DNA of 64,000 bases from assembly GCF_030253575.1 (NCBI RefSeq), contig NC_080566.1, positions 7,139,501-7,203,500 on the forward strand. Reading direction: 5' to 3'. Positions 1-64,000 of this stretch are shown here, piece by piece; the first letter of the stretch is position 1; the number at the start of each line of letters is the position of its first letter. Source of the stretch: Rhododendron vialii. Its lineage: Eukaryota > Streptophyta > Magnoliopsida > Ericales > Ericaceae. Below the pieces are notes generated by a model. That model was not told the DNA's origin and did no database searches. It worked only from the letters and a program-made list of their open reading frames with translations. The translations under genes were made by a program, and so were the position numbers.

Positions 1-235
1 GTTGGAAGTCTAACTGGAACCAGCAGTATTACAATTCACAGTCCCTCAAACCACATGCTTCAAAGCCAGCCCAAACCAGTGCTCAAGAAGTCCCTGATAG
101 TTGTATGACAACCCAAAAATCCTGGGACCTGAGGAACAGTTCAAACTACAGTGGGAGGACAAAAAACAGCATAGGCGTTGAAGGTCCAAATGGGAAATGT
201 GTTCAAAACTGTTCGATACATGTGAGAACTCATAT
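1..235. repeat. 3' flank of PPR array, copy A
   Basis: This stretch is closely similar in the same orientation to about 5703-5830 and 8318-8500, which lie downstream of the other two PPR copies. Shared landmarks include the words CTCAAGAA, TCCCTGATAG and TGGGACC in the same order. It shows that the duplicated unit carries noncoding 3' DNA along with the coding part. The short ORFs here are not gene-like. Confidence 0.75.
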
Positions 236-462
236 AATGAAGGTCCCATGTGCATCGGTCGATTCCAAACACATTTGTGTCCGAATCTGTGTACCATTAA
301 TATACAGATACTTTCTTATTAGAAAACGCCACGATGCTAATTTGCCCAAAGAGATGAGAATCCTCCCACCCCACCCTTGTTCTCATGATTTGTCAATTGA
401 ATTATGGTACACCTAAGGCCCAAAAAACAAAAAATAAAATTATGGTACACCTTTTTTTTTTT

Positions 463-640
463 AGTGGGTCTCGATGTGTTTAATGTCTATGCAAAAAATT
501 AAGTTAATTGGAGATCAGTAAAAAATTGGTCAATGATTTTTGTCACAAGTAAAATACACCATTAGAATTTCGTTCAACTGGATACCGATGTCCAATGAAA
601 TTGAATTTTGGCAAGGACGTTAAACACATCGAGACTTACG
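463..640. mobile_element. Palindromic MITE-like element
   Basis: The left arm (about 464-500, containing GTCTCGATGTGTTTAA) is complemented by the right arm (about 605-638, containing TTAAACACATCGAGAC). The interior is AT-rich and noncoding. No clear target-site duplication was found, so the superfamily is open. It lies between the duplicated flank at the window start and the PPR pseudogene. Confidence 0.5.
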
Positions 641-1257
641 AAATTAACTGTTAAGATCGTCAAATAGACGGATGATCAGTTCTATTTTGTGTCGCATGAG
701 GGATAATCACATAAGAGGATCTTAGCTGGGGGTGTTGGAAGTTGAAGTAAGACAGCATAGAGCTAGCAAACCTTGATTACATATTTCTTTGTAAAAAAAA
801 AAACTCTACACACCTCTTTTGGTTAAAGAAACTCCGTTGCAGATTGAGTAAAAAGAACCTTAATCAGGGTATCATATTCAATTATTCACCTTTTTCACAC
901 TTCTGTCTTACTGATTAACTAATGGATAACAAGAGTACTAGTAATGTATCATCATGCATGAACCGAATATGTGGGAGGAGATTTACGAGTTAAGATTGTG
1001 TCTCTCTTTAAATGTTATATATATTTCATTTGTTGCATGTGTTCATCATTTCGTTAAGTGAATTCAAGGATTGTGGTGTTGTGATCAAGTAATTCTGTAT
1101 AGACCATCGATGACGCCACTCAATGCTCATTTGAAATTGGATCTTTCAATTGTTATTGGCCTTCATATGATTCAAACTTTGTTTTCGTAAAATAGAATGG
1201 CTTCCACAGACACTTTGAAGGTTTTTTGTTAAGAAAAGTTTTTAGTTGTCAATGCAG

Positions 1258-1369
1258 AATATGTTGATCAAAGCTAGAAAAGATGCAGTTAACAATGTTG
1301 GAGATGAAGTTGTTCAACATGCAACAGTCGTGCTTCGTAAACCATTGGGAGTTTTTATTGAATCGATAG
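1258..1369 (+). pseudogene. Possible isolated coding exon, unrecognised
   Basis: An acceptor-like ATGCAG is followed by an open frame of 36 codons starting at ATG 1261, then a donor-like GGTACT. The peptide begins MLIKARKDAVNN and contains VGDEVVQHATVVLRKPLG, which reads like real protein in composition. I found no other exons around it and do not recognise the family. It is most likely a stray exon or gene fragment captured in repeat DNA, and it may be chance. Confidence 0.2.
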
Positions 1370-1371
1370 GT

Positions 1372-1373
<2 letters not shown>

Positions 1374-1411
<38 letters not shown>
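1374..1411. repeat. CT microsatellite
   Basis: An almost perfect run of the dinucleotide CT, beginning a few bases after the donor-like site at 1370. Confidence 0.9.
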
Positions 1412-1413
<2 letters not shown>

Positions 1414-1854
1414 ATTAGTGTCTAACTAGAACATCTACTTAATTGTTACGTTGCCAATATTGGGACCTTCATCTACTATTTTCCTAATTGGCTTTGTTTT
1501 TCTTCGCCTTTTCCTCCTATTATCATCAAGCCCAACAACAAAACAATTTTGCAAAAAGGAAGTGAAATCGGGAAGATGTACCAAACAAATTAACTGATGA
1601 ACTAATCTTTTTGGTTCATAGATGTAGGTATTTGTCATCAATTACTCTAAGGGCTTTAGAAAGTTAGAGTTATTTTTGCCAAATTGTTTGAGTTGACTAG
1701 TCTAGCCAATGCGAAGGGAACTTTCTCTTATCGATTATACGTGCTAATAGAGGTTCAGAGGTTTTCAATTCCCATTGTGATATTTTACTGAGCGCGCGGT
1801 TACTAATTGTTTGTCTAACCTAACTCCAAGAGATTTTCATTACTTTGTCTGAAG

Positions 1855-2150
1855 GTTTGAGGAAGGCTTGAGTAGTCAAGGCAGCGGCAATCAAATACTG
1901 TGTGTGGTGAACAAGGAGTCGGTAAGTAGTTCTTAGAACGATTTGTGAGGATTCAGAATCGTAAGGTAAGATAACTTGTAACCACACAAGTTAACTATAG
2001 TATTTGATTCCTTCTCGTGGTTTTTATCCGTTTTTGGGATTTTTGGTGTTCATCGTACTTCATTTCAATTCCTTACTTTTGCTAGTCGATTGATTGAAGT
2101 AGTAGCAAAGTAAGAATTTCATTGTTAATACGAAAATACATGTTGTTCAG
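1855..2150 (+). mobile_element. Copia-type LTR relic (tentative)
   Basis: The order of short motifs resembles the 3' half of many plant Ty1/copia LTRs: AAGATAACTTGTAACCACA, then TTCCTTCTCGTGGTTTTTATCCG, then TTTTTGGGATTTTTGG and a T-rich end near CTTTTGC. No second LTR, primer-binding site or pol coding was seen nearby, so this would be a solo or truncated LTR. The identification rests on family resemblance only. Confidence 0.4.
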
Positions 2151-2429
2151 ACCCGTCAATTGGTAATCCTGCCGATTACTAATCCTGCATTCGCCATTGA
2201 TCATGTGCATTGGAGTGCATCGACTATTGAGTACTGAATGAAGAAAGATCAGCAGGGACACCCTTTATAATCAATCACTCATCAGAAATTCTACAGATTA
2301 TTCACTCCGACTCGAATCACATTTGCATGATCAAAGTTTCCCCTTCAAACCAGAAGGGGCTTTGATGTAAAGAGCAGCAAGTTATAGAGACAAACCAGTG
2401 GAACACGCCATGTAATCGAACGATGATGG

Positions 2430-3451
2430 GATTATTACACGAGTCTGCGCGTTTGGACAGGTTTTTTTGCGTTTCCTCCATTGCTTTCAAAATCTTATTG
2501 CGTCTACGATGATTTAAGCCTTCGAGAACGTCATCCATATCCAAATGCATCAACGCATTCCCACCTTCTGTATAAACCTTGAGAACTCTATGAAATAAAT
2601 TCATGTCTACCTCCGAATTTGGAAGTCCTGTGACCCACCACTACTCTGTGCAAGAGCTCGAAACAATCTTGAATTGAGGGCTTAAGGGCACCGCCCATCG
2701 CAAACTCATACATATCAATATCATCCTCTATTGCCCACTTCACCAACCAAGTCCGAGCATTATCATAACACTCCTCCGACATCCCAAAACCAGTGCCCCT
2801 CATTTCATTCGCCACCCTCCAAAACGTCTCGATGGGAAAACCAAGATTTTTCAGTACCCAATATTTATGGCTGCAAAGTAAAGTTGATTTTCCTTCTCCA
2901 AAATGACTAATAAAACAGGAATAGGTAAAGAAAATTCACGCCAAAAACACTCTCAAGAAATGTCAGTGTGTCACACTACAGCAACCACAGAAAATGCGAT
3001 ACAAGGCACAGAATCTGAATGCGAAGCATCAACAGAAGCGGTGGCAATCGCAGCGTCAGACTCCATCGTAAAGAAGAGATCCAAAATATCAGCATGGTTA
3101 CAAATATAACCGCGGGCATTTAGAAACAAGATTGAGCGCTTCATTAGGCCTTGCAGCCTTAAGGTATGCTTCAAAGACGCGAACAAATACAGCAGTAGAT
3201 GGAAACCTCGGCAGTTCCAATCTTTGATAGGTAATCAAAGTTGGAAAACCATAAAGTTTCATACAACCCAAAAGATTCAAAGCTTCTTTCAAACCTCCCT
3301 GAACCAAAACCTTGCTTGCGGGTAACTTGGACGTAGAATGCGAAGGCTTCAACTGTTTCTCGTTGATCATATCAACCACTAGCTTGCAGGGATCCATTGC
3401 CCTGTTCTTATCGCAGTATGCATTAACCGACACCAGCATTTCAAAAAACAT
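2430..3451 (-). pseudogene. PPR pseudogene, copy A (rearranged)
   Basis: This is a broken copy of the intact PPR gene at 9039-10952. It consists of two out-of-order blocks. Bases about 2971-3451 encode the C-terminal part (matching residues about 500-637 of the intact protein) with a frameshift near 3100-3190. Bases about 2430-2825 encode a middle part, including EMRGTGF and MYEFAMGGALKPSIQD, but lie 3' of the C-terminal block, so the copy is rearranged. Between them, 2840-2970 matches the 3' flank of the intact gene. Homology to the intact gene stops abruptly near 3435. It is not expected to make a functional protein. Confidence 0.85.
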
Positions 3452-5119
3452 AAGGTTATACTATTCTAGGATTTGTTTCTTGACTAGATCAAAGTTCGGA
3501 CCAAAAGGATTCATACTTTCACCGCATACTACATCATCTTTTATGCAACCTTGGTATAATGGAGTTTATGCATCTTCTAATGATTTTGCGAATTACTCGT
3601 ATCTCCTTTCTTGAAGTGATGCTTGAATCTCTATTACCAATGTCTTCCCACAATATACCAGACCTTGAATCTCTGTAACCAATGTTTCCCTAACTTCTGT
3701 GCTAGTATGTTCAAACCGATAACTAATGGAATTTTCCCGAAGTGATGCTAGAAGACAATAAGCATTCTATTTTATGACCAACCATACTTAGTGGTGAACA
3801 ATTTTGGGGAATCTCCTCCCTCATTACGTTACAACAATTATGGCCCCAACTTGAGCAGATTCATTTACACCTTATAGTTGGAACCACCCATGAAACATTA
3901 TGCAATCATTTATGAAGCACCAAAAAAACAAGCTAAATAAACTTTGCCGATGCAAAGAGACAAGTTTTGAGAGAGCATTACCTTAAAGGTGATTAATCAA
4001 TCTGAAGAACCTAAAACAGAGAATCACAAGGCCAAAGAATTTGTTGAAGTTGTCAGTTTTTGGCACTTGCAATAGGCATTAAGCATTCTGAATTTCTGAT
4101 AATGGCACAGAGTGAGAGAGATTACCAGGTCTTCACTTCCTTGTGCTTGACACTTATAAGCTCGTAGTTAGATTGTAAAAGCTAGTAACTCCATTCAACT
4201 TCTAGGAACTTTAAACAAAATAAATCTCAGAGTTTAGTAAAACCAACCCCACAACAATGCGACAATTACCGAACTAAAAAACACTAAAGAAGGCATCCAG
4301 TTGCCTATACAGAACTTTAGCACTCATTTTGTTAGCTATATGAGCAACACTTTTAGATAATGCAAATCCCAAAACGGCAAAATATGAAGCCATCCAGTTC
4401 CCTATACAGATTAAAGTGACAAAAAACTTGATCAAGAGGAACCCAATATATCATGTTTGACATTCTATTGAAAGGAACTAGAGCAAAACACTCTCAACGG
4501 GTCAAGGTATCGATTCTTCTCCGGGAAATTATAATTTACTCTAAGCACATAATGAAATTCAAGCCGTATATACAGATTTATACGAACCAGGAGTTTATTT
4601 AGGGCTGGATAAGAGAACTAGGGTTTACACTTTGGGCCTAATTTCTGGAAACAATAGAGGGTTTTCGAATCTAGTTTCTTTTCTAGAAAAAGTAAGCAAC
4701 CAAGTTGTCGTATTTGTCCCATGCTGTTACCACTCGTGGGTTCTTTGAAATTGGGCTTAATTTTTGGAAACTTCTCTCGCTCGCAAACGGGGAGACCGGT
4801 GGGGGTTACATCTCGTTTTCCTGTGTCACGACACACCCACACAAACAGAGGAGAAGGAGGAGAGAGGGAGACAAAGTTTTTCATCGAGAGAGAGAGACAG
4901 AGAGAGAGACCTTGTTTGTGTCCAGCGCCTTTCTCGATGGTGTGAAACTGATCTTGGGCCTGAAGATCTCCTCGCCCGCCGTCGCCGGGAGAAGCTTGAT
5001 CGAAACCTTATTTCTAGGGTTTCAGCCGACGACGATGAAGATCTATTTACGCCTTTGATTTTGGAGCGCCTCTGATTTTGGGGGAAGATTGAAATTTTCA
5101 GAAGGGGGGTGCGATTTAG
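3452..5119. other. Non-coding stretch between copy A and a CACTA-like end
   Basis: No convincing gene. PPR homology breaks off near 3435, and this DNA has no counterpart in the other two array units. It contains a GA-rich tract (about 4850-4912) and short overlapping ORFs that look incidental. It is probably the body of the element whose end lies at 5296, but I could not find the other end. Confidence 0.5.
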
Positions 5120-5296
5120 GGCGCGAAGTAAAAAAAATTTTGGAACACTATTGTATCCTTCAATGAACGCTATAGAATTTTAGGCGCCAGTTTTCCTTTG
5201 CTTCTCATCACTGAACGCTATAATTGGTTTCCTTTCATAGCATTCCTAAAAAAACGCTATTGCATAATGCTATTATAGGTCATATTTGTTGTAGTG
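5120..5296 (-). mobile_element. CACTA-like transposon terminus
   Basis: Read on the minus strand from 5296, the sequence starts CACTACAACAAATATGACC, the form of an En/Spm (CACTA) terminal inverted repeat. Behind it are several short repeats of AACGCTAT and its complement (near 5165, 5211 and 5252), as expected for CACTA subterminal repeats. The partner terminus was not found; it would be expected at lower coordinates, perhaps near the 3435 homology break. No transposase ORF is present. Confidence 0.45.
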
Positions 5297-5334
5297 TATC
5301 ACAATACTTGCGTAGTTGCGTCCAGAGTCTTTCA

Positions 5335-6303
5335 ATCAATCACTCATCAGAAATTATACAGGTTATTCAATCCGACTCGAATCACATTGGGCATGATCAA
5401 AGTTTCCCCTTCAAACCTGAAAGGGGCTTTGCTGTGAAGAGCAGCAAGTTATAGAGACACACAAAAGGCACTAGTTCTTCACAGAGTTGCATGCAATATG
5501 AACTGTAAGGTGGTATGGCTATCAAACCCGGGGAGAACAGAAAACGATGGTGGCACAATGAACTGTTTTATCAATGCAGCGCCTAGATTTCAATTCGCTG
5601 GATCCTAAAATCATATAAGTAGCAATCCACAATACTTAACAACTCGAGATGTCTCTGCCAACCGATGTTGTAGAAATTATGTTGATGAAAACTAACTAAA
5701 GATCACTTGTTGCAAGTCTAATCGGAACAATCAGACCTCAAGAAGTCCCTGATAGTTTCATAACAACCCAAAAATTCCTGGGACCTGCGGAACAGTTCAA
5801 ACCAAGGTAGCAAGAGAAAAACTAAATGTAGGCACTGAAGCAGCATAAACAATGAAATATCAGCAAGACAAAGGAGACAACTGTCAAGGGGAAAAGCGAA
5901 ATTTTTCAGTACCTGGCTTTACAGGTGGTGTTTAGGTTAAACAATCATACTCTAGAACATGTTTCAACTTCTAAAGCTTTAGCCTAATGAAAATCAAACC
6001 TCTAGCATAGGTGTGACAACATCAAGAACACCCTGCTCATTTCCTTGTATCCTATCACAAGTCAAAAAAACAAAAAATTCACCAACTGCTTGAGATACCA
6101 CACACAACAAAGGAGAAAACTGTCAAGGGGAATAGCAAGATTTTTCAGTACCCGGTATTTATGGCTGCAAAGTAAAGTTGATTTTCCTTCTTCAAAAAGA
6201 CTAATAAAACAGGAAAAGATAAAGAAGATTCATGCTAAAATCTCTAAAGAAATGTCACACTACAGAAACCACAGCAAATGTGATACAAGGCAGAGTCTGA
6301 ATA
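5335..6303. repeat. 3' flank of PPR array, copy B
   Basis: Bases 5335-5460 match 2269-2400, and much of 5700-6300 matches 8318-9038 and 1-235. This is the noncoding 3' side of the second array unit. A piece of the element (near 5885-5990 and again near 6120-6180) is itself repeated within the unit, both times containing TTTTTCAGTACC. Confidence 0.75.
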
Positions 6304-7957
6304 CTAAGCAGCAACACAAACAGTGGCAACCGTAGCGTCAAACTTCATTGTAAAGAAGAGATCCAAAATTATCAGCATTACAAATACACAGCAGGCATTA
6401 AGAAAGGAGATTGTGTGCTTCATTATGCCTTCCAGCCTTGACGTATGCTTCAAAGACGCGAACAAAAACAGCAGTAGATGGAAACCTCTTAACTCCAGAA
6501 ACAAGTTAGCTCCATCAGCAGTTCCAGTCTTTGATAGGTAATCAATGAATGGATCCAAGAAAGGCGGAAAACCATCAACTTTCATACAACCCAAAAGATT
6601 CAAACCTTCTTTCAAACCACCCCGAACCAATACCTTGCTTGTGATTAATTTGTACGTAGAATGCAAAGGCTTCAACTGTTTCTTGTTGATCATATACAAC
6701 CACTAGCTTGCAGGCATCCATTGACCTGTTCTTATTGCAATATGCATTAAATGACAATTCAAATGCGTAGCCAACAAAAGAGACACCCTCTGTTAAAACC
6801 ATGATTGAAACCACTCGGAAGCTTCATCAAGACGGCCCGCAACACAATGGCCATCAACTAAAGATGTCCATGCTTTCTAATTTGAACTAGTCCCACAGGC
6901 TTCCATATTATCCACAAACTCACTTCCTTCTTTGCCGATAAAAAATAATAATAATAAGAAAACTTGCTCCTTCCGTTTCCCCCTTACTAGTAAGCTGAAA
7001 GGCAATTTTACTCCGCAATGAATCACTCACTAGTTTAGAAACCACCTTCCACCATTGCTCTCAAGACTTGTTGCATTCCCCAAGTCTACCAGAACTGCAT
7101 CCAGATTCAAATCGTCAACAAATCCCACCTTCTGTAAAAGCCTTGATAACTTTAAGAAATAAATACATGTATAGCTCCATACTAACCACCACTTTCCTCA
7201 AAAGAAAGGTACAATCTTGAATTGAGTGCTCGTTGACACCACCCATTGTAAACTCATAAAAATCAACAGCATCCTTCATCATCCTCCTCTCAACAAACTA
7301 TGTTTCCTTCGCCATCTCAAAGCCAGCGCCCCTCATTTTATCCGCCACCCTCCAAAACTTCTCAAGGCAATCCTTTCTCCCCCAAACCCTAACCATAGGA
7401 TCAGAAGTCCCCTCACCATGCTCAAACAAATTGCTTTCCTAAATCCACCGGAAAAAATACCACCGCATTTTCGGCTCCAATCCAAGATTCCCCAAAACCA
7501 TTGAAACCAACTTACTCAAATACGAAACCTTCAATTCGTGCAAACTCTTTTCAACCTCATCTCCTCACACACTTCTCCCATAATCACCTTACAAATCTGC
7601 AAACACACCTTCTCAACCGAATCATCGATCGATCCATAAGCATATAGCTCTTTCATACCCTACACTCTTTCTAACCTTGTTTCTCAAATCTTTCCAAAGC
7701 CCTAACACCTGCACCCTTCTTAACTCCGTACCCTTTCTTCTTCATAACCTCAACAAATCCCAAAACTCCTTCACATATACCTTTGAATCAAGTATACCCG
7801 GCATCCAATTATACGATTTGGAGTTCAACCGCTTGCTCTCCCTCTCCGAACCGTAATCGAAAAACAACCGACCCTCAACAGGGGCTGAACCTAGACTCTG
7901 CAAAAACCTAACCACCAAATCGTGAATAATAACGATGTGACTGAAATTACATTGCAC
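6304..7957 (-). pseudogene. PPR pseudogene, copy B (tandem duplicate)
   Basis: Nearly full-length but broken copy of the intact PPR gene at 9039-10952. The C-terminal part (6304-6699) ends with the same CVAA terminus. A one-base insertion near 6698 shifts the frame in the segment matching VIDMINEKQLKPSHS, another frameshift lies near 6490, and stops interrupt the middle (6815-7740). The 5'-most recognisable part (7742-7957) matches residues about 90-160, so the N-terminal targeting region is missing. At its 5' edge it joins directly to the 3' flank of copy C, which marks the duplication junction near 7925-7955. Confidence 0.88.
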
Positions 7958-9038
7958 GATCAGGGTTCCCTCTTCAACATAGAAGGGGCTTTGCTTTAAG
8001 AGTCACCCAATGACCAGGAAAAATCTGAAAACTTGATAAAGAGCAAGTCATAGAGAAAAAGGCTCTGGTTTTCCACAGCATGCAAGCAATATGACCTGTA
8101 CGACTGTACCTCAATATGGCCATCAAACCCAGGGAAAACAGAAAATGATGGTGGCAAAATTAACTGTTTTACCAATGCAATGCAAATGACAGAAAAATAG
8201 CAAGGAATGGCAATTCGTTAGATCCTAAAATTACATGCGCAGCAATACAATTTTACGACTCAAGATGTGTGTCCCAACCATTGTTGGAGAAATTATGGTC
8301 ATGAAAACTAATTACCGCTGACTGAAGTCTAACTGGAAGTCTGGAACCAGCAGTTCTACAGTTCACAATCCCTCAAAACACATGCTTCAAAGCTAGCCCA
8401 AACAAAAGCTCAAGAAATCCCTGATAGTTGTATGACAAACCAAAAATCATGGGACCAGAAAAACATTTCAAACTAAAGCAGCAGGAAACAACAATAAACG
8501 TAGGCATTGAAGTTGCAATGTTGGACCAGTCACCACAAAACCAAGTGAAGAATTTGGCCAGAGAAGGAGGCAGCATTAGTAATGGAGAATAACTGTATAA
8601 GTAAGGTGTCTGACAAAAACGCATTAGAAGTCAATTCATGATTTTACAAAATCTGTTCCGGTCAAAGAATCATACTAGACTATGGTTTGGCGTTTAAAGC
8701 TTCAACCTATTGAAAATCAAACCTTTAGCATAGTTCTGACAACATTAAAGACTCAGATTAATCAACACTCTGCTCATTTCCTTGTATCCTATCACAAGTC
8801 TACTAATTCACAAACTGCTCGAGATATCACAGACAACACAGGAGAAAACTGTCAATGGGAAAACCGAAACTTTTCAATACCCCTAACTTTATGGTTGCAA
8901 AGCAAAGTTGATTTACCTCCAACAAATTGACTAATGTAACAGGGGAAAAAGATAAGAAAATTGATACTAAAGCCTTTGAAGAAATATCACACTACCGCAA
9001 CCTCAAAAACTCTGCTACAAAGGTACAGAGTCTAAATT
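7958..9038. repeat. 3' flank of PPR array, copy C (includes 3' UTR)
   Basis: Noncoding 3' DNA of the intact PPR gene, shared in pieces with 1-235, 2269-2970 and 5335-6303. The part next to the stop codon presumably holds the 3' UTR of the active gene. Confidence 0.7.
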
Positions 9039-10952
9039 CTAAGCAGCAACACATGTGGTAGCAGCCGCAGCTTCAGACCTCATGGTAAAGAAGAGATCCA
9101 AAATATCAGCATGGTTACGAATATACGGCGGACATTTAGAAAGGAGATTGTGCGCTTCGTTATGCCTTCCAGCCTTGAGGTATGCTTCAAAGACGCGAAG
9201 AAATACAGCCGTAGATGGAACCCTCTTAACAGTCATCCCTTCCAGAAACAACCTAGCTTCATCAGCAGTTCCGGTCTTTGATAGGTAATCGATGAATGGA
9301 TCCAAGAAAGGCGGAAAACCATCAACTTTCATAAAACCCAAAAGCTCCAAAGCTTCTTTCAAACCTCCCTGAACCAATACCTTGCTAGTGAGTAACTTGT
9401 ACGTAGAATGTGAAGGCTTCAACTGTTTCTCATTGATCATATCAATCACTAGCTTGCAGGCATCCATTGCCCTATTCTTATTGCAGTATGCATTAACCAA
9501 CAATTCTTCCGCATAGGCAACACAAGGGCCGCCCTCTTTTTCAACCATCTTTTGAAAGCAATCCGAAGCTTCATCAAGGTGACCGGCAACACAATGCCCT
9601 TCAACTAAAGATGCCCATATTTTGTTATTTGAACTAGACCCAAAAGCTTCCATAGTATCCACAAACTCATTTGCTTCTTCCTTTTCCCCCTTGCTACTAA
9701 GCTGGAAGGCAATTTTACTCCTCAATGTATCACTAGGTAAGAAACCGCCTTCCTCCATAGCTTTCAAGATCTTATTGCATTCTCCAAGTCTACCAACACT
9801 AGTCAAGGACTTAAGAACTGCATCCACATTCGAATCCGTCAGCACATTCCCGCCTTCTGTAAAAGCCTGGATAACTTTCAGAACTAATTCCATGTCCAGC
9901 TCCTTATTAACCACCACTTTCCTCAAAAGAAAGGTGAAATCTTGAATTGAGGGCTTGTTGGCACCACCCATCGCAAACTCATACAAATCAACAGCATCCT
10001 TTATCATCTTCCTCTTAACAAACTGCCCCAAAACCTCAATATACGTCTCCCTCGCCATCTCAAAACCAGCGCCCCTCATTTCATCCACCAACCTCCAAAA
10101 CTTCTCAACACAATCCTCTCTCCCCAAAACCCTAACCATAGCATTATAACTGCCCTCATCATGCTCAAACAAATTGCTTTCCTGAATCCACCGAAAGAAT
10201 ATCAGCGCCTTATTCGGCTCCGATCCAAGACTCCCCAAAACCATCGAAACCAACTCACTCGAATACGAAACATTCAATTCGCGCAAACACTTCTCAACCT
10301 CACCTCCCCACACTTCTCCCCTAACCACCTTACAAACCGGCGAACACACCTTCTCAACCGAATCATCGACCGACCCACTCGCGTATATCTCTCTCAAACC
10401 CTCCACATCACTACCTAACCCTTCTCTCTCGAATCTCTTCAATGCCCTAACACTTGCGCCCTTCTTCACTCCGTACCCTTTCCTCTTCATAACCTCAACC
10501 AAATCCCAAAAGTCCTTCACACACCCATTTGAACCAAGTATACCCAGCATCCAGTTATACGATTTTGAGCTCAACCGCTCGCTCTCCCTCTCCGAAACGT
10601 ACCCGAAAAACCTCCAAGCCGCATCGGGTGCCAAACCCAGACTCTGCAAAACCCTAACCACCAAATCGTGGGTGATAACGATGTTGTTGGAGTCCAATTC
10701 GAGCTTGATCTCGTCGCTGGTTGACGACTTGGAGAAGATATCGGTCAAAACGACGACGTGGTCGGAGTCTTTGGGTTCGATTGCGAGTTCGGAAGAAGAG
10801 AAGGGGCGAAAGCTAGGGTTGTGGAAGAGGGGAGTGGAGAGGTGGCGAGGGGGAAGGGGGTGGGAGAGAGGGGGGGGGGTGGGGGGGTGGAGGTTTTTGG
10901 AGCGAGAGTGGAAGCGGAGGAGGAGGAGGAGACGCCATGGATGAGGTCTCAT
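9039..10952 (-). CDS. P-class PPR protein, mitochondrial (At3g02490/At5g15980 type)
   Basis: Intronless gene for 637 aa. PPR proteins of this class bind organelle transcripts in a sequence-specific way and affect their stability, splicing or translation. The N-terminus (MRPHPWRLLLLLRFHSRSKN) is rich in Arg, Leu and Ser with almost no acid, as in mitochondrial presequences. It is followed by a Pro-rich linker (residues about 24-45) encoded by a G-run tract on the plus strand. The rest is helical PPR-like sequence with units near SYNAMVRVLGREDCVEKFWRL, LLVNAYCNKNRAMDACKLV and STYKLLTSKVLVQGGLKEA. There is no E or DYW extension, so an editing role is unlikely. It is the only uninterrupted member of a three-copy array (decayed copies at 2430-3451 and 6304-7957). 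The assignment comes from remembered similarity; the RNA target is unknown. Confidence 0.93.
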   Translation of the reverse strand: MRPHPWRLLLLLRFHSRSKNLHPPTPPPLSHPLPPRHLSTPLFHNPSFRPFSSSELAIEPKDSDHVVVLTDIFSKSSTSDEIKLELDSNNIVITHDLVVRVLQSLGLAPDAAWRFFGYVSERESERLSSKSYNWMLGILGSNGCVKDFWDLVEVMKRKGYGVKKGASVRALKRFEREGLGSDVEGLREIYASGSVDDSVEKVCSPVCKVVRGEVWGGEVEKCLRELNVSYSSELVSMVLGSLGSEPNKALIFFRWIQESNLFEHDEGSYNAMVRVLGREDCVEKFWRLVDEMRGAGFEMARETYIEVLGQFVKRKMIKDAVDLYEFAMGGANKPSIQDFTFLLRKVVVNKELDMELVLKVIQAFTEGGNVLTDSNVDAVLKSLTSVGRLGECNKILKAMEEGGFLPSDTLRSKIAFQLSSKGEKEEANEFVDTMEAFGSSSNNKIWASLVEGHCVAGHLDEASDCFQKMVEKEGGPCVAYAEELLVNAYCNKNRAMDACKLVIDMINEKQLKPSHSTYKLLTSKVLVQGGLKEALELLGFMKVDGFPPFLDPFIDYLSKTGTADEARLFLEGMTVKRVPSTAVFLRVFEAYLKAGRHNEAHNLLSKCPPYIRNHADILDLFFTMRSEAAAATTCVAA

Positions 10953-11060
10953 GGTTTTTTCGGAATCAGAAATGGGGATCAGGGTTAGGGTTTGTGGGGA
11001 GGAGAGAGAGAGAGAGAGAGAGAGGAGAGGAGGGTGTGGTGAAGATGGGGAAGGAGGTTT
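10953..11060 (-). promoter_or_regulatory. Leader of PPR gene with GA/CT microsatellite
   Basis: Directly upstream of the PPR start codon is a (GA)n tract at about 11004-11028 (CT on the coding strand), flanked by TAGGGTTTG and TTTAGGGTTTTGG words. These AAACCCTA (telo-box-like) and CT-rich motifs are common in leaders of plant housekeeping and translation-related genes. No clear TATA box is visible. The leader boundaries are inferred. Confidence 0.45.
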
Positions 11061-11720
11061 TTAGGGTTTTGGACGGTGGGTAGTTTACACTGTTGGAGTC
11101 CAGCGGGCAGGGGGAGTGTGGACAGTGAAACTTGTGTTGCTATTGCCAGATGAAATAAAATACGGATAGCCAAAAATGTCGCGGACGCAGACATCCGTCC
11201 ACAGTTCCGGGCACAGACGTGTTTTAAATTAGTTGATGTGTGGGGACTTTTGTTTAGCGTGCATGATCTCCGTGCATCGCTTGGTTTCGCAACTAGTATC
11301 GTTTGTATTTTCGATTTCATGGTTTCGCAAGTAGTAACTTTATTTGGATCCATGCAGACACCTATGTCCATAACATTTCAAAGTGATGTACGTACACTAG
11401 CATAATTTGTTCACCCGCCTAGTACGACTCATTTTTGTGTTGAGCTCACACCACGTCTCAACTTAGTTTGCTTATTGAGTATCTCCAATGGTGGAATCTT
11501 ATTTACGTAGTTATTTGTGCAATAAAGAAAAATGGTTCAACAATAGGCCGGGTCGATTTGTGCTGGATTCAAATATTCAATCGGTAGTCTAAAATCTGGA
11601 ACTGAAGTTCTAAATTTAGACAAAACGTTATTTGAAGATACTACCAATATATAGAATTCAGTTGATTAATTAATTTTTTTTTTTTTTTTTTGAATGAGAT
11701 TAGTTAAAGAATCAAGTTTT
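11061..11720. other. Intergenic stretch upstream of PPR gene
   Basis: No gene seen. The nearer part is the likely promoter of the minus-strand PPR gene. The far end is a T-run (11676-11691) just before the retroposon target site. Confidence 0.5.
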
Positions 11721-12371
11721 AAAAATGAGTGGCTTCTCCAGAGAATGGAAGCCGGAAAGGGAGAGTCGGGTGGGTCCGCTGGCCCCTTCCCCGCCTTCCC
11801 CCTTCTTTTGGCCCCCTCCCTCACCCACTTCCTTCCTCCTCACCCCCTCAATTCTCCATCTTCGGCCTCTCTCCTCTGTTTCTCCTTTTCCTTCTCTGCT
11901 CACCTAGCTCAAGGTTGTGAGTTGGTTGAGACTATTTCTTTTGGGAGTTGAAATTTTCCACTTTTTCCTCATTTTTGGACTCAGGAATCAGATATGAGGT
12001 TCTAGATCTGATTTTTCTTGGGATCAGCGTACCAGCGACGAAGACGGCGTCTGCCTCCAATTTGCGACGGGAAGAGTTTGAGTTGGAGCGGCAGGTCATT
12101 CAGGAGGGCTTGCTCCATGTTCATACCTGGCCTCTCAACTTCGGCCTCTCCAACCCCTCCTCACGAGTGTGTTCGACGGGTCCGGCTCCGGCGTTGTAGT
12201 TCCATGCGGGTTTTTTTTTCTGTTTTCCCTGTTTTTTGTTTTTATTTTCTTTTGTTAATTTTGTATTTTAGGACCAGTAGTGTTCCCTTATTGTTCTGTG
12301 TATGTTTTAGCTGGGTTTGATATAATATTGGGATGATTTGATTTGCTCGAAGAAAAAAAAATGAGTGGCTT
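11721..12371 (+). mobile_element. Non-LTR retroposon with 15-bp target-site duplication
   Basis: The 15-bp word aaaaatgagtggctt occurs at 11721-11735 and again at 12357-12371. The second copy directly follows an A-run (12353-12360). The insert between them starts GC- and CT-rich and ends AT-rich with a T-rich 3' region, the profile of a plant LINE with its interior deleted, or a LINE-mobilised transcript. The overlapping short ORFs inside lack recognisable domains. The intact duplication suggests the insertion is fairly young. Confidence 0.8.
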
Positions 12372-12609
12372 TAATCATCAAAATGAGATCCAATATGAGC
12401 TCTACAAAAGGTGGGTAATGCTGACTCATCCCAGTTGGTTTGACAGGTGAAGTGCCGAAGGGGAACATAATTTTACAGGTAATCTCATCAGACTACTAAT
12501 CTGAGATTAATGATGTAGTAATATTTTCTTGTAGTAATATTTTCTTGTAGTAATTCTTATTCTTTCGTGGGACTTCGAATCATATCCGCGTGATACAAAT
12601 TTCAACAAA

Positions 12610-12950
12610 AAACTATGGGTACATCATTTGGTACACCAAATGTTATGGAATTTATTTCGGGGTCTCAAATTGGAGTCGTTCAATTTGTTTAAAATATTTT
12701 CAAGAAAATTCATGTTAAAATACAACTCGTACAGGTATCGACAAAGGCTTAGTCGATATTTGTTCCTGAATTTGCATTAAGAAAAATTGAATGAATTGAT
12801 TAAGCCGTCACTGATCTTTGAATGAGGTAATTTTTTTTGTAGTAATTCTTAAAATAATGTCTTAGACAAATTGAACAACTCAAATGATTAGTGTGGGATC
12901 CCGAAATTGGTCCCGGCCAATTTGTTGTACATTTGGTACACATCAACTAT
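12610..12950. mobile_element. Diverged palindromic MITE-like element
   Basis: The left part contains TACATCATTTGGTACACC and then CGGGGTCTCAAATTGG and TTCAATTTGTTT. The right part contains, in reverse complement order, ACAAATTGAACAACTC, ATCCCGAAATTGG and GTACATTTGGTACACA. The arms are imperfect, so the element is old. No target duplication was identified. Confidence 0.5.
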
Positions 12951-13257
12951 CATACTTTTTTTGCTTTACAAAAAAAAAAAAAAATTTACTTTTTTCGGGC
13001 TCTACAAATTGGGTGCTAGTCCGCTAAGCTAAAAATTCTCTCAAATTCGGCAAATGTCAATTCCTCCGTCATTTTGGCAAAACATGGGTGCGACACCTTT
13101 GCCATTTTCTTGGCAAAATGACACTATTCATTGCCTAAAAATGAGAATGGCAATGACAAAATGGCATTCATAGGTGAGGATGCTATAAAGAAACCACTTT
13201 CTATCGATGAAGCCAATTCTAAACTGGCATGCAATAGCAAGAAATTCATGTAAACTT

Positions 13258-13407
13258 TAAGTATTTGGGAAAATGACAGCCTATGACGTGTTTTGATAAT
13301 TAATACTCGTCAATGACATTTTCAACATTGACAAATATTCTTAGCTTATTCTTGACAGATATTAATTATTAAAACACGTCCTAGGCCGTCATTTTCCCTA
13401 AGTATTT
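13258..13407. mobile_element. Mutator-like MITE with 9-bp target-site duplication
   Basis: The element occupies 13267-13398 (132 bp). It starts GGGAAAATGACAGCCTATGA and ends TAGGCCGTCATTTTCCC, and the inverted arms extend about 50 bases each. The flanking 9-bp word taagtattt is repeated perfectly at 13258-13266 and 13399-13407. A 9-bp duplication with long terminal inverted repeats is typical of the MULE superfamily. It is non-autonomous, with no coding capacity. Confidence 0.85.
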
Positions 13408-14654
13408 AGGTGGTGTTTGGGTCAAGATTTTGTAAAACAAAAAACTAAAATTAGGAGATTTTGCTTAAGGAATTTAAGGCATGTCCCTTCTCTCCCTATA
13501 ACTTCTCTAGGGGAAAAAAAAATCTTCAGAAATCCTTGATATTGAACCCGGCCTTAGTTATTCCCTGTTTGGTGGGCTGGGAACTTGGAAGCTATAATAG
13601 ATATTGATAAACCAAAAGCCAAAGGGTGTTCTGGATAATTAGCTTGTTTAAGCTTCTTTTTTTTTTTTGATCCGTGTTTAAGCTATTTGAATAATCATAA
13701 ATAAGCAGAAGCTTAAGAATAGCAGAAAATCTTAATTTGAAAAAGGCTAAAAAATACAAGAGAAGAGTTTTAGGGAGGAGATTTTTCAAGAGAGGATTAA
13801 AAGTTTATCCTATGGTTTACTTTAAGAGAAAGGAGGCCAACTGTTTAATAAGCTGCTGCTAATTTGTTGATAATTCATGTATTTTTCGGGTTATTTACGG
13901 AACAAATCCAATCAAGTTAGAGTCGAAATCAATAATTTTTTCTGATAAATCCGTCACTTTTTCGGAAGAACCGCCCCTTTTACACATGCTAAAACTAGAA
14001 TTGATGTTGATACAGTGGATTATTATTTATATTTTTTATAAGTTGATACAATGTATTGGATGCACTAATCTAAATATTGGATCACATAAGCTCGTTTATA
14101 GACCGGATTCAATCTAATCCAACATAGCATGGTCAAAAGAGGTGAAAAATGGACCCATTTGAGTTGAAATGGTGGACTTTTAGTGCAACAAAAACTGGAA
14201 TAATTTTCAGAATTTTCAGTTCATTTTCATCTTTGTTAGTTGAGTATAGGACTACTGGTGAATTCCCTTTGATTAGAGAGATAAAAGCATAATGTCCAAT
14301 TTATATTTCCATTAATGCATCTTATATCTAAATATTGTAACAATTTCCCTATGATAATTTCAAACTTGATTTTATCACTATAAGAGCAGCAAGGAAAGAC
14401 AAACCAAAAAAATTCTCATCAAATATCATCTCATTACTTCTGTAACAAAAACTCCATTTATGAAGGGAGAACTCAAAGAGAGATCTCTAGGGTTTGTTCA
14501 AAAGACAAACATGACACAACTTGGCTGCATCTCCAAAAGAGGAGCATAAATAATCTGCCGAACCCAAAAAAGCTAGAAAGGAAATCACTAATTGATTCAA
14601 AAAAAAATAGCTAAGGGGTTATTGAAAAGCGACGATCCATCATCATTGAGGCCT
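13408..14654. other. Intergenic stretch downstream of LEA gene
   Basis: AT-rich, no convincing gene. The nearest few hundred bases to 14655 should include the 3' UTR of the minus-strand LEA gene. Confidence 0.5.
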
Positions 14655-15366
14655 TCAGTTGTTCATCCCAGTTGCATTCTTGGCTGTATCAGCAGCATCC
14701 TGCGCTTTAGCTTTCGCTTGCTCACCGGCCTACGCAAGAAATTTTCACGATCAAAATCACACATATCATCCTACACAAACCTCAGAGGTGTTGCTGGAAT
14801 TTTCTTAATCGCCGGAACCAATCATCTTGTAAGTAAATCAATATTGAAGCAACGTTAGAATACAGATTTTGTACCTGCTGCATGTTTTCTTTGGCAGACT
14901 GGGCAGCATTGCTGGCCTTATCCATCATCTGGTTTCCCTTCTCCTGGATTAATATAGATAGACAAAAAAAACATCATCTTTTGTTTATTGGCAAACTTTA
15001 AGAACTTCGTAAATAAAAGATGATGAGATTACAAAGGTTCCATTACAACTGATTTGAAAAAACACAAGATGATGTTCAGAATAAGACTAAAAACACTAAT
15101 AAAGATCATTGAACGCTACTTGCACCGAAAAGCACAAATAAAAAGGAATGCGTGGCTCAAAATTCATTCTGTTATTGTTGGCCACGAAACACCAGATTTG
15201 GATCTAAGCCTTAAGGTTCGAGTTTATGCATACTGTTCTATACAAGTCAGAGCATTTGCGAAATACTGAAACTTTTGTAATCTATAGACGTAGGAAAAGT
15301 GAAGCTCACCTCGGTCTGGCCCTTGGCCTGGCCAGCTTGGTTACTTGCCTTCTGGGAGCTGTCCAT
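14655..15366 (-). CDS. Small KIN/LEA-like stress protein, three exons
   Basis: Spliced gene, exons 15366-15310 (57 nt), 14943-14875 (69 nt) and 14729-14655 (75 nt including TGA). All junctions are GT-AG and in phase 0, giving 66 aa. The protein starts MDSSQKASNQAGQAKGQTE, continues EKGNQMMDKASNAAQSAKE and ends in a third AGEQAKAKAQDAADTAKN block, so each exon carries an Ala/Lys/Gln-rich amphipathic segment. It is very hydrophilic with no Cys or Trp, like Arabidopsis At3g02480 and KIN1/KIN2 (about 66-68 aa), cold/ABA/drought-induced proteins thought to protect membranes or proteins. Its place between a PPR gene and SAMDC is conserved in remembered Arabidopsis order. The splice sites are read from sequence; induction is inferred from family. 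Confidence 0.9.
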
Positions 15367-15864
15367 CTTCTTCAAATGCTTTGTGTAAGACAAAAAATGC
15401 AAGTATTGTTCAAAGAAATGCAAGAATTGTTCAAAGAATGAATCCTGAATATGGAGACCTCACAGTTCCCTCAGATTTATAGATCTTGAAAACCATACAT
15501 TGCTTGACACATGTAACAGCAATTTTGACAGATGTTTTCTCTTGCTGAAAGTCAGGTTTTTGATCTGTTGGAGATGGGAGTATGTTATGGAGATCCAGTA
15601 TTTACTGGGTCAGTTTGTTCCATTCAAAGGTAGTGAGATTTAAGAGGAGCGTTTGAACAGTTCTGCTATAGTGCTATCCAATGGAGTACACACCTATCCT
15701 GAAAAAAAAAGGGGGAACACTGTTGGTGAAACTTTGGCAAGGCCAAAAAAGAATAATTTGATGAATTCAGAGCTTATTTGACTCAAATTTCCGCAAAAAC
15801 TCTAGAAATCACTTAGATCGTATCCTTTTCAAAATTCATCTGAGGCACCATTTGCTATCACGGA
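15367..15864. other. Proximal upstream region of LEA gene
   Basis: About 500 bases between the LEA start codon and the first upstream MITE. This is presumably leader and core promoter. I see no clean TATA box or G-box here. Confidence 0.4.
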
Positions 15865-16270
15865 GAGCATCTCCAACCTTGTTATCAAATATGGGAATGT
15901 CAGATTTTTTTTGAAGGCTTATGTGGCAAATTGGCAATATGACATATTAGATTTGACATCTCTAACATACACACTCCAACCCATATGCTAAATTTGATAT
16001 TCAAATACATTTTCACTTTAATCAACCTTTTAAATTTTATTGCATTAAGTTTTGGGAGTAGAATAAGGAAAGAAGATATTTGACATCACATGCGAGTAGA
16101 TGCAAATAACACCTACGTGATTGATATCTTGGTTGGAGTTGATTCATGTGTCAATTCATCCACTTGCTATGATGCACCGACACGGACACCGACACGGACA
16201 CCGACACCGAAACCGACACCAGGACACGGGAATTCTAAAAAAATGGGGACACGGACACGGCAGGGGACAC

Positions 16271-16278
16271 GCCACGTG
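16271..16278 (-). promoter_or_regulatory. ABRE/G-box GCCACGTG
   Basis: CACGTGGC on the minus strand, about 0.9 kb upstream of the LEA start codon and inside the nested element. This is the core bound by ABF/AREB bZIP factors. Function here is inferred. Confidence 0.4.
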
Positions 16279-16554
16279 TATATTTATTTATTTATATATA
16301 TAAATAAATAAATAATTATAGTTTAGCACCCAGAAATTTAAAATATATATAATTTGGTCCCAAATTTTTTTTAAAAAAATTACAGTTTGACCCCGAAATT
16401 TTTCAAAAATTCCAGTTTGGCCCCCAAAATTTAAAAAAAATTACAGTTTGACCCCTGCCGTGTCCCCATCGGTGTCCCCGCCGTGTCCCCAGCGGTGTCC
16501 CGCCGTGTCCCCAGCCGTGTCCCCCTCAAAATTTAATATTAAAATATGAGACAC

Positions 16555-16564
16555 GCCACGTGGC
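16555..16564. promoter_or_regulatory. Palindromic ABRE/G-box GCCACGTGGC
   Basis: A perfect 10-bp palindrome containing CACGTGGC on both strands, about 1.19 kb upstream of the LEA start codon, also within the nested element. Whether it acts on the LEA promoter is unknown. Confidence 0.4.
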
Positions 16565-16712
16565 GTGTCCCGTACGTATCTCCGAGGTGTCCCGCGGTGT
16601 CCCCGTGTCCCCGTGTCCTGACACTGCGATACTTCGACCTTTAGAGGTGTTGGTGCTTCAAGGTCCACTTGACATGCCATGTCAAATTTGGCATCCATGG
16701 TTGGAGATGCTC

Positions 16713-19530
16713 TTTATAAGTTAGATTTTCTGATCATATATTTTCTGATTATTTGCGTAAGTAATTTAATATAAGTTGCAAACATATTTAGCATAGTTGT
16801 AAATAAGTTTGAATTAAAGTTCAAATTGTTTGGTTAAAAAGGTTAATAGAATACTTATTATTACCAACTGACTGTCCAAGTTGTCCTTCATGATTATATA
16901 CAGGTACTTTGCAAAATCACGAAACTTTTTTTCCATCCATAGATTTGCCAGCTTTAAATAAGTAAAAAGGCTACAAATCAGAGTTTAAAATAATCTCACT
17001 TTTGTTAGTCAAATAAGTTGAAAAGGCAAAATAAGTAATTATCAAAATTGCTAACAAACACTCTTCATTAGCTTTCTTTAAGCACATAAGTTAAATAAGT
17101 CAACTTATAAATGCCAACAAACATGGTCTAACAGTGGTGTTAAAGCCAGCAGTACATTGCTTGTTTCACACGGTTTTCTCCCCGCAGGCATTTTTATCTT
17201 TTACTATCTATAATTTGTTCCACCAACAAACTGAGTTGTGAAAATATCAACGCTCTTCGTTTCGAAATGACGGTCCTCACAAGATACTAATGGTTCTAGT
17301 ACAACTGATTGCGCAAAGCCTGTATCCATTGAGCATAATTAGTTCATTATACTACGCATTTTGTTAAAATTTACGAATCAGATTGAAGTTCAAATTTAGT
17401 ACAGGAGGGCCAGTGTCCCCCTTTTTCTCTTTAAGCATGCTAGAGTTAATTCTGTGAGCCCTTCAGATATCATTCATCAATAAGTTATTGTATGTCATCG
17501 CCTAAGATGAGCAATTGTATGTCATGGCACTAGGAAAGATAAGCTAAAGTAAGTAATACCACTGCCACCAACCTCCCACATGGGACTGGAAAACAAACGT
17601 CACCTTTTCAGTGTGATTTTGTGTCGCAAAAAACTTTCCCTAGTGCAATTTTTGTCCCTTCTGCCAATCTGAGTTTAAGACAGCGGCAAACTAGTTAAAA
17701 TGTGAGAAGACGAAACCATTGTAAGGAACAGGCACCTAAAATGCTTATGCATCTGCTTCCGCTTCTCTTAGCCTTCATCACGTTCTCCAGTTCAGCAGCT
17801 CGGCACAAAGCTTCTATTCACTTTGCCATACCTAAAGAAAAACATCATAAAAAGCCTGAATATCAGAAAACTAATCCATCCCGAATTCATGCATAGAAAG
17901 AAAGCTCTTGTTCTATCTCAACTAAGAATAAAATTGGAGGTTTATATCTCATTTGGAGTTCATAAACTGAGAAATACACAACATGAAGCGTGTTGTACTT
18001 TCACGGTCTCAACAATAACATCATTCTGAAATGGCAGAATTTTTATATGTAAATAAAAGCAACTGAAATAAATTCCGAACAAGTAGAATCCCTAGTTCTA
18101 TCCTTCTATACTAACTGTGAGGATAATTTACCTTCGTCAGTACCTAAATTATATGCTCAAACGTGTATGCAAATGTACTATGAGATAAGTGCACATGTAG
18201 AAAAAAAATTTTAAAAAAAATCTCAGATCAGTACATGACTAATCCAGTTACTAGGACCCAAAGCCAAACAACACTGGTGAACAAGCTCCAAGCTACTCAA
18301 TATAATAGCTAACCATGAGATCCCTAATTCAAAGCGTCATTCTCCAGTTGCATGTGCAGGCTTATCCAAGTCATATCGATTTTGCTTCCATTGGAAGAAA
18401 TCCTTTAGGACCCCTTGCTCCATAAAACAGAAAAATATAGAAAGACAAAAACTCATCAAAGGGAAATGGGTAAAGCAGCAACAGAGAAACAAAAATAGCA
18501 GTAGTGCTAGTATGTTTCATGACACGTCCAGGACTCAAAATATATGAAAGCACATATTCTCATTGGCTTCACTTTGTTAAAGCAACAAGTAATCTCAAAT
18601 TCTATTACCAGAAGTGAGAAGTGCAGAAGGGAAAAAAATGCACCCATAACCTTGAGGTTAAGGGACAAGTTTAATGACCAAACCAACGGCCAGAAGTGTG
18701 ATTCAAATATTCATTACCTCAGAAACAAAAAGTAAGAAAAAAACTGCTGGGATGAAGAATAAGGAGATTTACAGTTGCTCTATCTGTGCCCCTCCTAATC
18801 GTTTCCTTCAACACAACAAACTAGGATGAGTTTTGGATTTTTAATTATCTGGTCAGATCTAGTCAGATCATGGTAACAAATTTTCCAATCCATCATGGGG
18901 AAATGTAAGTACTTACGCTAGCATAAAATCGATATTCAAATACCGTACTTCAAGAAACTTGGTCTACTGAAAAGGAACACAACACAAATTAGCATTTTGA
19001 ATTTTCCAAAAACACTCGGTATAAATGCATTCAAAACAACATGAAGATGCCAACTCCAGAAACTCCACTATTTTATGCATTATATAACATGTAACGTTAC
19101 ATAAGCACAGTGCTTACCTGCATTTTCAAAGAAGAGATACTTGAATTCTAGGGTTCTGGCACTGGCGAGGAAAATGTCCCCAAAGCTGAGGTAAGATGGT
19201 TCCATAGTCTCAAGAAGAGCAATAATGCTACCACGTGACTCTAGAAATATATAGGCCCATTATTTATCATTGAGGCTTTAATGCAGCCTTTCATTGCGGG
19301 AGACATGGCTGTCGCTATTACATGAGGATGCAATGAGCCATCCAATTTTAGGCTGCCCACACTCGTCTATGCAAGAGATTCTAGCATGAAACCATAAGGC
19401 CATTGTCCATGGTACAAGTTCATGTACGGCTAACCGCATATTTTGCAAAACCATCCACTTGTGACTAATGTTACATCGCCGCACGTCTAGAAACAGTTTT
19501 TCTCTCAAGCTTTAGAGTGTCATAGACTTC
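16713..19530. other. Long intergenic stretch with no clear gene
   Basis: AT-rich with scattered short ORFs. The only notable one is a small secreted-peptide-like ORF at 17702-17896, listed separately. The part adjoining 19531 should hold the 3' UTR of the second PPR gene. Confidence 0.5.
17702..17896 (+). CDS. Possible small secreted peptide ORF
   Basis: An ORF of 64 codons (51 codons from the internal Met at 17741). From that Met the product begins MLMHLLPLLLAFITFSSSAA, which has a short n-region, a Leu-rich core and small residues suited to signal-peptidase cleavage. The remainder is basic and polar, rich in Lys and His. I do not recognise a family, there are no Cys residues, and there is no visible promoter. 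Plant genomes contain many such chance ORFs, so this is only a candidate. Confidence 0.2.
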   Translation: MRRRNHCKEQAPKMLMHLLPLLLAFITFSSSAARHKASIHFAIPKEKHHKKPEYQKTNPSRIHA

Positions 19531-21303
19531 CTACGAGTGTAATTTCAAATGCTGTAGATATATTTGAATACTTTTCGAAATAAGGCCTCTTTCAACCGCA
19601 CGACCCCAAAAGATATCTAAGATGCCCTTGTCATCAGCATAAGAAGCACTGAAACTTCGATAAAGCTTGAGAGTTATCATTAACCGCCTCCTATACATTT
19701 CATCTAACAGATCCGAAGCAACAGTTACTTCCCCCGTTTTCAGATAAGCGTATGCTAGACTAGTATACACAACACTATCTCCTAATATTCCCTTTCCTTG
19801 CATAAGAATGAAAATCCGTTGAGCAAAATGAACCTTCTCTCTCTTACATAGCCTTCTTATTAGTGCCCTGTAAACTGAGATGTCAACGCAAAGACCTTTT
19901 CTCAAAAACTCTTCGAGCAGTCTTACAATTGCCTCTTCATTGTCTTGATTGCAGTATCCATCCACAAGCCAAGAATATATACAATAACTTGCAGAAAATC
20001 CTGCATCAAGCATTTCAAATAACAAATCTTTACCGCTGTCCATCTCCTTTGCCTTGCAAAACCCATGAATCAATGCCTTGTAAGTAAAATTATCAGGTTT
20101 CAATCCAGCCTCCAACATCTTACGTCTTACTCTCAATGCAGACTTCAAATCTCCTATCTTGCAGTAAGCATTAATCAATGTGTTACACGTGATATTATCT
20201 GGTTCAATCTTCTTTTCATTCATCTCATTTAAGAGTTTATTTGCATCCCTTATTCTACCTTGTGCACATAACTTGCGGAGAATCGAATTATAAGTGACAA
20301 CACCAGGATACAATCCTTTAGTCTCCATTTCCGCACGCAATCGTACAGCTTCATCCATGTCATTCACTCTGCAATACCCATCAATTAGGGTAGTGTATGT
20401 CACATGATTAGGGACAGCACCTTTAATATCCTTAAAAAGCCTTGAAGCCTCTCTCATTCTACCTTCTCTACAATACCCATAAATAAGAGAATTATACGTC
20501 ACAATATCGGGACACACTCCCCCTTGTTCCATTCTATCTTGAATTGACAAAGATTGATAGTGCATACCCTTCTTGCAATACAAAGAGATCAACGTGTTAT
20601 AAGTGAAAAGATCCGGAAACATACCCGCAAGCTCCATTTCACTCAACAACTGTTCTGCCTTTTCAACATCTCCAGACTTGCAACAAGCATGGATCAACAC
20701 GTTGAACACATGCATATTAGCCACAACCCCGATTTTCACCATTTTCTTGTATATTTTCCACACCATATCAGTCAACCCATCCTTCACCAATGAATTCAAA
20801 AGCACAGTACAAGCATGCAAATGAGGCTTAAACCCATTAACTCTCATGTGTTCAAACACTTGAATTGCATTTTGGGTCATCTTCAAATTAGCGTAAACTA
20901 TCACCAACCAGCTCAAAACTTGCGAGTTCGAATCTGGGTCATCACCATTTCCCGTAAGCGAATTCAAAACCGTTGGAGACGACAGGAAATCCCGTAAAGC
21001 AATCTTTTCAAGCATGTTTTGTGCAGTTTTGTAGTGTTTTTGCTTAGTGAGGATGTGAATCATAGCCCAAGAAGACTGTAGAGAGTGCTTGTAACTTGGA
21101 ATTGATTCAACCCACTTGAAAAATGACCAAGAAAGAGAGGACCCATCTAAGGGAAGGCACAGAAGTACTTGGTTAATGATTGTTGAGGTGAGACTAGACC
21201 CAATTTTGGGCTTCAAAAGATTGTCCCAGTGTCCCTTCACAACAATTGCACACACGATTTTGACAAATTGGGTTTCATTGGTTAGAGAAACTAAGCTAGC
21301 CAT
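19531..21303 (-). CDS. P-class PPR protein (At5g38730 type)
   Basis: Intronless gene for 590 aa if started at the Met at 21303. An upstream in-frame Met at 21345 would add 14 residues (MFLPIRLGQF...), but remembered At5g38730 aligns from the second Met (MASLVSLTNE), so I prefer it. After about 130 residues, tandem 35-residue PPR motifs fill the protein, for example VVTYNSILRKLCAQGRIRDA, ITCNTLINAYCKIGDLKSAL and FTYKALIHGFCKAKEMDSG. There is no E or DYW domain. These proteins bind organelle RNA; the target is unknown. Similarity continues from start to stop (usual length about 596 aa), so the gene looks intact. It lies between the LEA gene and SAMDC, all on the minus strand. Confidence 0.94.
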   Translation of the reverse strand: MASLVSLTNETQFVKIVCAIVVKGHWDNLLKPKIGSSLTSTIINQVLLCLPLDGSSLSWSFFKWVESIPSYKHSLQSSWAMIHILTKQKHYKTAQNMLEKIALRDFLSSPTVLNSLTGNGDDPDSNSQVLSWLVIVYANLKMTQNAIQVFEHMRVNGFKPHLHACTVLLNSLVKDGLTDMVWKIYKKMVKIGVVANMHVFNVLIHACCKSGDVEKAEQLLSEMELAGMFPDLFTYNTLISLYCKKGMHYQSLSIQDRMEQGGVCPDIVTYNSLIYGYCREGRMREASRLFKDIKGAVPNHVTYTTLIDGYCRVNDMDEAVRLRAEMETKGLYPGVVTYNSILRKLCAQGRIRDANKLLNEMNEKKIEPDNITCNTLINAYCKIGDLKSALRVRRKMLEAGLKPDNFTYKALIHGFCKAKEMDSGKDLLFEMLDAGFSASYCIYSWLVDGYCNQDNEEAIVRLLEEFLRKGLCVDISVYRALIRRLCKREKVHFAQRIFILMQGKGILGDSVVYTSLAYAYLKTGEVTVASDLLDEMYRRRLMITLKLYRSFSASYADDKGILDIFWGRAVERGLISKSIQIYLQHLKLHS

Positions 21304-21345
21304 CGAGTATGTTATGAACTGTCCAAGCCTAATTGGAAGGAACAA

Positions 21346-23114
21346 AATTCACTTTACCTGGTTTCAGAAATGCTGTTTGTTCCAAGAAAGCTTGAAAATT
21401 CGAACAAGAAGAAGGGTTGCTAAAACCCTAATTCGTGTTATCACCAGAGGAGGGGACCGGGGAGACAACTTGAACTCCGAGGGTTCAGAAAAATTGGCTT
21501 GAATGTTACTTTTACCGTGGTGGAGTGGGTTAATTACTCCGGGCGCAAATATCGCAAAAATAAAAGATTAATTTTTTTTAAAACTCTCAATGATGTCACT
21601 TGAAACTTTGAAAAATTTATTACTATTTCAAAATGCTTCTGATTTTGTCACTCTTTTTTTTGTTAACGTCATTCTCCTGCAAAAGTATTTTTGCATCAAA
21701 AATACACTTGCAGGGAGTAAAAAAGAGAGTTGCAAAATCATTTTCCTTTCAAAAAATGTTGCCCAACCCAATTTATATTTAATTGGTTGGTGGTTTGAAG
21801 TCCACTATGTTATATATTTTACTGTATAATGAAAGTTTATGTTATAATTAATTGGATAGTATGGGTATTTTTTTTATTTCATAGTATATAAAATGATAGT
21901 AGCGCTAAATCTGAAACAGTACTCGGTATCTAATATCGTACCAGTAAATCAGTATCCATGCCGGTATGGTATTCAAAACTTTGGTAGCCATAATACGTGA
22001 AAGTCATGGGTGATTGTTTGTATTTAGGCCTATTTTGGCAAAAATAAGATATGTTGCTTTTTTTATATTCAAAATTTTCCCCATTTGTTAGTTATGCGTC
22101 AAATTTTTATGAATTGTTGATCGTCTCAATTAGAGGAATTGAAAAGGTAAAAAAATCATGATCGAAACTCATAATTTTTCGAATAAAGACAAAAATAAGC
22201 CAATTTTTTTTTTCCCCATGGTAGGCCTTACCCATGGCAAAAGTACGAACTTTGAAGTCAGGTCGGGTCGGGTGGAAATTTAAACTAGTGCTGCTCAAAC
22301 ACAAACTTGGGGCATTTTATTTTTTTAATGGCAATTTTTTTTTTCCCAGTCAACAATTGCAACGCTCAAGTGTTCCTCTTTTGGTGTATAAAAGAAATTG
22401 AAAAAAAAGTAATAGTATAAAATAACTTTATTTTTTTTACTAGAATAAATCAAAATTATTTCAATTTTCAGAGATTTCTCTTCCGATTATAAATATAATA
22501 ATAATCATGCCATGTAAATACAATATTAGTAAAATATTTGCAAAAGCATCTCGTGCCAAATTTGGAAAAAGCCTTTTAAATGTAAATCTATGACCTATTA
22601 ATAAACTGGTCTTCAACAAAGAACAAAGATGAGAGCCAGTTTTGAATTACAAATTGGTTGAAAAAGAGAAAGAGAGCCTTCTTATTGAAAAGGATGTTTA
22701 TCACTAACAAAGGTGAGATTTAGTGAAGGTACACCCCGAGAATCCAAAACACAAGGAACGAACTTGTTGTTTTGCAAGATCTCCAGAGTTTCCTGTTACG
22801 TTGTTGAGACGGCTCATATTTTCTTACTTAACAAGCCTTTGTTTCTTTTGTGTCTTCACCGGTTACTGATCGCAAGCAACGCCCTTTTTGATGCTCGACG
22901 ATGTAGCATACACTGCACAGAGAGTGCTTAAGACAGCTTTGTAAATCTATTAAATTGTTCACATCATTAGGCACGCTTCTCTTTTCCCTTCAAAAAACGA
23001 AGAGGAAGGAAGCAGTGAAGGCAAGGCTGGAGTGGAAGCGAAACCTAGCTCATTAGCAAATGAGCACAAATCCAAAGGATAAACCAGAACCGCCAATTGA
23101 CGAAATCGGTTAAA
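21346..23114. other. Intergenic stretch upstream of PPR gene
   Basis: The first about 150 bases are probably leader/promoter and contain a CTAAAACCCTAATTC word near 21419. The rest is AT-rich with no gene I can support. Confidence 0.5.
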
Positions 23115-23363
23115 ACCAAGAGCCCGTTTCAAAACGAAAAAAAAGTCATTATTTTTTAAAAAGACAATTTCAAGCTCAAAAATTATGGACTTATTGAAAT
23201 ATAAAAATATGCAATATAGATCTTGTTTGAAAGATCTCATCGAGATCTTTTATACGATGCAAAAAAAAAAATTATAAAATTATTTTTCATGTATATTATT
23301 TTTGAATTTGAAAATGTGAAATAAGCTGCTTATTTCTTAAGAAGGCTTCTGGAACGGAGCCTA
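23115..23363. mobile_element. MITE related to 58850-59012
   Basis: It begins near GAGCCCGTTTCAAAACG and ends GGCTTCTGGAACGGAGCC, giving imperfect inverted ends. The inner half (TGCAATATAGATCTTGTTTGA onward, through GATGAGATCTTTT-like words) is shared with 58860-59012. It is noncoding, and target duplications are not clear. Confidence 0.6.
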
Positions 23364-24196
23364 ATGATCAAACAAGAAAACTATTCCTTACTCCGTTACA
23401 GTACCACAATTCCTCGATACGAGCTGTAGAGTTTGGAAACAAAATTGCAGTAAGGAACACAAATACTTTTTAAACAAGCTTGGTAACCTACCTACATCGA
23501 GAAGGGCATCAAAAACCTGCAATGGACAATGTCAAGCCGACAAGTCCTCCTTAGGCACTAGGCAATGGTCCAAATGCCTGATTAGACAACTGGCTAGTCG
23601 GCACCTAGGTGCCCTTTATCCGCCCGGCTAGCTCATAGTGATTTTCACAACATTGGCCATTTCATATTGCCCCAAAAACTATGAGTTCACGAACAGTCAA
23701 ATCAGCTCAGAGCTAACATCATGATTCATGAAGCCAAAGCAACATAGTAGCAAGCCCCATTTACACCTAGAGAACTACCAGTTATGAACAAATATACAGG
23801 TGCTCTGCACTAGCTGTGTCAATATAATATACAGGTGCTCTGCACTAGCTGTGTCAATATCACACAATAGCTTCTGCTCCCAGAAAAAGAGCGCTTTCAA
23901 TAAATAACAGTATGATAAGCGAACAATAGTATAACCACCTCGGGAAATAAGTTGATGGTTCAACACCTTAAAGCCATCAGAAAAGCCATTACAGATCCAA
24001 GACCAGATTCCACAACTGTCGTCCACGAATAAAGACGACTAGGGCACCAACACCCAATAAAGAAATAACGGACTAATGGGGGCCTAATGGAGCGACAAAA
24101 ATACCATTTATTGTGCTCCGACTCATGAAAGAAAAGACAATAACAAACAAATTCAAGCAAAAAATGGAGAAAGACAACAATATTTCTGATTCATTT
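23364..24196. other. Stretch holding SAMDC 3' UTR
   Basis: No gene seen. A 35-base segment is tandemly repeated at about 23794-23828 and 23829-23863 (both containing ATACAGGTGCTCTGCACTAG). The part next to 24197 is expected to be the SAMDC 3' UTR. Confidence 0.5.
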
Positions 24197-25279
24197 CTAC
24201 TTCTTCTCAACTTTCTCGTCTTCGTCGCTCTCACTCCAACAGCTATGCAGAGTTGACCTAGGAGATCCACAGCCACCATACTTGGTAAAGCTGTAGTAAA
24301 CAACAGACCCTCCTTTTCCAAGCACCTCATGACTCTTCTCTCCACAGAAATATCCCTTCAAATCCAGATCCACACCAGAACCAAGTTCTTTGCCAGCATC
24401 AGAGCTCAAAGCAATAGAAAACTCATTCGGCTGGAAGCAAGCCAACACCCTCTCAATCAAGTTGTTCAAATTCACAACCTTCAAATCATATCCCACTGCT
24501 TCAAAACTAGCGTAACTGAATCCATCTTCCGGGGTGACATGAATTGTGGAAACTGCGCTCCCCTCAATAGCATTCATGGAGTAGCCACAAGGATCGAATT
24601 CAAAGTCGCAAATATTAGAGTTGGGAAGAATCTTCCTGATCCCAGAGTTATCAGTCATTGAAGTAGCAGAGCTTCCGTCGGTCTTGTAAAAGACAGATGC
24701 CTTATCCTTGTCCAAAGTGGTCATACACATTTCGAGAGTGTAAACTGGGTCCAAATCATTGGTGGATTCAGCCGAAGCAGCGTAGACATGCCATTTCTGT
24801 GGTTCATCATCACCACCCATCACGTAAGCCTTGCTACCAAACCCAAGCCTTCCAAAATGGCTATCGAGGACGGATACTTCTTCAGAGAAGTTGCGATGAG
24901 GAAAAGGCTGGGCCCCAGGACAGATAAAGCTTCCACGAGTGTACCTCACAGATTTCACAGAAAGGGAGAGCATATCGGCAAACTTCAAGATGGATGGGAT
25001 AGAGAGTAGCAGTTTTGTAGTCCCGCAAGTTTTGATGATGATTTTGTAAGCGTACACAAACAGGCTAGATTCAGAAAGGACATAAGAGTCAACTTCATCA
25101 TTTGACAGTGAGCTGACAATGGTGCATTCAGCAAGAGTTAAAAATTCATCCAATTGCGATTTGGATAAAGAGCGGAGGCCCCTGCCTCCAGGGTCAGAAA
25201 AGATCCCAGGTTCAATGAACGATATCTCAAGTCTCTTTTCATATCCTTCAAATCCAATAGCAGAAACTGACAAGGCCAT
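24197..25279 (-). CDS. SAMDC: S-adenosylmethionine decarboxylase proenzyme
   Basis: Intronless main ORF of 360 aa. The enzyme decarboxylates S-adenosylmethionine to supply the aminopropyl donor for spermidine and spermine synthesis in the cytosol. Autocleavage is expected between Glu70 and Ser71 in LSESSLF, with Ser71 becoming the pyruvoyl cofactor. The FEGYEKRLE motif (Glu11, Glu14) and Cys85 in KTCGTTK match the catalytic residues of the family. The PEST-like [16 protein letters not shown] segment typical of plant enzymes is present, and the acidic tail ends [12 protein letters not shown]. The length is usual for plants. Translation is expected to be polyamine-controlled through the two uORFs just upstream (stop of the small uORF is 135 nt before this ATG). 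Confidence 0.98.
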
Positions 25280-25414
25280 CTTGCCTTAAGGGAAAGAGAC
25301 GCTGTTGCAAAGTGAGACGAGAGGAAGACGAGCAAAGTAGAAAAGCAACAAAAACAAATGTAGAAATATTGAGGACTTGGCCACTTTTGGCAGTTATTCT
25401 CGATTTGGTGAATC

Positions 25415-25690
25415 TCAGGATGGCTTGCGCGCGCACTGCAAAACATTCCAACCGTAGGATGGAGGTAGCATTTTAGAACATAGGAACAAAGAATTATTTA
25501 TTGCGCATCAAGTTACACGATGCTGTATGATACAAAAGTTAGAAGTTGAACTTACGTTGGAATAAGCAGCAGATCTGAACTTCTTGATTCCACCAGCGGG
25601 TCGAACGTCTTCAATGCTGTAACCTAGGGGAGCTTCATAAAACAAGGATTTACTACTGCTAGACTTCTTTTTCCCACCTTTAGTCTCCAT
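25415..25690 (-). CDS. Conserved small uORF of SAMDC mRNA (spliced, 51 codons)
   Basis: The leader peptide is encoded in two exons: 25690-25556 (45 codons, beginning METKGGKKKSSSSKS and ending FRSAAYSN) and 25435-25415 (CARKPS then TGA). The intron 25555-25436 is GT-AG (GTAAGT...TTTTGCAG) and in phase 0. The 51-residue peptide is almost the conserved plant AdoMetDC uORF peptide, including YEAPLGYSIEDVRP and the C-terminal xRKPS. It is known from other plants to stall ribosomes when polyamines are high and so repress the main ORF. The ATG is fixed by its one-base overlap with the tiny uORF. Confidence 0.97.
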
Positions 25691-25698
25691 TAGATCAT
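25690..25698 (-). promoter_or_regulatory. Tiny uORF (ATG ATC TAA) overlapping the small uORF
   Basis: On the coding strand the leader reads ATGATCTAATGG. The tiny frame is Met-Ile-stop, and the last A of its TAA is the A of the small uORF ATG. This one-base overlap is the arrangement described for plant SAMDC mRNAs, where the tiny uORF at low polyamine limits translation of the inhibitory small uORF. Confidence 0.93.
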
Positions 25699-27950
25699 TC
25701 AATCCTCCTGCACAAAAAAAAAACCAAACCAAACTCATTACCAACTGCAAAGAGTGTATGCCTCAAAACAGTATAACATCAGATCAAGATATGATGAAAG
25801 AATTATGTTATTTATTTCACCATGTCCGTGTACAAGCAATTCAGTAGCACAACATGAAGAAGAAAAAAAAACATCTCAACAGATGAATTTGAATTATCCC
25901 CAAGCAGTTTTTTAGAACTATACCCAAATGATGCTTTACAAGAAAGTGCAAGGCACGTTTTTGAGCGCCACTGTTGCACACAACTAGCAGTATTTGAGAA
26001 AAAGATTAGCCCAAAAAACTCATCGGGTATACTCCTTTAGCAAGAAACAGGCACATATCCAAAATCCAAATGATTACATGACCTTAGAAACTTGATCAGC
26101 AAACGAATAGCAAGAAACTCATCAGGTATACATCCTCATTTAAATGTACCAAAGGAGATTCATCTCCAAAAAGAGGAACATCAATTGGCTCTTGGTTACA
26201 TACATTGAATGGCACAAAAACAATAAATTTTCTCATCCGAAAGGCCCAAAAAACTAATTGGTTGACAGATGAGACGTATACAAAAAACTGGAAAAATAAA
26301 ATTGATAGACTGAACAGCAGAACAACATTATAATTAACCCCAATGTTTCGAGGAAAAAAAACTAACAGCAAAGAACCCATAAAGTAGAAGGTAAAAAGCT
26401 AATTATGTGCGAAGAAATATGTTCCCCAGCACTAATAGAAGCAGTGTATCAAATTTATGCAAGCTTCATGAAGAAATACAGATCTAGGTAAACTGAGCCC
26501 TTCTTGTATGTACCTCATTTTAATGTTATAAAGATACTGATCCCTATCAGATATGAAAGTTATGACCCATGAGGATAACACATAATCAAAGACATACAAA
26601 GTAGAAAGTATCTGGACATATCCCTCGAAAGAAATATCCGAAATCATGAAAAAGAAGGTAGAAACGCAGAACAGAAACACCGTACTTACAAATAATAAAA
26701 TTATCACAGAAATCCAATGGGAAGGAAAGAACCCACTTCGAGCTTCAATCAATCAACCCTAGAAATCTGAAAGAAACACAAAACCATCCATCAGCACACA
26801 AAACCAAGATAACTCAAAACAACAAACAACCATGAGCGACCATATAGATATCATATCTGGGACATGTGATTCACGATCCAAACGAAAAGGAATCGGAAAC
26901 AATAACCATATACATCCACGAATCTAAACATACATTGTTGAACTAAAAACCTAAACCAACATAGATAAGAAATTGATAAAAAAACCAAAACATAGGGAAG
27001 GTAGAAACGATCAAGATACTTATTCTAAGAAACTGAAAACATGTCACGAACAAAAATCAGGATAGATACAGATTATCTGAAACTATTCAAGACGACATAA
27101 ATCTCCATGGTACCACACGATTAGGCCTCAAGCAATGCTACAAACACAGGTTCGTGCACAGATTCGGACACACGTGGGTCTCACACGGTAAATACGGGCC
27201 CACTCACATCGGACAGTCCTGGACACATCTATCACCGAATCCATGCACTCGGGTCTGTGTCCGTCTCTCATAATTTCTTTATGCCTCATGTCAGTATGTC
27301 ACCTCGTGAATAGAGGTAGCGCAGATTATAATACTTCCATTGTGGCTTCATTATGGAGTATATTTTTTTCCTCTGTAATTTGCTCATTTTCATTGCCCCT
27401 TTGGTTGGAGGGGATTTCATGAGTAAAGAAAAAGAAAGGATAATGATTTCTTATCCAATAACTCATTTGGATTGAGCATTTTGGTGAGAAATGGAGAAAA
27501 AAAGTACAAAAAAGAAACATTTTGATTGGGCACTGCCCCTTCTCACCCAATTTCACCATTTTCTCACCAAATCTCACCAAAAAATAGTGAGATTGGGTGA
27601 GAAAAGGTTCCCCTTTCTTATCCATCCAAAGGGTCAATGAATTTCTCACTCTTCCCCACCAAAAAAGAAAATCACAATCACACAGCTATATACATGTATA
27701 AATACATACGAGGAAGGTAGAAACGAGATCCAAACAAGATCCGCGAAAACCAGAACGAGGTGCAAGGAGGATTAGTGGCCTTACATGATTCTCGATCTGA
27801 TCCTGCGGCGATGAAAACAATAACCCTAGTTTCTCTTTTTCTCTTTGTTTTAGTTGAGTAATTTATTTCGGAATCGCAATGAGTGAGAGAGAGAGAGAGA
27901 GAGTTTTGCTTTGGGTGTTGAGCGGTTGAGCGAGTGGGGGGTTGGTTCGA

Positions 27951-27957
27951 ATATATA
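27951..27957 (-). promoter_or_regulatory. TATA box of SAMDC
   Basis: The minus strand reads CTCTATATATTC. This gives a start site near 27925, just upstream of the CT-rich first exon. Confidence 0.65.
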
Positions 27958-28166
27958 GAGGGCGTGGTTGGGGAAGGGATTGCCATGCGTTCTGGAGATA
28001 TTCACGGGATTGCCACGGCCCTTAGCTGTGAAACAGGCCCGTACTTTCTCGGAAAATTATTGGCCACTCATTCTTCCGTTTCTTACGGGATTCCTTTCCT
28101 CGGATAATTCGTGGCTGTGAGGATTACCGGGCCCACCGGCCGGGAAAACTTACTATTAGTCGGGGC

Positions 28167-28172
28167 CACGTG
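28167..28172. promoter_or_regulatory. G-box CACGTG upstream of SAMDC
   Basis: GCCACGTGCC lies about 210 bases upstream of the TATA box. It is a plausible bZIP/bHLH site in the SAMDC promoter; the role is inferred. Confidence 0.4.
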
Positions 28173-28359
28173 CCAACCACACATCTTCCCAATTTTTGAA
28201 ACAGAGGACATCACTGTTCACCTCTTCCCAACCGTTGGAACGAAAAACTCGAGTCACTTGGGAGTAATAAAATTTGAAGTGGTTACTTTTTTTTTTCCTC
28301 AAAGTAGGATCTTTTTTTTTGGGGGGTCCGAGGTGGGGTAGGATTGTAAACGAGTCGAG

Positions 28360-29183
28360 CAAAGTCAAATTTTATTATGTATATATTTGCTCGGATAAGG
28401 TCAAGGTTCAAGTTTTTTTTTTTTTTTTCCTGTTATTTGAATAAATCATACTTTTAATACCAACCGCACATAAGGAGACTTTAGTTTTCGATTTCCGCTT
28501 GTTTTACATCCCGAATTTCTTTACTTATGTAGTAAAAAAATTTAGGATCTTAAACTAACTTTTTACGTTAGTTTAACATTCCGGATGGTTTTATCAAGAT
28601 TTCGGATTATTTTGCCATAATTTCTGTATTTGTCATGATTTTGTCATGATTTATGCGTATTTGTCATGATTAAAAGTATTTTAGATATTACTCCATTTAA
28701 ATTCAAAATGTCGACTTAAGTATTCAAACCTAGTAAGATAAGCACCTAAATAAATCTACGAAACATGATGACTAATTAATTTCTTCTATCCAAATACTAC
28801 CATATGAGTAAATAAATGAGGTTGCAAAGACCTTTTATTTAAATAAATAACATATATCAAGGGCACATATAAAATTCGCGTCAACTCTCCAAAATCTAGG
28901 TGTGGCATTGTTTTTTTTTTTTTTCTCTTTCATTAAATCTAATGTAGGGGGACTTGGGAAAGGGTGTATATGGGTGCTTATAGAAATCGAATTCAGCTAG
29001 GAAAGCATCAACTGTACTCCACTCCACTTGCAATGTCAGCATTGCTTGGCCGGCGAATAATTATTACTCCTTTCGGCCTCTCAATTTTTTGCTACCAAAA
29101 TTCATCACCTTTACCCGTCAACATTCAAGAAACGTCACGTATTATTATCAAATAAACGCATTTGCTTTTCAGAATACTACAGT
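28360..29183. other. AT-rich intergenic stretch
   Basis: No gene. Contains TCATGATT words repeated near 28630-28670 and T-runs near 28412 and 28910. A fragment near 28348 (AAACGAGTCGAGC) resembles the GCTCG-rich plant repeat also seen at 41250-41480. Confidence 0.5.
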
Positions 29184-29577
29184 AGTACTAAAAGACCAGT
29201 CTACCCATACAGACAAAAGGGTACAGATTGTGCACAGATTTTTTGTGGGTCCCATACAAATGATCCGAGCCGTTCATTAAATGTAAAACACTTTTTCAAG
29301 GGTCTCTATGAAAAATCAGCTCAATCCGATACATATAAGTTTTCGACCTTATTATTTAACTTTTCATTGAGATTTTGAGAAAGTGAAAAGTTAAATAATT
29401 GGATCAAGCACCTATAAGTATCGTATTAAGCTGATTTTTCTTAAAAACCCTTGAAAAACTGTTTTACATTTAATGAACGGCTTGGATGGTTTGTGTAGAA
29501 TCCGTAGTGGGCCCCGCAAAAAATTTTGTGCACAATCTGTGCATGTAATATCTGTGTGGACAGATTTTCTGGTACTA
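29184..29577. mobile_element. Long palindromic MITE, family 1 (older copy)
   Basis: The arms include CAGATTGTGCACAGATTTT and GAGCCGTTCATTAAATG on the left, with their complements on the right, so almost the whole element folds back. It shares these arms with 33792-34157, which defines a family. The outer ends here carry AGTAC...GTACT. It is more diverged than the sister copy and noncoding. Confidence 0.8.
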
Positions 29578-29989
29578 AAATAAGTAAATAATGCAGTTGA
29601 AACGAATCTGTTCCCACTATGCATTAAAAAAAAAAAATCTTTCAATATCTCTATTATAAAACAGAAGGGTGTGGGGACAAATTGTTGGAAAGGCTTAGAT
29701 TCATTTGATCCAAAGGCTGTAGTGCATCCTCCCACTTCCCGGTTAAGTACCCATGGTTTTCACCTAAATCACATAACTGTCATCCCCTTCCAATCGGGAT
29801 GCGTAGTGCCGCAGACACGAGTTAGCACTAGTACTCTAATAATTAATCACGTGCTATCCCTATCCGAGGATAAGAACACCATGTCAACTGGAAATCGGGA
29901 TTAGTAGTGGATGATAAGTCAACATGTGTAAGATGATATGATATTCCTTTTCTCATACATCAATTGTGAAATGAAAGTAAAAGAAGTGC

Positions 29990-30360
29990 AGAAACGATAT
30001 GGGTACGGATTTGGGACTGCACTCTCGTACAGATCTGTTTTGGATCCGTCCCAAGTTTTAAAAAAATGATTGAAGCTGCTCATTTTTTTATTTAAAGTAT
30101 TTTTTTTTCAAGATTCTTGTAGGAAATCAGCTCAATCAAATTATAAATTCAGATGTTCATGATACGTCCAATTTGCTTCATAATTCAGGCCTGAATCCAG
30201 GTCTAGAGTTTGACGTAATATAATAATGCTCTTACCAGTATCTGATTGGCCTGATCTTTCATAAAGCCTCCAAAAAAATATTTTAAAAAAAATGAACGAT
30301 TTCGATTATATATATGAGACCTGAGACGGGTTCAAAACGAACGTGCAGGTATAGGTTCCA
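29990..30360. mobile_element. Possible distant relative of palindromic MITE family 1
   Basis: Contains AAATCAGCTCAATC and outer segments (CGTACAGATCTG...GGATCCGTCCC and GACGGGTTCAAAACGAACGTGC) that pair loosely as inverted ends. The layout is like the family at 29184 and 33792 but poorly conserved. Confidence 0.35.
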
Positions 30361-30765
30361 GCGCTGGTGGAGCTTACTTGAAATTATTCATTAAATTACA
30401 TTGATCGCAGCAATATTCATTTCTTTTGAAATCGACAAAAAGAAAGGTTGGCATGTTACCATCACTATGCAATTTACATGGAAAAAAGTCTCCAAATCAC
30501 AGTAAAGGCCTGGTGAGGTGAGAAGCAGATCAATTTAGGTAGTACAATTGATGGACAAGAATCTGATTCTTGGTGTTTTAAATTCTGTGGTCCAAAACGA
30601 TTCCATCTTATCGGATGAGTAGACGCCACCTTCCCAACTTAAAGATCTCGCACTGGTTTTAAATGAGCTCCGTTGATGGATTGGTCTCCCGAAATTAGTC
30701 GAAGTGTATGTAAATTGGTTCGAACACTTGATCATTAAAAAAAGACCGTGTTTGATGGCTGGTAT

Positions 30766-30883
30766 CAGTCACTTTACTGTTTGTTTTTTTTTCGATCAAA
30801 AAATTTTGAGTGATTTTTTTTTTTGCGGATAAAAAAAATCACTAAAAGTTTTTTGATCGAAAAAAAAACAGTAAAGTGACGTA
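30766..30883. repeat. Foldback (hairpin) sequence
   Basis: The left arm, from CAGTCACTTTACTG through TTCGATCAAAAAATTTTG, pairs with a right arm from AAAAGTTTTTTGATCGAA through ACAGTAAAGTGAC. The stem is about 50 bases with a short A/T-rich loop. It is probably a tiny MITE; the target duplication is uncertain. Confidence 0.7.
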
Positions 30884-31556
30884 TGTACATTGTTTATGAA
30901 ATTATGTAATGCAATAAAAAGTCCCGGGGTGAATGAGACAATCAATTAAAAATTAACTTAACCACAAGTTCAAACTTCAAAGACCAACAATGTTTCATAC
31001 AAAGCAATTCAAATCAACAATTAAAGTAAATTACAATAAAAATAAAGAACAAGAACACGAGATATACATGGAAACTACTTAGGTCAGCATACCTTAAACA
31101 TAAAATCACGGCCTAATCTTCTCAATTTTTCATAAATCAAAAGAATCAACAAGAAGACTACAAGTAAGGAATTACCAATTTTTACCCCAAGTCACACCTA
31201 ACTCCTCTTCTTGCCTAACACCTAGTGCCCCTTCTTGACTCCACGGTCTCCTCAAGCAAAACCACCTCGATCTCAACTCTAGAATGACTCTAGTATCATT
31301 CGGCCATGTAGATTCATAGGCATGAAGGTATAGATATGATAAAAATGAAGATTTTCAAATAAAAATAATCAATCTAGAGTGTATTAATGGAGTGTGGGAG
31401 AATAATAACTTGATTGACCAACAAAAATGACCAAACATTAAGTTTAAATAATTTAAATGCATAAAGCACACAATAAAACTAAGGAGGGATGATGTTTCTC
31501 TCTCTAGAAAAAAATTTGATGCAAGGTCTACCTAAAAGTGAGAAAAATACGTTTAT

Positions 31557-31700
31557 ATATGCTCAAGCAAGCGCTTCATAACTAAGGAGGCGCCAAGGTA
31601 GCGCTCTGCGCGTGTTTGAAGCTCTTGCTTAGTGCTTGCTAACAATATAAGCTCAAGCAAGCGCTTCATGACCAAGGAAGCGCCAAGGTAGCGCATCTCT
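31557..31700. repeat. Imperfect tandem repeat with GCGCTT palindromes
   Basis: The segment AAGCTCAAGCAAGCGCTTCA...GCGCCAAGGTAGCGC occurs at about 31557-31605 and again at about 31648-31694. No coding function is supported. Confidence 0.7.
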
Positions 31701-32074
31701 CTGAATCTCAGCATACCACTTGTGCCTTGAGAAAAAATTCTTTCCACTTCAACCTTAGGTACACTAAAAATCTTTGAAATAAAATGCAATGTGAAATGCA
31801 AATGACATGATTAATCTACCTTTTATTTATTTATTAATCTACCTTTGTTGAATGAATTCAAAGCATTTCCTTACACATAGGCTTCCCACCGAAACTTAAT
31901 CTACCGGGCAGAGTGTCCAGACTCGACAAACACAAGGACCACCTCCCAAACCCAAAATGGACAAAAATAAAATATAGACTCCAATGGTTTGTCAGATTCC
32001 GAAAATCACCCACAAATTAACATTATATTAATTCCGTTCACTCCAACAAAAAACAAACTAATACTACTATTGTG

Positions 32075-32303
32075 GAGAATTTTTCAGTGCCGGGTGGGCA
32101 CGGGCCACGTGGTGCCGAGCATCATCTCGGCCGTCCAAACGTGTTTTGGACGGCCCAGATCTGTTTGGATAATTTTTAAGTGTAAAATACCAAAACACCC
32201 CCTCAAACCCAAACAGATCTGGCCTGTCCAAAATACGTTTCGATGACCGAGATGCATGCTCGGCACCACGTGGCCCGTGTCCACCGACACTGAAAAACTT
32301 CTC
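32075..32303. mobile_element. Palindromic MITE with G-box arms
   Basis: The left arm (TTTTTCAGTGCC, GGGCCACGTGGTGCCGAGCA) pairs with the right arm (TGCTCGGCACCACGTGGCCC, GACACTGAAAAA). The inner CCCAGATCTG and CAGATCTGG also pair. Both arms carry CACGTG. A possible 5-bp ATTGT duplication flanks it, offset by one base. Noncoding. Confidence 0.8.
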
Positions 32304-32470
32304 ATTGTTTTAACAATTTCTACATCGATTCCGTTTCCGGAGTAACTTTAAGCATGAGACCAAATTTACCAACTTTAAACATGAGACCAAATTTCTACAT
32401 CGATTCCTTCTCATTATTAGCTATTAACCCCCTTTAACCTAGTATAACACGTGCCAAACGAGACCTAAAA

Positions 32471-33300
32471 CTTTTTTTTTTTTTTAACCACGGAAAGAGA
32501 GAAGAATTTATTAACGAAGAAACTGGTCAAAGGACCGAACATCATCCAATGCAAGATTAGCTAGCCAACGGGGGACAGAAAACCACCCCCCCCCCCCCCC
32601 CCCCCCCCCCCCAAACCAAGTTTTATAGTCTAATCCCTAATAGGGAATGCTTAACCAACAAATGGACTATTCTATTACAAGAACGATTAACATGCACGAA
32701 AGTACAAGAGGAAAATAAAGGCAAAAGAACTAAGCAATCCAAGAGAATAGAACTACAATCCGCAAAAGATTTTTCTGCTTGAGTAAGTGCTTGAACAACT
32801 TGGAAAGAATCACCCTCCACAACAATCTTTGAAAGGCCTCTATTAGCTGCAAAGACCAAAACTTTTCGAAAGGCCATGGCCTCAACAGCTCTTGGGCATG
32901 GTGCAACATTTTGGCAGGAAGGGCCATTCTTAGAAAGGGCTGGAGATGGAACGCGGGGATGGTTCTTCCATTATGTTTGGCGCGATCCCTGGCTTCCGAG
33001 GTCTCTCTCTTTTAAAATGCTAAGTCCTCCCCCACCAGCCGCTTCCCCCCTTAGTCACATTCACCATGTCTCGGATCTTATCGATAGCACTTCCCATAGC
33101 TGAAATGTTTCATTGCTTAAGGAGCTTTTTTTGGAATATGATGATGTGGAGTCAATCCTCTTGATTCCAATCGGTTCACAAGGCTGCGGATATAGGGGTT
33201 TATGGTACTCTACAAAGCAATGGGTCCTTTTTGGTAAAGTTGGCTTATCGTTTGGCAAAAAAAAGCAACCTTCCACGACAGTCTCGAGAACGCGGTGAGT
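32471..33300. mobile_element. 5'-inverted (twin-primed-like) LINE fragment
   Basis: The minus-strand part 32922-32471 encodes the end of an RNase H-like (RVT_3) domain, with AMAFRKVLVFAANRGLSKIV, VEGDSFQVVQAL and NRSCNRIVHLLVKHSL, and finishes in an A-run (T-run on plus, 32471-32485). Directly beside it, 32925-33300 encodes on the plus strand the upstream region of the same type of element (WRDPWLPRSLSFK, LLKELFLEYDDVESILLIPI and a zf-RVT-proximal part), broken by stops. Opposite orientations abutting at one point with a single poly(A) are the signature of twin priming during LINE insertion. No target duplication found. Confidence 0.7.
32586..32612. repeat. Poly(C) tract of 27 bases
   Basis: An uninterrupted C-run lies within the 3' part of the LINE fragment. 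It is unusual for an AT-rich plant intergenic region and a likely place for assembly or length error. Confidence 0.85.
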
Positions 33301-33468
33301 CGAGTTCTGGTATTCCTTTTGACTCATTCATGTCATGTGAATTTACTTTTTCACCCTTTCATAAGTTCACTTTTTTATACATTAAGAAACAATAAAGTAA
33401 ATTTACATTAAATAAAGACAAAAAAAAAAGTGTATATAGTAAAATGAGGGGGGTAGAAATCAATCCCT

Positions 33469-33778
33469 TTAGAGCATCTCCAGCCTTGACCCATTTTAAG
33501 ACTCAAATTTAAAAATGGGGTCAAAAATTACAAAAATTTCTCTCCAATTTTTGACCCAAACCCTTCTTCATTTTGGGTTTTACCCATTTTTTTGCCCAAA
33601 TCTGAGACAATTTTTGCCTTAACTCATTTCTCCAACGGCTAGTTAGAGAGAGAGAGAAAGAGGGAGATGCGTAAAATTTGGGTCTGATGGTTGGAGATGT
33701 GTCTACCAAAATGAGTTTTTACCCAAAATTTAATTCAAATTTGAGGAAAAATATGGGTGAAGGCTGGAGATGCTCTTA
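33469..33778. mobile_element. PIF/Harbinger-type MITE with TTA target duplication
   Basis: The element 33472-33775 (304 bp) starts GAGCATCTCCAGCC and ends GGCTGGAGATGCTC. It is flanked by TTA at 33469-33471 and 33776-33778. Trinucleotide TTA/TAA duplication with short inverted ends is the Harbinger/Tourist hallmark. The interior is AT-rich and noncoding with a short GA repeat. Confidence 0.88.
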
Positions 33779-33791
33779 ATTTCGAGTCCTG

Positions 33792-34157
33792 CTACATACA
33801 CAGCAGATCTGTGCACAGATTTTGTTGTGGGGCCCACCACAAGTCCCACACAAATCATCCGAGCCGTTCATTAAATGTAAAACATTTTTTCAAGGGTCCC
33901 CGTAAAAAATAAGCTCAATCCGATACCAATAGGTGCTTCATCCAACCATTTAACTTTTCATTCAGATTTTCGGATAATGAAAAGTTATATGGTTGGATCG
34001 AGCACCTATAGGTATTGGATTGAGCTTATTTTATATGGGGACATTTGAAAAAATGTTTTACATTTAATGAACGGCTCGGATGATTTGTGTGGGACCCGTG
34101 GTGGGCCCCACAACAAAATCTGTGCACAATCTGTGCACAGATCTGCTGTGTGTGTAG
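33792..34157. mobile_element. Long palindromic MITE, family 1 (younger copy)
   Basis: The ends are CTACATACACAGCAGATCTG and CAGATCTGCTGTGTGTGTAG. Arms of more than 150 bases each are almost perfectly complementary, including GTGGGGCCCACC, GAGCCGTTCATTAAATG and TCCAACCATTTAACTTTTC segments. It shares the arms with 29184-29577. It sits 13 bp from the Harbinger MITE. The flanks do not show a clear duplication. Confidence 0.85.
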
Positions 34158-34386
34158 ACTTTCTGCTTAATTTCCTTCTCTATTCCTTCTTATTATAATC
34201 ACATTCTCTTCTTTTCCCAAGTTCCAAACAGAGCATAAGTGAACCCTAACTATATATATATATTGCTGCGGCCTCTAATCGCCCTAGAAGGGGGAAGCTG
34301 AATGGTAGAACTGCCAGAGAGAAGAGAGTTGTCGGCCCAGGAAGATTGAATCGGCGGAGCGGCGGCGGCGACAGGAGAACGCGTGT

Positions 34387-34500
34387 GGACACGAAAATAC
34401 TGATGAAAAGGGGAAAACGATCATGATGTTTATTACCCCTTTCCAATCGCTTAAATATAGTTTTCAATCTGAATCCTTCTCTCTGTTGCCGCTGCCGCCG

Positions 34501-34538
<38 letters not shown>

Positions 34539-35145
34539 GACAATCATCTACTCTCTCTCTCTCTCTGTTCCGTTCCGCAATCGCTCCCCCGGACCCCGTG
34601 ATGTTCACCTCTGAGGGTTCAATCTCTCTCCCTCACTTGAGATTCTTCAATGACCCTGCTGCGTAAATTTGAGCTTGAATCTGAACGACACACACAGTTT
34701 AGTACTGAACCATTCGTGCTCAACTTTGCCCCAGAGGCTGGTGTGTGGTTCTTGCTCAACCTTGCTCCAGGGCATTCGATGTCTTCCCCTCTCACACAGT
34801 TTCTTTTGTTTTTTTGTTTGCGTTAGCTCTATGTGGAATTATTTTTTCCCCCGATTTCAGAATCTGAAGTACTGAGATGGAATTCTGGAGTTTTATTACC
34901 GACTTTGATTTTCTTTCGGTTGGACTCCCCCCCCACCCCACACCACCCAAAAAAAAAAAAAAGAAAAAGAAAAAGAAAAAGAAAAAAGGAGAACTTTAAA
35001 AATCAAGAGTTATTAGATTTTTGTTAGTTCAAATTAACAGAAGTCATTGATACTTACTACTAGTAGTAAGTAGCAGCAAAAAACTTTGATTTTTGTTTGT
35101 AAAAGATTTTAAGGTTCTCGTAGTGGACCAGACAATCTCTTTGGG
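34387..35145 (+). repeat. Direct duplication, copy 1
   Basis: Matches 39604-40318 in the same orientation over most of its length. Shared landmarks are GTGGACACGAAAATACTGAT at the start, a CT then CA microsatellite, CAATCGCTCCCCCGGACCC, GACACACACAGTTTAGTACT and TTTTTGTTTGTAAA near the end. It looks like a leader/first-exon region (CT-rich, then mixed GC). The short ORFs in it are not conserved in frame between the copies. This copy also has C- and A-rich expansions near 34927-34990. Confidence 0.8.
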
Positions 35146-35211
35146 ATGGAGTTAGTATATAGTTTGAAATTGCCAGGAAGTGTATTTGAAAATCTAATTG
35201 CTACTAAATAG

Positions 35212-35340
35212 CGGTGAACATGGACCGGATTGGTTCGGTTTCATAGCAAACCAAGAACCAAATCAATACCTACAAATTGAGAATTTGGAGAGCCAAACCA
35301 TTCCATAAAATCCACTGAACCAAACCTTGTTTTAGTTAAG
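35212..35340. mobile_element. GGTTCGGTTT-type MITE relic
   Basis: Contains GGACCGGATTGGTTCGGTTT on the left and AACCAAACCTTG on the right. This word is typical of hAT-like MITEs dispersed in plant genomes. No target duplication was resolved. Confidence 0.4.
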
Positions 35341-36466
35341 TTTCTTTGCTATGTGTGACTGCTGCAATGTTATAGGCTGTTAGAAAAGTTTGTATAGCAA
35401 TTTCAGTTTTCTCTTGCCCCGATTGTGTGGTGAGTCATGAGACACACATCTGCATGTTTGAAGTTATTTGTTATGGTGACTCTACTAGAGGGATTCCCAG
35501 GCAAGTTGGTAGTCTAGATTTCTTCACTGTCAGAGCCTTAAAAAAATTACAACTGATGTTGAAGCAGGGTAGGGGACAATACAGGAAGGAGTCCCTGAAC
35601 AACCTGATGAACCATGCTAATTCCTGAATCTAATGAATAGCCTGTTGTTTGCACCTAATTTCACGAAGGGAAATCATAAATTATGAAGCTACGGCGCGGG
35701 GCATGGCTTTAGTGATTTTAATTGTTGTCAAGCCTGCAGGATTATGGAAAATATGTTGGGAGGTAAAAATAGGACTTGTGAATGACTCAATGCAAATGAA
35801 TTAGTGGCGAAGGAAGCTGGAGAACTTAATCTGATGTAGTGAGAAGCGGGAGAACTTAATCCGACGCATGTGAGAAGTTGGGCGAAGCCTTTTGTTAGCT
35901 TCCATCAGAGAAATGAGAAATCTTATGGGGATCATCAAATGCTGCTTTAACTTGTCCTAATAGTCAACCAATGTAAATGTACTAAAAAATCTGCAAGAAG
36001 TCTGCTCTCACAATATAAGGATGGTTTCTCTCAGGGGAATCTTTTAATATTGGAATTGGAGCTTCATTTGAGGTGCTATATGTATGAGTTGAAGTATTTT
36101 CGTTCTCTCTAGGCCAGCTTCTCTGTTGAATTTGATGTCGCCTCTATTGGAAGGTCTTGGGGAATCTATCTTTCTCCATGTGTTTTGGTCTTTTGACTGA
36201 GGGTGATGCAGAGATTGTCGGGTGTTAGGTGAGATGTTTGTTCTTGGGTTTGTAGAAGTGTTGGGTCTTCTTCATTGTTTCTTAGGTTGCTTTCTTTGTT
36301 GGTGACCAATTTCAACTGTAGATGATTGTTATGCGTAATTGTGCATGAGCTTGAAGTGGATAACATGCTAATTCTTTCCTAACTCACAATGATAGTACCC
36401 CGAGATCGTGTGGCTGATGTCCACATGTAAAAAGAACTTGGGACATTTATCTGTTTCTGTGCGCAG
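35341..36466. other. Stretch upstream of the RCC1 relic
   Basis: I looked here for the N-terminal RCC1 repeats (expected WGxGxxGQLG motifs) and found none. No other gene is supported. Confidence 0.5.
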
Positions 36467-39449
36467 GTTGATATTGCTGCTGGAGGATGGCATTCTACTG
36501 CCCTGACGAATGATGGAGAGGTATTTCCTTCCTTCTAATTCCGAAGAGATTTCGGTAATAGTAATTGCAATGTCGTTGTACTTGTACTTCACTCCTTCGT
36601 TAGGTATCTGAACACTTTTGTCAATAGTAGAACACTTGCCTAAAACCCAAAACCTTTTACCCTACCATATCTTCAATATGGGCACCCAGCAATACATCAT
36701 TATTTGTGTTCGAAATCGAGTAGTGGCCTAGGATCTACAATGTCTCCTTGGCAGCTAAAAGTAGTATATCCAATTATTACTCATTGATATTTTTCTTTGT
36801 TTTCACCTGTCGTTTTTTCTACTAGCGTTTAAGGTGTATTATTCCAAATAGTTGAGGAACCTTTATGACATGGAAGAGTTGTTTTGGATTTTTGTATGTG
36901 ATTCCCCTTCACTTCAAGAAGCAGACATGGTTTACTTGTCTGGTAAACTATAGGATTATGTCATATATGTTTCTTCAAGATATGAAAGTTTGAAATATGA
37001 AATAACCTTTTAAAACTTTGAAATCTATATGGAAAATTTTATTTCTGTTTGTTTGCTGAAGGTTCTGCGGTTAAACTCAACAAGCTAACCTTAAGGTTGT
37101 GGGTTCGAAATCTGATGACAGTTGTTTGGTGCATATAAGGTCAATTTATAGGTTGGTGCTTGATCTAACCCTCCGTGTCCCCTTAATGGGGACAAATTGG
37201 GTGAAATTCTTTCATTGGAATAAGCAAAGTAGAATGAACTCATCGACCCTCATAGATGAGGCTTTTGAAAAGAAATAGGAGTAATACTTTAATTCACTCC
37301 TTATTGGTCATGATTTGCATGTGAAGAATGGTTTGGTCAAAACAAATCAGATTGCAACTGCGGGCGGATTCATTGAAATTTGTTAGTTGCATCCCTAGAA
37401 CTCTGAGTGTGGTGTTCTCCGTCATCCAGGGATTTGAAAGGAAAAGATGAAATGGCAATTGTTCTTGTCTCGCTATTATATGATGTCTGCTTTTTGTAGG
37501 GGACACGGTTTTCATTTTTTGGTCTTCATTGCAGGTATATGGTTGGGGTAGAGGAGAACATGGGAGGCTTGGATTTGGAAATGATAAGAGCAGTATAATG
37601 GTGCCTCAGATGGTTCAACTTCTCGTAGAGGAAGATATTATTCAGGTACATATACGTTCTCTACTAGGATCAGTGAACGTGTTTGTCTTCTCCCGCATGT
37701 GATGGTACAAATGTATTGTTTAGGATGTTTTCTAATTGTGGAAAAGAATCATCGTGATTCTAGTCATGCCAATGGTGATTGAGTTGGGAATGGAGTCGTT
37801 GCTTAGATCTTAAAATTATTGCATGTGGTTTGCAGAAATTGGTTTCGCTGCGGTTTGATATGGATTTACTTTTATTTTCCCTGTTCTCTTTTTGCTTTTG
37901 AATATAGTTCTTGTGCCTGGTGAAGGAGTTGGGATGAACAATCAGCCCTTGTTCATGTTTTAGAACTGGCCCCCTACTCCTTGCTTCTAGGGGCACTGAT
38001 CGCTCTATAGTTCACGAACTGCAGTTTTTTGGAATATCATTTTGCACAGGGCTTTCATTTGAATTTACTTTTTTTTGGGTGAGATGCAATATCTATTAAG
38101 CTCGAACAAACAAAATCCAAGGCCTAAGCCATTACAAAGCCGGACCCAACTAGCTACAAAGACCTATAGGCCCTTGTTGGAGCAAATACCAAAAGAAAAG
38201 TCAAATATGGGATTCCAGATTGAGAGAATGATGTCGGAATACTAATAAGATCAGAAAGGTATTTGAAGAGTTAGAAGTACTAATGAACAGAGCAATTCAC
38301 TTTGATTCAAAAATTCTAGATTCATTTTATTCTCCAGGCGCACTGCCCTTTCCCTCAGGAGCGAGCAAGACTATCTTGGTGAATCCCTTCACTCTCCAAA
38401 AAACGAGATAGATTCCACTTGACCTCCATCTGCTTTTTTTTTTCCCGCTTGAAGCTATCTCACAATTTGGATTCAACTGATTTTCCCCGTATTTTTCATT
38501 AAACTAACTCACTTATGGCAGTTTCTCCGTGGGATTGGATGAAGTACATAGAGTTGGGCCAGAATAGCCAAAGAACTAAGATAAAAAACAAATCCGGAGT
38601 CCAGACGGCTTGTGCTGGTTGGAAGTAAGAAAAGGGATTCTAGAAAGCAAAGTGAAAGGAATGGCGGAACTACCGAGCAGAGTCAAAAATACAAAACAAA
38701 GACACAGACTAAACTGAAAAAATTCTAGGGGGAATCCATTCTTAACTAGAAGGAAGTCCTATTTAACTCATTCTTACTTTTTCAGTATTAGGAAAGGATA
38801 GATGAATGTTCTTTCGGCAATTTTTGGGCCAGAGCAGAAGAAGCCTACATCCCTATTGAAAGGTGTTCGTTCCGTACCATGCTACACCAAAAGAGAACGA
38901 AACCCACTACTTTGAACATTCAATCACCTGAGTTCTTAAATTTTTCACATTTTGATGCTTATTACTGCTATTTTTATTCGTGATATAGGTGTCCTGTGGG
39001 GGTACCCATTCAGTTGCATTGACACGTGATGGCCGCATGTTTTTGGTAAGCGCTGGGACTTCATGTTTTACATTTCATGATAGCTGCAAGTTGAAATAAA
39101 TAAGATGGACAGCTCACCACATGGTCACTGAAACAAAATTGTGACAATACAAGCATGGGTTCGGTACCAACAACTTTTTATCTGGACCTTGCTTTTTGTG
39201 TTTTTCTAGTAAATCTTGGTATCACCAAAGAAACTCTTTTGCTTTTTTCTTACGGTATTCCTAATTGACTGATAAGATTTGGTGTTGACGGTTTGGCCGA
39301 GGTGACCATGGGAGTAGTGGTCATCCCTCGGAGGTGCCCATAAACCTCCCACCACCAAAAAATCTCAGCGGGGGTGGTGAGCAGAGCTTGTTGCTTGTGG
39401 TGGCCGTCACACATTAGCAATAGTAGAATTGCATCCTGATGAATCTTAA
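36467..39449 (+). pseudogene. 5'-truncated RCC1/UVR8-like gene (At5g16040/At3g02510 type)
   Basis: Four exon remnants encode the C-terminal RCC1 blades. Exon 36467-36520 (18 codons) encodes VDIAAGGWHSTALTNDGE, 37535-37645 (37 codons) encodes VYGWGRGEHGRLGFGNDKSS and on to EEDIIQ, 38989-39045 encodes VSCGGTHSVALTRDGRMF, and about 39290-39449 encodes FGRGDHG, HPSEVPINLPPPKN and GGRHTLAIVELHPDES-stop. The first three have good GT-AG boundaries. The last has lost residues after FGRGDHG and needs a frame change before GGRHTLAIV, so it is broken. All N-terminal blades are absent. A LINE tail lies in the intron near 38070. RCC1-fold proteins are seven-bladed propellers; this relic could not fold as one. 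Confidence 0.88.
38070..38400 (-). mobile_element. 5'-truncated LINE, 3' end in RCC1 intron
   Basis: On the minus strand the sequence reads GAGCTTAATAGATATTGCAT, then CTCACCC and an A-run (T-run on plus at about 38070-38077), a common ending of plant LINEs. No coding domain remains. The 5' limit and target duplication were not found; the inserted DNA may reach about 38900. Confidence 0.45.
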
Positions 39450-39603
39450 AAGATCAAGATCAATATATTCAGAGCTTTGTATAACTGTGTCATGTTCATC
39501 GGAGAATTGAATGTCTATTGATTTTCTATTCACACATTCTACATTCTCCTGCAATTATGAAGCACAATAATTGCCGGAGAATTCTCTATTTATGCATGAA
39601 ATT

Positions 39604-39693
39604 GTGGACACGAAAATACTGATGGAAGGGGAAAATGATTGTGACGTTTATTACCCCTTTCTAATCGCATGAATATAGTTTTCAGTCTGAATC

Positions 39694-39754
<61 letters not shown>

Positions 39755-40318
39755 GACACACAATCATCTAATCTACTCTCTCTCTCCCCCTCTGTTTTCC
39801 ACAATCGCTCCCCCGGACCCTGTGATGTTCACCTTTGAGGGTTCAATCTTCCCCATCCCCCCTCTCTCTCGATCGAAATTCTTCAATGCTGTTGGGGTAA
39901 AGTTGAGCTTGAATCTGAACGACACACACAGTTTAGTACTAAACCGTCCGTGCTCAACCTTGCCCCAGAGGTTGGTATGTATTTGTGTGGGCCAGATTTT
40001 TGCTCAACCTTGCTCCTGGGCATTCACTCCTCAAACACAGTTTCTTCGTTTTTCTGTTAACGTTAGCTCTATGTGGAGTTATTCTGGAGTTTTATTTTTG
40101 ACTTTGATATACTTTCGGTTGGACTCTTCTTTACATACTCACAGTGCTTTGAATAATATATGATTACTCTCAAAATATATTTTTATCAAGAGATACTAGA
40201 TTTTTGTTAGGACAAATTAACAGTAGTCATTGATACAGTAGCAGCAAAAAAAATTTGATTTTTGTTTGTAAAGATTTTAGGTTCTTGTTGCGGACCGAAC
40301 ACTCGATCTCTTTGAAAG
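39604..40318 (+). repeat. Direct duplication, copy 2
   Basis: Second copy of 34387-35145 with the CT/CA microsatellite (about 39693-39755). A long ORF through it (39669-40163) is mostly low-complexity Ser-Leu from the CT tract and is not maintained in copy 1, so I do not call it a gene. It immediately precedes the GH3 fragment. Confidence 0.8.
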
Positions 40319-40465
40319 GATTAACCGTGTGTATGATGTTTTAATGATTTTAGAACCAAGTTATCATAGGATATGAGATACTATAACTTTTGTTCTAGCT
40401 TTCAAGATGCTCTTCAGTACTTGATCTTATGTTAATTTTCACCGGTTTCCACTTTGTCTATGTAG

Positions 40466-40930
40466 AAACAAGATCACGGCATGTGCTAAGCACTATTTGG
40501 GTGATGGAGGGACAACCGATGGAATCAACGAAAACAACACCGTTATAAGCAGGCAAGGATTGCGGAGCATCCACATGCCAGCTTATCTTAATGCGATTGT
40601 CAAGGGCGTATCAACCGTAATGATCTCCTACTCGAGCTGGAACGGACTAAAAATGCATGCCGATCATTAACTTATCACTGGTTACCTCAAGAACAAACTA
40701 CGTTTCAGGGTACATAAACGAATTATTGAGGAAGAAATAAATGTTTTTTTTTTGTGTGTGTGTTCTTCTATCAAAAAATATTGTGAACAGGTAACTAAAG
40801 TTAGGTATGAATCGACAAATTATTTCAGGGATTTGTCATCTCTCGGATTGGCAAGGACTTGATCGGATCACAAGTCCACCGCACGCTAACTATACATTCT
40901 GGACTGTGGCATACACATGGTTGGTCCTTA
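40466..40930 (+). pseudogene. Broken GH3 beta-glucosidase fragment
   Basis: Exon 40466-40709 encodes [35 protein letters not shown] and [13 protein letters not shown], the signature of plant GH3 beta-D-glucan exohydrolases. It has an in-frame TAA at 40668-40670 and then LITGYLKNKLRFR up to a donor. The next exon starts at 40829 (GFVIS) and needs a two-base frame correction at 40844-40845 to continue DWQGLDRITSPPHANY, which includes the nucleophile Asp region (ISDW). Upstream and downstream exons are absent. Two disabling lesions and the truncation make it a dead fragment; the family normally degrades cell-wall beta-glucans. Confidence 0.88.
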
Positions 40931-41249
40931 CCAAAGTAATCTTTCAGAAAGCCTTGTTAATTCCGATGAAGTGAAGAATCTCAAATGGTCCACTTTATCG
41001 AACTTGCGTCGTGAAATATAACTTGTGAATTAATCGCACTTGGATTTCTACTCTTAAAAAGAATAAGAAATAGATTTCTTTTGGTGCTTTAGAATGTAGA
41101 GAAGAAGAAATAGTCAGTTCTTACTTAAAATGGGATGAACCAGTGGTGAGCTAACTCCCATTTGGTTTGCATTGCTTTTGAAAGTAGTTTACCAAGCAAG
41201 CTGATTTGTGTAAACCAAATGGGCCCCAAGCTCACCGTTCTGATTCCTT

Positions 41250-41480
41250 AGGTAGCGCTGCAAATGTGCCGAGCTATTAGGCTTGGCTCGACTTATTCGG
41301 TACATGTGACGAGCTCAAGTTTTCGGCTCATTTAGTACATGAGCTGACGTTCAACATTACAAAGCTCAGTTTGGGTCAAAAAAGCCTGGCTTGTTCGTAT
41401 AGGCTTGTTAAGTAAGTAAACTGGGCTCAACTCGTTAAGGGTTTGGCTCGTTTAGATATGAACCCAGCTCGAGGTCAAGA
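41250..41480. mobile_element. GCTCG-rich dispersed repeat relic
   Basis: Repeated words such as GGCTCG, GAGCTC and GGCTTG...GTTCG on both sides resemble the widespread plant element with AGCTCGGCTCGTTTA-like ends. Heavily decayed and noncoding. Confidence 0.35.
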
Positions 41481-41994
41481 TTTAGCTTGTTTAGCAAACA
41501 TATTCCGCTATGTTATGTATTTCCAACATACCTCTCGAGGATTGGTTGGTGATAGTTCGCAGGTGACCACTCACTTTGCGAAAACAGATGTTACCTCGGT
41601 GATGTATGTACAGAATCTTTATTTAGATGATTTTCGGAACTACCAAATTGTGACATTTTAGTCTGTCTTTTTCCTTAATATCTATGCTTTTCCCCAGCGA
41701 TACACAGCTGTGTTCGTTTGGAGGTTCTTCTTGTTCTATTCCTTTTTGTCACCCAAACAGTTGTATAAGGTCTGTAGTTAAGTAAGAGTGAGGGAATGCG
41801 CTAGTTGAAAAGTCATTTGGGGCTTAATTTGCTTTTTTACTTTGTGTAACTATTACAGCCAGAATATCTCAAATGTATGCATCTTTTTCTTGCTTCCCTT
41901 ATCTAAGTATCACTTACAGTTCGGTTTTAATAGTTGGTTGCCATTTAAGCAATTTGCTGGTGAATGGTGCCTACGGAAATAGACATCCGGACAA

Positions 41995-42540
41995 AGTTAT
42001 CCTTCCTCTTCCCAGATTAGGAATCTAATAGTGAATGTTTTTTTTTTCGCTCTCTTCTTTTCTCTCTCTTTAGGAATACATTTTAAACTTGATGAGCCGT
42101 CTATTTCTCTTGAGGAATCGTTAGAAATCATTCCAAACTTAACGAGTGGGTTAGATGTAAATTTCAGAAAACTTGAAACAAGATAAAAGGATTTGAATCG
42201 AAAGAGGCATGAATTATGAGAGTTTACCTACACCTTTAGGGTAAGAAAAGCAAGGCAAAAATTGCAAAAGAAAAAATGATTTGAAGAGGACATATTTTTT
42301 CCTTCCTCTCCAAATTAGGAATCGATGAAGAAATGTTCTTCACTCTATTTTGGAAAAATTAATTATAAATTATTCCAAACTTGACAAGTGGTTTATTTTC
42401 TCTTTAGGAATCGTTAGAAATCATTTCAAATATGATCAGCTGTCTAAATGTAAATTTCAGAAAACTTGAAACAAAAGAAAATGATTTGAATCAAAAGATG
42501 CATGAATTATGAGAGTAATTTTGTTCACCTACAGTTTTAC
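41995..42540 (+). repeat. Diverged tandem duplication (period about 300 bp)
   Basis: Bases 41995-42240 and 42295-42540 share, in order, CCTTCCTCTxCC, GGAATCGTTAGAAATCATT, ATGTAAATTTCAGAAAACTT and GCATGAATTATGAGAGT. The copies differ by many substitutions and small indels. No gene in either. Confidence 0.75.
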
Positions 42541-42997
42541 CATTGCATTTAAATAAGAAAAATGTGAAAAGTTTGGCTCAGCTCGTTTGCGCTGCTATGA
42601 TCCTAAGCACTCATCCTCCACAAACATGTCACAAAAGGATGAAATCAAATGACAACAACAAAACTGCGATTAACTTTATAACAAAAGGTTGTGGTAAATC
42701 CACAACTAAAAAGAGTTTGTTTCCATGCTCATTCGATCACCACCGTACACATCCGGAGACATGGAAGGAATGAGCGGTTTTAAAGATGCACGCACGCAAG
42801 CAGCGTTCACGTTAGTGCAGCATCACAATCTGGAAACAGAGACATGCACCAAGTACCTTTTGGGATGCACATTCACTAAACAAGAGAAAACAAACAAAAA
42901 ACCTACTAAGAGCCTTTTTTCTTTTCTTTTGGATACCAAAATTCTGATTTGTGAAGTCTGACTGGTTCACTGAAGTTGCCTTCTCTCTCGGTCCGCC
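42541..42997. other. Probable ProDH 3' UTR region
   Basis: Downstream of the ProDH stop on the minus strand. No separate gene is supported; short plus-strand ORFs here look incidental. Confidence 0.45.
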
Positions 42998-45900
42998 TCA
43001 CAGAATTGCAGCTTTCAGTCTCCTCTTCAACTCCTTCCTGCAACCAGAGGAGAAATAAACAGTTAAAAACCATTCACTAACTAGAAAATTCACATGTATA
43101 CAATGGCGGACACAAGGGGGTGCCGGGGTGCACAACTTCAAATATCCTCACATATTATACTAGTTTTCCAGGTTACTTTTGAAAAGTTCTATGCGATTGA
43201 CCCTGCAAGTCCTTCGGTGAAAATTGTTCTTTAAAATTCCTGTGTGTGTGTCAAGTATCCCTAAATTCCAAGTTATCAATCATTTTTAGGTCGCGTGTAC
43301 AAAATTAAGCAGCGGCTTTGCGCATAGACACAATCTCATCTCTTCCTTCGACCTCACAAGTAGTAGCATAAACTTATGGAATATATATGTTGTTATCAGC
43401 ATGGAAATACATGTGTTTGGGGCCCTTGCTAGACGCAAATCCTGCGTCCACTACTGTATGTATAGAATCCTGTGTCTTTATACTTCTTTTTCGTCATCAC
43501 TCATATGAATTTACAACGTTGTCCTTTCAATTGTTTGCTCACTCACGCATGAAAATATTCTATTCTAAAGTTCGCGTGAATATAGAAAAAAAAGTGCATT
43601 GCAGTTTGCAGAAATCAACACGAACTTATACATGCATTTCTCATTTTATACCTCATAAGGTATCTGTCAAGGGTTGATGTAGATAAGAGTCCCCTATTCT
43701 CTTCAGCTCTCCTCAGAAGGTAAGGCATAACAAGCTCCACAGGTCCGAAAGGCATGTATTTACTGACTTGAAACCCTGCATTTTTCAAACCAAATGAAAG
43801 CCCATCTGCCATGCCATACAGTTGAGCAAATTGGAGCTTCTGGTTTCCATTTTGGATACCCAAATCCCGTGCTTTCGCAGCCGCTTTGTTTCCTATCATC
43901 CAACATAGCTTATGCATCAAACCAATGCCTCACCAAGCTGTAAGAATGAAAAGATCAAAAGGCATACTGCTACGGACTCAAAATACGTTCATAAGAAAGT
44001 ATTCGACCAGCGGTCCCCATTTAAAATAAAAGCAACCCCCATTTAAAATAAAAGCAACGGTACCAAAATCAATATAGTACTTTTCAAAACTAAAAGGTCT
44101 GCATTGTTTTCTATTCAAGATTTACCTGATTTAGTATTAGGGTTCAAAAGGTATAAAATGATATGAACGAAAAATAATTTCATTACTAGTTTGCTCTTGC
44201 CATAGACTGTAGATTCCATTTCGATGAATGCAGCGGTACCAACACTATTTTCGAATAAATGCAACGTTTGCATTTGTTTTCCGTTGGAAATTTACCTGAA
44301 TCCATGTTGTGAGTCGCAATGATCACCGCGCCAGAGCCACTAGCAATCTTCTCAAGCATGAAAGAGGTGCAGTCATTAAAGCAAGCGTGCGTTTGATCAA
44401 TAGTATTGTGGATTGGGGACTCAACACCTAGGGAAGTAGCCAAATGTCTTTCGCTCGACATATAAGCTCCCCTCACCAACTTGAACCCCATTGGCACTCC
44501 CATTTTCTCAGCAGCATTTGCTGATATGATCAACCTCTCCTTCGCGTCTGTCAAGTAAGTTTGAATCGTCCCGTAAATGATTGGGTTATCCCCCACATTG
44601 TACATCAGAGCCGATGAGTACGTGAAGTAGTCTATCCCGGGTTGAACAGAGGTGTCCTCCGCATCGATTGTTAGAGGCACATTGGCTTCAATGCAGCTTT
44701 GGCAGATTTTGAGCATCCTTTGTTGAGCTAAGTGGAGATCGGTCTCTTCTTCTACAGTCAGAGGGTCTGGTTTGCTCGGCGTGTGGTAAAAAGGGCTTGA
44801 ATCGGCGAAAATTGGAAGAGTGTTGAGCTTCCATGGAAGTTGGAAAGACTCATTGTTGTATTCCCATCTCAATAGATCACTTACTCGCTTGAGTAATCCG
44901 AGGGGGCAAATGGCAGTGATCTTCACCACAACAAAGCTAACCTGTTCATAGACAATAACCCATTTTTCATAGGTCAAAAATCTGAAATTAAGTATCAATC
45001 TAATCTACTATTTATTTTTTGTAGGAAATGTGTGAAACTAGTGTCAAACTAATCTCACCACCGCAGCTAATTTTCTGTTTAAATTTTCTCGATATACAAT
45101 TCTCAAAGTATAAGAAAATGTAAATCCGAAGTGCACCTACGAAGTAGGGGAGTACGCAGTTATCAATTTAATCACTTGCCTTTCGTTCTTTTTTTGCGTT
45201 ACATTGGAGAGTGAAAAATCTTTGATGGACGATCTTCATATTTCAAAAAAAAAAATTGTGGATTTTGTCTCCCCACCAAATTTCACCATTTTTGGGTGAA
45301 GAACCAAGTAAGAACTTGAACACCACACCTTGCGCGATTGGTTTAGGTCCGCAGTTCGAGTTAGGTGCTCAGCTTCTGTTTCAACCACTGACACTCCCAC
45401 GGTCACTCCACTATCCTACCGTCTAAAAAAAAACAAATATGAATTTTCCCTGTTGTTCATTTCTTACCAAATCACTATGTTCTAACTCAAATACGAAATT
45501 ATTCAGTTAAAAAAATGTCATCTCTCCCATAAGAAAGCAAAAACAACAAAACCCAACTGGAAAATTACAGCGAAATTATTCAGTAGTCTGGGATCCACAA
45601 CCACACATTCTAGTGGGACAGTAATACTTTGGTGACCACATTTGACTACTACATTTTGGATTTGACTACTACATTTTGGATACCATACGATGTGTCATCG
45701 ATGCAGCGGGGATTCTGGTGAATAATTACTCAAAATTACATGCAGAAAAAGGCAAAGCACCAAAAAAACAGAGGAGAGAGAGAAAAATTTCATCAATCCA
45801 AGTAATGAACAAAAAGTGGGTTGCTCTGTTCTATTAAAAAGCTTACAGAGGAGGTGGGAAGCGACTTGGCCGATTCAACCGTCTCTAGAAACCCTTCCAA

Positions 45901-46401
45901 ATTCCGATCACACGACTCGTTATCAGAGGCGTGTTCCAAGGCATAAACCAGCATCCCTTTCAACCCGGAATCCCAAATCCTCGCCGCCGTCCTAGCCGCC
46001 TCCGCGGGGCCTGGGCCGGCGCAGAATTGATCGTAGAAAGTGTGTTTGATCGTCCCCACCGTCGCCTCGCGCAGCAACGGCGTGCGCATGAGCTTGGAGT
46101 TCATGACCCACATGCCCAGGTCGATCATCGGCTCGACGGCCGCCGCGTGGAGGTTGACCGCCGACCGGAGGAGCTTACCGGTGGAGACGGAAGAGAAGAG
46201 CCCCTTTACGTCATCCACGTCGAGAATCGCGGTGGTAGGAGATGGGTGGTCAACGGCGGTGGGATGAGGAGCCTTAAGGAATTGGTGGAGATTGAGAGGA
46301 GAGACGGTGGCGGTGATGGAGGAGTGGGCCGCGGAGTAGTGTGGCTTGGCGAAGGGACGGAGTCTTTGGATGATCTTTGGACATGCAACTCGGTGGGCCA
46401 T
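42998..46401 (-). CDS. ProDH: Proline dehydrogenase, mitochondrial
   Basis: Four exons: 46401-45847, 44941-44296, 43892-43652 and 43037-42998. All are GT-AG with compatible phases and join into 493 aa (family about 490-500). It oxidises proline to pyrroline-5-carboxylate with FAD at the inner mitochondrial membrane. The N-terminus MAHRVACPKIIQRLRPFAKP suits a presequence. Exon 2 holds LTIDAEDT (about residue 278), KLVRGAYMSSE (about 340) and ATHN (about 394). Exon 3 holds FAQLYGMADGLSFGL, YMPFGPVELVMPYLLRRAEE and NRG, the substrate/FAD end of the barrel. Exon 4 adds KELKRRLKAAIL. Intron 1 is 905 bp. No lesion is visible. The upstream bZIP-type elements fit known ProDH regulation. Neighbouring PPR (19.5 kb) suggests kinship with the At5g38710 locus. 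Confidence 0.96.
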
Positions 46402-46800
46402 GAAACGTGCAAACTCTCTCTCTCTCTCTAGATGAAAAGGGTAGTGATCAGAGGGGGCAAATGGCCCTTAATCCTCTTCTCTCTCTCCCTCTCTCTCTAC
46501 TCTCTCCCAACCCCACGTCTCATTTTGCAGAGTTTGAGGATGGGAGCTATTTGTAGAGAGAGAAAACTATTTTCACTGCTGTATTTTAGGAAGGTGTTAC
46601 CAAGAGAAAAATAAATCTTGTGTAACGGAGGCAGATAAAAAGGAGTAACCGAATGAATGCCCGCAAATGAACGGTAAAATTAGTTCTCGAGATTAGTCGA
46701 GATAAGCGGTTGGGACATCGAATCAATCCTTAAATTGGATCTGAGCGGTTAATATTGTACATGTTATACTCTGCATTGGTAGCACAATATAAATGTTAGT
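46402..46800 (-). promoter_or_regulatory. ProDH leader and proximal promoter
   Basis: CT/GA-rich tracts (46415-46430 and 46480-46505 on plus) lie just upstream of the start codon. No unambiguous TATA box was found. Confidence 0.45.
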
Positions 46801-46806
46801 ATGAGT
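46801..46806 (-). promoter_or_regulatory. ACTCAT element upstream of ProDH
   Basis: ACTCAT on the coding strand 400 bases upstream of the start codon. In Arabidopsis ProDH this hexamer is the proline/hypo-osmolarity-responsive element bound by group S bZIPs. A TGAGTCA (AP-1/GCN4-like) also lies at 46821-46827. Confidence 0.5.
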
Positions 46807-46902
46807 TAGCTTTCAAATGTTGAGTCATGATACATACATAGGTTGGGATGAAATGAATACTAGGATGTGCGTAATTTTAGTTGAATCTTTCAAGAATTCC
46901 AG

Positions 46903-46925
46903 GGGTGACTCATGGGTGACTCATG
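46903..46925 (+). promoter_or_regulatory. Tandem GGTGACTCATG bZIP-type sites upstream of ProDH
   Basis: The 11-bp word GGTGACTCATG is repeated head to tail, giving ACTCAT at 46908-46913 and 46919-46924, each inside TGACTCA. They lie about 510-520 bases upstream of the ProDH start. Confidence 0.55.
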
Positions 46926-47107
46926 AGCAAGAAATTAGGGTTGGTCAAGATGGTAAGAACAAAGTGACACACACAAAATTAGGGTTTGAAGTGGGTATAG
47001 TTTATTTATTGAGAAAAATACCAAACGATAGTTTTTTTTGTCTTAGAGGATGGAATTTTAGAGCAATGCTACGCTCCCTTTAAAACTTTACTCAAGACCG
47101 AACTGCA

Positions 47108-47530
47108 TCTGGCAGTGGCGGAGCCAGGATTTTGACCTCGGGAGAGCTGGCTTTGCAGACTTATTTTTTTTATCAGAACATATACTAATTAGTATATCAT
47201 AAAAAATTCGTTTTCCAATTACATAATTTGTACATTAATTGAAATTATTCTAACCTTACGCAGTTAAAATATATCAATCATTTTATTTTTTCTTTAAGCT
47301 ACTTCAACTGTCACGTGTTTATTTTTTAATTATGAAAAAAAATTAAGAAATGAGAATATAAAATATCTGATTTTTTTATCAAATCAAAGCAAAATTATTA
47401 AAATTATAAGTAGCTATATATAAATAATTATTAATGATATTCAAAATCAAATATATATAAATTAAAATATCCTATATTATTGTACTATGCCATAGTACAA
47501 CTTTAGTAAAGCCGGTAGTTGCTATATTTA
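47108..47530. mobile_element. GTGGCGGAGCCAGGATTT-type repeat relic
   Basis: Starts with a word found at the end of many plant dispersed repeats and continues as very AT-rich noncoding DNA. A similar but shorter relic may lie at 43103-43470 (ATGGCGGACACAAGGGGG) inside ProDH intron 3. Confidence 0.4.
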
Positions 47531-47689
47531 GAAATTTAAGGGGTGCATTTAGAAGGTCCCCTAGAAAACAGTCATAGAAAACAGTCAAGGAAGCGATTAG
47601 AATTTGGCACCTCCCTTCGATATAATTACCAAACAAACAATTCAGGTGGGTTCATGCACAATGGAATAAGTGAAAATCTTGTTTACAGA

Positions 47690-47870
47690 GCACTATAAAC
47701 AAATGTTTACAGAGCTTAATCTCAGTTGTCCAAAATATTTTTGGACGGTCCGAATTTTTCAAAAATTATTCGCGTGAATAGTTTTTTTAAAATTCGGACC
47801 ATTGATTGTCGAAACAGAAGTCTAAGATTGTACGGCTCCGTAAATAGGCTGTTTGCAGCAGCTTCGTAAA
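47690..47870. mobile_element. Short palindromic MITE
   Basis: The left arm GTTTACAGAGC...TGGACGGTCCGAATTTT pairs with the right arm AAAATTCGGACCATTGATTG...GGCTCCGTAAAT. The centre TATTCGCGTGAATA is itself palindromic. Noncoding. Confidence 0.6.
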
Positions 47871-48010
47871 TAAGTTTCTCTCATGGAATAATTGTGTTAT
47901 GTCTTATGTGTACAAGATTTATTTTGTTCATTTTGGGAGCATATAAGTATAAAAGGGGGGCTTGTTTGTAAATACATACATATCGTTTGTGTATGTGAGA
48001 AGTTGGCAGC

Positions 48011-48413
48011 TAAGGCTCCGTTTGTTTTGATGTTTATGTTTTTTCAGAAAATAAACTTTAAATTTTTATTTTCTGGTGTTTGGTTGGCACTTGAAAAATA
48101 TTTTCAGAAATCGACAGAATAATGTAGAGAGATAGAGAGAGGGCTTTAACGATGTAGAGATATGAGAATATTGGAATTGAACATATATGGGTCAGGACTG
48201 ACGATCGAATAAACTGAGTAGCGATAATTGCAATAGATGGCATCGGGTTCATTTCGAAAAATAACTTATGGAAGATTAAGGATAAATCATTTTCATCCAA
48301 TTAATAGAAAATATTTTATATGTAAAATATTTTTCTTATTTTTTACACAACCAAATACCTGAAATAGGTAAAACTACTGGGAAATATTTTACGGCCAAAC
48401 AAACGGAGCCTAA
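48011..48413. mobile_element. Tourist/Harbinger-like MITE with TAA target duplication
   Basis: The element 48014-48410 (397 bp) begins GGCTCCGTTTGTTTT and ends AAACAAACGGAGCC, flanked by TAA at 48011-48013 and 48411-48413. The interior arms contain AAAATATTTTC-like repeats. Noncoding. Confidence 0.83.
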
Positions 48414-48517
48414 ATGCAGAACAGAGGAATCTAAGCAGAGCAGAGGAATCTGAACTCTCTCCACGCAAAGACCCATTTGCCCATATTGAACACATTTTCA
48501 ACCCATTTAAACCCACC

Positions 48518-49575
48518 ATTTGTATCAAAAAATGTGCCATATGTTTATCTCGGGCCAAACCATTTAAAGTAGTTAATACTGAGTGGACAAACTGGAGTGT
48601 CTCCACCAACTAGACCATAAAGAGATTAGAAAGCATGGGGGTTCAATAAATTGTCCAGAATCCTATCTTGATGTTTAAAGCAGTTAATACAGTCACAAGG
48701 AGATCGATAGAGGAGGATTGACCCAAGGCCAGTTGTATTCTGACGAAAGATCCGCAGGAGATAACGAAGGGAACCATTAGGCCACTTTGTCCGTTGTCTA
48801 TTAGCTCATCATCCAAGGCCTACCAAACAATTACTTCATGCGAAAGTACACACTCCGTCCAAAACGAACTCAAAATTCAAACGATCCAAAAAACACGTAA
48901 CTTTGATGTTGCGTCTGAGCTACTACAGAACATTGAAAAGAGTTTTGGAACGCACATTTTGAGATCTCAAGTTTTCAGAAGGTTTGAAGAAAGGGAATAA
49001 CGGTACCCAACCCAGCCTACGCACAAAATCTCTCAAAGGGACTCATTAAATAATTGCCAAAAGAAAAGCTAAATCTCATGAGGAATTGGAAGAGCACAAA
49101 TATAATCCCAGGCAAACTTAGGTCATGAAGAATGGATATGTAAAGAAGAAAATTTTGAAGGTATGGAACAAATTGTCTTCTATGCAGTTCCAGGAAAATA
49201 TTGTAACTCAAGCTGGGCAAGGAGGAAATAGCCTGGGGAAGTGCGTTCTTGCCTGTGGCGGCAAGACACAAGCGCTTGACCTCTTAGCGAGAAACTAGGG
49301 TTCTGGTTGACTACATAATCTTTTTCATAGGCAAAGAATAAACTTTACAAATACAAATTGCAGAATTCCATGACAAGAGCTATATGCCCTATGCAACGAT
49401 CCAATAGCTTCATAACTAGTCTATGTCTAGAGTGAACTAAGTAGCAATTCATGCAGGATTTCGAAGTAGCAGAGGGAACAAAACCATAACTAAATCAAAT
49501 TGATAACCCGTAAGCGATGAAATCTCCCAACTAATAGTGTTAAATGTGCAAGGTAGCAACTGGCCCTTGGCAGGG
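48518..49575 (+). repeat. Segmental duplication D1, copy 1
   Basis: Matches 61181-62530 in the same orientation. It begins with ATGTGCCATATGTTTATCTC and continues with ACTAGACCATAAAGAGATTA, CCCAAGGCCAGTTGTATTCT and on through 49200. The second copy has about 300 extra bases near 61220-61520. Noncoding; stops interrupt every frame. Confidence 0.8.
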
Positions 49576-50321
49576 AGAAGTATGCTATGTTATTGTCCAA
49601 CCAATAAAAAAACGTCAATTTTTTTTAATGAAAAGAAGCCAGAAAAAAACAAAAAGTAAAAAATTGAAGTGAGGCAGTGCAAAGTGCAAAGAACAAGGGC
49701 ATAGAATGATAGAATGCAATAATAGGCTTTCTGGAGATTGAAAGACAGCTTTTTTCGCCGAGTACATGCATTAGCCGGTGGCGAAACAGAGACTTGGAGA
49801 TTGGAATTGGGGTATTGAGTTTGCAGGTTCAAACCGTGTTCGGTTTAGAGCCTCTAAAACTAACCCTTCTCTCAATACATGGTTCCCAATAAGCTTCTCT
49901 TCAATTACTATTACTTTTATTTCTCTACATATCTCTCTCTCCATCCATTAACCCAAAAATCTCTATCAAAATTCAAACCAAACAAAAGCATTTAAGGGGC
50001 TCTACTGTCCCTGCTGCACCTTGGGGACAGCAGACCCCAAAAGTCCGAAGGCTATTGACAGCAAAAACTGGAAGTGTATTAGGAAAGTTCAAAAACTAGC
50101 CACTACATCGCCACATCCAAAGACTAATTCCTTTTTTCTTTCATAGAGCAAACTGGCACCGGAATAGACAGAACAAAATCGGAATAAAGCCTCAATGCAA
50201 TGGGGAAGAGCAAACTTTGCTTCTCACAGAAGCATGGGAGTCCTAAAATCACACCTTTTTTTCACAATTCAAACATCAAGCATGATAAATAGAAGAAACA
50301 TTCTAATGAAGTTTCCTGCTG
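49200..50321 (+). repeat. Segmental duplication D2, copy 1
   Basis: Nearly identical by eye to 53482-54642, from TTGTAACTCAAGCTGGGCAA to AAACATTCTAATGAAGTTTC. The copies differ by scattered substitutions and small indels, so the event is recent. No gene is conserved in it. Confidence 0.88.
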
Positions 50322-51022
50322 CATAAAGCAAAAAGACTTGGCAATCTATCTCTGAATCAAAATTTCAAGTACTTCCAATTTTAAGGGTCCTGCAACATGA
50401 AGGCTAGTTTTAACAGCAGATCTTACGGTATTGTCCTACAGGGAGAAGTATCCTACGGCATAAAGAAAAAAGACTTAGCAATCCATCTCAAGAAATATGA
50501 AGGCCCATACAGGGAGAAGTATCCTATGGTATTGTCCTACCAATAAAAGACGTCAATTTCTTTAAACGAAAAGAAGCCAGAAAAAACAAAAAACAAAAAG
50601 TCAAAAATTGAAGAAGAGGACTCACTACATTCAAGATAGGACTAGGAGACTCATAGAAGTCTTCTATTTAAGCATAGTCCTATATGCCATGAACTAAATG
50701 CGAGCAAACCACAAGGGCATGGACCTCAGCGTCCGAAGGCTATGGGCAGCAAAATCTGAATAAAATCTCAATGCAGGGAGGAAGAGCAAACTTTACTTCT
50801 CATAGGAGCATTTGAGTCCTAACACCTTTTTTCCAAAATTCAAACATAAAGCATGATGAAGAAACATTCTAATGAAGTTTCCTGCTGCATAAAGCAAAGA
50901 CTTATCAATCCATCTCTGAATCAAAATTTCCGAGTACTGACATGGAAGGCTAATTTTAACAGCAGATCTTAAGCCTATGTGATTGGGGAGTCCCATTCTC
51001 TCAAGGACCACCTTAAATTAAT
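50322..51022. repeat. Diverged local repeats of the D2 3' part
   Basis: Segments near 50440-50580 and 50730-50960 repeat parts of D2 (AGGGAGAAGTATCCTA, GTCCGAAGGCTAT, GAAACATTCTAATGAAGTTT), so this is an older tandem echo of the same DNA. No gene. Confidence 0.65.
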
Positions 51023-51330
51023 AAAATAAGGACCTCCCTTTCCCGATAGAATTTCGATGATCCAAACCGCTCAATGTGTTCAGAACATGATTTTAAACGT
51101 ACCCGCGAGAAATCAGCAAAAAAAAATGACCGGAAAGGCTTCATCCGAGCAGTTTTTGTTTATATTTTATCGAACGGTTCAAATAAAAATTGCTCGGATG
51201 AAGCCCTTCCCGGTCATTTTTTCTGCTAATTCCTCGCGAGTACTCTTAAAATCACGTTATGAACACATTGAGCGGCTCGGATCATTGAAATTCGAACGGA
51301 AAATGGAAGAAATGGAGAGGTCCTTATTTT
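51023..51330. mobile_element. Palindromic MITE, family 2
   Basis: The arms AAAATAAGGACCTC, GATGATCC, CGCTCAATGTGTTCA and GACCGGAAAGGCTTCATCCG on the left are all mirrored on the right. The centre is AT-rich. A partial extra end (AAAATAAGGAC) follows at 51335-51346, suggesting nested or partial copies. Noncoding. Confidence 0.8.
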
Positions 51331-51461
51331 AACTAAAATAAGGACTTCCTCATTTGAAAATGACTGTGTGATTGGGTACTCAAAGATGACATTTTTCTAG
51401 AAAACTAACTCTACACTCCAGAAAATGTCTCCAGCTCATGTAAACCAGGACCACCACGAGG

Positions 51462-51960
51462 AATTCTTCTTCTTCAACTCATCTGCCAGCTCCGTAATTT
51501 TACGGAGCTGGTTTTGCTGAATTTTTAGCATTTCATCTCTTGAGCCAGCCTCCAGTTCAAGTCACTTGAGCTTATTAATTGCAGCCTCCGCGGCAGCGTC
51601 TGCTGCTATCCGATCTTTATTCTGACGTGATATAAAGTCCCAGGACATTAGCACAAAAGATCCGACAGTGCAGAAAGCCATACCATAAGCCACAACACCA
51701 CTTGGAAAAACAAAAAAACAAATTCCAACACGTGAAGTTCAAAAAAAAAGCAAGGCTAAGGAGGAGAATATGATTTAGAATGGATAACCAACCATCCTTA
51801 GCCAGAAATGATTTTGAAGACGCTTTCCCAGATTGAGACGGTTTCACCTTAAGCTTGTAAGCTTGATAGTAGCTCGAAACTTGTGAATAACTCAGTCCAT
51901 GAAGCTTCATTCTCTCCCAGATTCGCCAAATTTGGCATCTACAAAAACAGAAATACCAAT
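51462..51960 (-). pseudogene. Broken small membrane/coiled-coil protein gene, unrecognised
   Basis: Reading on the minus strand, a first block contains MKLHGLSYSQVSSYYQAYKL and KASSKSFLAKDG. A second (51700-51462) contains GVVAYGMAFCTVGSFVLMSW, a likely membrane segment, then DFISRQNKDRIAADAAAEAA, INKLK, an in-frame TGA, and LELEAGSRDEMLKIQQNQ... to KKNSSWWSWFT-stop. The conserved-looking frame on both sides of the TGA suggests a CGA-to-TGA nonsense change. The splice between the blocks does not give matching phases, which also argues for decay. I do not recognise the family. Confidence 0.5.
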
Positions 51961-51980
51961 CAAGACCTCTCAATGGAGTG

Positions 51981-53382
51981 CACGGTCCAGTCTGTCAATT
52001 TGAAAAAATATTTGGATCCTTTATGGGTCTACTTTCATGTAGGGTTGCCAATGAACCCATAGATCCTTTTTCCGTTAAAATACATAGGGAGGTCATAATC
52101 TCTAGTGTCTCAGTTTCCATAAATTTCTCGTTTGCATTGGATTTTTTTTTACCACAAATGGATGTTTGCATATCAAAGTGCAAGTTGGCAAGGTGGTTAG
52201 GCCTATTTCCTAAACATAAACTTTGGGAACAATTGGTCATTTAACTTCGAAAACCAAAATATTTTATTTGAGTTGTGCATGTTCAAAGCCTTTTTTTCAT
52301 AGCCCAAACCAAAATATTGATGAATCCACCAGCAATTCCCGGGAAGTGTAGTTGTCAGGTAGCTAATCACATTGTTGAATCAACAATGCCTTTCCCTGAA
52401 TCGTAGACTGGATTAAATCAGTCGTAGCTTTGAAATAATACAAAATACTAAAGAATGGAGACATATCGTAAGGAATAAGCATTAGAAAATAAGAGGATTT
52501 CACTCTTTCCCAAGTTGGAGTCGAGCTTTACCTGAAGGAACTGTCATGAGAAAGAGGGATCAAATCCCCCATTCTCGTCTATTTAGGCATACCTACACGG
52601 CTATACATGTACATAACTAGTCTAAAATTTGTTCTGCTTTCCTTGTTATTCTTGAATGTGATGTACCTTTGGCTTTGTAGCTGTTTCAAATGGATTCCTT
52701 TGTTAACAATCAAACACATGCGGCACAAATACTATAAACATGAAATAGTTTCAGCCAAGTACAATGAAAATCTACAAGAAGACCGTGTAGTCTAACACGT
52801 GAAACGTACTTACGGCAAAAGCCGCAAAACATGAGGCCCTAAAGCTCACCTTGATCTACGATCCTATTCAAGATTTGTGAATTAGAAGAAACAATATTCG
52901 GAAAGATAAATTTAACCAAATACACATTCATATACCATATATTCAACACTTCTTATTGACTATGGTGGATTAAGAGTGAAATTCACGAGTTCAATTCTCG
53001 GAAACAGCCTCTCTGCTTATAGAGGTAAGGCTACATACACCAACCCTTCCCCAAACCCGGCAAATGCAAGAGCTTCATGCACCAGGTACGCCCTCAGGAG
53101 TGAAAGAACCCGGCTTGGATTCTTTAACTACTCTAGCGGCTACATTACTAACAAACTATGCACAAGTATCCATCATTTTTGTGCAAAGATGTTCCGAAAC
53201 TGGAAGATTCCTCACCTATTTTGGGTTTACTATAACCACCTCTAGATCCTTACCGGCTTTGCAACAGCCTTGAATAGTACATACACTTTAGCATTAGTAG
53301 TAAAACATTTCCAATACCATTCATAAAACTGGATAAGCATAAAGGATCCAAATATTTTTCCAAATTGACAGACTGGACCGTG
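51981..53382. repeat. Segment bounded by 42-bp inverted repeats
   Basis: CACGGTCCAGTCTGTCAATT at 51981 and its onward sequence through GGATCCTTTA recur as the reverse complement ending at 53382 (GACAGACTGGACCGTG). The arms are nearly identical. The roughly 1.4-kb interior holds a SINE relic and unrelated DNA. It may be a non-autonomous DNA element or an inverted duplication. Confidence 0.6.
52965..53095 (+). mobile_element. Au-SINE-like relic
   Basis: Contains a tRNA-like B-box region (GAGTTCAATTCTCGGAAAC) followed by GGTAAGGCTACATACACCAA, CCCTTCCCCAAACCCGGC and GCTTCATGCACCAGGTACGC. Order and wording match the 3' half of the Au SINE family of angiosperms. The 5' part is weak. Confidence 0.65.
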
Positions 53383-53481
53383 TTTTACCACAAAAGCTAT
53401 TATGTCTACTATGTGGGACCTTGCCAATTATTAGCTTGGTTCAGTTTAACTATCGGATAACAAAAGAATGCCGGACCTTAT

Positions 53482-54642
53482 TGTAACTCAAGCTGGGCAA
53501 GGAGGAAATAGCCTGGGGAAGTGCGTTCTTGCCTGTGGCAGCAAGACACAAGCGCTTGACCTCCTAGCGAGAAACAAGGGTTCTGGTCGACTACATAATC
53601 ATTTTCATAGGCAAAGAATAAAATTTACAAATACAAATTGCAGAATTCCATGACAAGAGCTATATGCCCTATGCAACGATCCAATAGCTTCATAACTAGT
53701 CTATGTCTAGAGTGAACTAAGTAGTAATTCATGCAGGATTTCGAAGTAGCAGAGGGAACAAAACCATAACTAAATCAAATTGATAACCCGTAAGCGATGA
53801 AATCTCCCAACTATAAGTGTTAAATGTGCAAGGTAGCAACTGGCCCTTGGCAGGGAGAAGTATGCTATGTTATTGTCCTACCAATAAAAAAACGTCAATT
53901 TTTTTTAATGAAAAGAAGCCAGAAAAAAAACAAAAAGTAAAAAATTGAAGTGAGGCAGTGCAAAGTGCACAGAACAAGGGCATAGAATGATAGAATGCAA
54001 TAATAGGCTTTCTGGAGATTGAAAGACAGCTTTTTTCGCCGAGTACATGCATTAGCCGGTGGCGAAACAGAGACTTGGGGATTGGAATTGGGGTATTGAG
54101 TTTGTGGGTTCAAACCGTGTTCGGTTTAGGGGGGGTATTGAGTTTGCGGGTTCAAACCTTGTTCGGTTTTGGGCCTCTAAAACTAACCCTTCTCTCAATA
54201 CATGGTTCCCAATAAGCTTCTCTTCAATTACTATTACTTTTATTTGTCTACATATCTCTCTCTCCATCCATTAACCCAAAAATCTCTATCAAAATTCAAA
54301 CCAAACAAAAGCGTTTAAGGGGCACTACTGTCCCTGCTGCACCTTGGGGACAGCAGACCCCAAAAGTCCGAAGGCTATTGACAGCAAAAACTGGAAGTGT
54401 ATTAGGAAAGTTCGAAAACTGGCCACTACATCGCCACATCCAAAGACTAATTACTTTTTTCTTTCATAGAGCAAACTGGCACCGGACCGGAATAGACAGA
54501 ACAAAATCTGAATAAAGCCTCAATGCAATGGGGAAGAGCAAACTTTTGCTTCTCATAGAAGCATGGGAGTCCTAAAATCACACCTTTTTTCCACAATTCA
54601 AACTCAAGCATGATAAATAGAAGAAACATTCTAATGAAGTTT
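53482..54642 (+). repeat. Segmental duplication D2, copy 2
   Basis: Second copy of 49200-50321. It has an extra tandem copy of a roughly 43-bp unit at about 54085-54170 (GGGTATTGAGTTTG then GGTTCAAACC) compared with copy 1. Noncoding. Confidence 0.88.
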
Positions 54643-55068
54643 CACAGATATTTAATTTACTACAATCGTGATTTAAGTTGGTAGGATGCCACCCCAAGAG
54701 ATATAACTGAACAGCCAAGCACAACATAAGTGACAACTGAAAAAACATCACAAATTCTGACACTGATTTTACCATAAAAAATATCAGCAAAGTGGAGAAT
54801 AGTTGAGTTTCCAGCAGCAGCAAATTACATAGGAAAATTTGATATTCTTATTTTTTTGGGTACTTCAGAATATAAAAATTTGATTTTCACGTAGAAATGT
54901 ACTCTAGCATTTCATTTCCCCTTCCATTAAAGGAACCAATTCAATGGTTTCCTCTCATTTTACTGTGCAATTAATTAGAAACCTTACGTGCTAAGCCCTC
55001 GAAAACCTTTAGCAATGGCCCGACTCTTGAAGAAAATCCCTCTCGCTTCTCACTTCAGAATTCCTTGA

Positions 55069-55737
55069 ATGCCTTTCTCGTCTGGAACAAAGCCAAAGCG
55101 CCAATTGAAATGGTCGAAGGATCTGAAATCAATTTTCAAGGGTGTTGTTGAGGAACTAGGGGCTGTGACAGTAAGTACATGGTTCTAATACCTCAACTGA
55201 TGTATTTAGTCATTGATTGATACTAGTATCTTTTACGGGCATCAACTGTAAGAGTTTTTTCATACTTAATTCATTGTTTTTTGTTTGTGGAAAAACTTGT
55301 ACTGCAAACTAAAGAAAATTTGATATTCTTATACTATTCCTCCCATAGTTAGGAGTCTCAGCAATTCCTCCCATAGCTAGTAGTCTTCTATTCGCCACTT
55401 CATTAGGAGCATCCACATTCACCACAACACAAGGGAAGTCATTATTAATTACCTTGCATAAAGCTCCTCCAATCACGAGACTGTTCCCCAGAGACAAATT
55501 TTTCACTAGGAATGTGGCTAGAACAATGTCGGATTTGGAGACCGTTGCAACTGTTATTTGCACAGTTAGAAGTGACGCTTCCATGTTGTTCCGTAGGTAT
55601 ATCTGAAGTGGGAGGAGAATGGAAGGAAGGTCAAAGCTGAAAGAGAGGAGAAGGAAAGGGAGATCAAAGCTGAATGAGAGAAGACCTTGGAAGATAATAA
55701 GAGGCTGCTAAAAAAGAGTGGTTTAACTGGATGACGT
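55069..55737 (+). pseudogene. Two-exon gene relic with basic/coiled-coil product, unrecognised
   Basis: Exon 55069-55170 (34 codons) begins MPFSSGTKPKRQLKWSKD and ends VVEELGAVT before GTAAGT. The second exon starts at 55597 after CCGTAG and encodes VYLKWEENGRKVKAEREE, KEREIKAE then TGA at 55675-55677. The same frame continues EKTLEDNKRLLKKSGLTG to another TGA. The junction is in phase 0. The product would be 60 aa, or about 80 if the first TGA were a mutated Arg codon. Very charged and helical. I do not recognise it. Confidence 0.35.
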
Positions 55738-55822
55738 ACTCTATTACTTGCGAGTTTTTTTGAGGCTGCTAAAAAAGAGTGGTTTAACTGGATGGCGTAC
55801 TCTATTACTTGCGAGTTTTTTT
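55701..55822 (+). repeat. 61-bp tandem duplication
   Basis: The unit starting GAGGCTGCTAAAAAAGAGTG at 55701 repeats at 55762 with essentially one change (GATGACG to GATGGCG). It covers the end of the relic's second exon. Confidence 0.9.
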
Positions 55823-57339
55823 TAACTTTCTAGAGCTATAAGTAATAAAAAGACTGGTGAAACTAATATGATCAAAACTAATAAGCAATAGAGCTAGCTA
55901 TATGATCAACAACTAATATGATCTCTACACATAAATACTCATAGAAATTTAAGCTTTCCTCCCTTCTAATAGGCACCCACCTCCTCCTTGGACGGCTTGG
56001 ATCATCTTCATCTAATGACTCTCGTTCTCCATCTCGAATCCTCCTAGAAAATATCTTAGACTTTCATTCATCAACAATATTCTAGAACTCTCCCTAGTGC
56101 ATATATAATGGAGTCTTCTGTAATCTTCTGAATTATTTGGGAATGTCATGGAACTCTCTAGAAATCTCTAGGTCCTTTCATGTTCTAAAACTGTTCAAAA
56201 TATTTTGGAACTTTCTCCGACAATATTCCACATTGTTTTAAAATAGTCTAAGATATTCTCCGATCAACTAGATAGTTCTCCACTGAACTACTTATAATTC
56301 TCTTCAAAAACATCCGAATTTTTTCAAGATTTGTCTAGTTTATTTGGAATGAGAGTCACTACTAACTCTCAATAAGGGAACTATTTTCAGAGAATTGAAA
56401 AACTTGTAATTTTTTTGTAACATTTATGGCTAGATTTTCTCTTCTTCTTTTTTGTTGTTGTACAAATTGGGTAATTACTTGAGACCACTCACTTTAATTT
56501 CTTACAAGCGCATTTGATGGTTTGTAGCCAAATTTTGCTATCTTGACCCGACAAAAGATCTCTAAATTGTCGCAACTTGCTTCAAATGCACAGAAACCTC
56601 AAACATTCTCTTTTTAGTGAGAATTGATAGCTTTATGAATGAGGCAATCATGTGTCATTTCCAATACATTATGTCTTTGGGACCATCTGTAAAGTAAAAT
56701 AATATTTACTAGTATATATCTACCATGCCTTAAATTTTCTAATTTGATTATATATTAGGCTTAACAAATAAAGAAATGACTTGCATATAGTTGCATATTG
56801 ATCTCTAATTTTTGACCTCACTAACCAAAATTTTTGGCTCTCCGAGGATGCGGCCGAGAATGGAATTCCTATTCCTAGGTTTGTCATTCCTAGTAATATG
56901 TTTCATGGGTGATCTCATTCAAGTGTTTGGTCAATCGAAAAATTTTATCCAGGGAAAAAAGTTAAAAATCCTTTTGAAGCGTTTGGTTTCACAATTGAGA
57001 GCATAGGAATGGAATGGAGTTTTTAGCTCATTTTCCAAAGCTACCCTTTTAACATTTTCTTCACCATTTCTTTCTAAACCCCAATTGTTCGAGATGGTTT
57101 TTTTTTAAGACAACGAATGCACTCATTATGATTTGTGAGCTTGACAATGCTACTACTTGCTGGAATCAAGAGCTGCTCTTCAAGTTTGGAGAATCCATTA
57201 CTGTGATTGATAAAATGTTTCGACAACTTTATATTTGTCAGTTAGGTTTTATTGGGTTTGATATGTGTTGACCCTGATTTGTTTTTGTGGGCTGTTGGAT
57301 CTTTCAAGTTGACCCCTTATCAACTTGCGGGCTGAGATG
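55823..57339. other. AT-rich stretch, no gene
   Basis: Between 56030 and 56400 are many CTAGAA/TTCTAGA-like words that may be an LTR relic, but no ends were found. Nothing else is supported. Confidence 0.4.
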
Positions 57340-57700
57340 CAGATGATTGTCGCGGGGCAAGGTGCCTACATTGTTGGGATATTGTCTTCGCGTTGTGATG
57401 TTTTCTCTTGGCCTTTTATCTGTACTATCCTTTCCTCTTCTATTTATAAAATTCTTCTTTGCTGTTCAAAAAATAATAATTTGTGAGCTTTTAAAAAAAG
57501 TTTTGGCATGGCAATTGGAAAATGGCGAATCGATTGGTGTTCTTAAGCAGCAATGGATCTCTAAAGCTAGTAATCCTTACGTGGTTTCGGGTGAGCCAGT
57601 AGGGGTTAATAATTTTAACGGTCTCGCTAATAAGTGCCCCTGGGGCAATACTTTAGGTGCAATAAATACACCTAAATTCATGATTTGTGTTCATAGGTAA
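57340..57700 (+). mobile_element. LINE relics: a 3' tail followed by a coding fragment
   Basis: 57340-57478 ends TTTATAAAATTCTTCTTTGC then TGTTCAAAAAA, a plant LINE 3' terminus. Immediately after, 57487-57700 encodes VLAWQLENGESIGVLKQQWI, the region between reverse transcriptase and the zinc-binding domain of a plant LINE. The order (tail before coding) shows two separate insertions or a rearrangement. Confidence 0.6.
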
Positions 57701-58378
57701 TCTCAAAGCATTACTTATCACCACTATTTTCTAAACTACTCATAAATGTTTGTAATACTTTTTTTTTTAATGACAATACCACCCTCATTTAATTTCCTTT
57801 TAAAAATGGCAAATGCAAATAGATAGACTACGTACAACACAAATTTTCGATCAACGCTTGAAGGCAAACGCCGTGGGATTCAACCGTACAACAAAAATAA
57901 AAATTATAGTTGTATAACAACTGTACAAAACTAGGATGAGATAACATAAATAAAAATTGACCAAAACTCCTATTTCTAATATTTCACACAAAATATAGGA
58001 TTCAATCCTATGTCGCTCGAAGTGGTTTTCTTCTTCTTTTGTGAACTAGTAATGATATTTTCCTTCTCCAGACACGTAGTAAAATTGTGTCCGATACCCT
58101 TACACAATCTACAAGTCTTTCCAAATAACTAAAAGAAAAAGATATGAAAATAAACATAAGAAAAAGTTTATACCTTCCTAATGTCCTTAGGAAAAGGAAT
58201 GTAACGAGCTTAACAACACTTGATTTGTAACAACTTATGTATGTATATATATATTTTTCCATTTGAAACAGGTGGTCAGAGGAACTAACTACTAAGAGGA
58301 ACTATGCTACACCTGCGCTGTTGAGGCATTTGTTTCTTATGGAAAAGAAACTAAGAAACTGGCGCCAAGTTTTCATAT

Positions 58379-58552
58379 GAAGAGTCATATGGTCAAGTAA
58401 TTAGATCTCCCTCAGAAACAATACTTGTTTTTCTCACCTTAAAGATTGAAGAATAGGAAGAGTCATATGGTCAAGTAATTAGATCTCCCTCTGAAACAAT
58501 ATTAATACTTGTTTTTCTCACCTTAAAGATTGAAGAATAGGAAGAGTCATAT
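58379..58552 (+). repeat. Tandem duplication, about 78-84 bp
   Basis: GAAGAGTCATATGGTCAAGT begins units at 58379 and 58457, and GAAGAGTCATATGG starts a third, truncated one at 58541. Both full units run through TCTCACCTTAAAGATTGAAG. The second has a six-base ATTAAT-type insertion. Confidence 0.88.
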
Positions 58553-58849
58553 GGTTATTTTTGTCATTCAAAATATTGTTTGACTTCTTTTGATGGAATG
58601 GTTTATATTCTCAATGCACCTATTAATAGATGTTGGAATACGTATAAGAAAATGTAATTAAAACATTTGAAAACTCTAAACTTGTGCCCAAATTTATGCC
58701 CCAAGAGCACCTCGTAACATTTGCCTAATTTTAAAGATAAAAGACCTTATTGATTGGGGTCAGTTAACTTGGAGACGGTCTCTTCTTGATGTGTTATTGG
58801 GGGCATGCTTGTGATGAGCGATTTACGCTTACAAATAATGGGTTTATTG

Positions 58850-59012
58850 GAATAATTTATTGTGCAATATAGATCTTATTTGATAGATCTCGATGAGATC
58901 TTTTGAATAATGCAAAAAAAATTGAAAATTTATTTTCATAAATATATTATTTTTAAATTTGAAAATTATAAATAAGTGCTTATCTTTTAAGAAGCCTTAG
59001 TGGAACGGGGCC
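58850..59012. mobile_element. MITE half related to 23115-23363
   Basis: Shares TGTGCAATATAGATCTTATT, GATGAGATCTTTT and the end GTGGAACGGGGCC with the MITE at 23115-23363. It is truncated at its left side and abuts the LINE fragment. Confidence 0.6.
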
Positions 59013-60075
59013 TAAATTGGCGTATTTTTTTGGCTTATTCTAGTGCTTCTGGCCCTTTGGTTTCTAGTAATGGGTTTGATGGGTGGAAGAAGATTTGGAG
59101 CTCGAATTTGCGATCTAAGTTTGCTCTATTTTGTGGAAGGTTGTCCATAGAATTCTTTCGGTTAGTGTGGTTTTATTCCGGCGCAGTTTGGTTAATTACG
59201 AGTGTTGTGTGTCCACTGTGCGGTGATGGAGAAAAGACCCGGGAGCTTTTGTTTTTTCAATGCGATGCAGGTTTCGGTGCATGCGGCGGTTGGGGGGAGG
59301 CCTATGGTGTGTTTCGAATGATTATATAAGTCTCTCCAGGGGAGTTTGGTTTATGGCGTGGAGAGTTCATGAGCGGCATATGATTGTCAATAATAAGGGT
59401 GTCAATCTAATTGAGATGCCGTGAGTGGTATGACTTCGTTCGCTGGTGAGTGGTATTGGTAAAATCTGGTTTCCTCCGTCTTGATCCTCCCCTTCCTTTT
59501 GGCGGCTCGCACCAGGGGTTTCGATCCAGTTCCAGCTCTGGTATGACTTCGTTCCTTCGTCTTCTCCGTCTCCGTTCTATTGTTTTTCGACCCCCTACCC
59601 TCCTGTGCTTGCTCCCTTATCTCGGTCGTTAGTCTACCCATGGTTCCCGGTTGGAGTTTGCTGCTGGGCTCTTTGATTTTTGCTCCCGCCGTCACTGTCG
59701 TTGGGTGGCCCGGTACTCGCCTAACGGCATGGTGTAGCATCCGCGACAGTTTGGTTGCTCTAGGTTTCGGTTTTCACTGCCGTGGGTGGCTTGTGGTGGC
59801 TTGGTGGATGTCGGTGGTGAATTTCTGGCGGTGGTGGTGGTGATTCTGTCTAATGCGGTGGGCGGCGACAGCGTAGGATTAGGTTTTGGGTTTTCTTTTG
59901 AGCTGTGCTTCTATTGTTGTATTTGGGCTTCTAGGCCTTTGGGGTTTGTGTTGTTTATTGCTTTATTTGGACACTTTTGGCCTGGGTTTTGTCTCTTTGC
60001 TGTGTTTCCAACTTTTGGTTGGAAATTTCCCTCTTTTCTCTAATAAATTGCTATTTTGCCGTTCAAAAAAAAAAT
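59013..60075 (+). mobile_element. LINE fragment with zf-RVT domain and 3' tail
   Basis: 59030-59290 encodes KKIWSSNLRSKFALFCGRLS and then VVCPLCGDGEKTRELLFFQC, the zinc-binding reverse transcriptase (zf-RVT) domain that follows RT in plant LINEs. Stops and frame changes follow. The region 59440-59960 is GC-rich and noncoding. The element ends CTAATAAATTGCTATTTTGC, then CGTTC and an A-run at 60066-60075, a LINE 3' terminus. The RNase H part is not recognisable, so it is defective. Confidence 0.7.
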
Positions 60076-60817
60076 TTTCTAATTGAGATGCTAATTTTTC
60101 ATTGTGATGCCATATGCTATAGCCCTTTTATCATTGTATCTCATGCCTTTGTAACTTTCTTTTGGTTGGATTAGTAATACGCTGACCACAGAAGGGAAGA
60201 AAACCCCTGCACGTTAACTAGTATTAACAAGCATCGAAAAGGACACAGTGGCAACACAATGGGCAATGGTGAACAAACATTGGACTGTTGTGGGCGCACA
60301 ATGGTGATCAGAACCAGCTCGTTGTGTATCCATTCGTGCAAATCAACATGATTGCACATCGACAGCTACATAGACAAAACACGTTTGCGGAAGAAAAAAA
60401 ATACATAACTACTACTATTTCAAACTGTGATTCATTGCGATCTGAGAAAGTTGATAGATATCAACAACAAATCAGAACCTGAGCACAACAAAATAGATTT
60501 CTACGGCGCATATAAGACCTCCACGGAAGGACTTGATCAGTATGGACCTAACAAGATTATAGTGTGCTTAGCTTGGACTGCTTCCAGAGAAGCACGCGAG
60601 ATTCTGGCAAGAAAAAACAAAGGTTGTTAAATAATACTCTCTCCTTTCAAGGACTATACGAACTTTTTTTTGGAGTCAAGCATCCAACCGCCTATTCATC
60701 CTTGGGAGAACTGTCTGCTAGATTTAACCAAAAAGGCTGCTTAATGTGTTACAGAAGAGTACATAGTAGTATAGTATCATCAACAAAAAAACGTAACCAC
60801 CTAGAACACAGGAGTCT
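60076..60817. other. Intergenic stretch, no clear gene
   Basis: Mixed sequence without recognisable coding. If 60818-60865 is a real terminal exon on the minus strand, the 3' UTR would lie here. Confidence 0.45.
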
Positions 60818-60865
60818 TTAGCTTCGCCCAACCAGGAGCATCACTTTGTCGTCCATGGCTCCTCC
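60818..60865 (-). CDS. Possible terminal exon of a minus-strand gene
   Basis: An acceptor with a strong pyrimidine tract (TTTTTTTTCAG) is followed in phase 0 by 15 codons, GGAMDDKVMLLVGRS, and a TAA. The peptide has the look of a conserved C-terminus. Earlier exons would be at higher coordinates, but I could not find them before the window end. I do not recognise the family. Confidence 0.3.
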   Translation of the reverse strand, partial: GGAMDDKVMLLVGRS

Positions 60866-61180
60866 CTGAAAAAAAAGGATGTTACAAAACAATGTCAAAC
60901 AATCAAAAACAGTTCTACCAGTGATTAATCCATGCAAATTCTAAAAGAAATGCTATTGAAAGTGAACAGACACCAAAAGCACAAGTAACATGGTTCACAT
61001 AAAGTTAAACAAGTCCTTTCGTACGCTCTTGTATGAAAATATCTCTTGTGTGCATTATTATTAATGCATGAAAACAAATAAATCTGCTTGGACCTCGTGG
61101 TAAAATGATCCTGAAAAATCTAACATGACTAATAAGGATCCCACGGGTTCTCCTGCTGCTGAAAAGAGGGAGTTCAAATC

Positions 61181-62530
61181 ATTTGTATAAAAAAATGTGC
61201 CATATGTTTATCTCGGGCCATTGAATAAAGAAAAAACCATTTACATCATTCAAGATTTACTTGATTCAATGGCTGAAAAATGCACTGAAACACAGTACAT
61301 ATACTTGGGTACAAAGGATTTGAAGAGAAAAAAGAGAATACCGAGGAGGAATCTAACATGGACAAAACAGAATGAATTTAGTGCCCAATCCACACACTTA
61401 GGCAAGGAGAAACATTGTTCTCGAAGCAATGAATAATTTTGCCCAATCTGGCATCAAGAGTTGCTGATAAAGCACAAGATCTGTGCATGATTTTCCCTTT
61501 TTAAGTTGAAGATCCCGCTCTTATGGACCTCTGTACAAACTGAGTGTCTCCACCCACTAGACCATAAAGAGATTAGAAAGCATGGGTTCAATAAATTGTC
61601 CAGAATCCTATCTTGATGTTTAAAGTAGTTAATACAGTCACAAGGAGATCGATAGAGAATGGAGGATTGACCCAAGGCCAGTTGTATTCTGACGAAAGAT
61701 CCACAGGAGATAACAAAGGGAATCATTAGGCCACTTTGTCCATTGTCTATTAGCTCATCGCCCAAGGCCTACCAAACAATTACTTCATGCAAAAGAAGTC
61801 AATTTTCAAACGATCCAAAAAACACGTAACTTTGATGTTGCGTCTGAGCCTCAAAATATGTTGAGCTGCTACTACAGAACATTGAAAAGAGTTCTGGGAC
61901 GCACATTTTGAGATCTCAAATTTTCAGAAGGTTTGCAGAAAGGGAATAACGGTACGCAACCCAGCCTATGTACAAAATCTCTCAAAGGGAATCATTACAT
62001 AATTGCCAAAAGAAAAGTTAAGTCTCATGAGGAATTGGAAGAGTACGAGTATAATCCCAGGCAAACTTAGGTCATGAAAGATGGATATGTAAAGAAGAAA
62101 AAATTGAAGGTATGGAACAAATTGTCTTCTATACAGTTTCAGGACAATAACTCAAGCTGGGCAAAGAGGAAATAGCCTGGGGAAGTGCGTTCTTGCCTGT
62201 GAAAGCAAGACACAAATGCTTGACCTCCTAGCGAGAAACAAGGATTCTGGCCGACTACAAAATCATATTCATAGGCAAAGAATAACTTAACAAATACAAA
62301 TTGCAGAGTTCCGCGACGTGCTATATGCCCTATGAATGATCCAATGGCTTCATAACCAGTCTATGTCTAGAGAAAACTAAGTAGTCTCACTCTGATTCCA
62401 ATAAATTAATGCAGGATTTCAAAGTAGCGGAAGGAACAAAACCATAACTAAAACGAATTGATCACTCGTAAGCGATGAAATCTCCGAACTAAAAGTGTTA
62501 AATGTGAAAGGTGGCGGCTGGCCCTTGGCA
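61181..62530 (+). repeat. Segmental duplication D1, copy 2
   Basis: Diverged second copy of 48518-49575, with about 300 extra bases at 61220-61520. Its 62150-62530 part is also a third copy of the start of D2 (AGCTGGGCAAAGAGGAAATA). Noncoding. Confidence 0.78.
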
Positions 62531-63944
62531 GCCTCTGCCATTGACATCTGCTCTGAGAACAACTCTACTCGTACAAGAAAACCTCAAACTGAAGCACTGC
62601 CAATCTGCAATTTTCTTTAATGAGGCTACAAATGACTACTGAAATAATAGGAGTATAGGACATCCAAAATGATCATAGTCGTCATTCACATGATCATTTT
62701 GGCTAAAACAAAATCGAACCAGCTTGGACCCTTCATCTAGGCTATACATTTCTAGTTGCAAGCCCCAACAATGTGACAAACAAACCATAACTATTGACTT
62801 CACAAATAACATTGACAAGCAAGACCATACTACAGGTTATAATAGATCAAGATCATATACATGGGCCTATGATCGTAACAAATGAATGCCATTGCACGAA
62901 CTTTGACTCACAGTAACACATTGGAGTATGAGATGAATGTAAACAAACCGATTGAAAGACACATGTTCTACAAATTTCCAGTAATTTTTTTTCTAAAAGC
63001 GCCACAAATTCCGAGGAACTTATCCAAATTTTGTTCTAAGGACACATGATCCCCCAAGCAAACATGGTCCTTTCTCCAGTCCCGGCACCGTGGTTCTGGA
63101 CATTCTATTAAAAATTTGATCCAGTTCCTATGAAGCAGCTTTGGATCCAACATTTCTTTTCATTCGAGGCAACAATTGTTGATCCTGTTCGTAGATTTGA
63201 TTCACATTTAAATCAATGGGAAATAAGCCATCAAATTTTTGTGTCCCTAACACAAACTTGATCAAAACACCAAAGACCAAAGTAAGTTCTTCTGAAATAG
63301 CCATTATCTTTATGTAAAACCGACGAAACATATGTTTATGCATTATGTAGTATGTACATTTAGTCTTATCTATAAATGGAGGGTATATCGAACCGACCCA
63401 TCATAACTTCTGTGTCCTTAAAACAAATTTGATCAAATTGTCGCAATAGTTCTATAGCAGCCTACTACTAGGAACAACATTTGGCGCCCACAGTCACAAT
63501 AAGCTGCTAAGAATCACTTCTTTGAAATTACAAATTCTGAAAACCTGCACCGTTGCAACAAAGGTCATTAGTCTCGCAACCACGGTTTTCCTTTCCTTTA
63601 ACCCATGTGGCCAGCATCCCTTTCACATACTAGGAAACCACTATTTTTCCATTTTGTGACCGGTGAATTGAAAACACAGTAGGAGCCATGTACTTTCATC
63701 GACGTGGCCAGTGGTCCTTACACCTACTAGGAGCCACCATTTTTGTTTCTTTTATTATCTTTTTCCGGGGCACGTGGCAACATATGTTTATGCATTATGT
63801 AGATATTGTTATCTATAGATCAAAGGATTCTTCTATTTTCTGTTCACGGGGCACGTAAAATCCAAGCAACATATGTTTACACATTGTGTAGATATGGTCT
63901 ATCTTTAAGCAAATGGAAACTTTACAAAAACTGATTTCGATATT
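62531..63944. other. Stretch with short repeats, no clear gene
   Basis: The word CAACATATGTTTATGCATTA with TGTAGAT following occurs at about 63778 and 63868, and a related ACATATGTTTATGCATTATG lies near 63330, so this is locally repetitive. Minus-strand ORFs at 62968-63343 have no recognisable domain. Confidence 0.45.
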
Positions 63945-64000
63945 TCATGACGAGCTATGTCCAATAAGAAAGGATCCAATAGCTTCATAACTGGCCTATG
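63945..64000 (+). repeat. Fourth copy of the D2 core, cut by window end
   Basis: ATGACGAGCTATGTCC...GGATCCAATAGCTTCATAAC matches 49370-49430, 53650-53705 and 62305-62362. Confidence 0.65.

Follow-up and report, generated by a model that had tools for sequence, protein, structure and literature searches.

The question raised by this locus is whether a row of five genes lying side by side is an old neighbourhood that has since been split in Arabidopsis, or a joining of once separate segments. In the window (the whole stretch of 64,000 nucleotides that was analysed), the minus strand carries, from left to right, a PPR gene (PPR-A), a KIN/LEA-type gene, a second PPR gene (PPR-B), SAMDC and ProDH; all five frames are open and, judged from the sequence, the genes look intact. 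On the plus strand a relic of an RCC1 gene lies between SAMDC and ProDH (Table 1). The first four genes are spaced by 3.7, 4.2 and 2.9 kb, and the distance from SAMDC (upstream ORFs included, to 25698) to ProDH is 17.3 kb. The genes were located by open reading frames, Pfam and protein probes, and were found in the order that an earlier note on this DNA had stated; by its gene content the window is probably nuclear DNA of a flowering plant. Six-frame Pfam scans covered 11.4-19.4, 26-34, 34-43 and 46.4-61.4 kb, and the remaining window was covered by ORF lists and probes; no RNA families above the gathering score and no tRNA genes were detected.

The row is most likely an old neighbourhood since split in Arabidopsis. 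In the reading that we prefer, and to which we assign a probability of about 0.7, it is a block of conserved microsynteny: the linkage would predate the split from tomato, fractionation in Arabidopsis would have followed, and the gap between SAMDC and ProDH would be a later insertion zone. The gene row requires no common function, the individual roles of its members being those of a mitoribosome protein, a stress protein, an RNA-binding protein, an enzyme of polyamine synthesis under uORF control and an enzyme of proline breakdown.

Table 1. Positions of the features in the window.
Feature	Position	Strand	Remarks
PPR-A	9039..10952	-	open 637-aa frame with PPR repeats; mS81/rPPR8 (AT5G15980) type, as predicted by homology
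Decayed tandem copy of PPR-A	6307..7957	-	stops and frame-breaking indels
Second tandem copy of PPR-A	2473..3427	-	decayed further; located by probe and repeat comparison
KIN/LEA-type gene	14655..15366	-	exons 15366-15310, 14943-14875, 14729-14655; 66 aa
PPR-B	19531..21303	-	open PPR gene; Pfam PPR match
SAMDC main ORF	24197..25279	-	360 aa; Pfam E 8.1e-114
SAMDC uORFs	25415..25698	-	tiny uORF from 25698; 51-aa leader, 25690-25556 and 25435-25415
RVT_3 relic	32647-32895		Pfam match; coordinates derived by hand
Direct repeat, left copy	34384..35143	+	CT-rich; 72% identical to right copy; flanks RCC1 relic
RCC1 relic	36467..39440	+	3' half only, intron-bearing; stops; last piece with deletion and frame change
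Direct repeat, right copy	39603..40314	+	CT-rich; flanks RCC1 relic
Glycosyl hydrolase family 3 (GH3) relic	40440..40896	+	two exon pieces with in-frame stop; adjoins RCC1 relic
ProDH	42998..46401	-	exons 46401-45847, 44941-44296, 43892-43652, 43037-42998

The start of PPR-B was set by hand at its first ATG, the listed ORF opening with TTG at 21345. PPR-B is a candidate for the At5g38730 type proposed in the earlier note; among the matches listed, the name At5g38730 was not found in the literature. The assignment of the KIN/LEA-type gene is provisional and rests on an At3g02480-type probe, since its product reached no Pfam family cut-off. This probe matched the gene in three collinear pieces of 28.9-31.6 bits, compared to a maximum of 20.0 bits in 20 windows resampled by a first-order Markov chain.

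The best PDB match of PPR-A was mS81 (rPPR8; 9gyt_g, E 2.5e-179) over query residues 49-632. This match is near full-length and far above those to other PPR structures, the second-best having an E-value of 1.5e-41. In PMC6953067, mS81 (rPPR8), a protein of the mitoribosome small subunit, is listed as AT5G15980. The At5g15980-type label that the earlier note had attached to PPR-A is thus borne out independently, and the gene's predicted identity as the mS81/rPPR8 type of mitoribosome small-subunit protein is confirmed. The region from 1 to 10952 is a tandem triplet of one open and two decayed copies of this gene, and nucleotide identities for the decayed copies are about 78-81% and 69-78% in the aligned parts.

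SAMDC matched chain A of 1mhm with an E-value of 5.4e-124. Its leader, which is interrupted by one intron, covers positions 1-51 of the 51 in AdoMetDC_leader (PF08132; E 9e-34); the tiny uORF consists of 9 bases (two codons and a stop) and overlaps the leader ORF by 1 base. With both the leader and the overlapping tiny uORF present, the gene is predicted to carry a leader of the polyamine-responsive type. In AtSAMDC1 the two ORFs lie at 691-702 and 702-865, and the tiny uORF has 12 bases in both AtSAMDC1 and AtSAMDC2 (PMC5745906). The window's gene resembles AtSAMDC1 and AtSAMDC2 in its full-length leader and in the 1-base overlap with the tiny uORF, but differs from both in the length of the latter, 9 instead of 12 bases. 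Just downstream of SAMDC, at 23791-23860, there is a perfect tandem repeat of two 35-base copies.

ProDH is complete, with four exons, three GT-AG introns and a product of 493 aa that is open throughout and matches positions 2-274 of the 278 in the Pro_dh profile (E 2.9e-64). In the flank beyond it, no Pfam match above the cut-off was found in six frames between 46.4 and 61.4 kb. Apart from the relics in Table 1, the sole further match listed in the Pfam scans was to RsmF_methylt_CI in this flank (E 0.0004); at 20.8 bits it fell short of its cut-off of 27 and was taken as chance. Interspersed repeats occupy 49199-50315, 53479-54643, 48584-49573 and 61532-62531, and the first two of these are probably a recent pair, since they are 94% identical. 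At 51439-51738 on the minus strand, two in-frame pieces split by a stop resemble a small coiled protein; its best matches, HetE-N (E 0.039, below the cut-off) and Tektin-2 (E 0.53), were not significant. A weak zf-RVT match on the plus strand at 58991-59326 (E 0.0023, below the cut-off) is probably a LINE remnant.

The window differs from Arabidopsis in where ProDH lies. The two Arabidopsis segments At3g02470-02490 and At5g15950-15980 are without ProDH alongside SAMDC, and ProDH2 lies elsewhere by locus number, as At5g38710, with the PPR gene At5g38730 as its neighbour. At3g02490 is presumably a PPR gene as well, and we know of no second PPR gene between KIN and SAMDC in either segment. At3g02470 and At5g15950 are SAMDC1 and SAMDC2 (PMC5745906), and At3g02480 and At5g15960 (KIN1) are listed as a homeologous pair (PMC2292704). 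SAMDC, a LEA/KIN gene and the mS81-type PPR gene are close to one another by locus number in both segments, as they are close in the window. Grape has a SAMDC locus, VIT_11s0037g00940, in the grape papers examined; a grape ProDH locus was not found in the same papers, which says nothing for or against collinearity in grape.

The independent comparison was with tomato, where locus numbers in published papers were taken as order; the comparison covers gene order. KIN1/KIN2 domains are assigned to Solyc02g089570 and Solyc02g089580, and to two further genes on chromosome 2 (PMC9731513). SlSAMDC2 is Solyc02g089610 and its leader peptide is 089615 (PMC8230097); the same locus, 089610, appears under arginine and proline metabolism, the enzyme being left without a name (PMC5511834). 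SlPDH1 (Solyc02g089620) and SlPDH2 (Solyc02g089630) form a tandem pair on chromosome 2 at 49418488-49424545 (PMC12558507); both loci are named ProDH in PMC10243938, and the former also in PMC11354283. The next locus, Solyc02g089640, is a cellulose-synthase-like C-type (CSLC) gene (PMC8230097), and Solyc02g089590 and Solyc02g089600, between KIN and SAMDC, were not named in the literature found. Going by these locus numbers, the tomato order is KIN, KIN, two other loci, SAMDC2 with its leader, and ProDH, which is that of the window.

The proximity of SAMDC and ProDH in tomato indicates, on these locus numbers, that their linkage is not peculiar to the window's genome; the nearby KIN genes are less telling, because at least four KIN-domain genes are reported on tomato chromosome 2. 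The match as established covers KIN, SAMDC and ProDH; the papers found gave no tomato position for PPR-A or PPR-B, of which the latter might lie at Solyc02g089590 or Solyc02g089600. Two differences were also observed: tomato has two tandem ProDH genes followed by CSLC, whereas the window has a single ProDH, and Pfam detected no CSLC counterpart in the 46.4-61.4 kb past it. The earlier note had proposed that the window keeps an arrangement that Arabidopsis split; the KIN-SAMDC-ProDH order, found also in the tomato loci Solyc02g089570-089630, is the part of that proposal that is supported, and the membership of RCC1 is a part that is not.

Since the tomato order matches that of the window, the joined state is most simply read as the older one, and Arabidopsis probably split the KIN-SAMDC-ProDH linkage. 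As a single comparison lineage, tomato, was readable, the polarity, with the joined state ancestral and not derived, is what we infer from it. If the window's plant is closely related to tomato, the two would not be independent witnesses, and the joined state could be the derived one: a PPR-KIN-SAMDC segment and a PPR-ProDH segment would have come together in an ancestor common to both, and Arabidopsis, whose segments are compact by locus number, would show the older state. We regard such a fusion as rather unlikely. It would have to leave PPR-B between KIN and SAMDC even though, if it is of the At5g38730 type, this gene would have arrived with ProDH; differential loss of duplicates, on the other hand, gives two partial sets without any extra rearrangement. 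In the preferred reading, the linkage would be older than the split of the window's lineage from tomato, and Arabidopsis would have lost it by fractionation after its genome duplications, one duplicate set keeping SAMDC, LEA and PPR and another keeping ProDH2 and its PPR neighbour.

The part of the row that departs from this picture is the RCC1 relic, which the earlier note had counted as a sixth member of an unfractionated row. The relic was identified with an At5g16040-type protein probe, from which its putative sub-type is taken. The best score of this probe was 66.6 bits, while 20 windows that were resampled so as to preserve base-to-base transitions reached 25.8 bits at most, and Pfam recognised RCC1 with an E-value of 1.3e-7, above the curated cut-off. 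Four fragments (36467-36526, 37532-37696, 38980-39057 and 39292-39440) are collinear with the C-terminal half of the probe. At the threshold shown, its first 250 residues match these same fragments, as expected of a repeat protein, and no other place. Pieces 1-3 are flanked by AG and GT, whereas no AG precedes piece 4, in which sequence is missing and the frame is lost. The collinearity of the pieces and the AG/GT boundaries of the first three show genomic DNA to be the source, and the relic is a truncated pseudogene copied in that form.

The surroundings of the relic are of a similar kind. Direct repeats, the GH3 relic, the RVT_3 relic and other repeats surround it, so that the gap between SAMDC and ProDH looks like an insertion zone; in the preferred reading, these 17 kb would have been filled later with remnants of transposons and with pieces of RCC1 and GH3 genes. 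The evidence did not establish the direct repeats, with their 72% identity, as LTRs; the relic may have been captured by a transposon or may stem from a local duplication. Inverted repeats within 33.9-41.3 kb marked no clear element ends. A MITE-like element of about 350 bases is present at 29224-29571 and 33804-34165, its copies matching in both orientations.

One possible explanation for the relic is that it is a decayed ancestral neighbour still in its place, as the full six-gene row would have it. Its collinear pieces, the first three of them AG/GT-bounded, would fit a genomic source of this kind, and RCC1 genes, At5g16040 and At3g02510, are found within a few genes of both Arabidopsis SAMDC segments. 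Its position is at odds with such an origin: SAMDC separates the relic from KIN and PPR-A, and ProDH follows it, whereas the Arabidopsis numbers of the earlier note place RCC1 beyond the PPR gene. It also consists of a 3' half only, amid direct repeats on both sides and an adjoining GH3 fragment. We therefore consider an ancestral neighbour in place improbable. The relic is better read as debris of the insertion zone and is not to be counted among the collinear genes; the presence of its family near the row in Arabidopsis could reflect local duplication. The six-gene unfractionated version is accordingly too strong, and what recurs in tomato is the linkage of KIN, SAMDC and ProDH.

An additional scenario is that the linkage has been maintained for its function, SAMDC (polyamines), ProDH (proline) and KIN being kept together by shared stress control. 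The three families are all stress-linked, and their linkage is also seen in tomato. Arabidopsis, however, does without the linkage; SAMDC and ProDH are 17 kb apart in the window, with relics and repeats between them, and the row also includes the mitoribosome-type PPR-A and a second PPR gene. A functional cluster of this kind is hardly credible, and its looser form, a metabolic and stress cluster that common stress control would have kept in place in several eudicot lineages and that Brassicaceae would have broken up, is scarcely less improbable.

Taken together, the phenomenon is a routine one, conserved microsynteny combined with fractionation in particular lineages. A description of exactly this linkage was not found in the literature, which was searched mostly by locus number. 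The RCC1 relic carries a caution, in that a fragment of a gene whose family lies near the row in Arabidopsis may be wrongly counted as one of the collinear genes. The locus itself may link the Arabidopsis SAMDC-LEA-mS81 duplicates with the ProDH2 neighbourhood, and would be of use in work on ancestral gene order and wherever orthologues of ProDH and SAMDC are to be named from their position.
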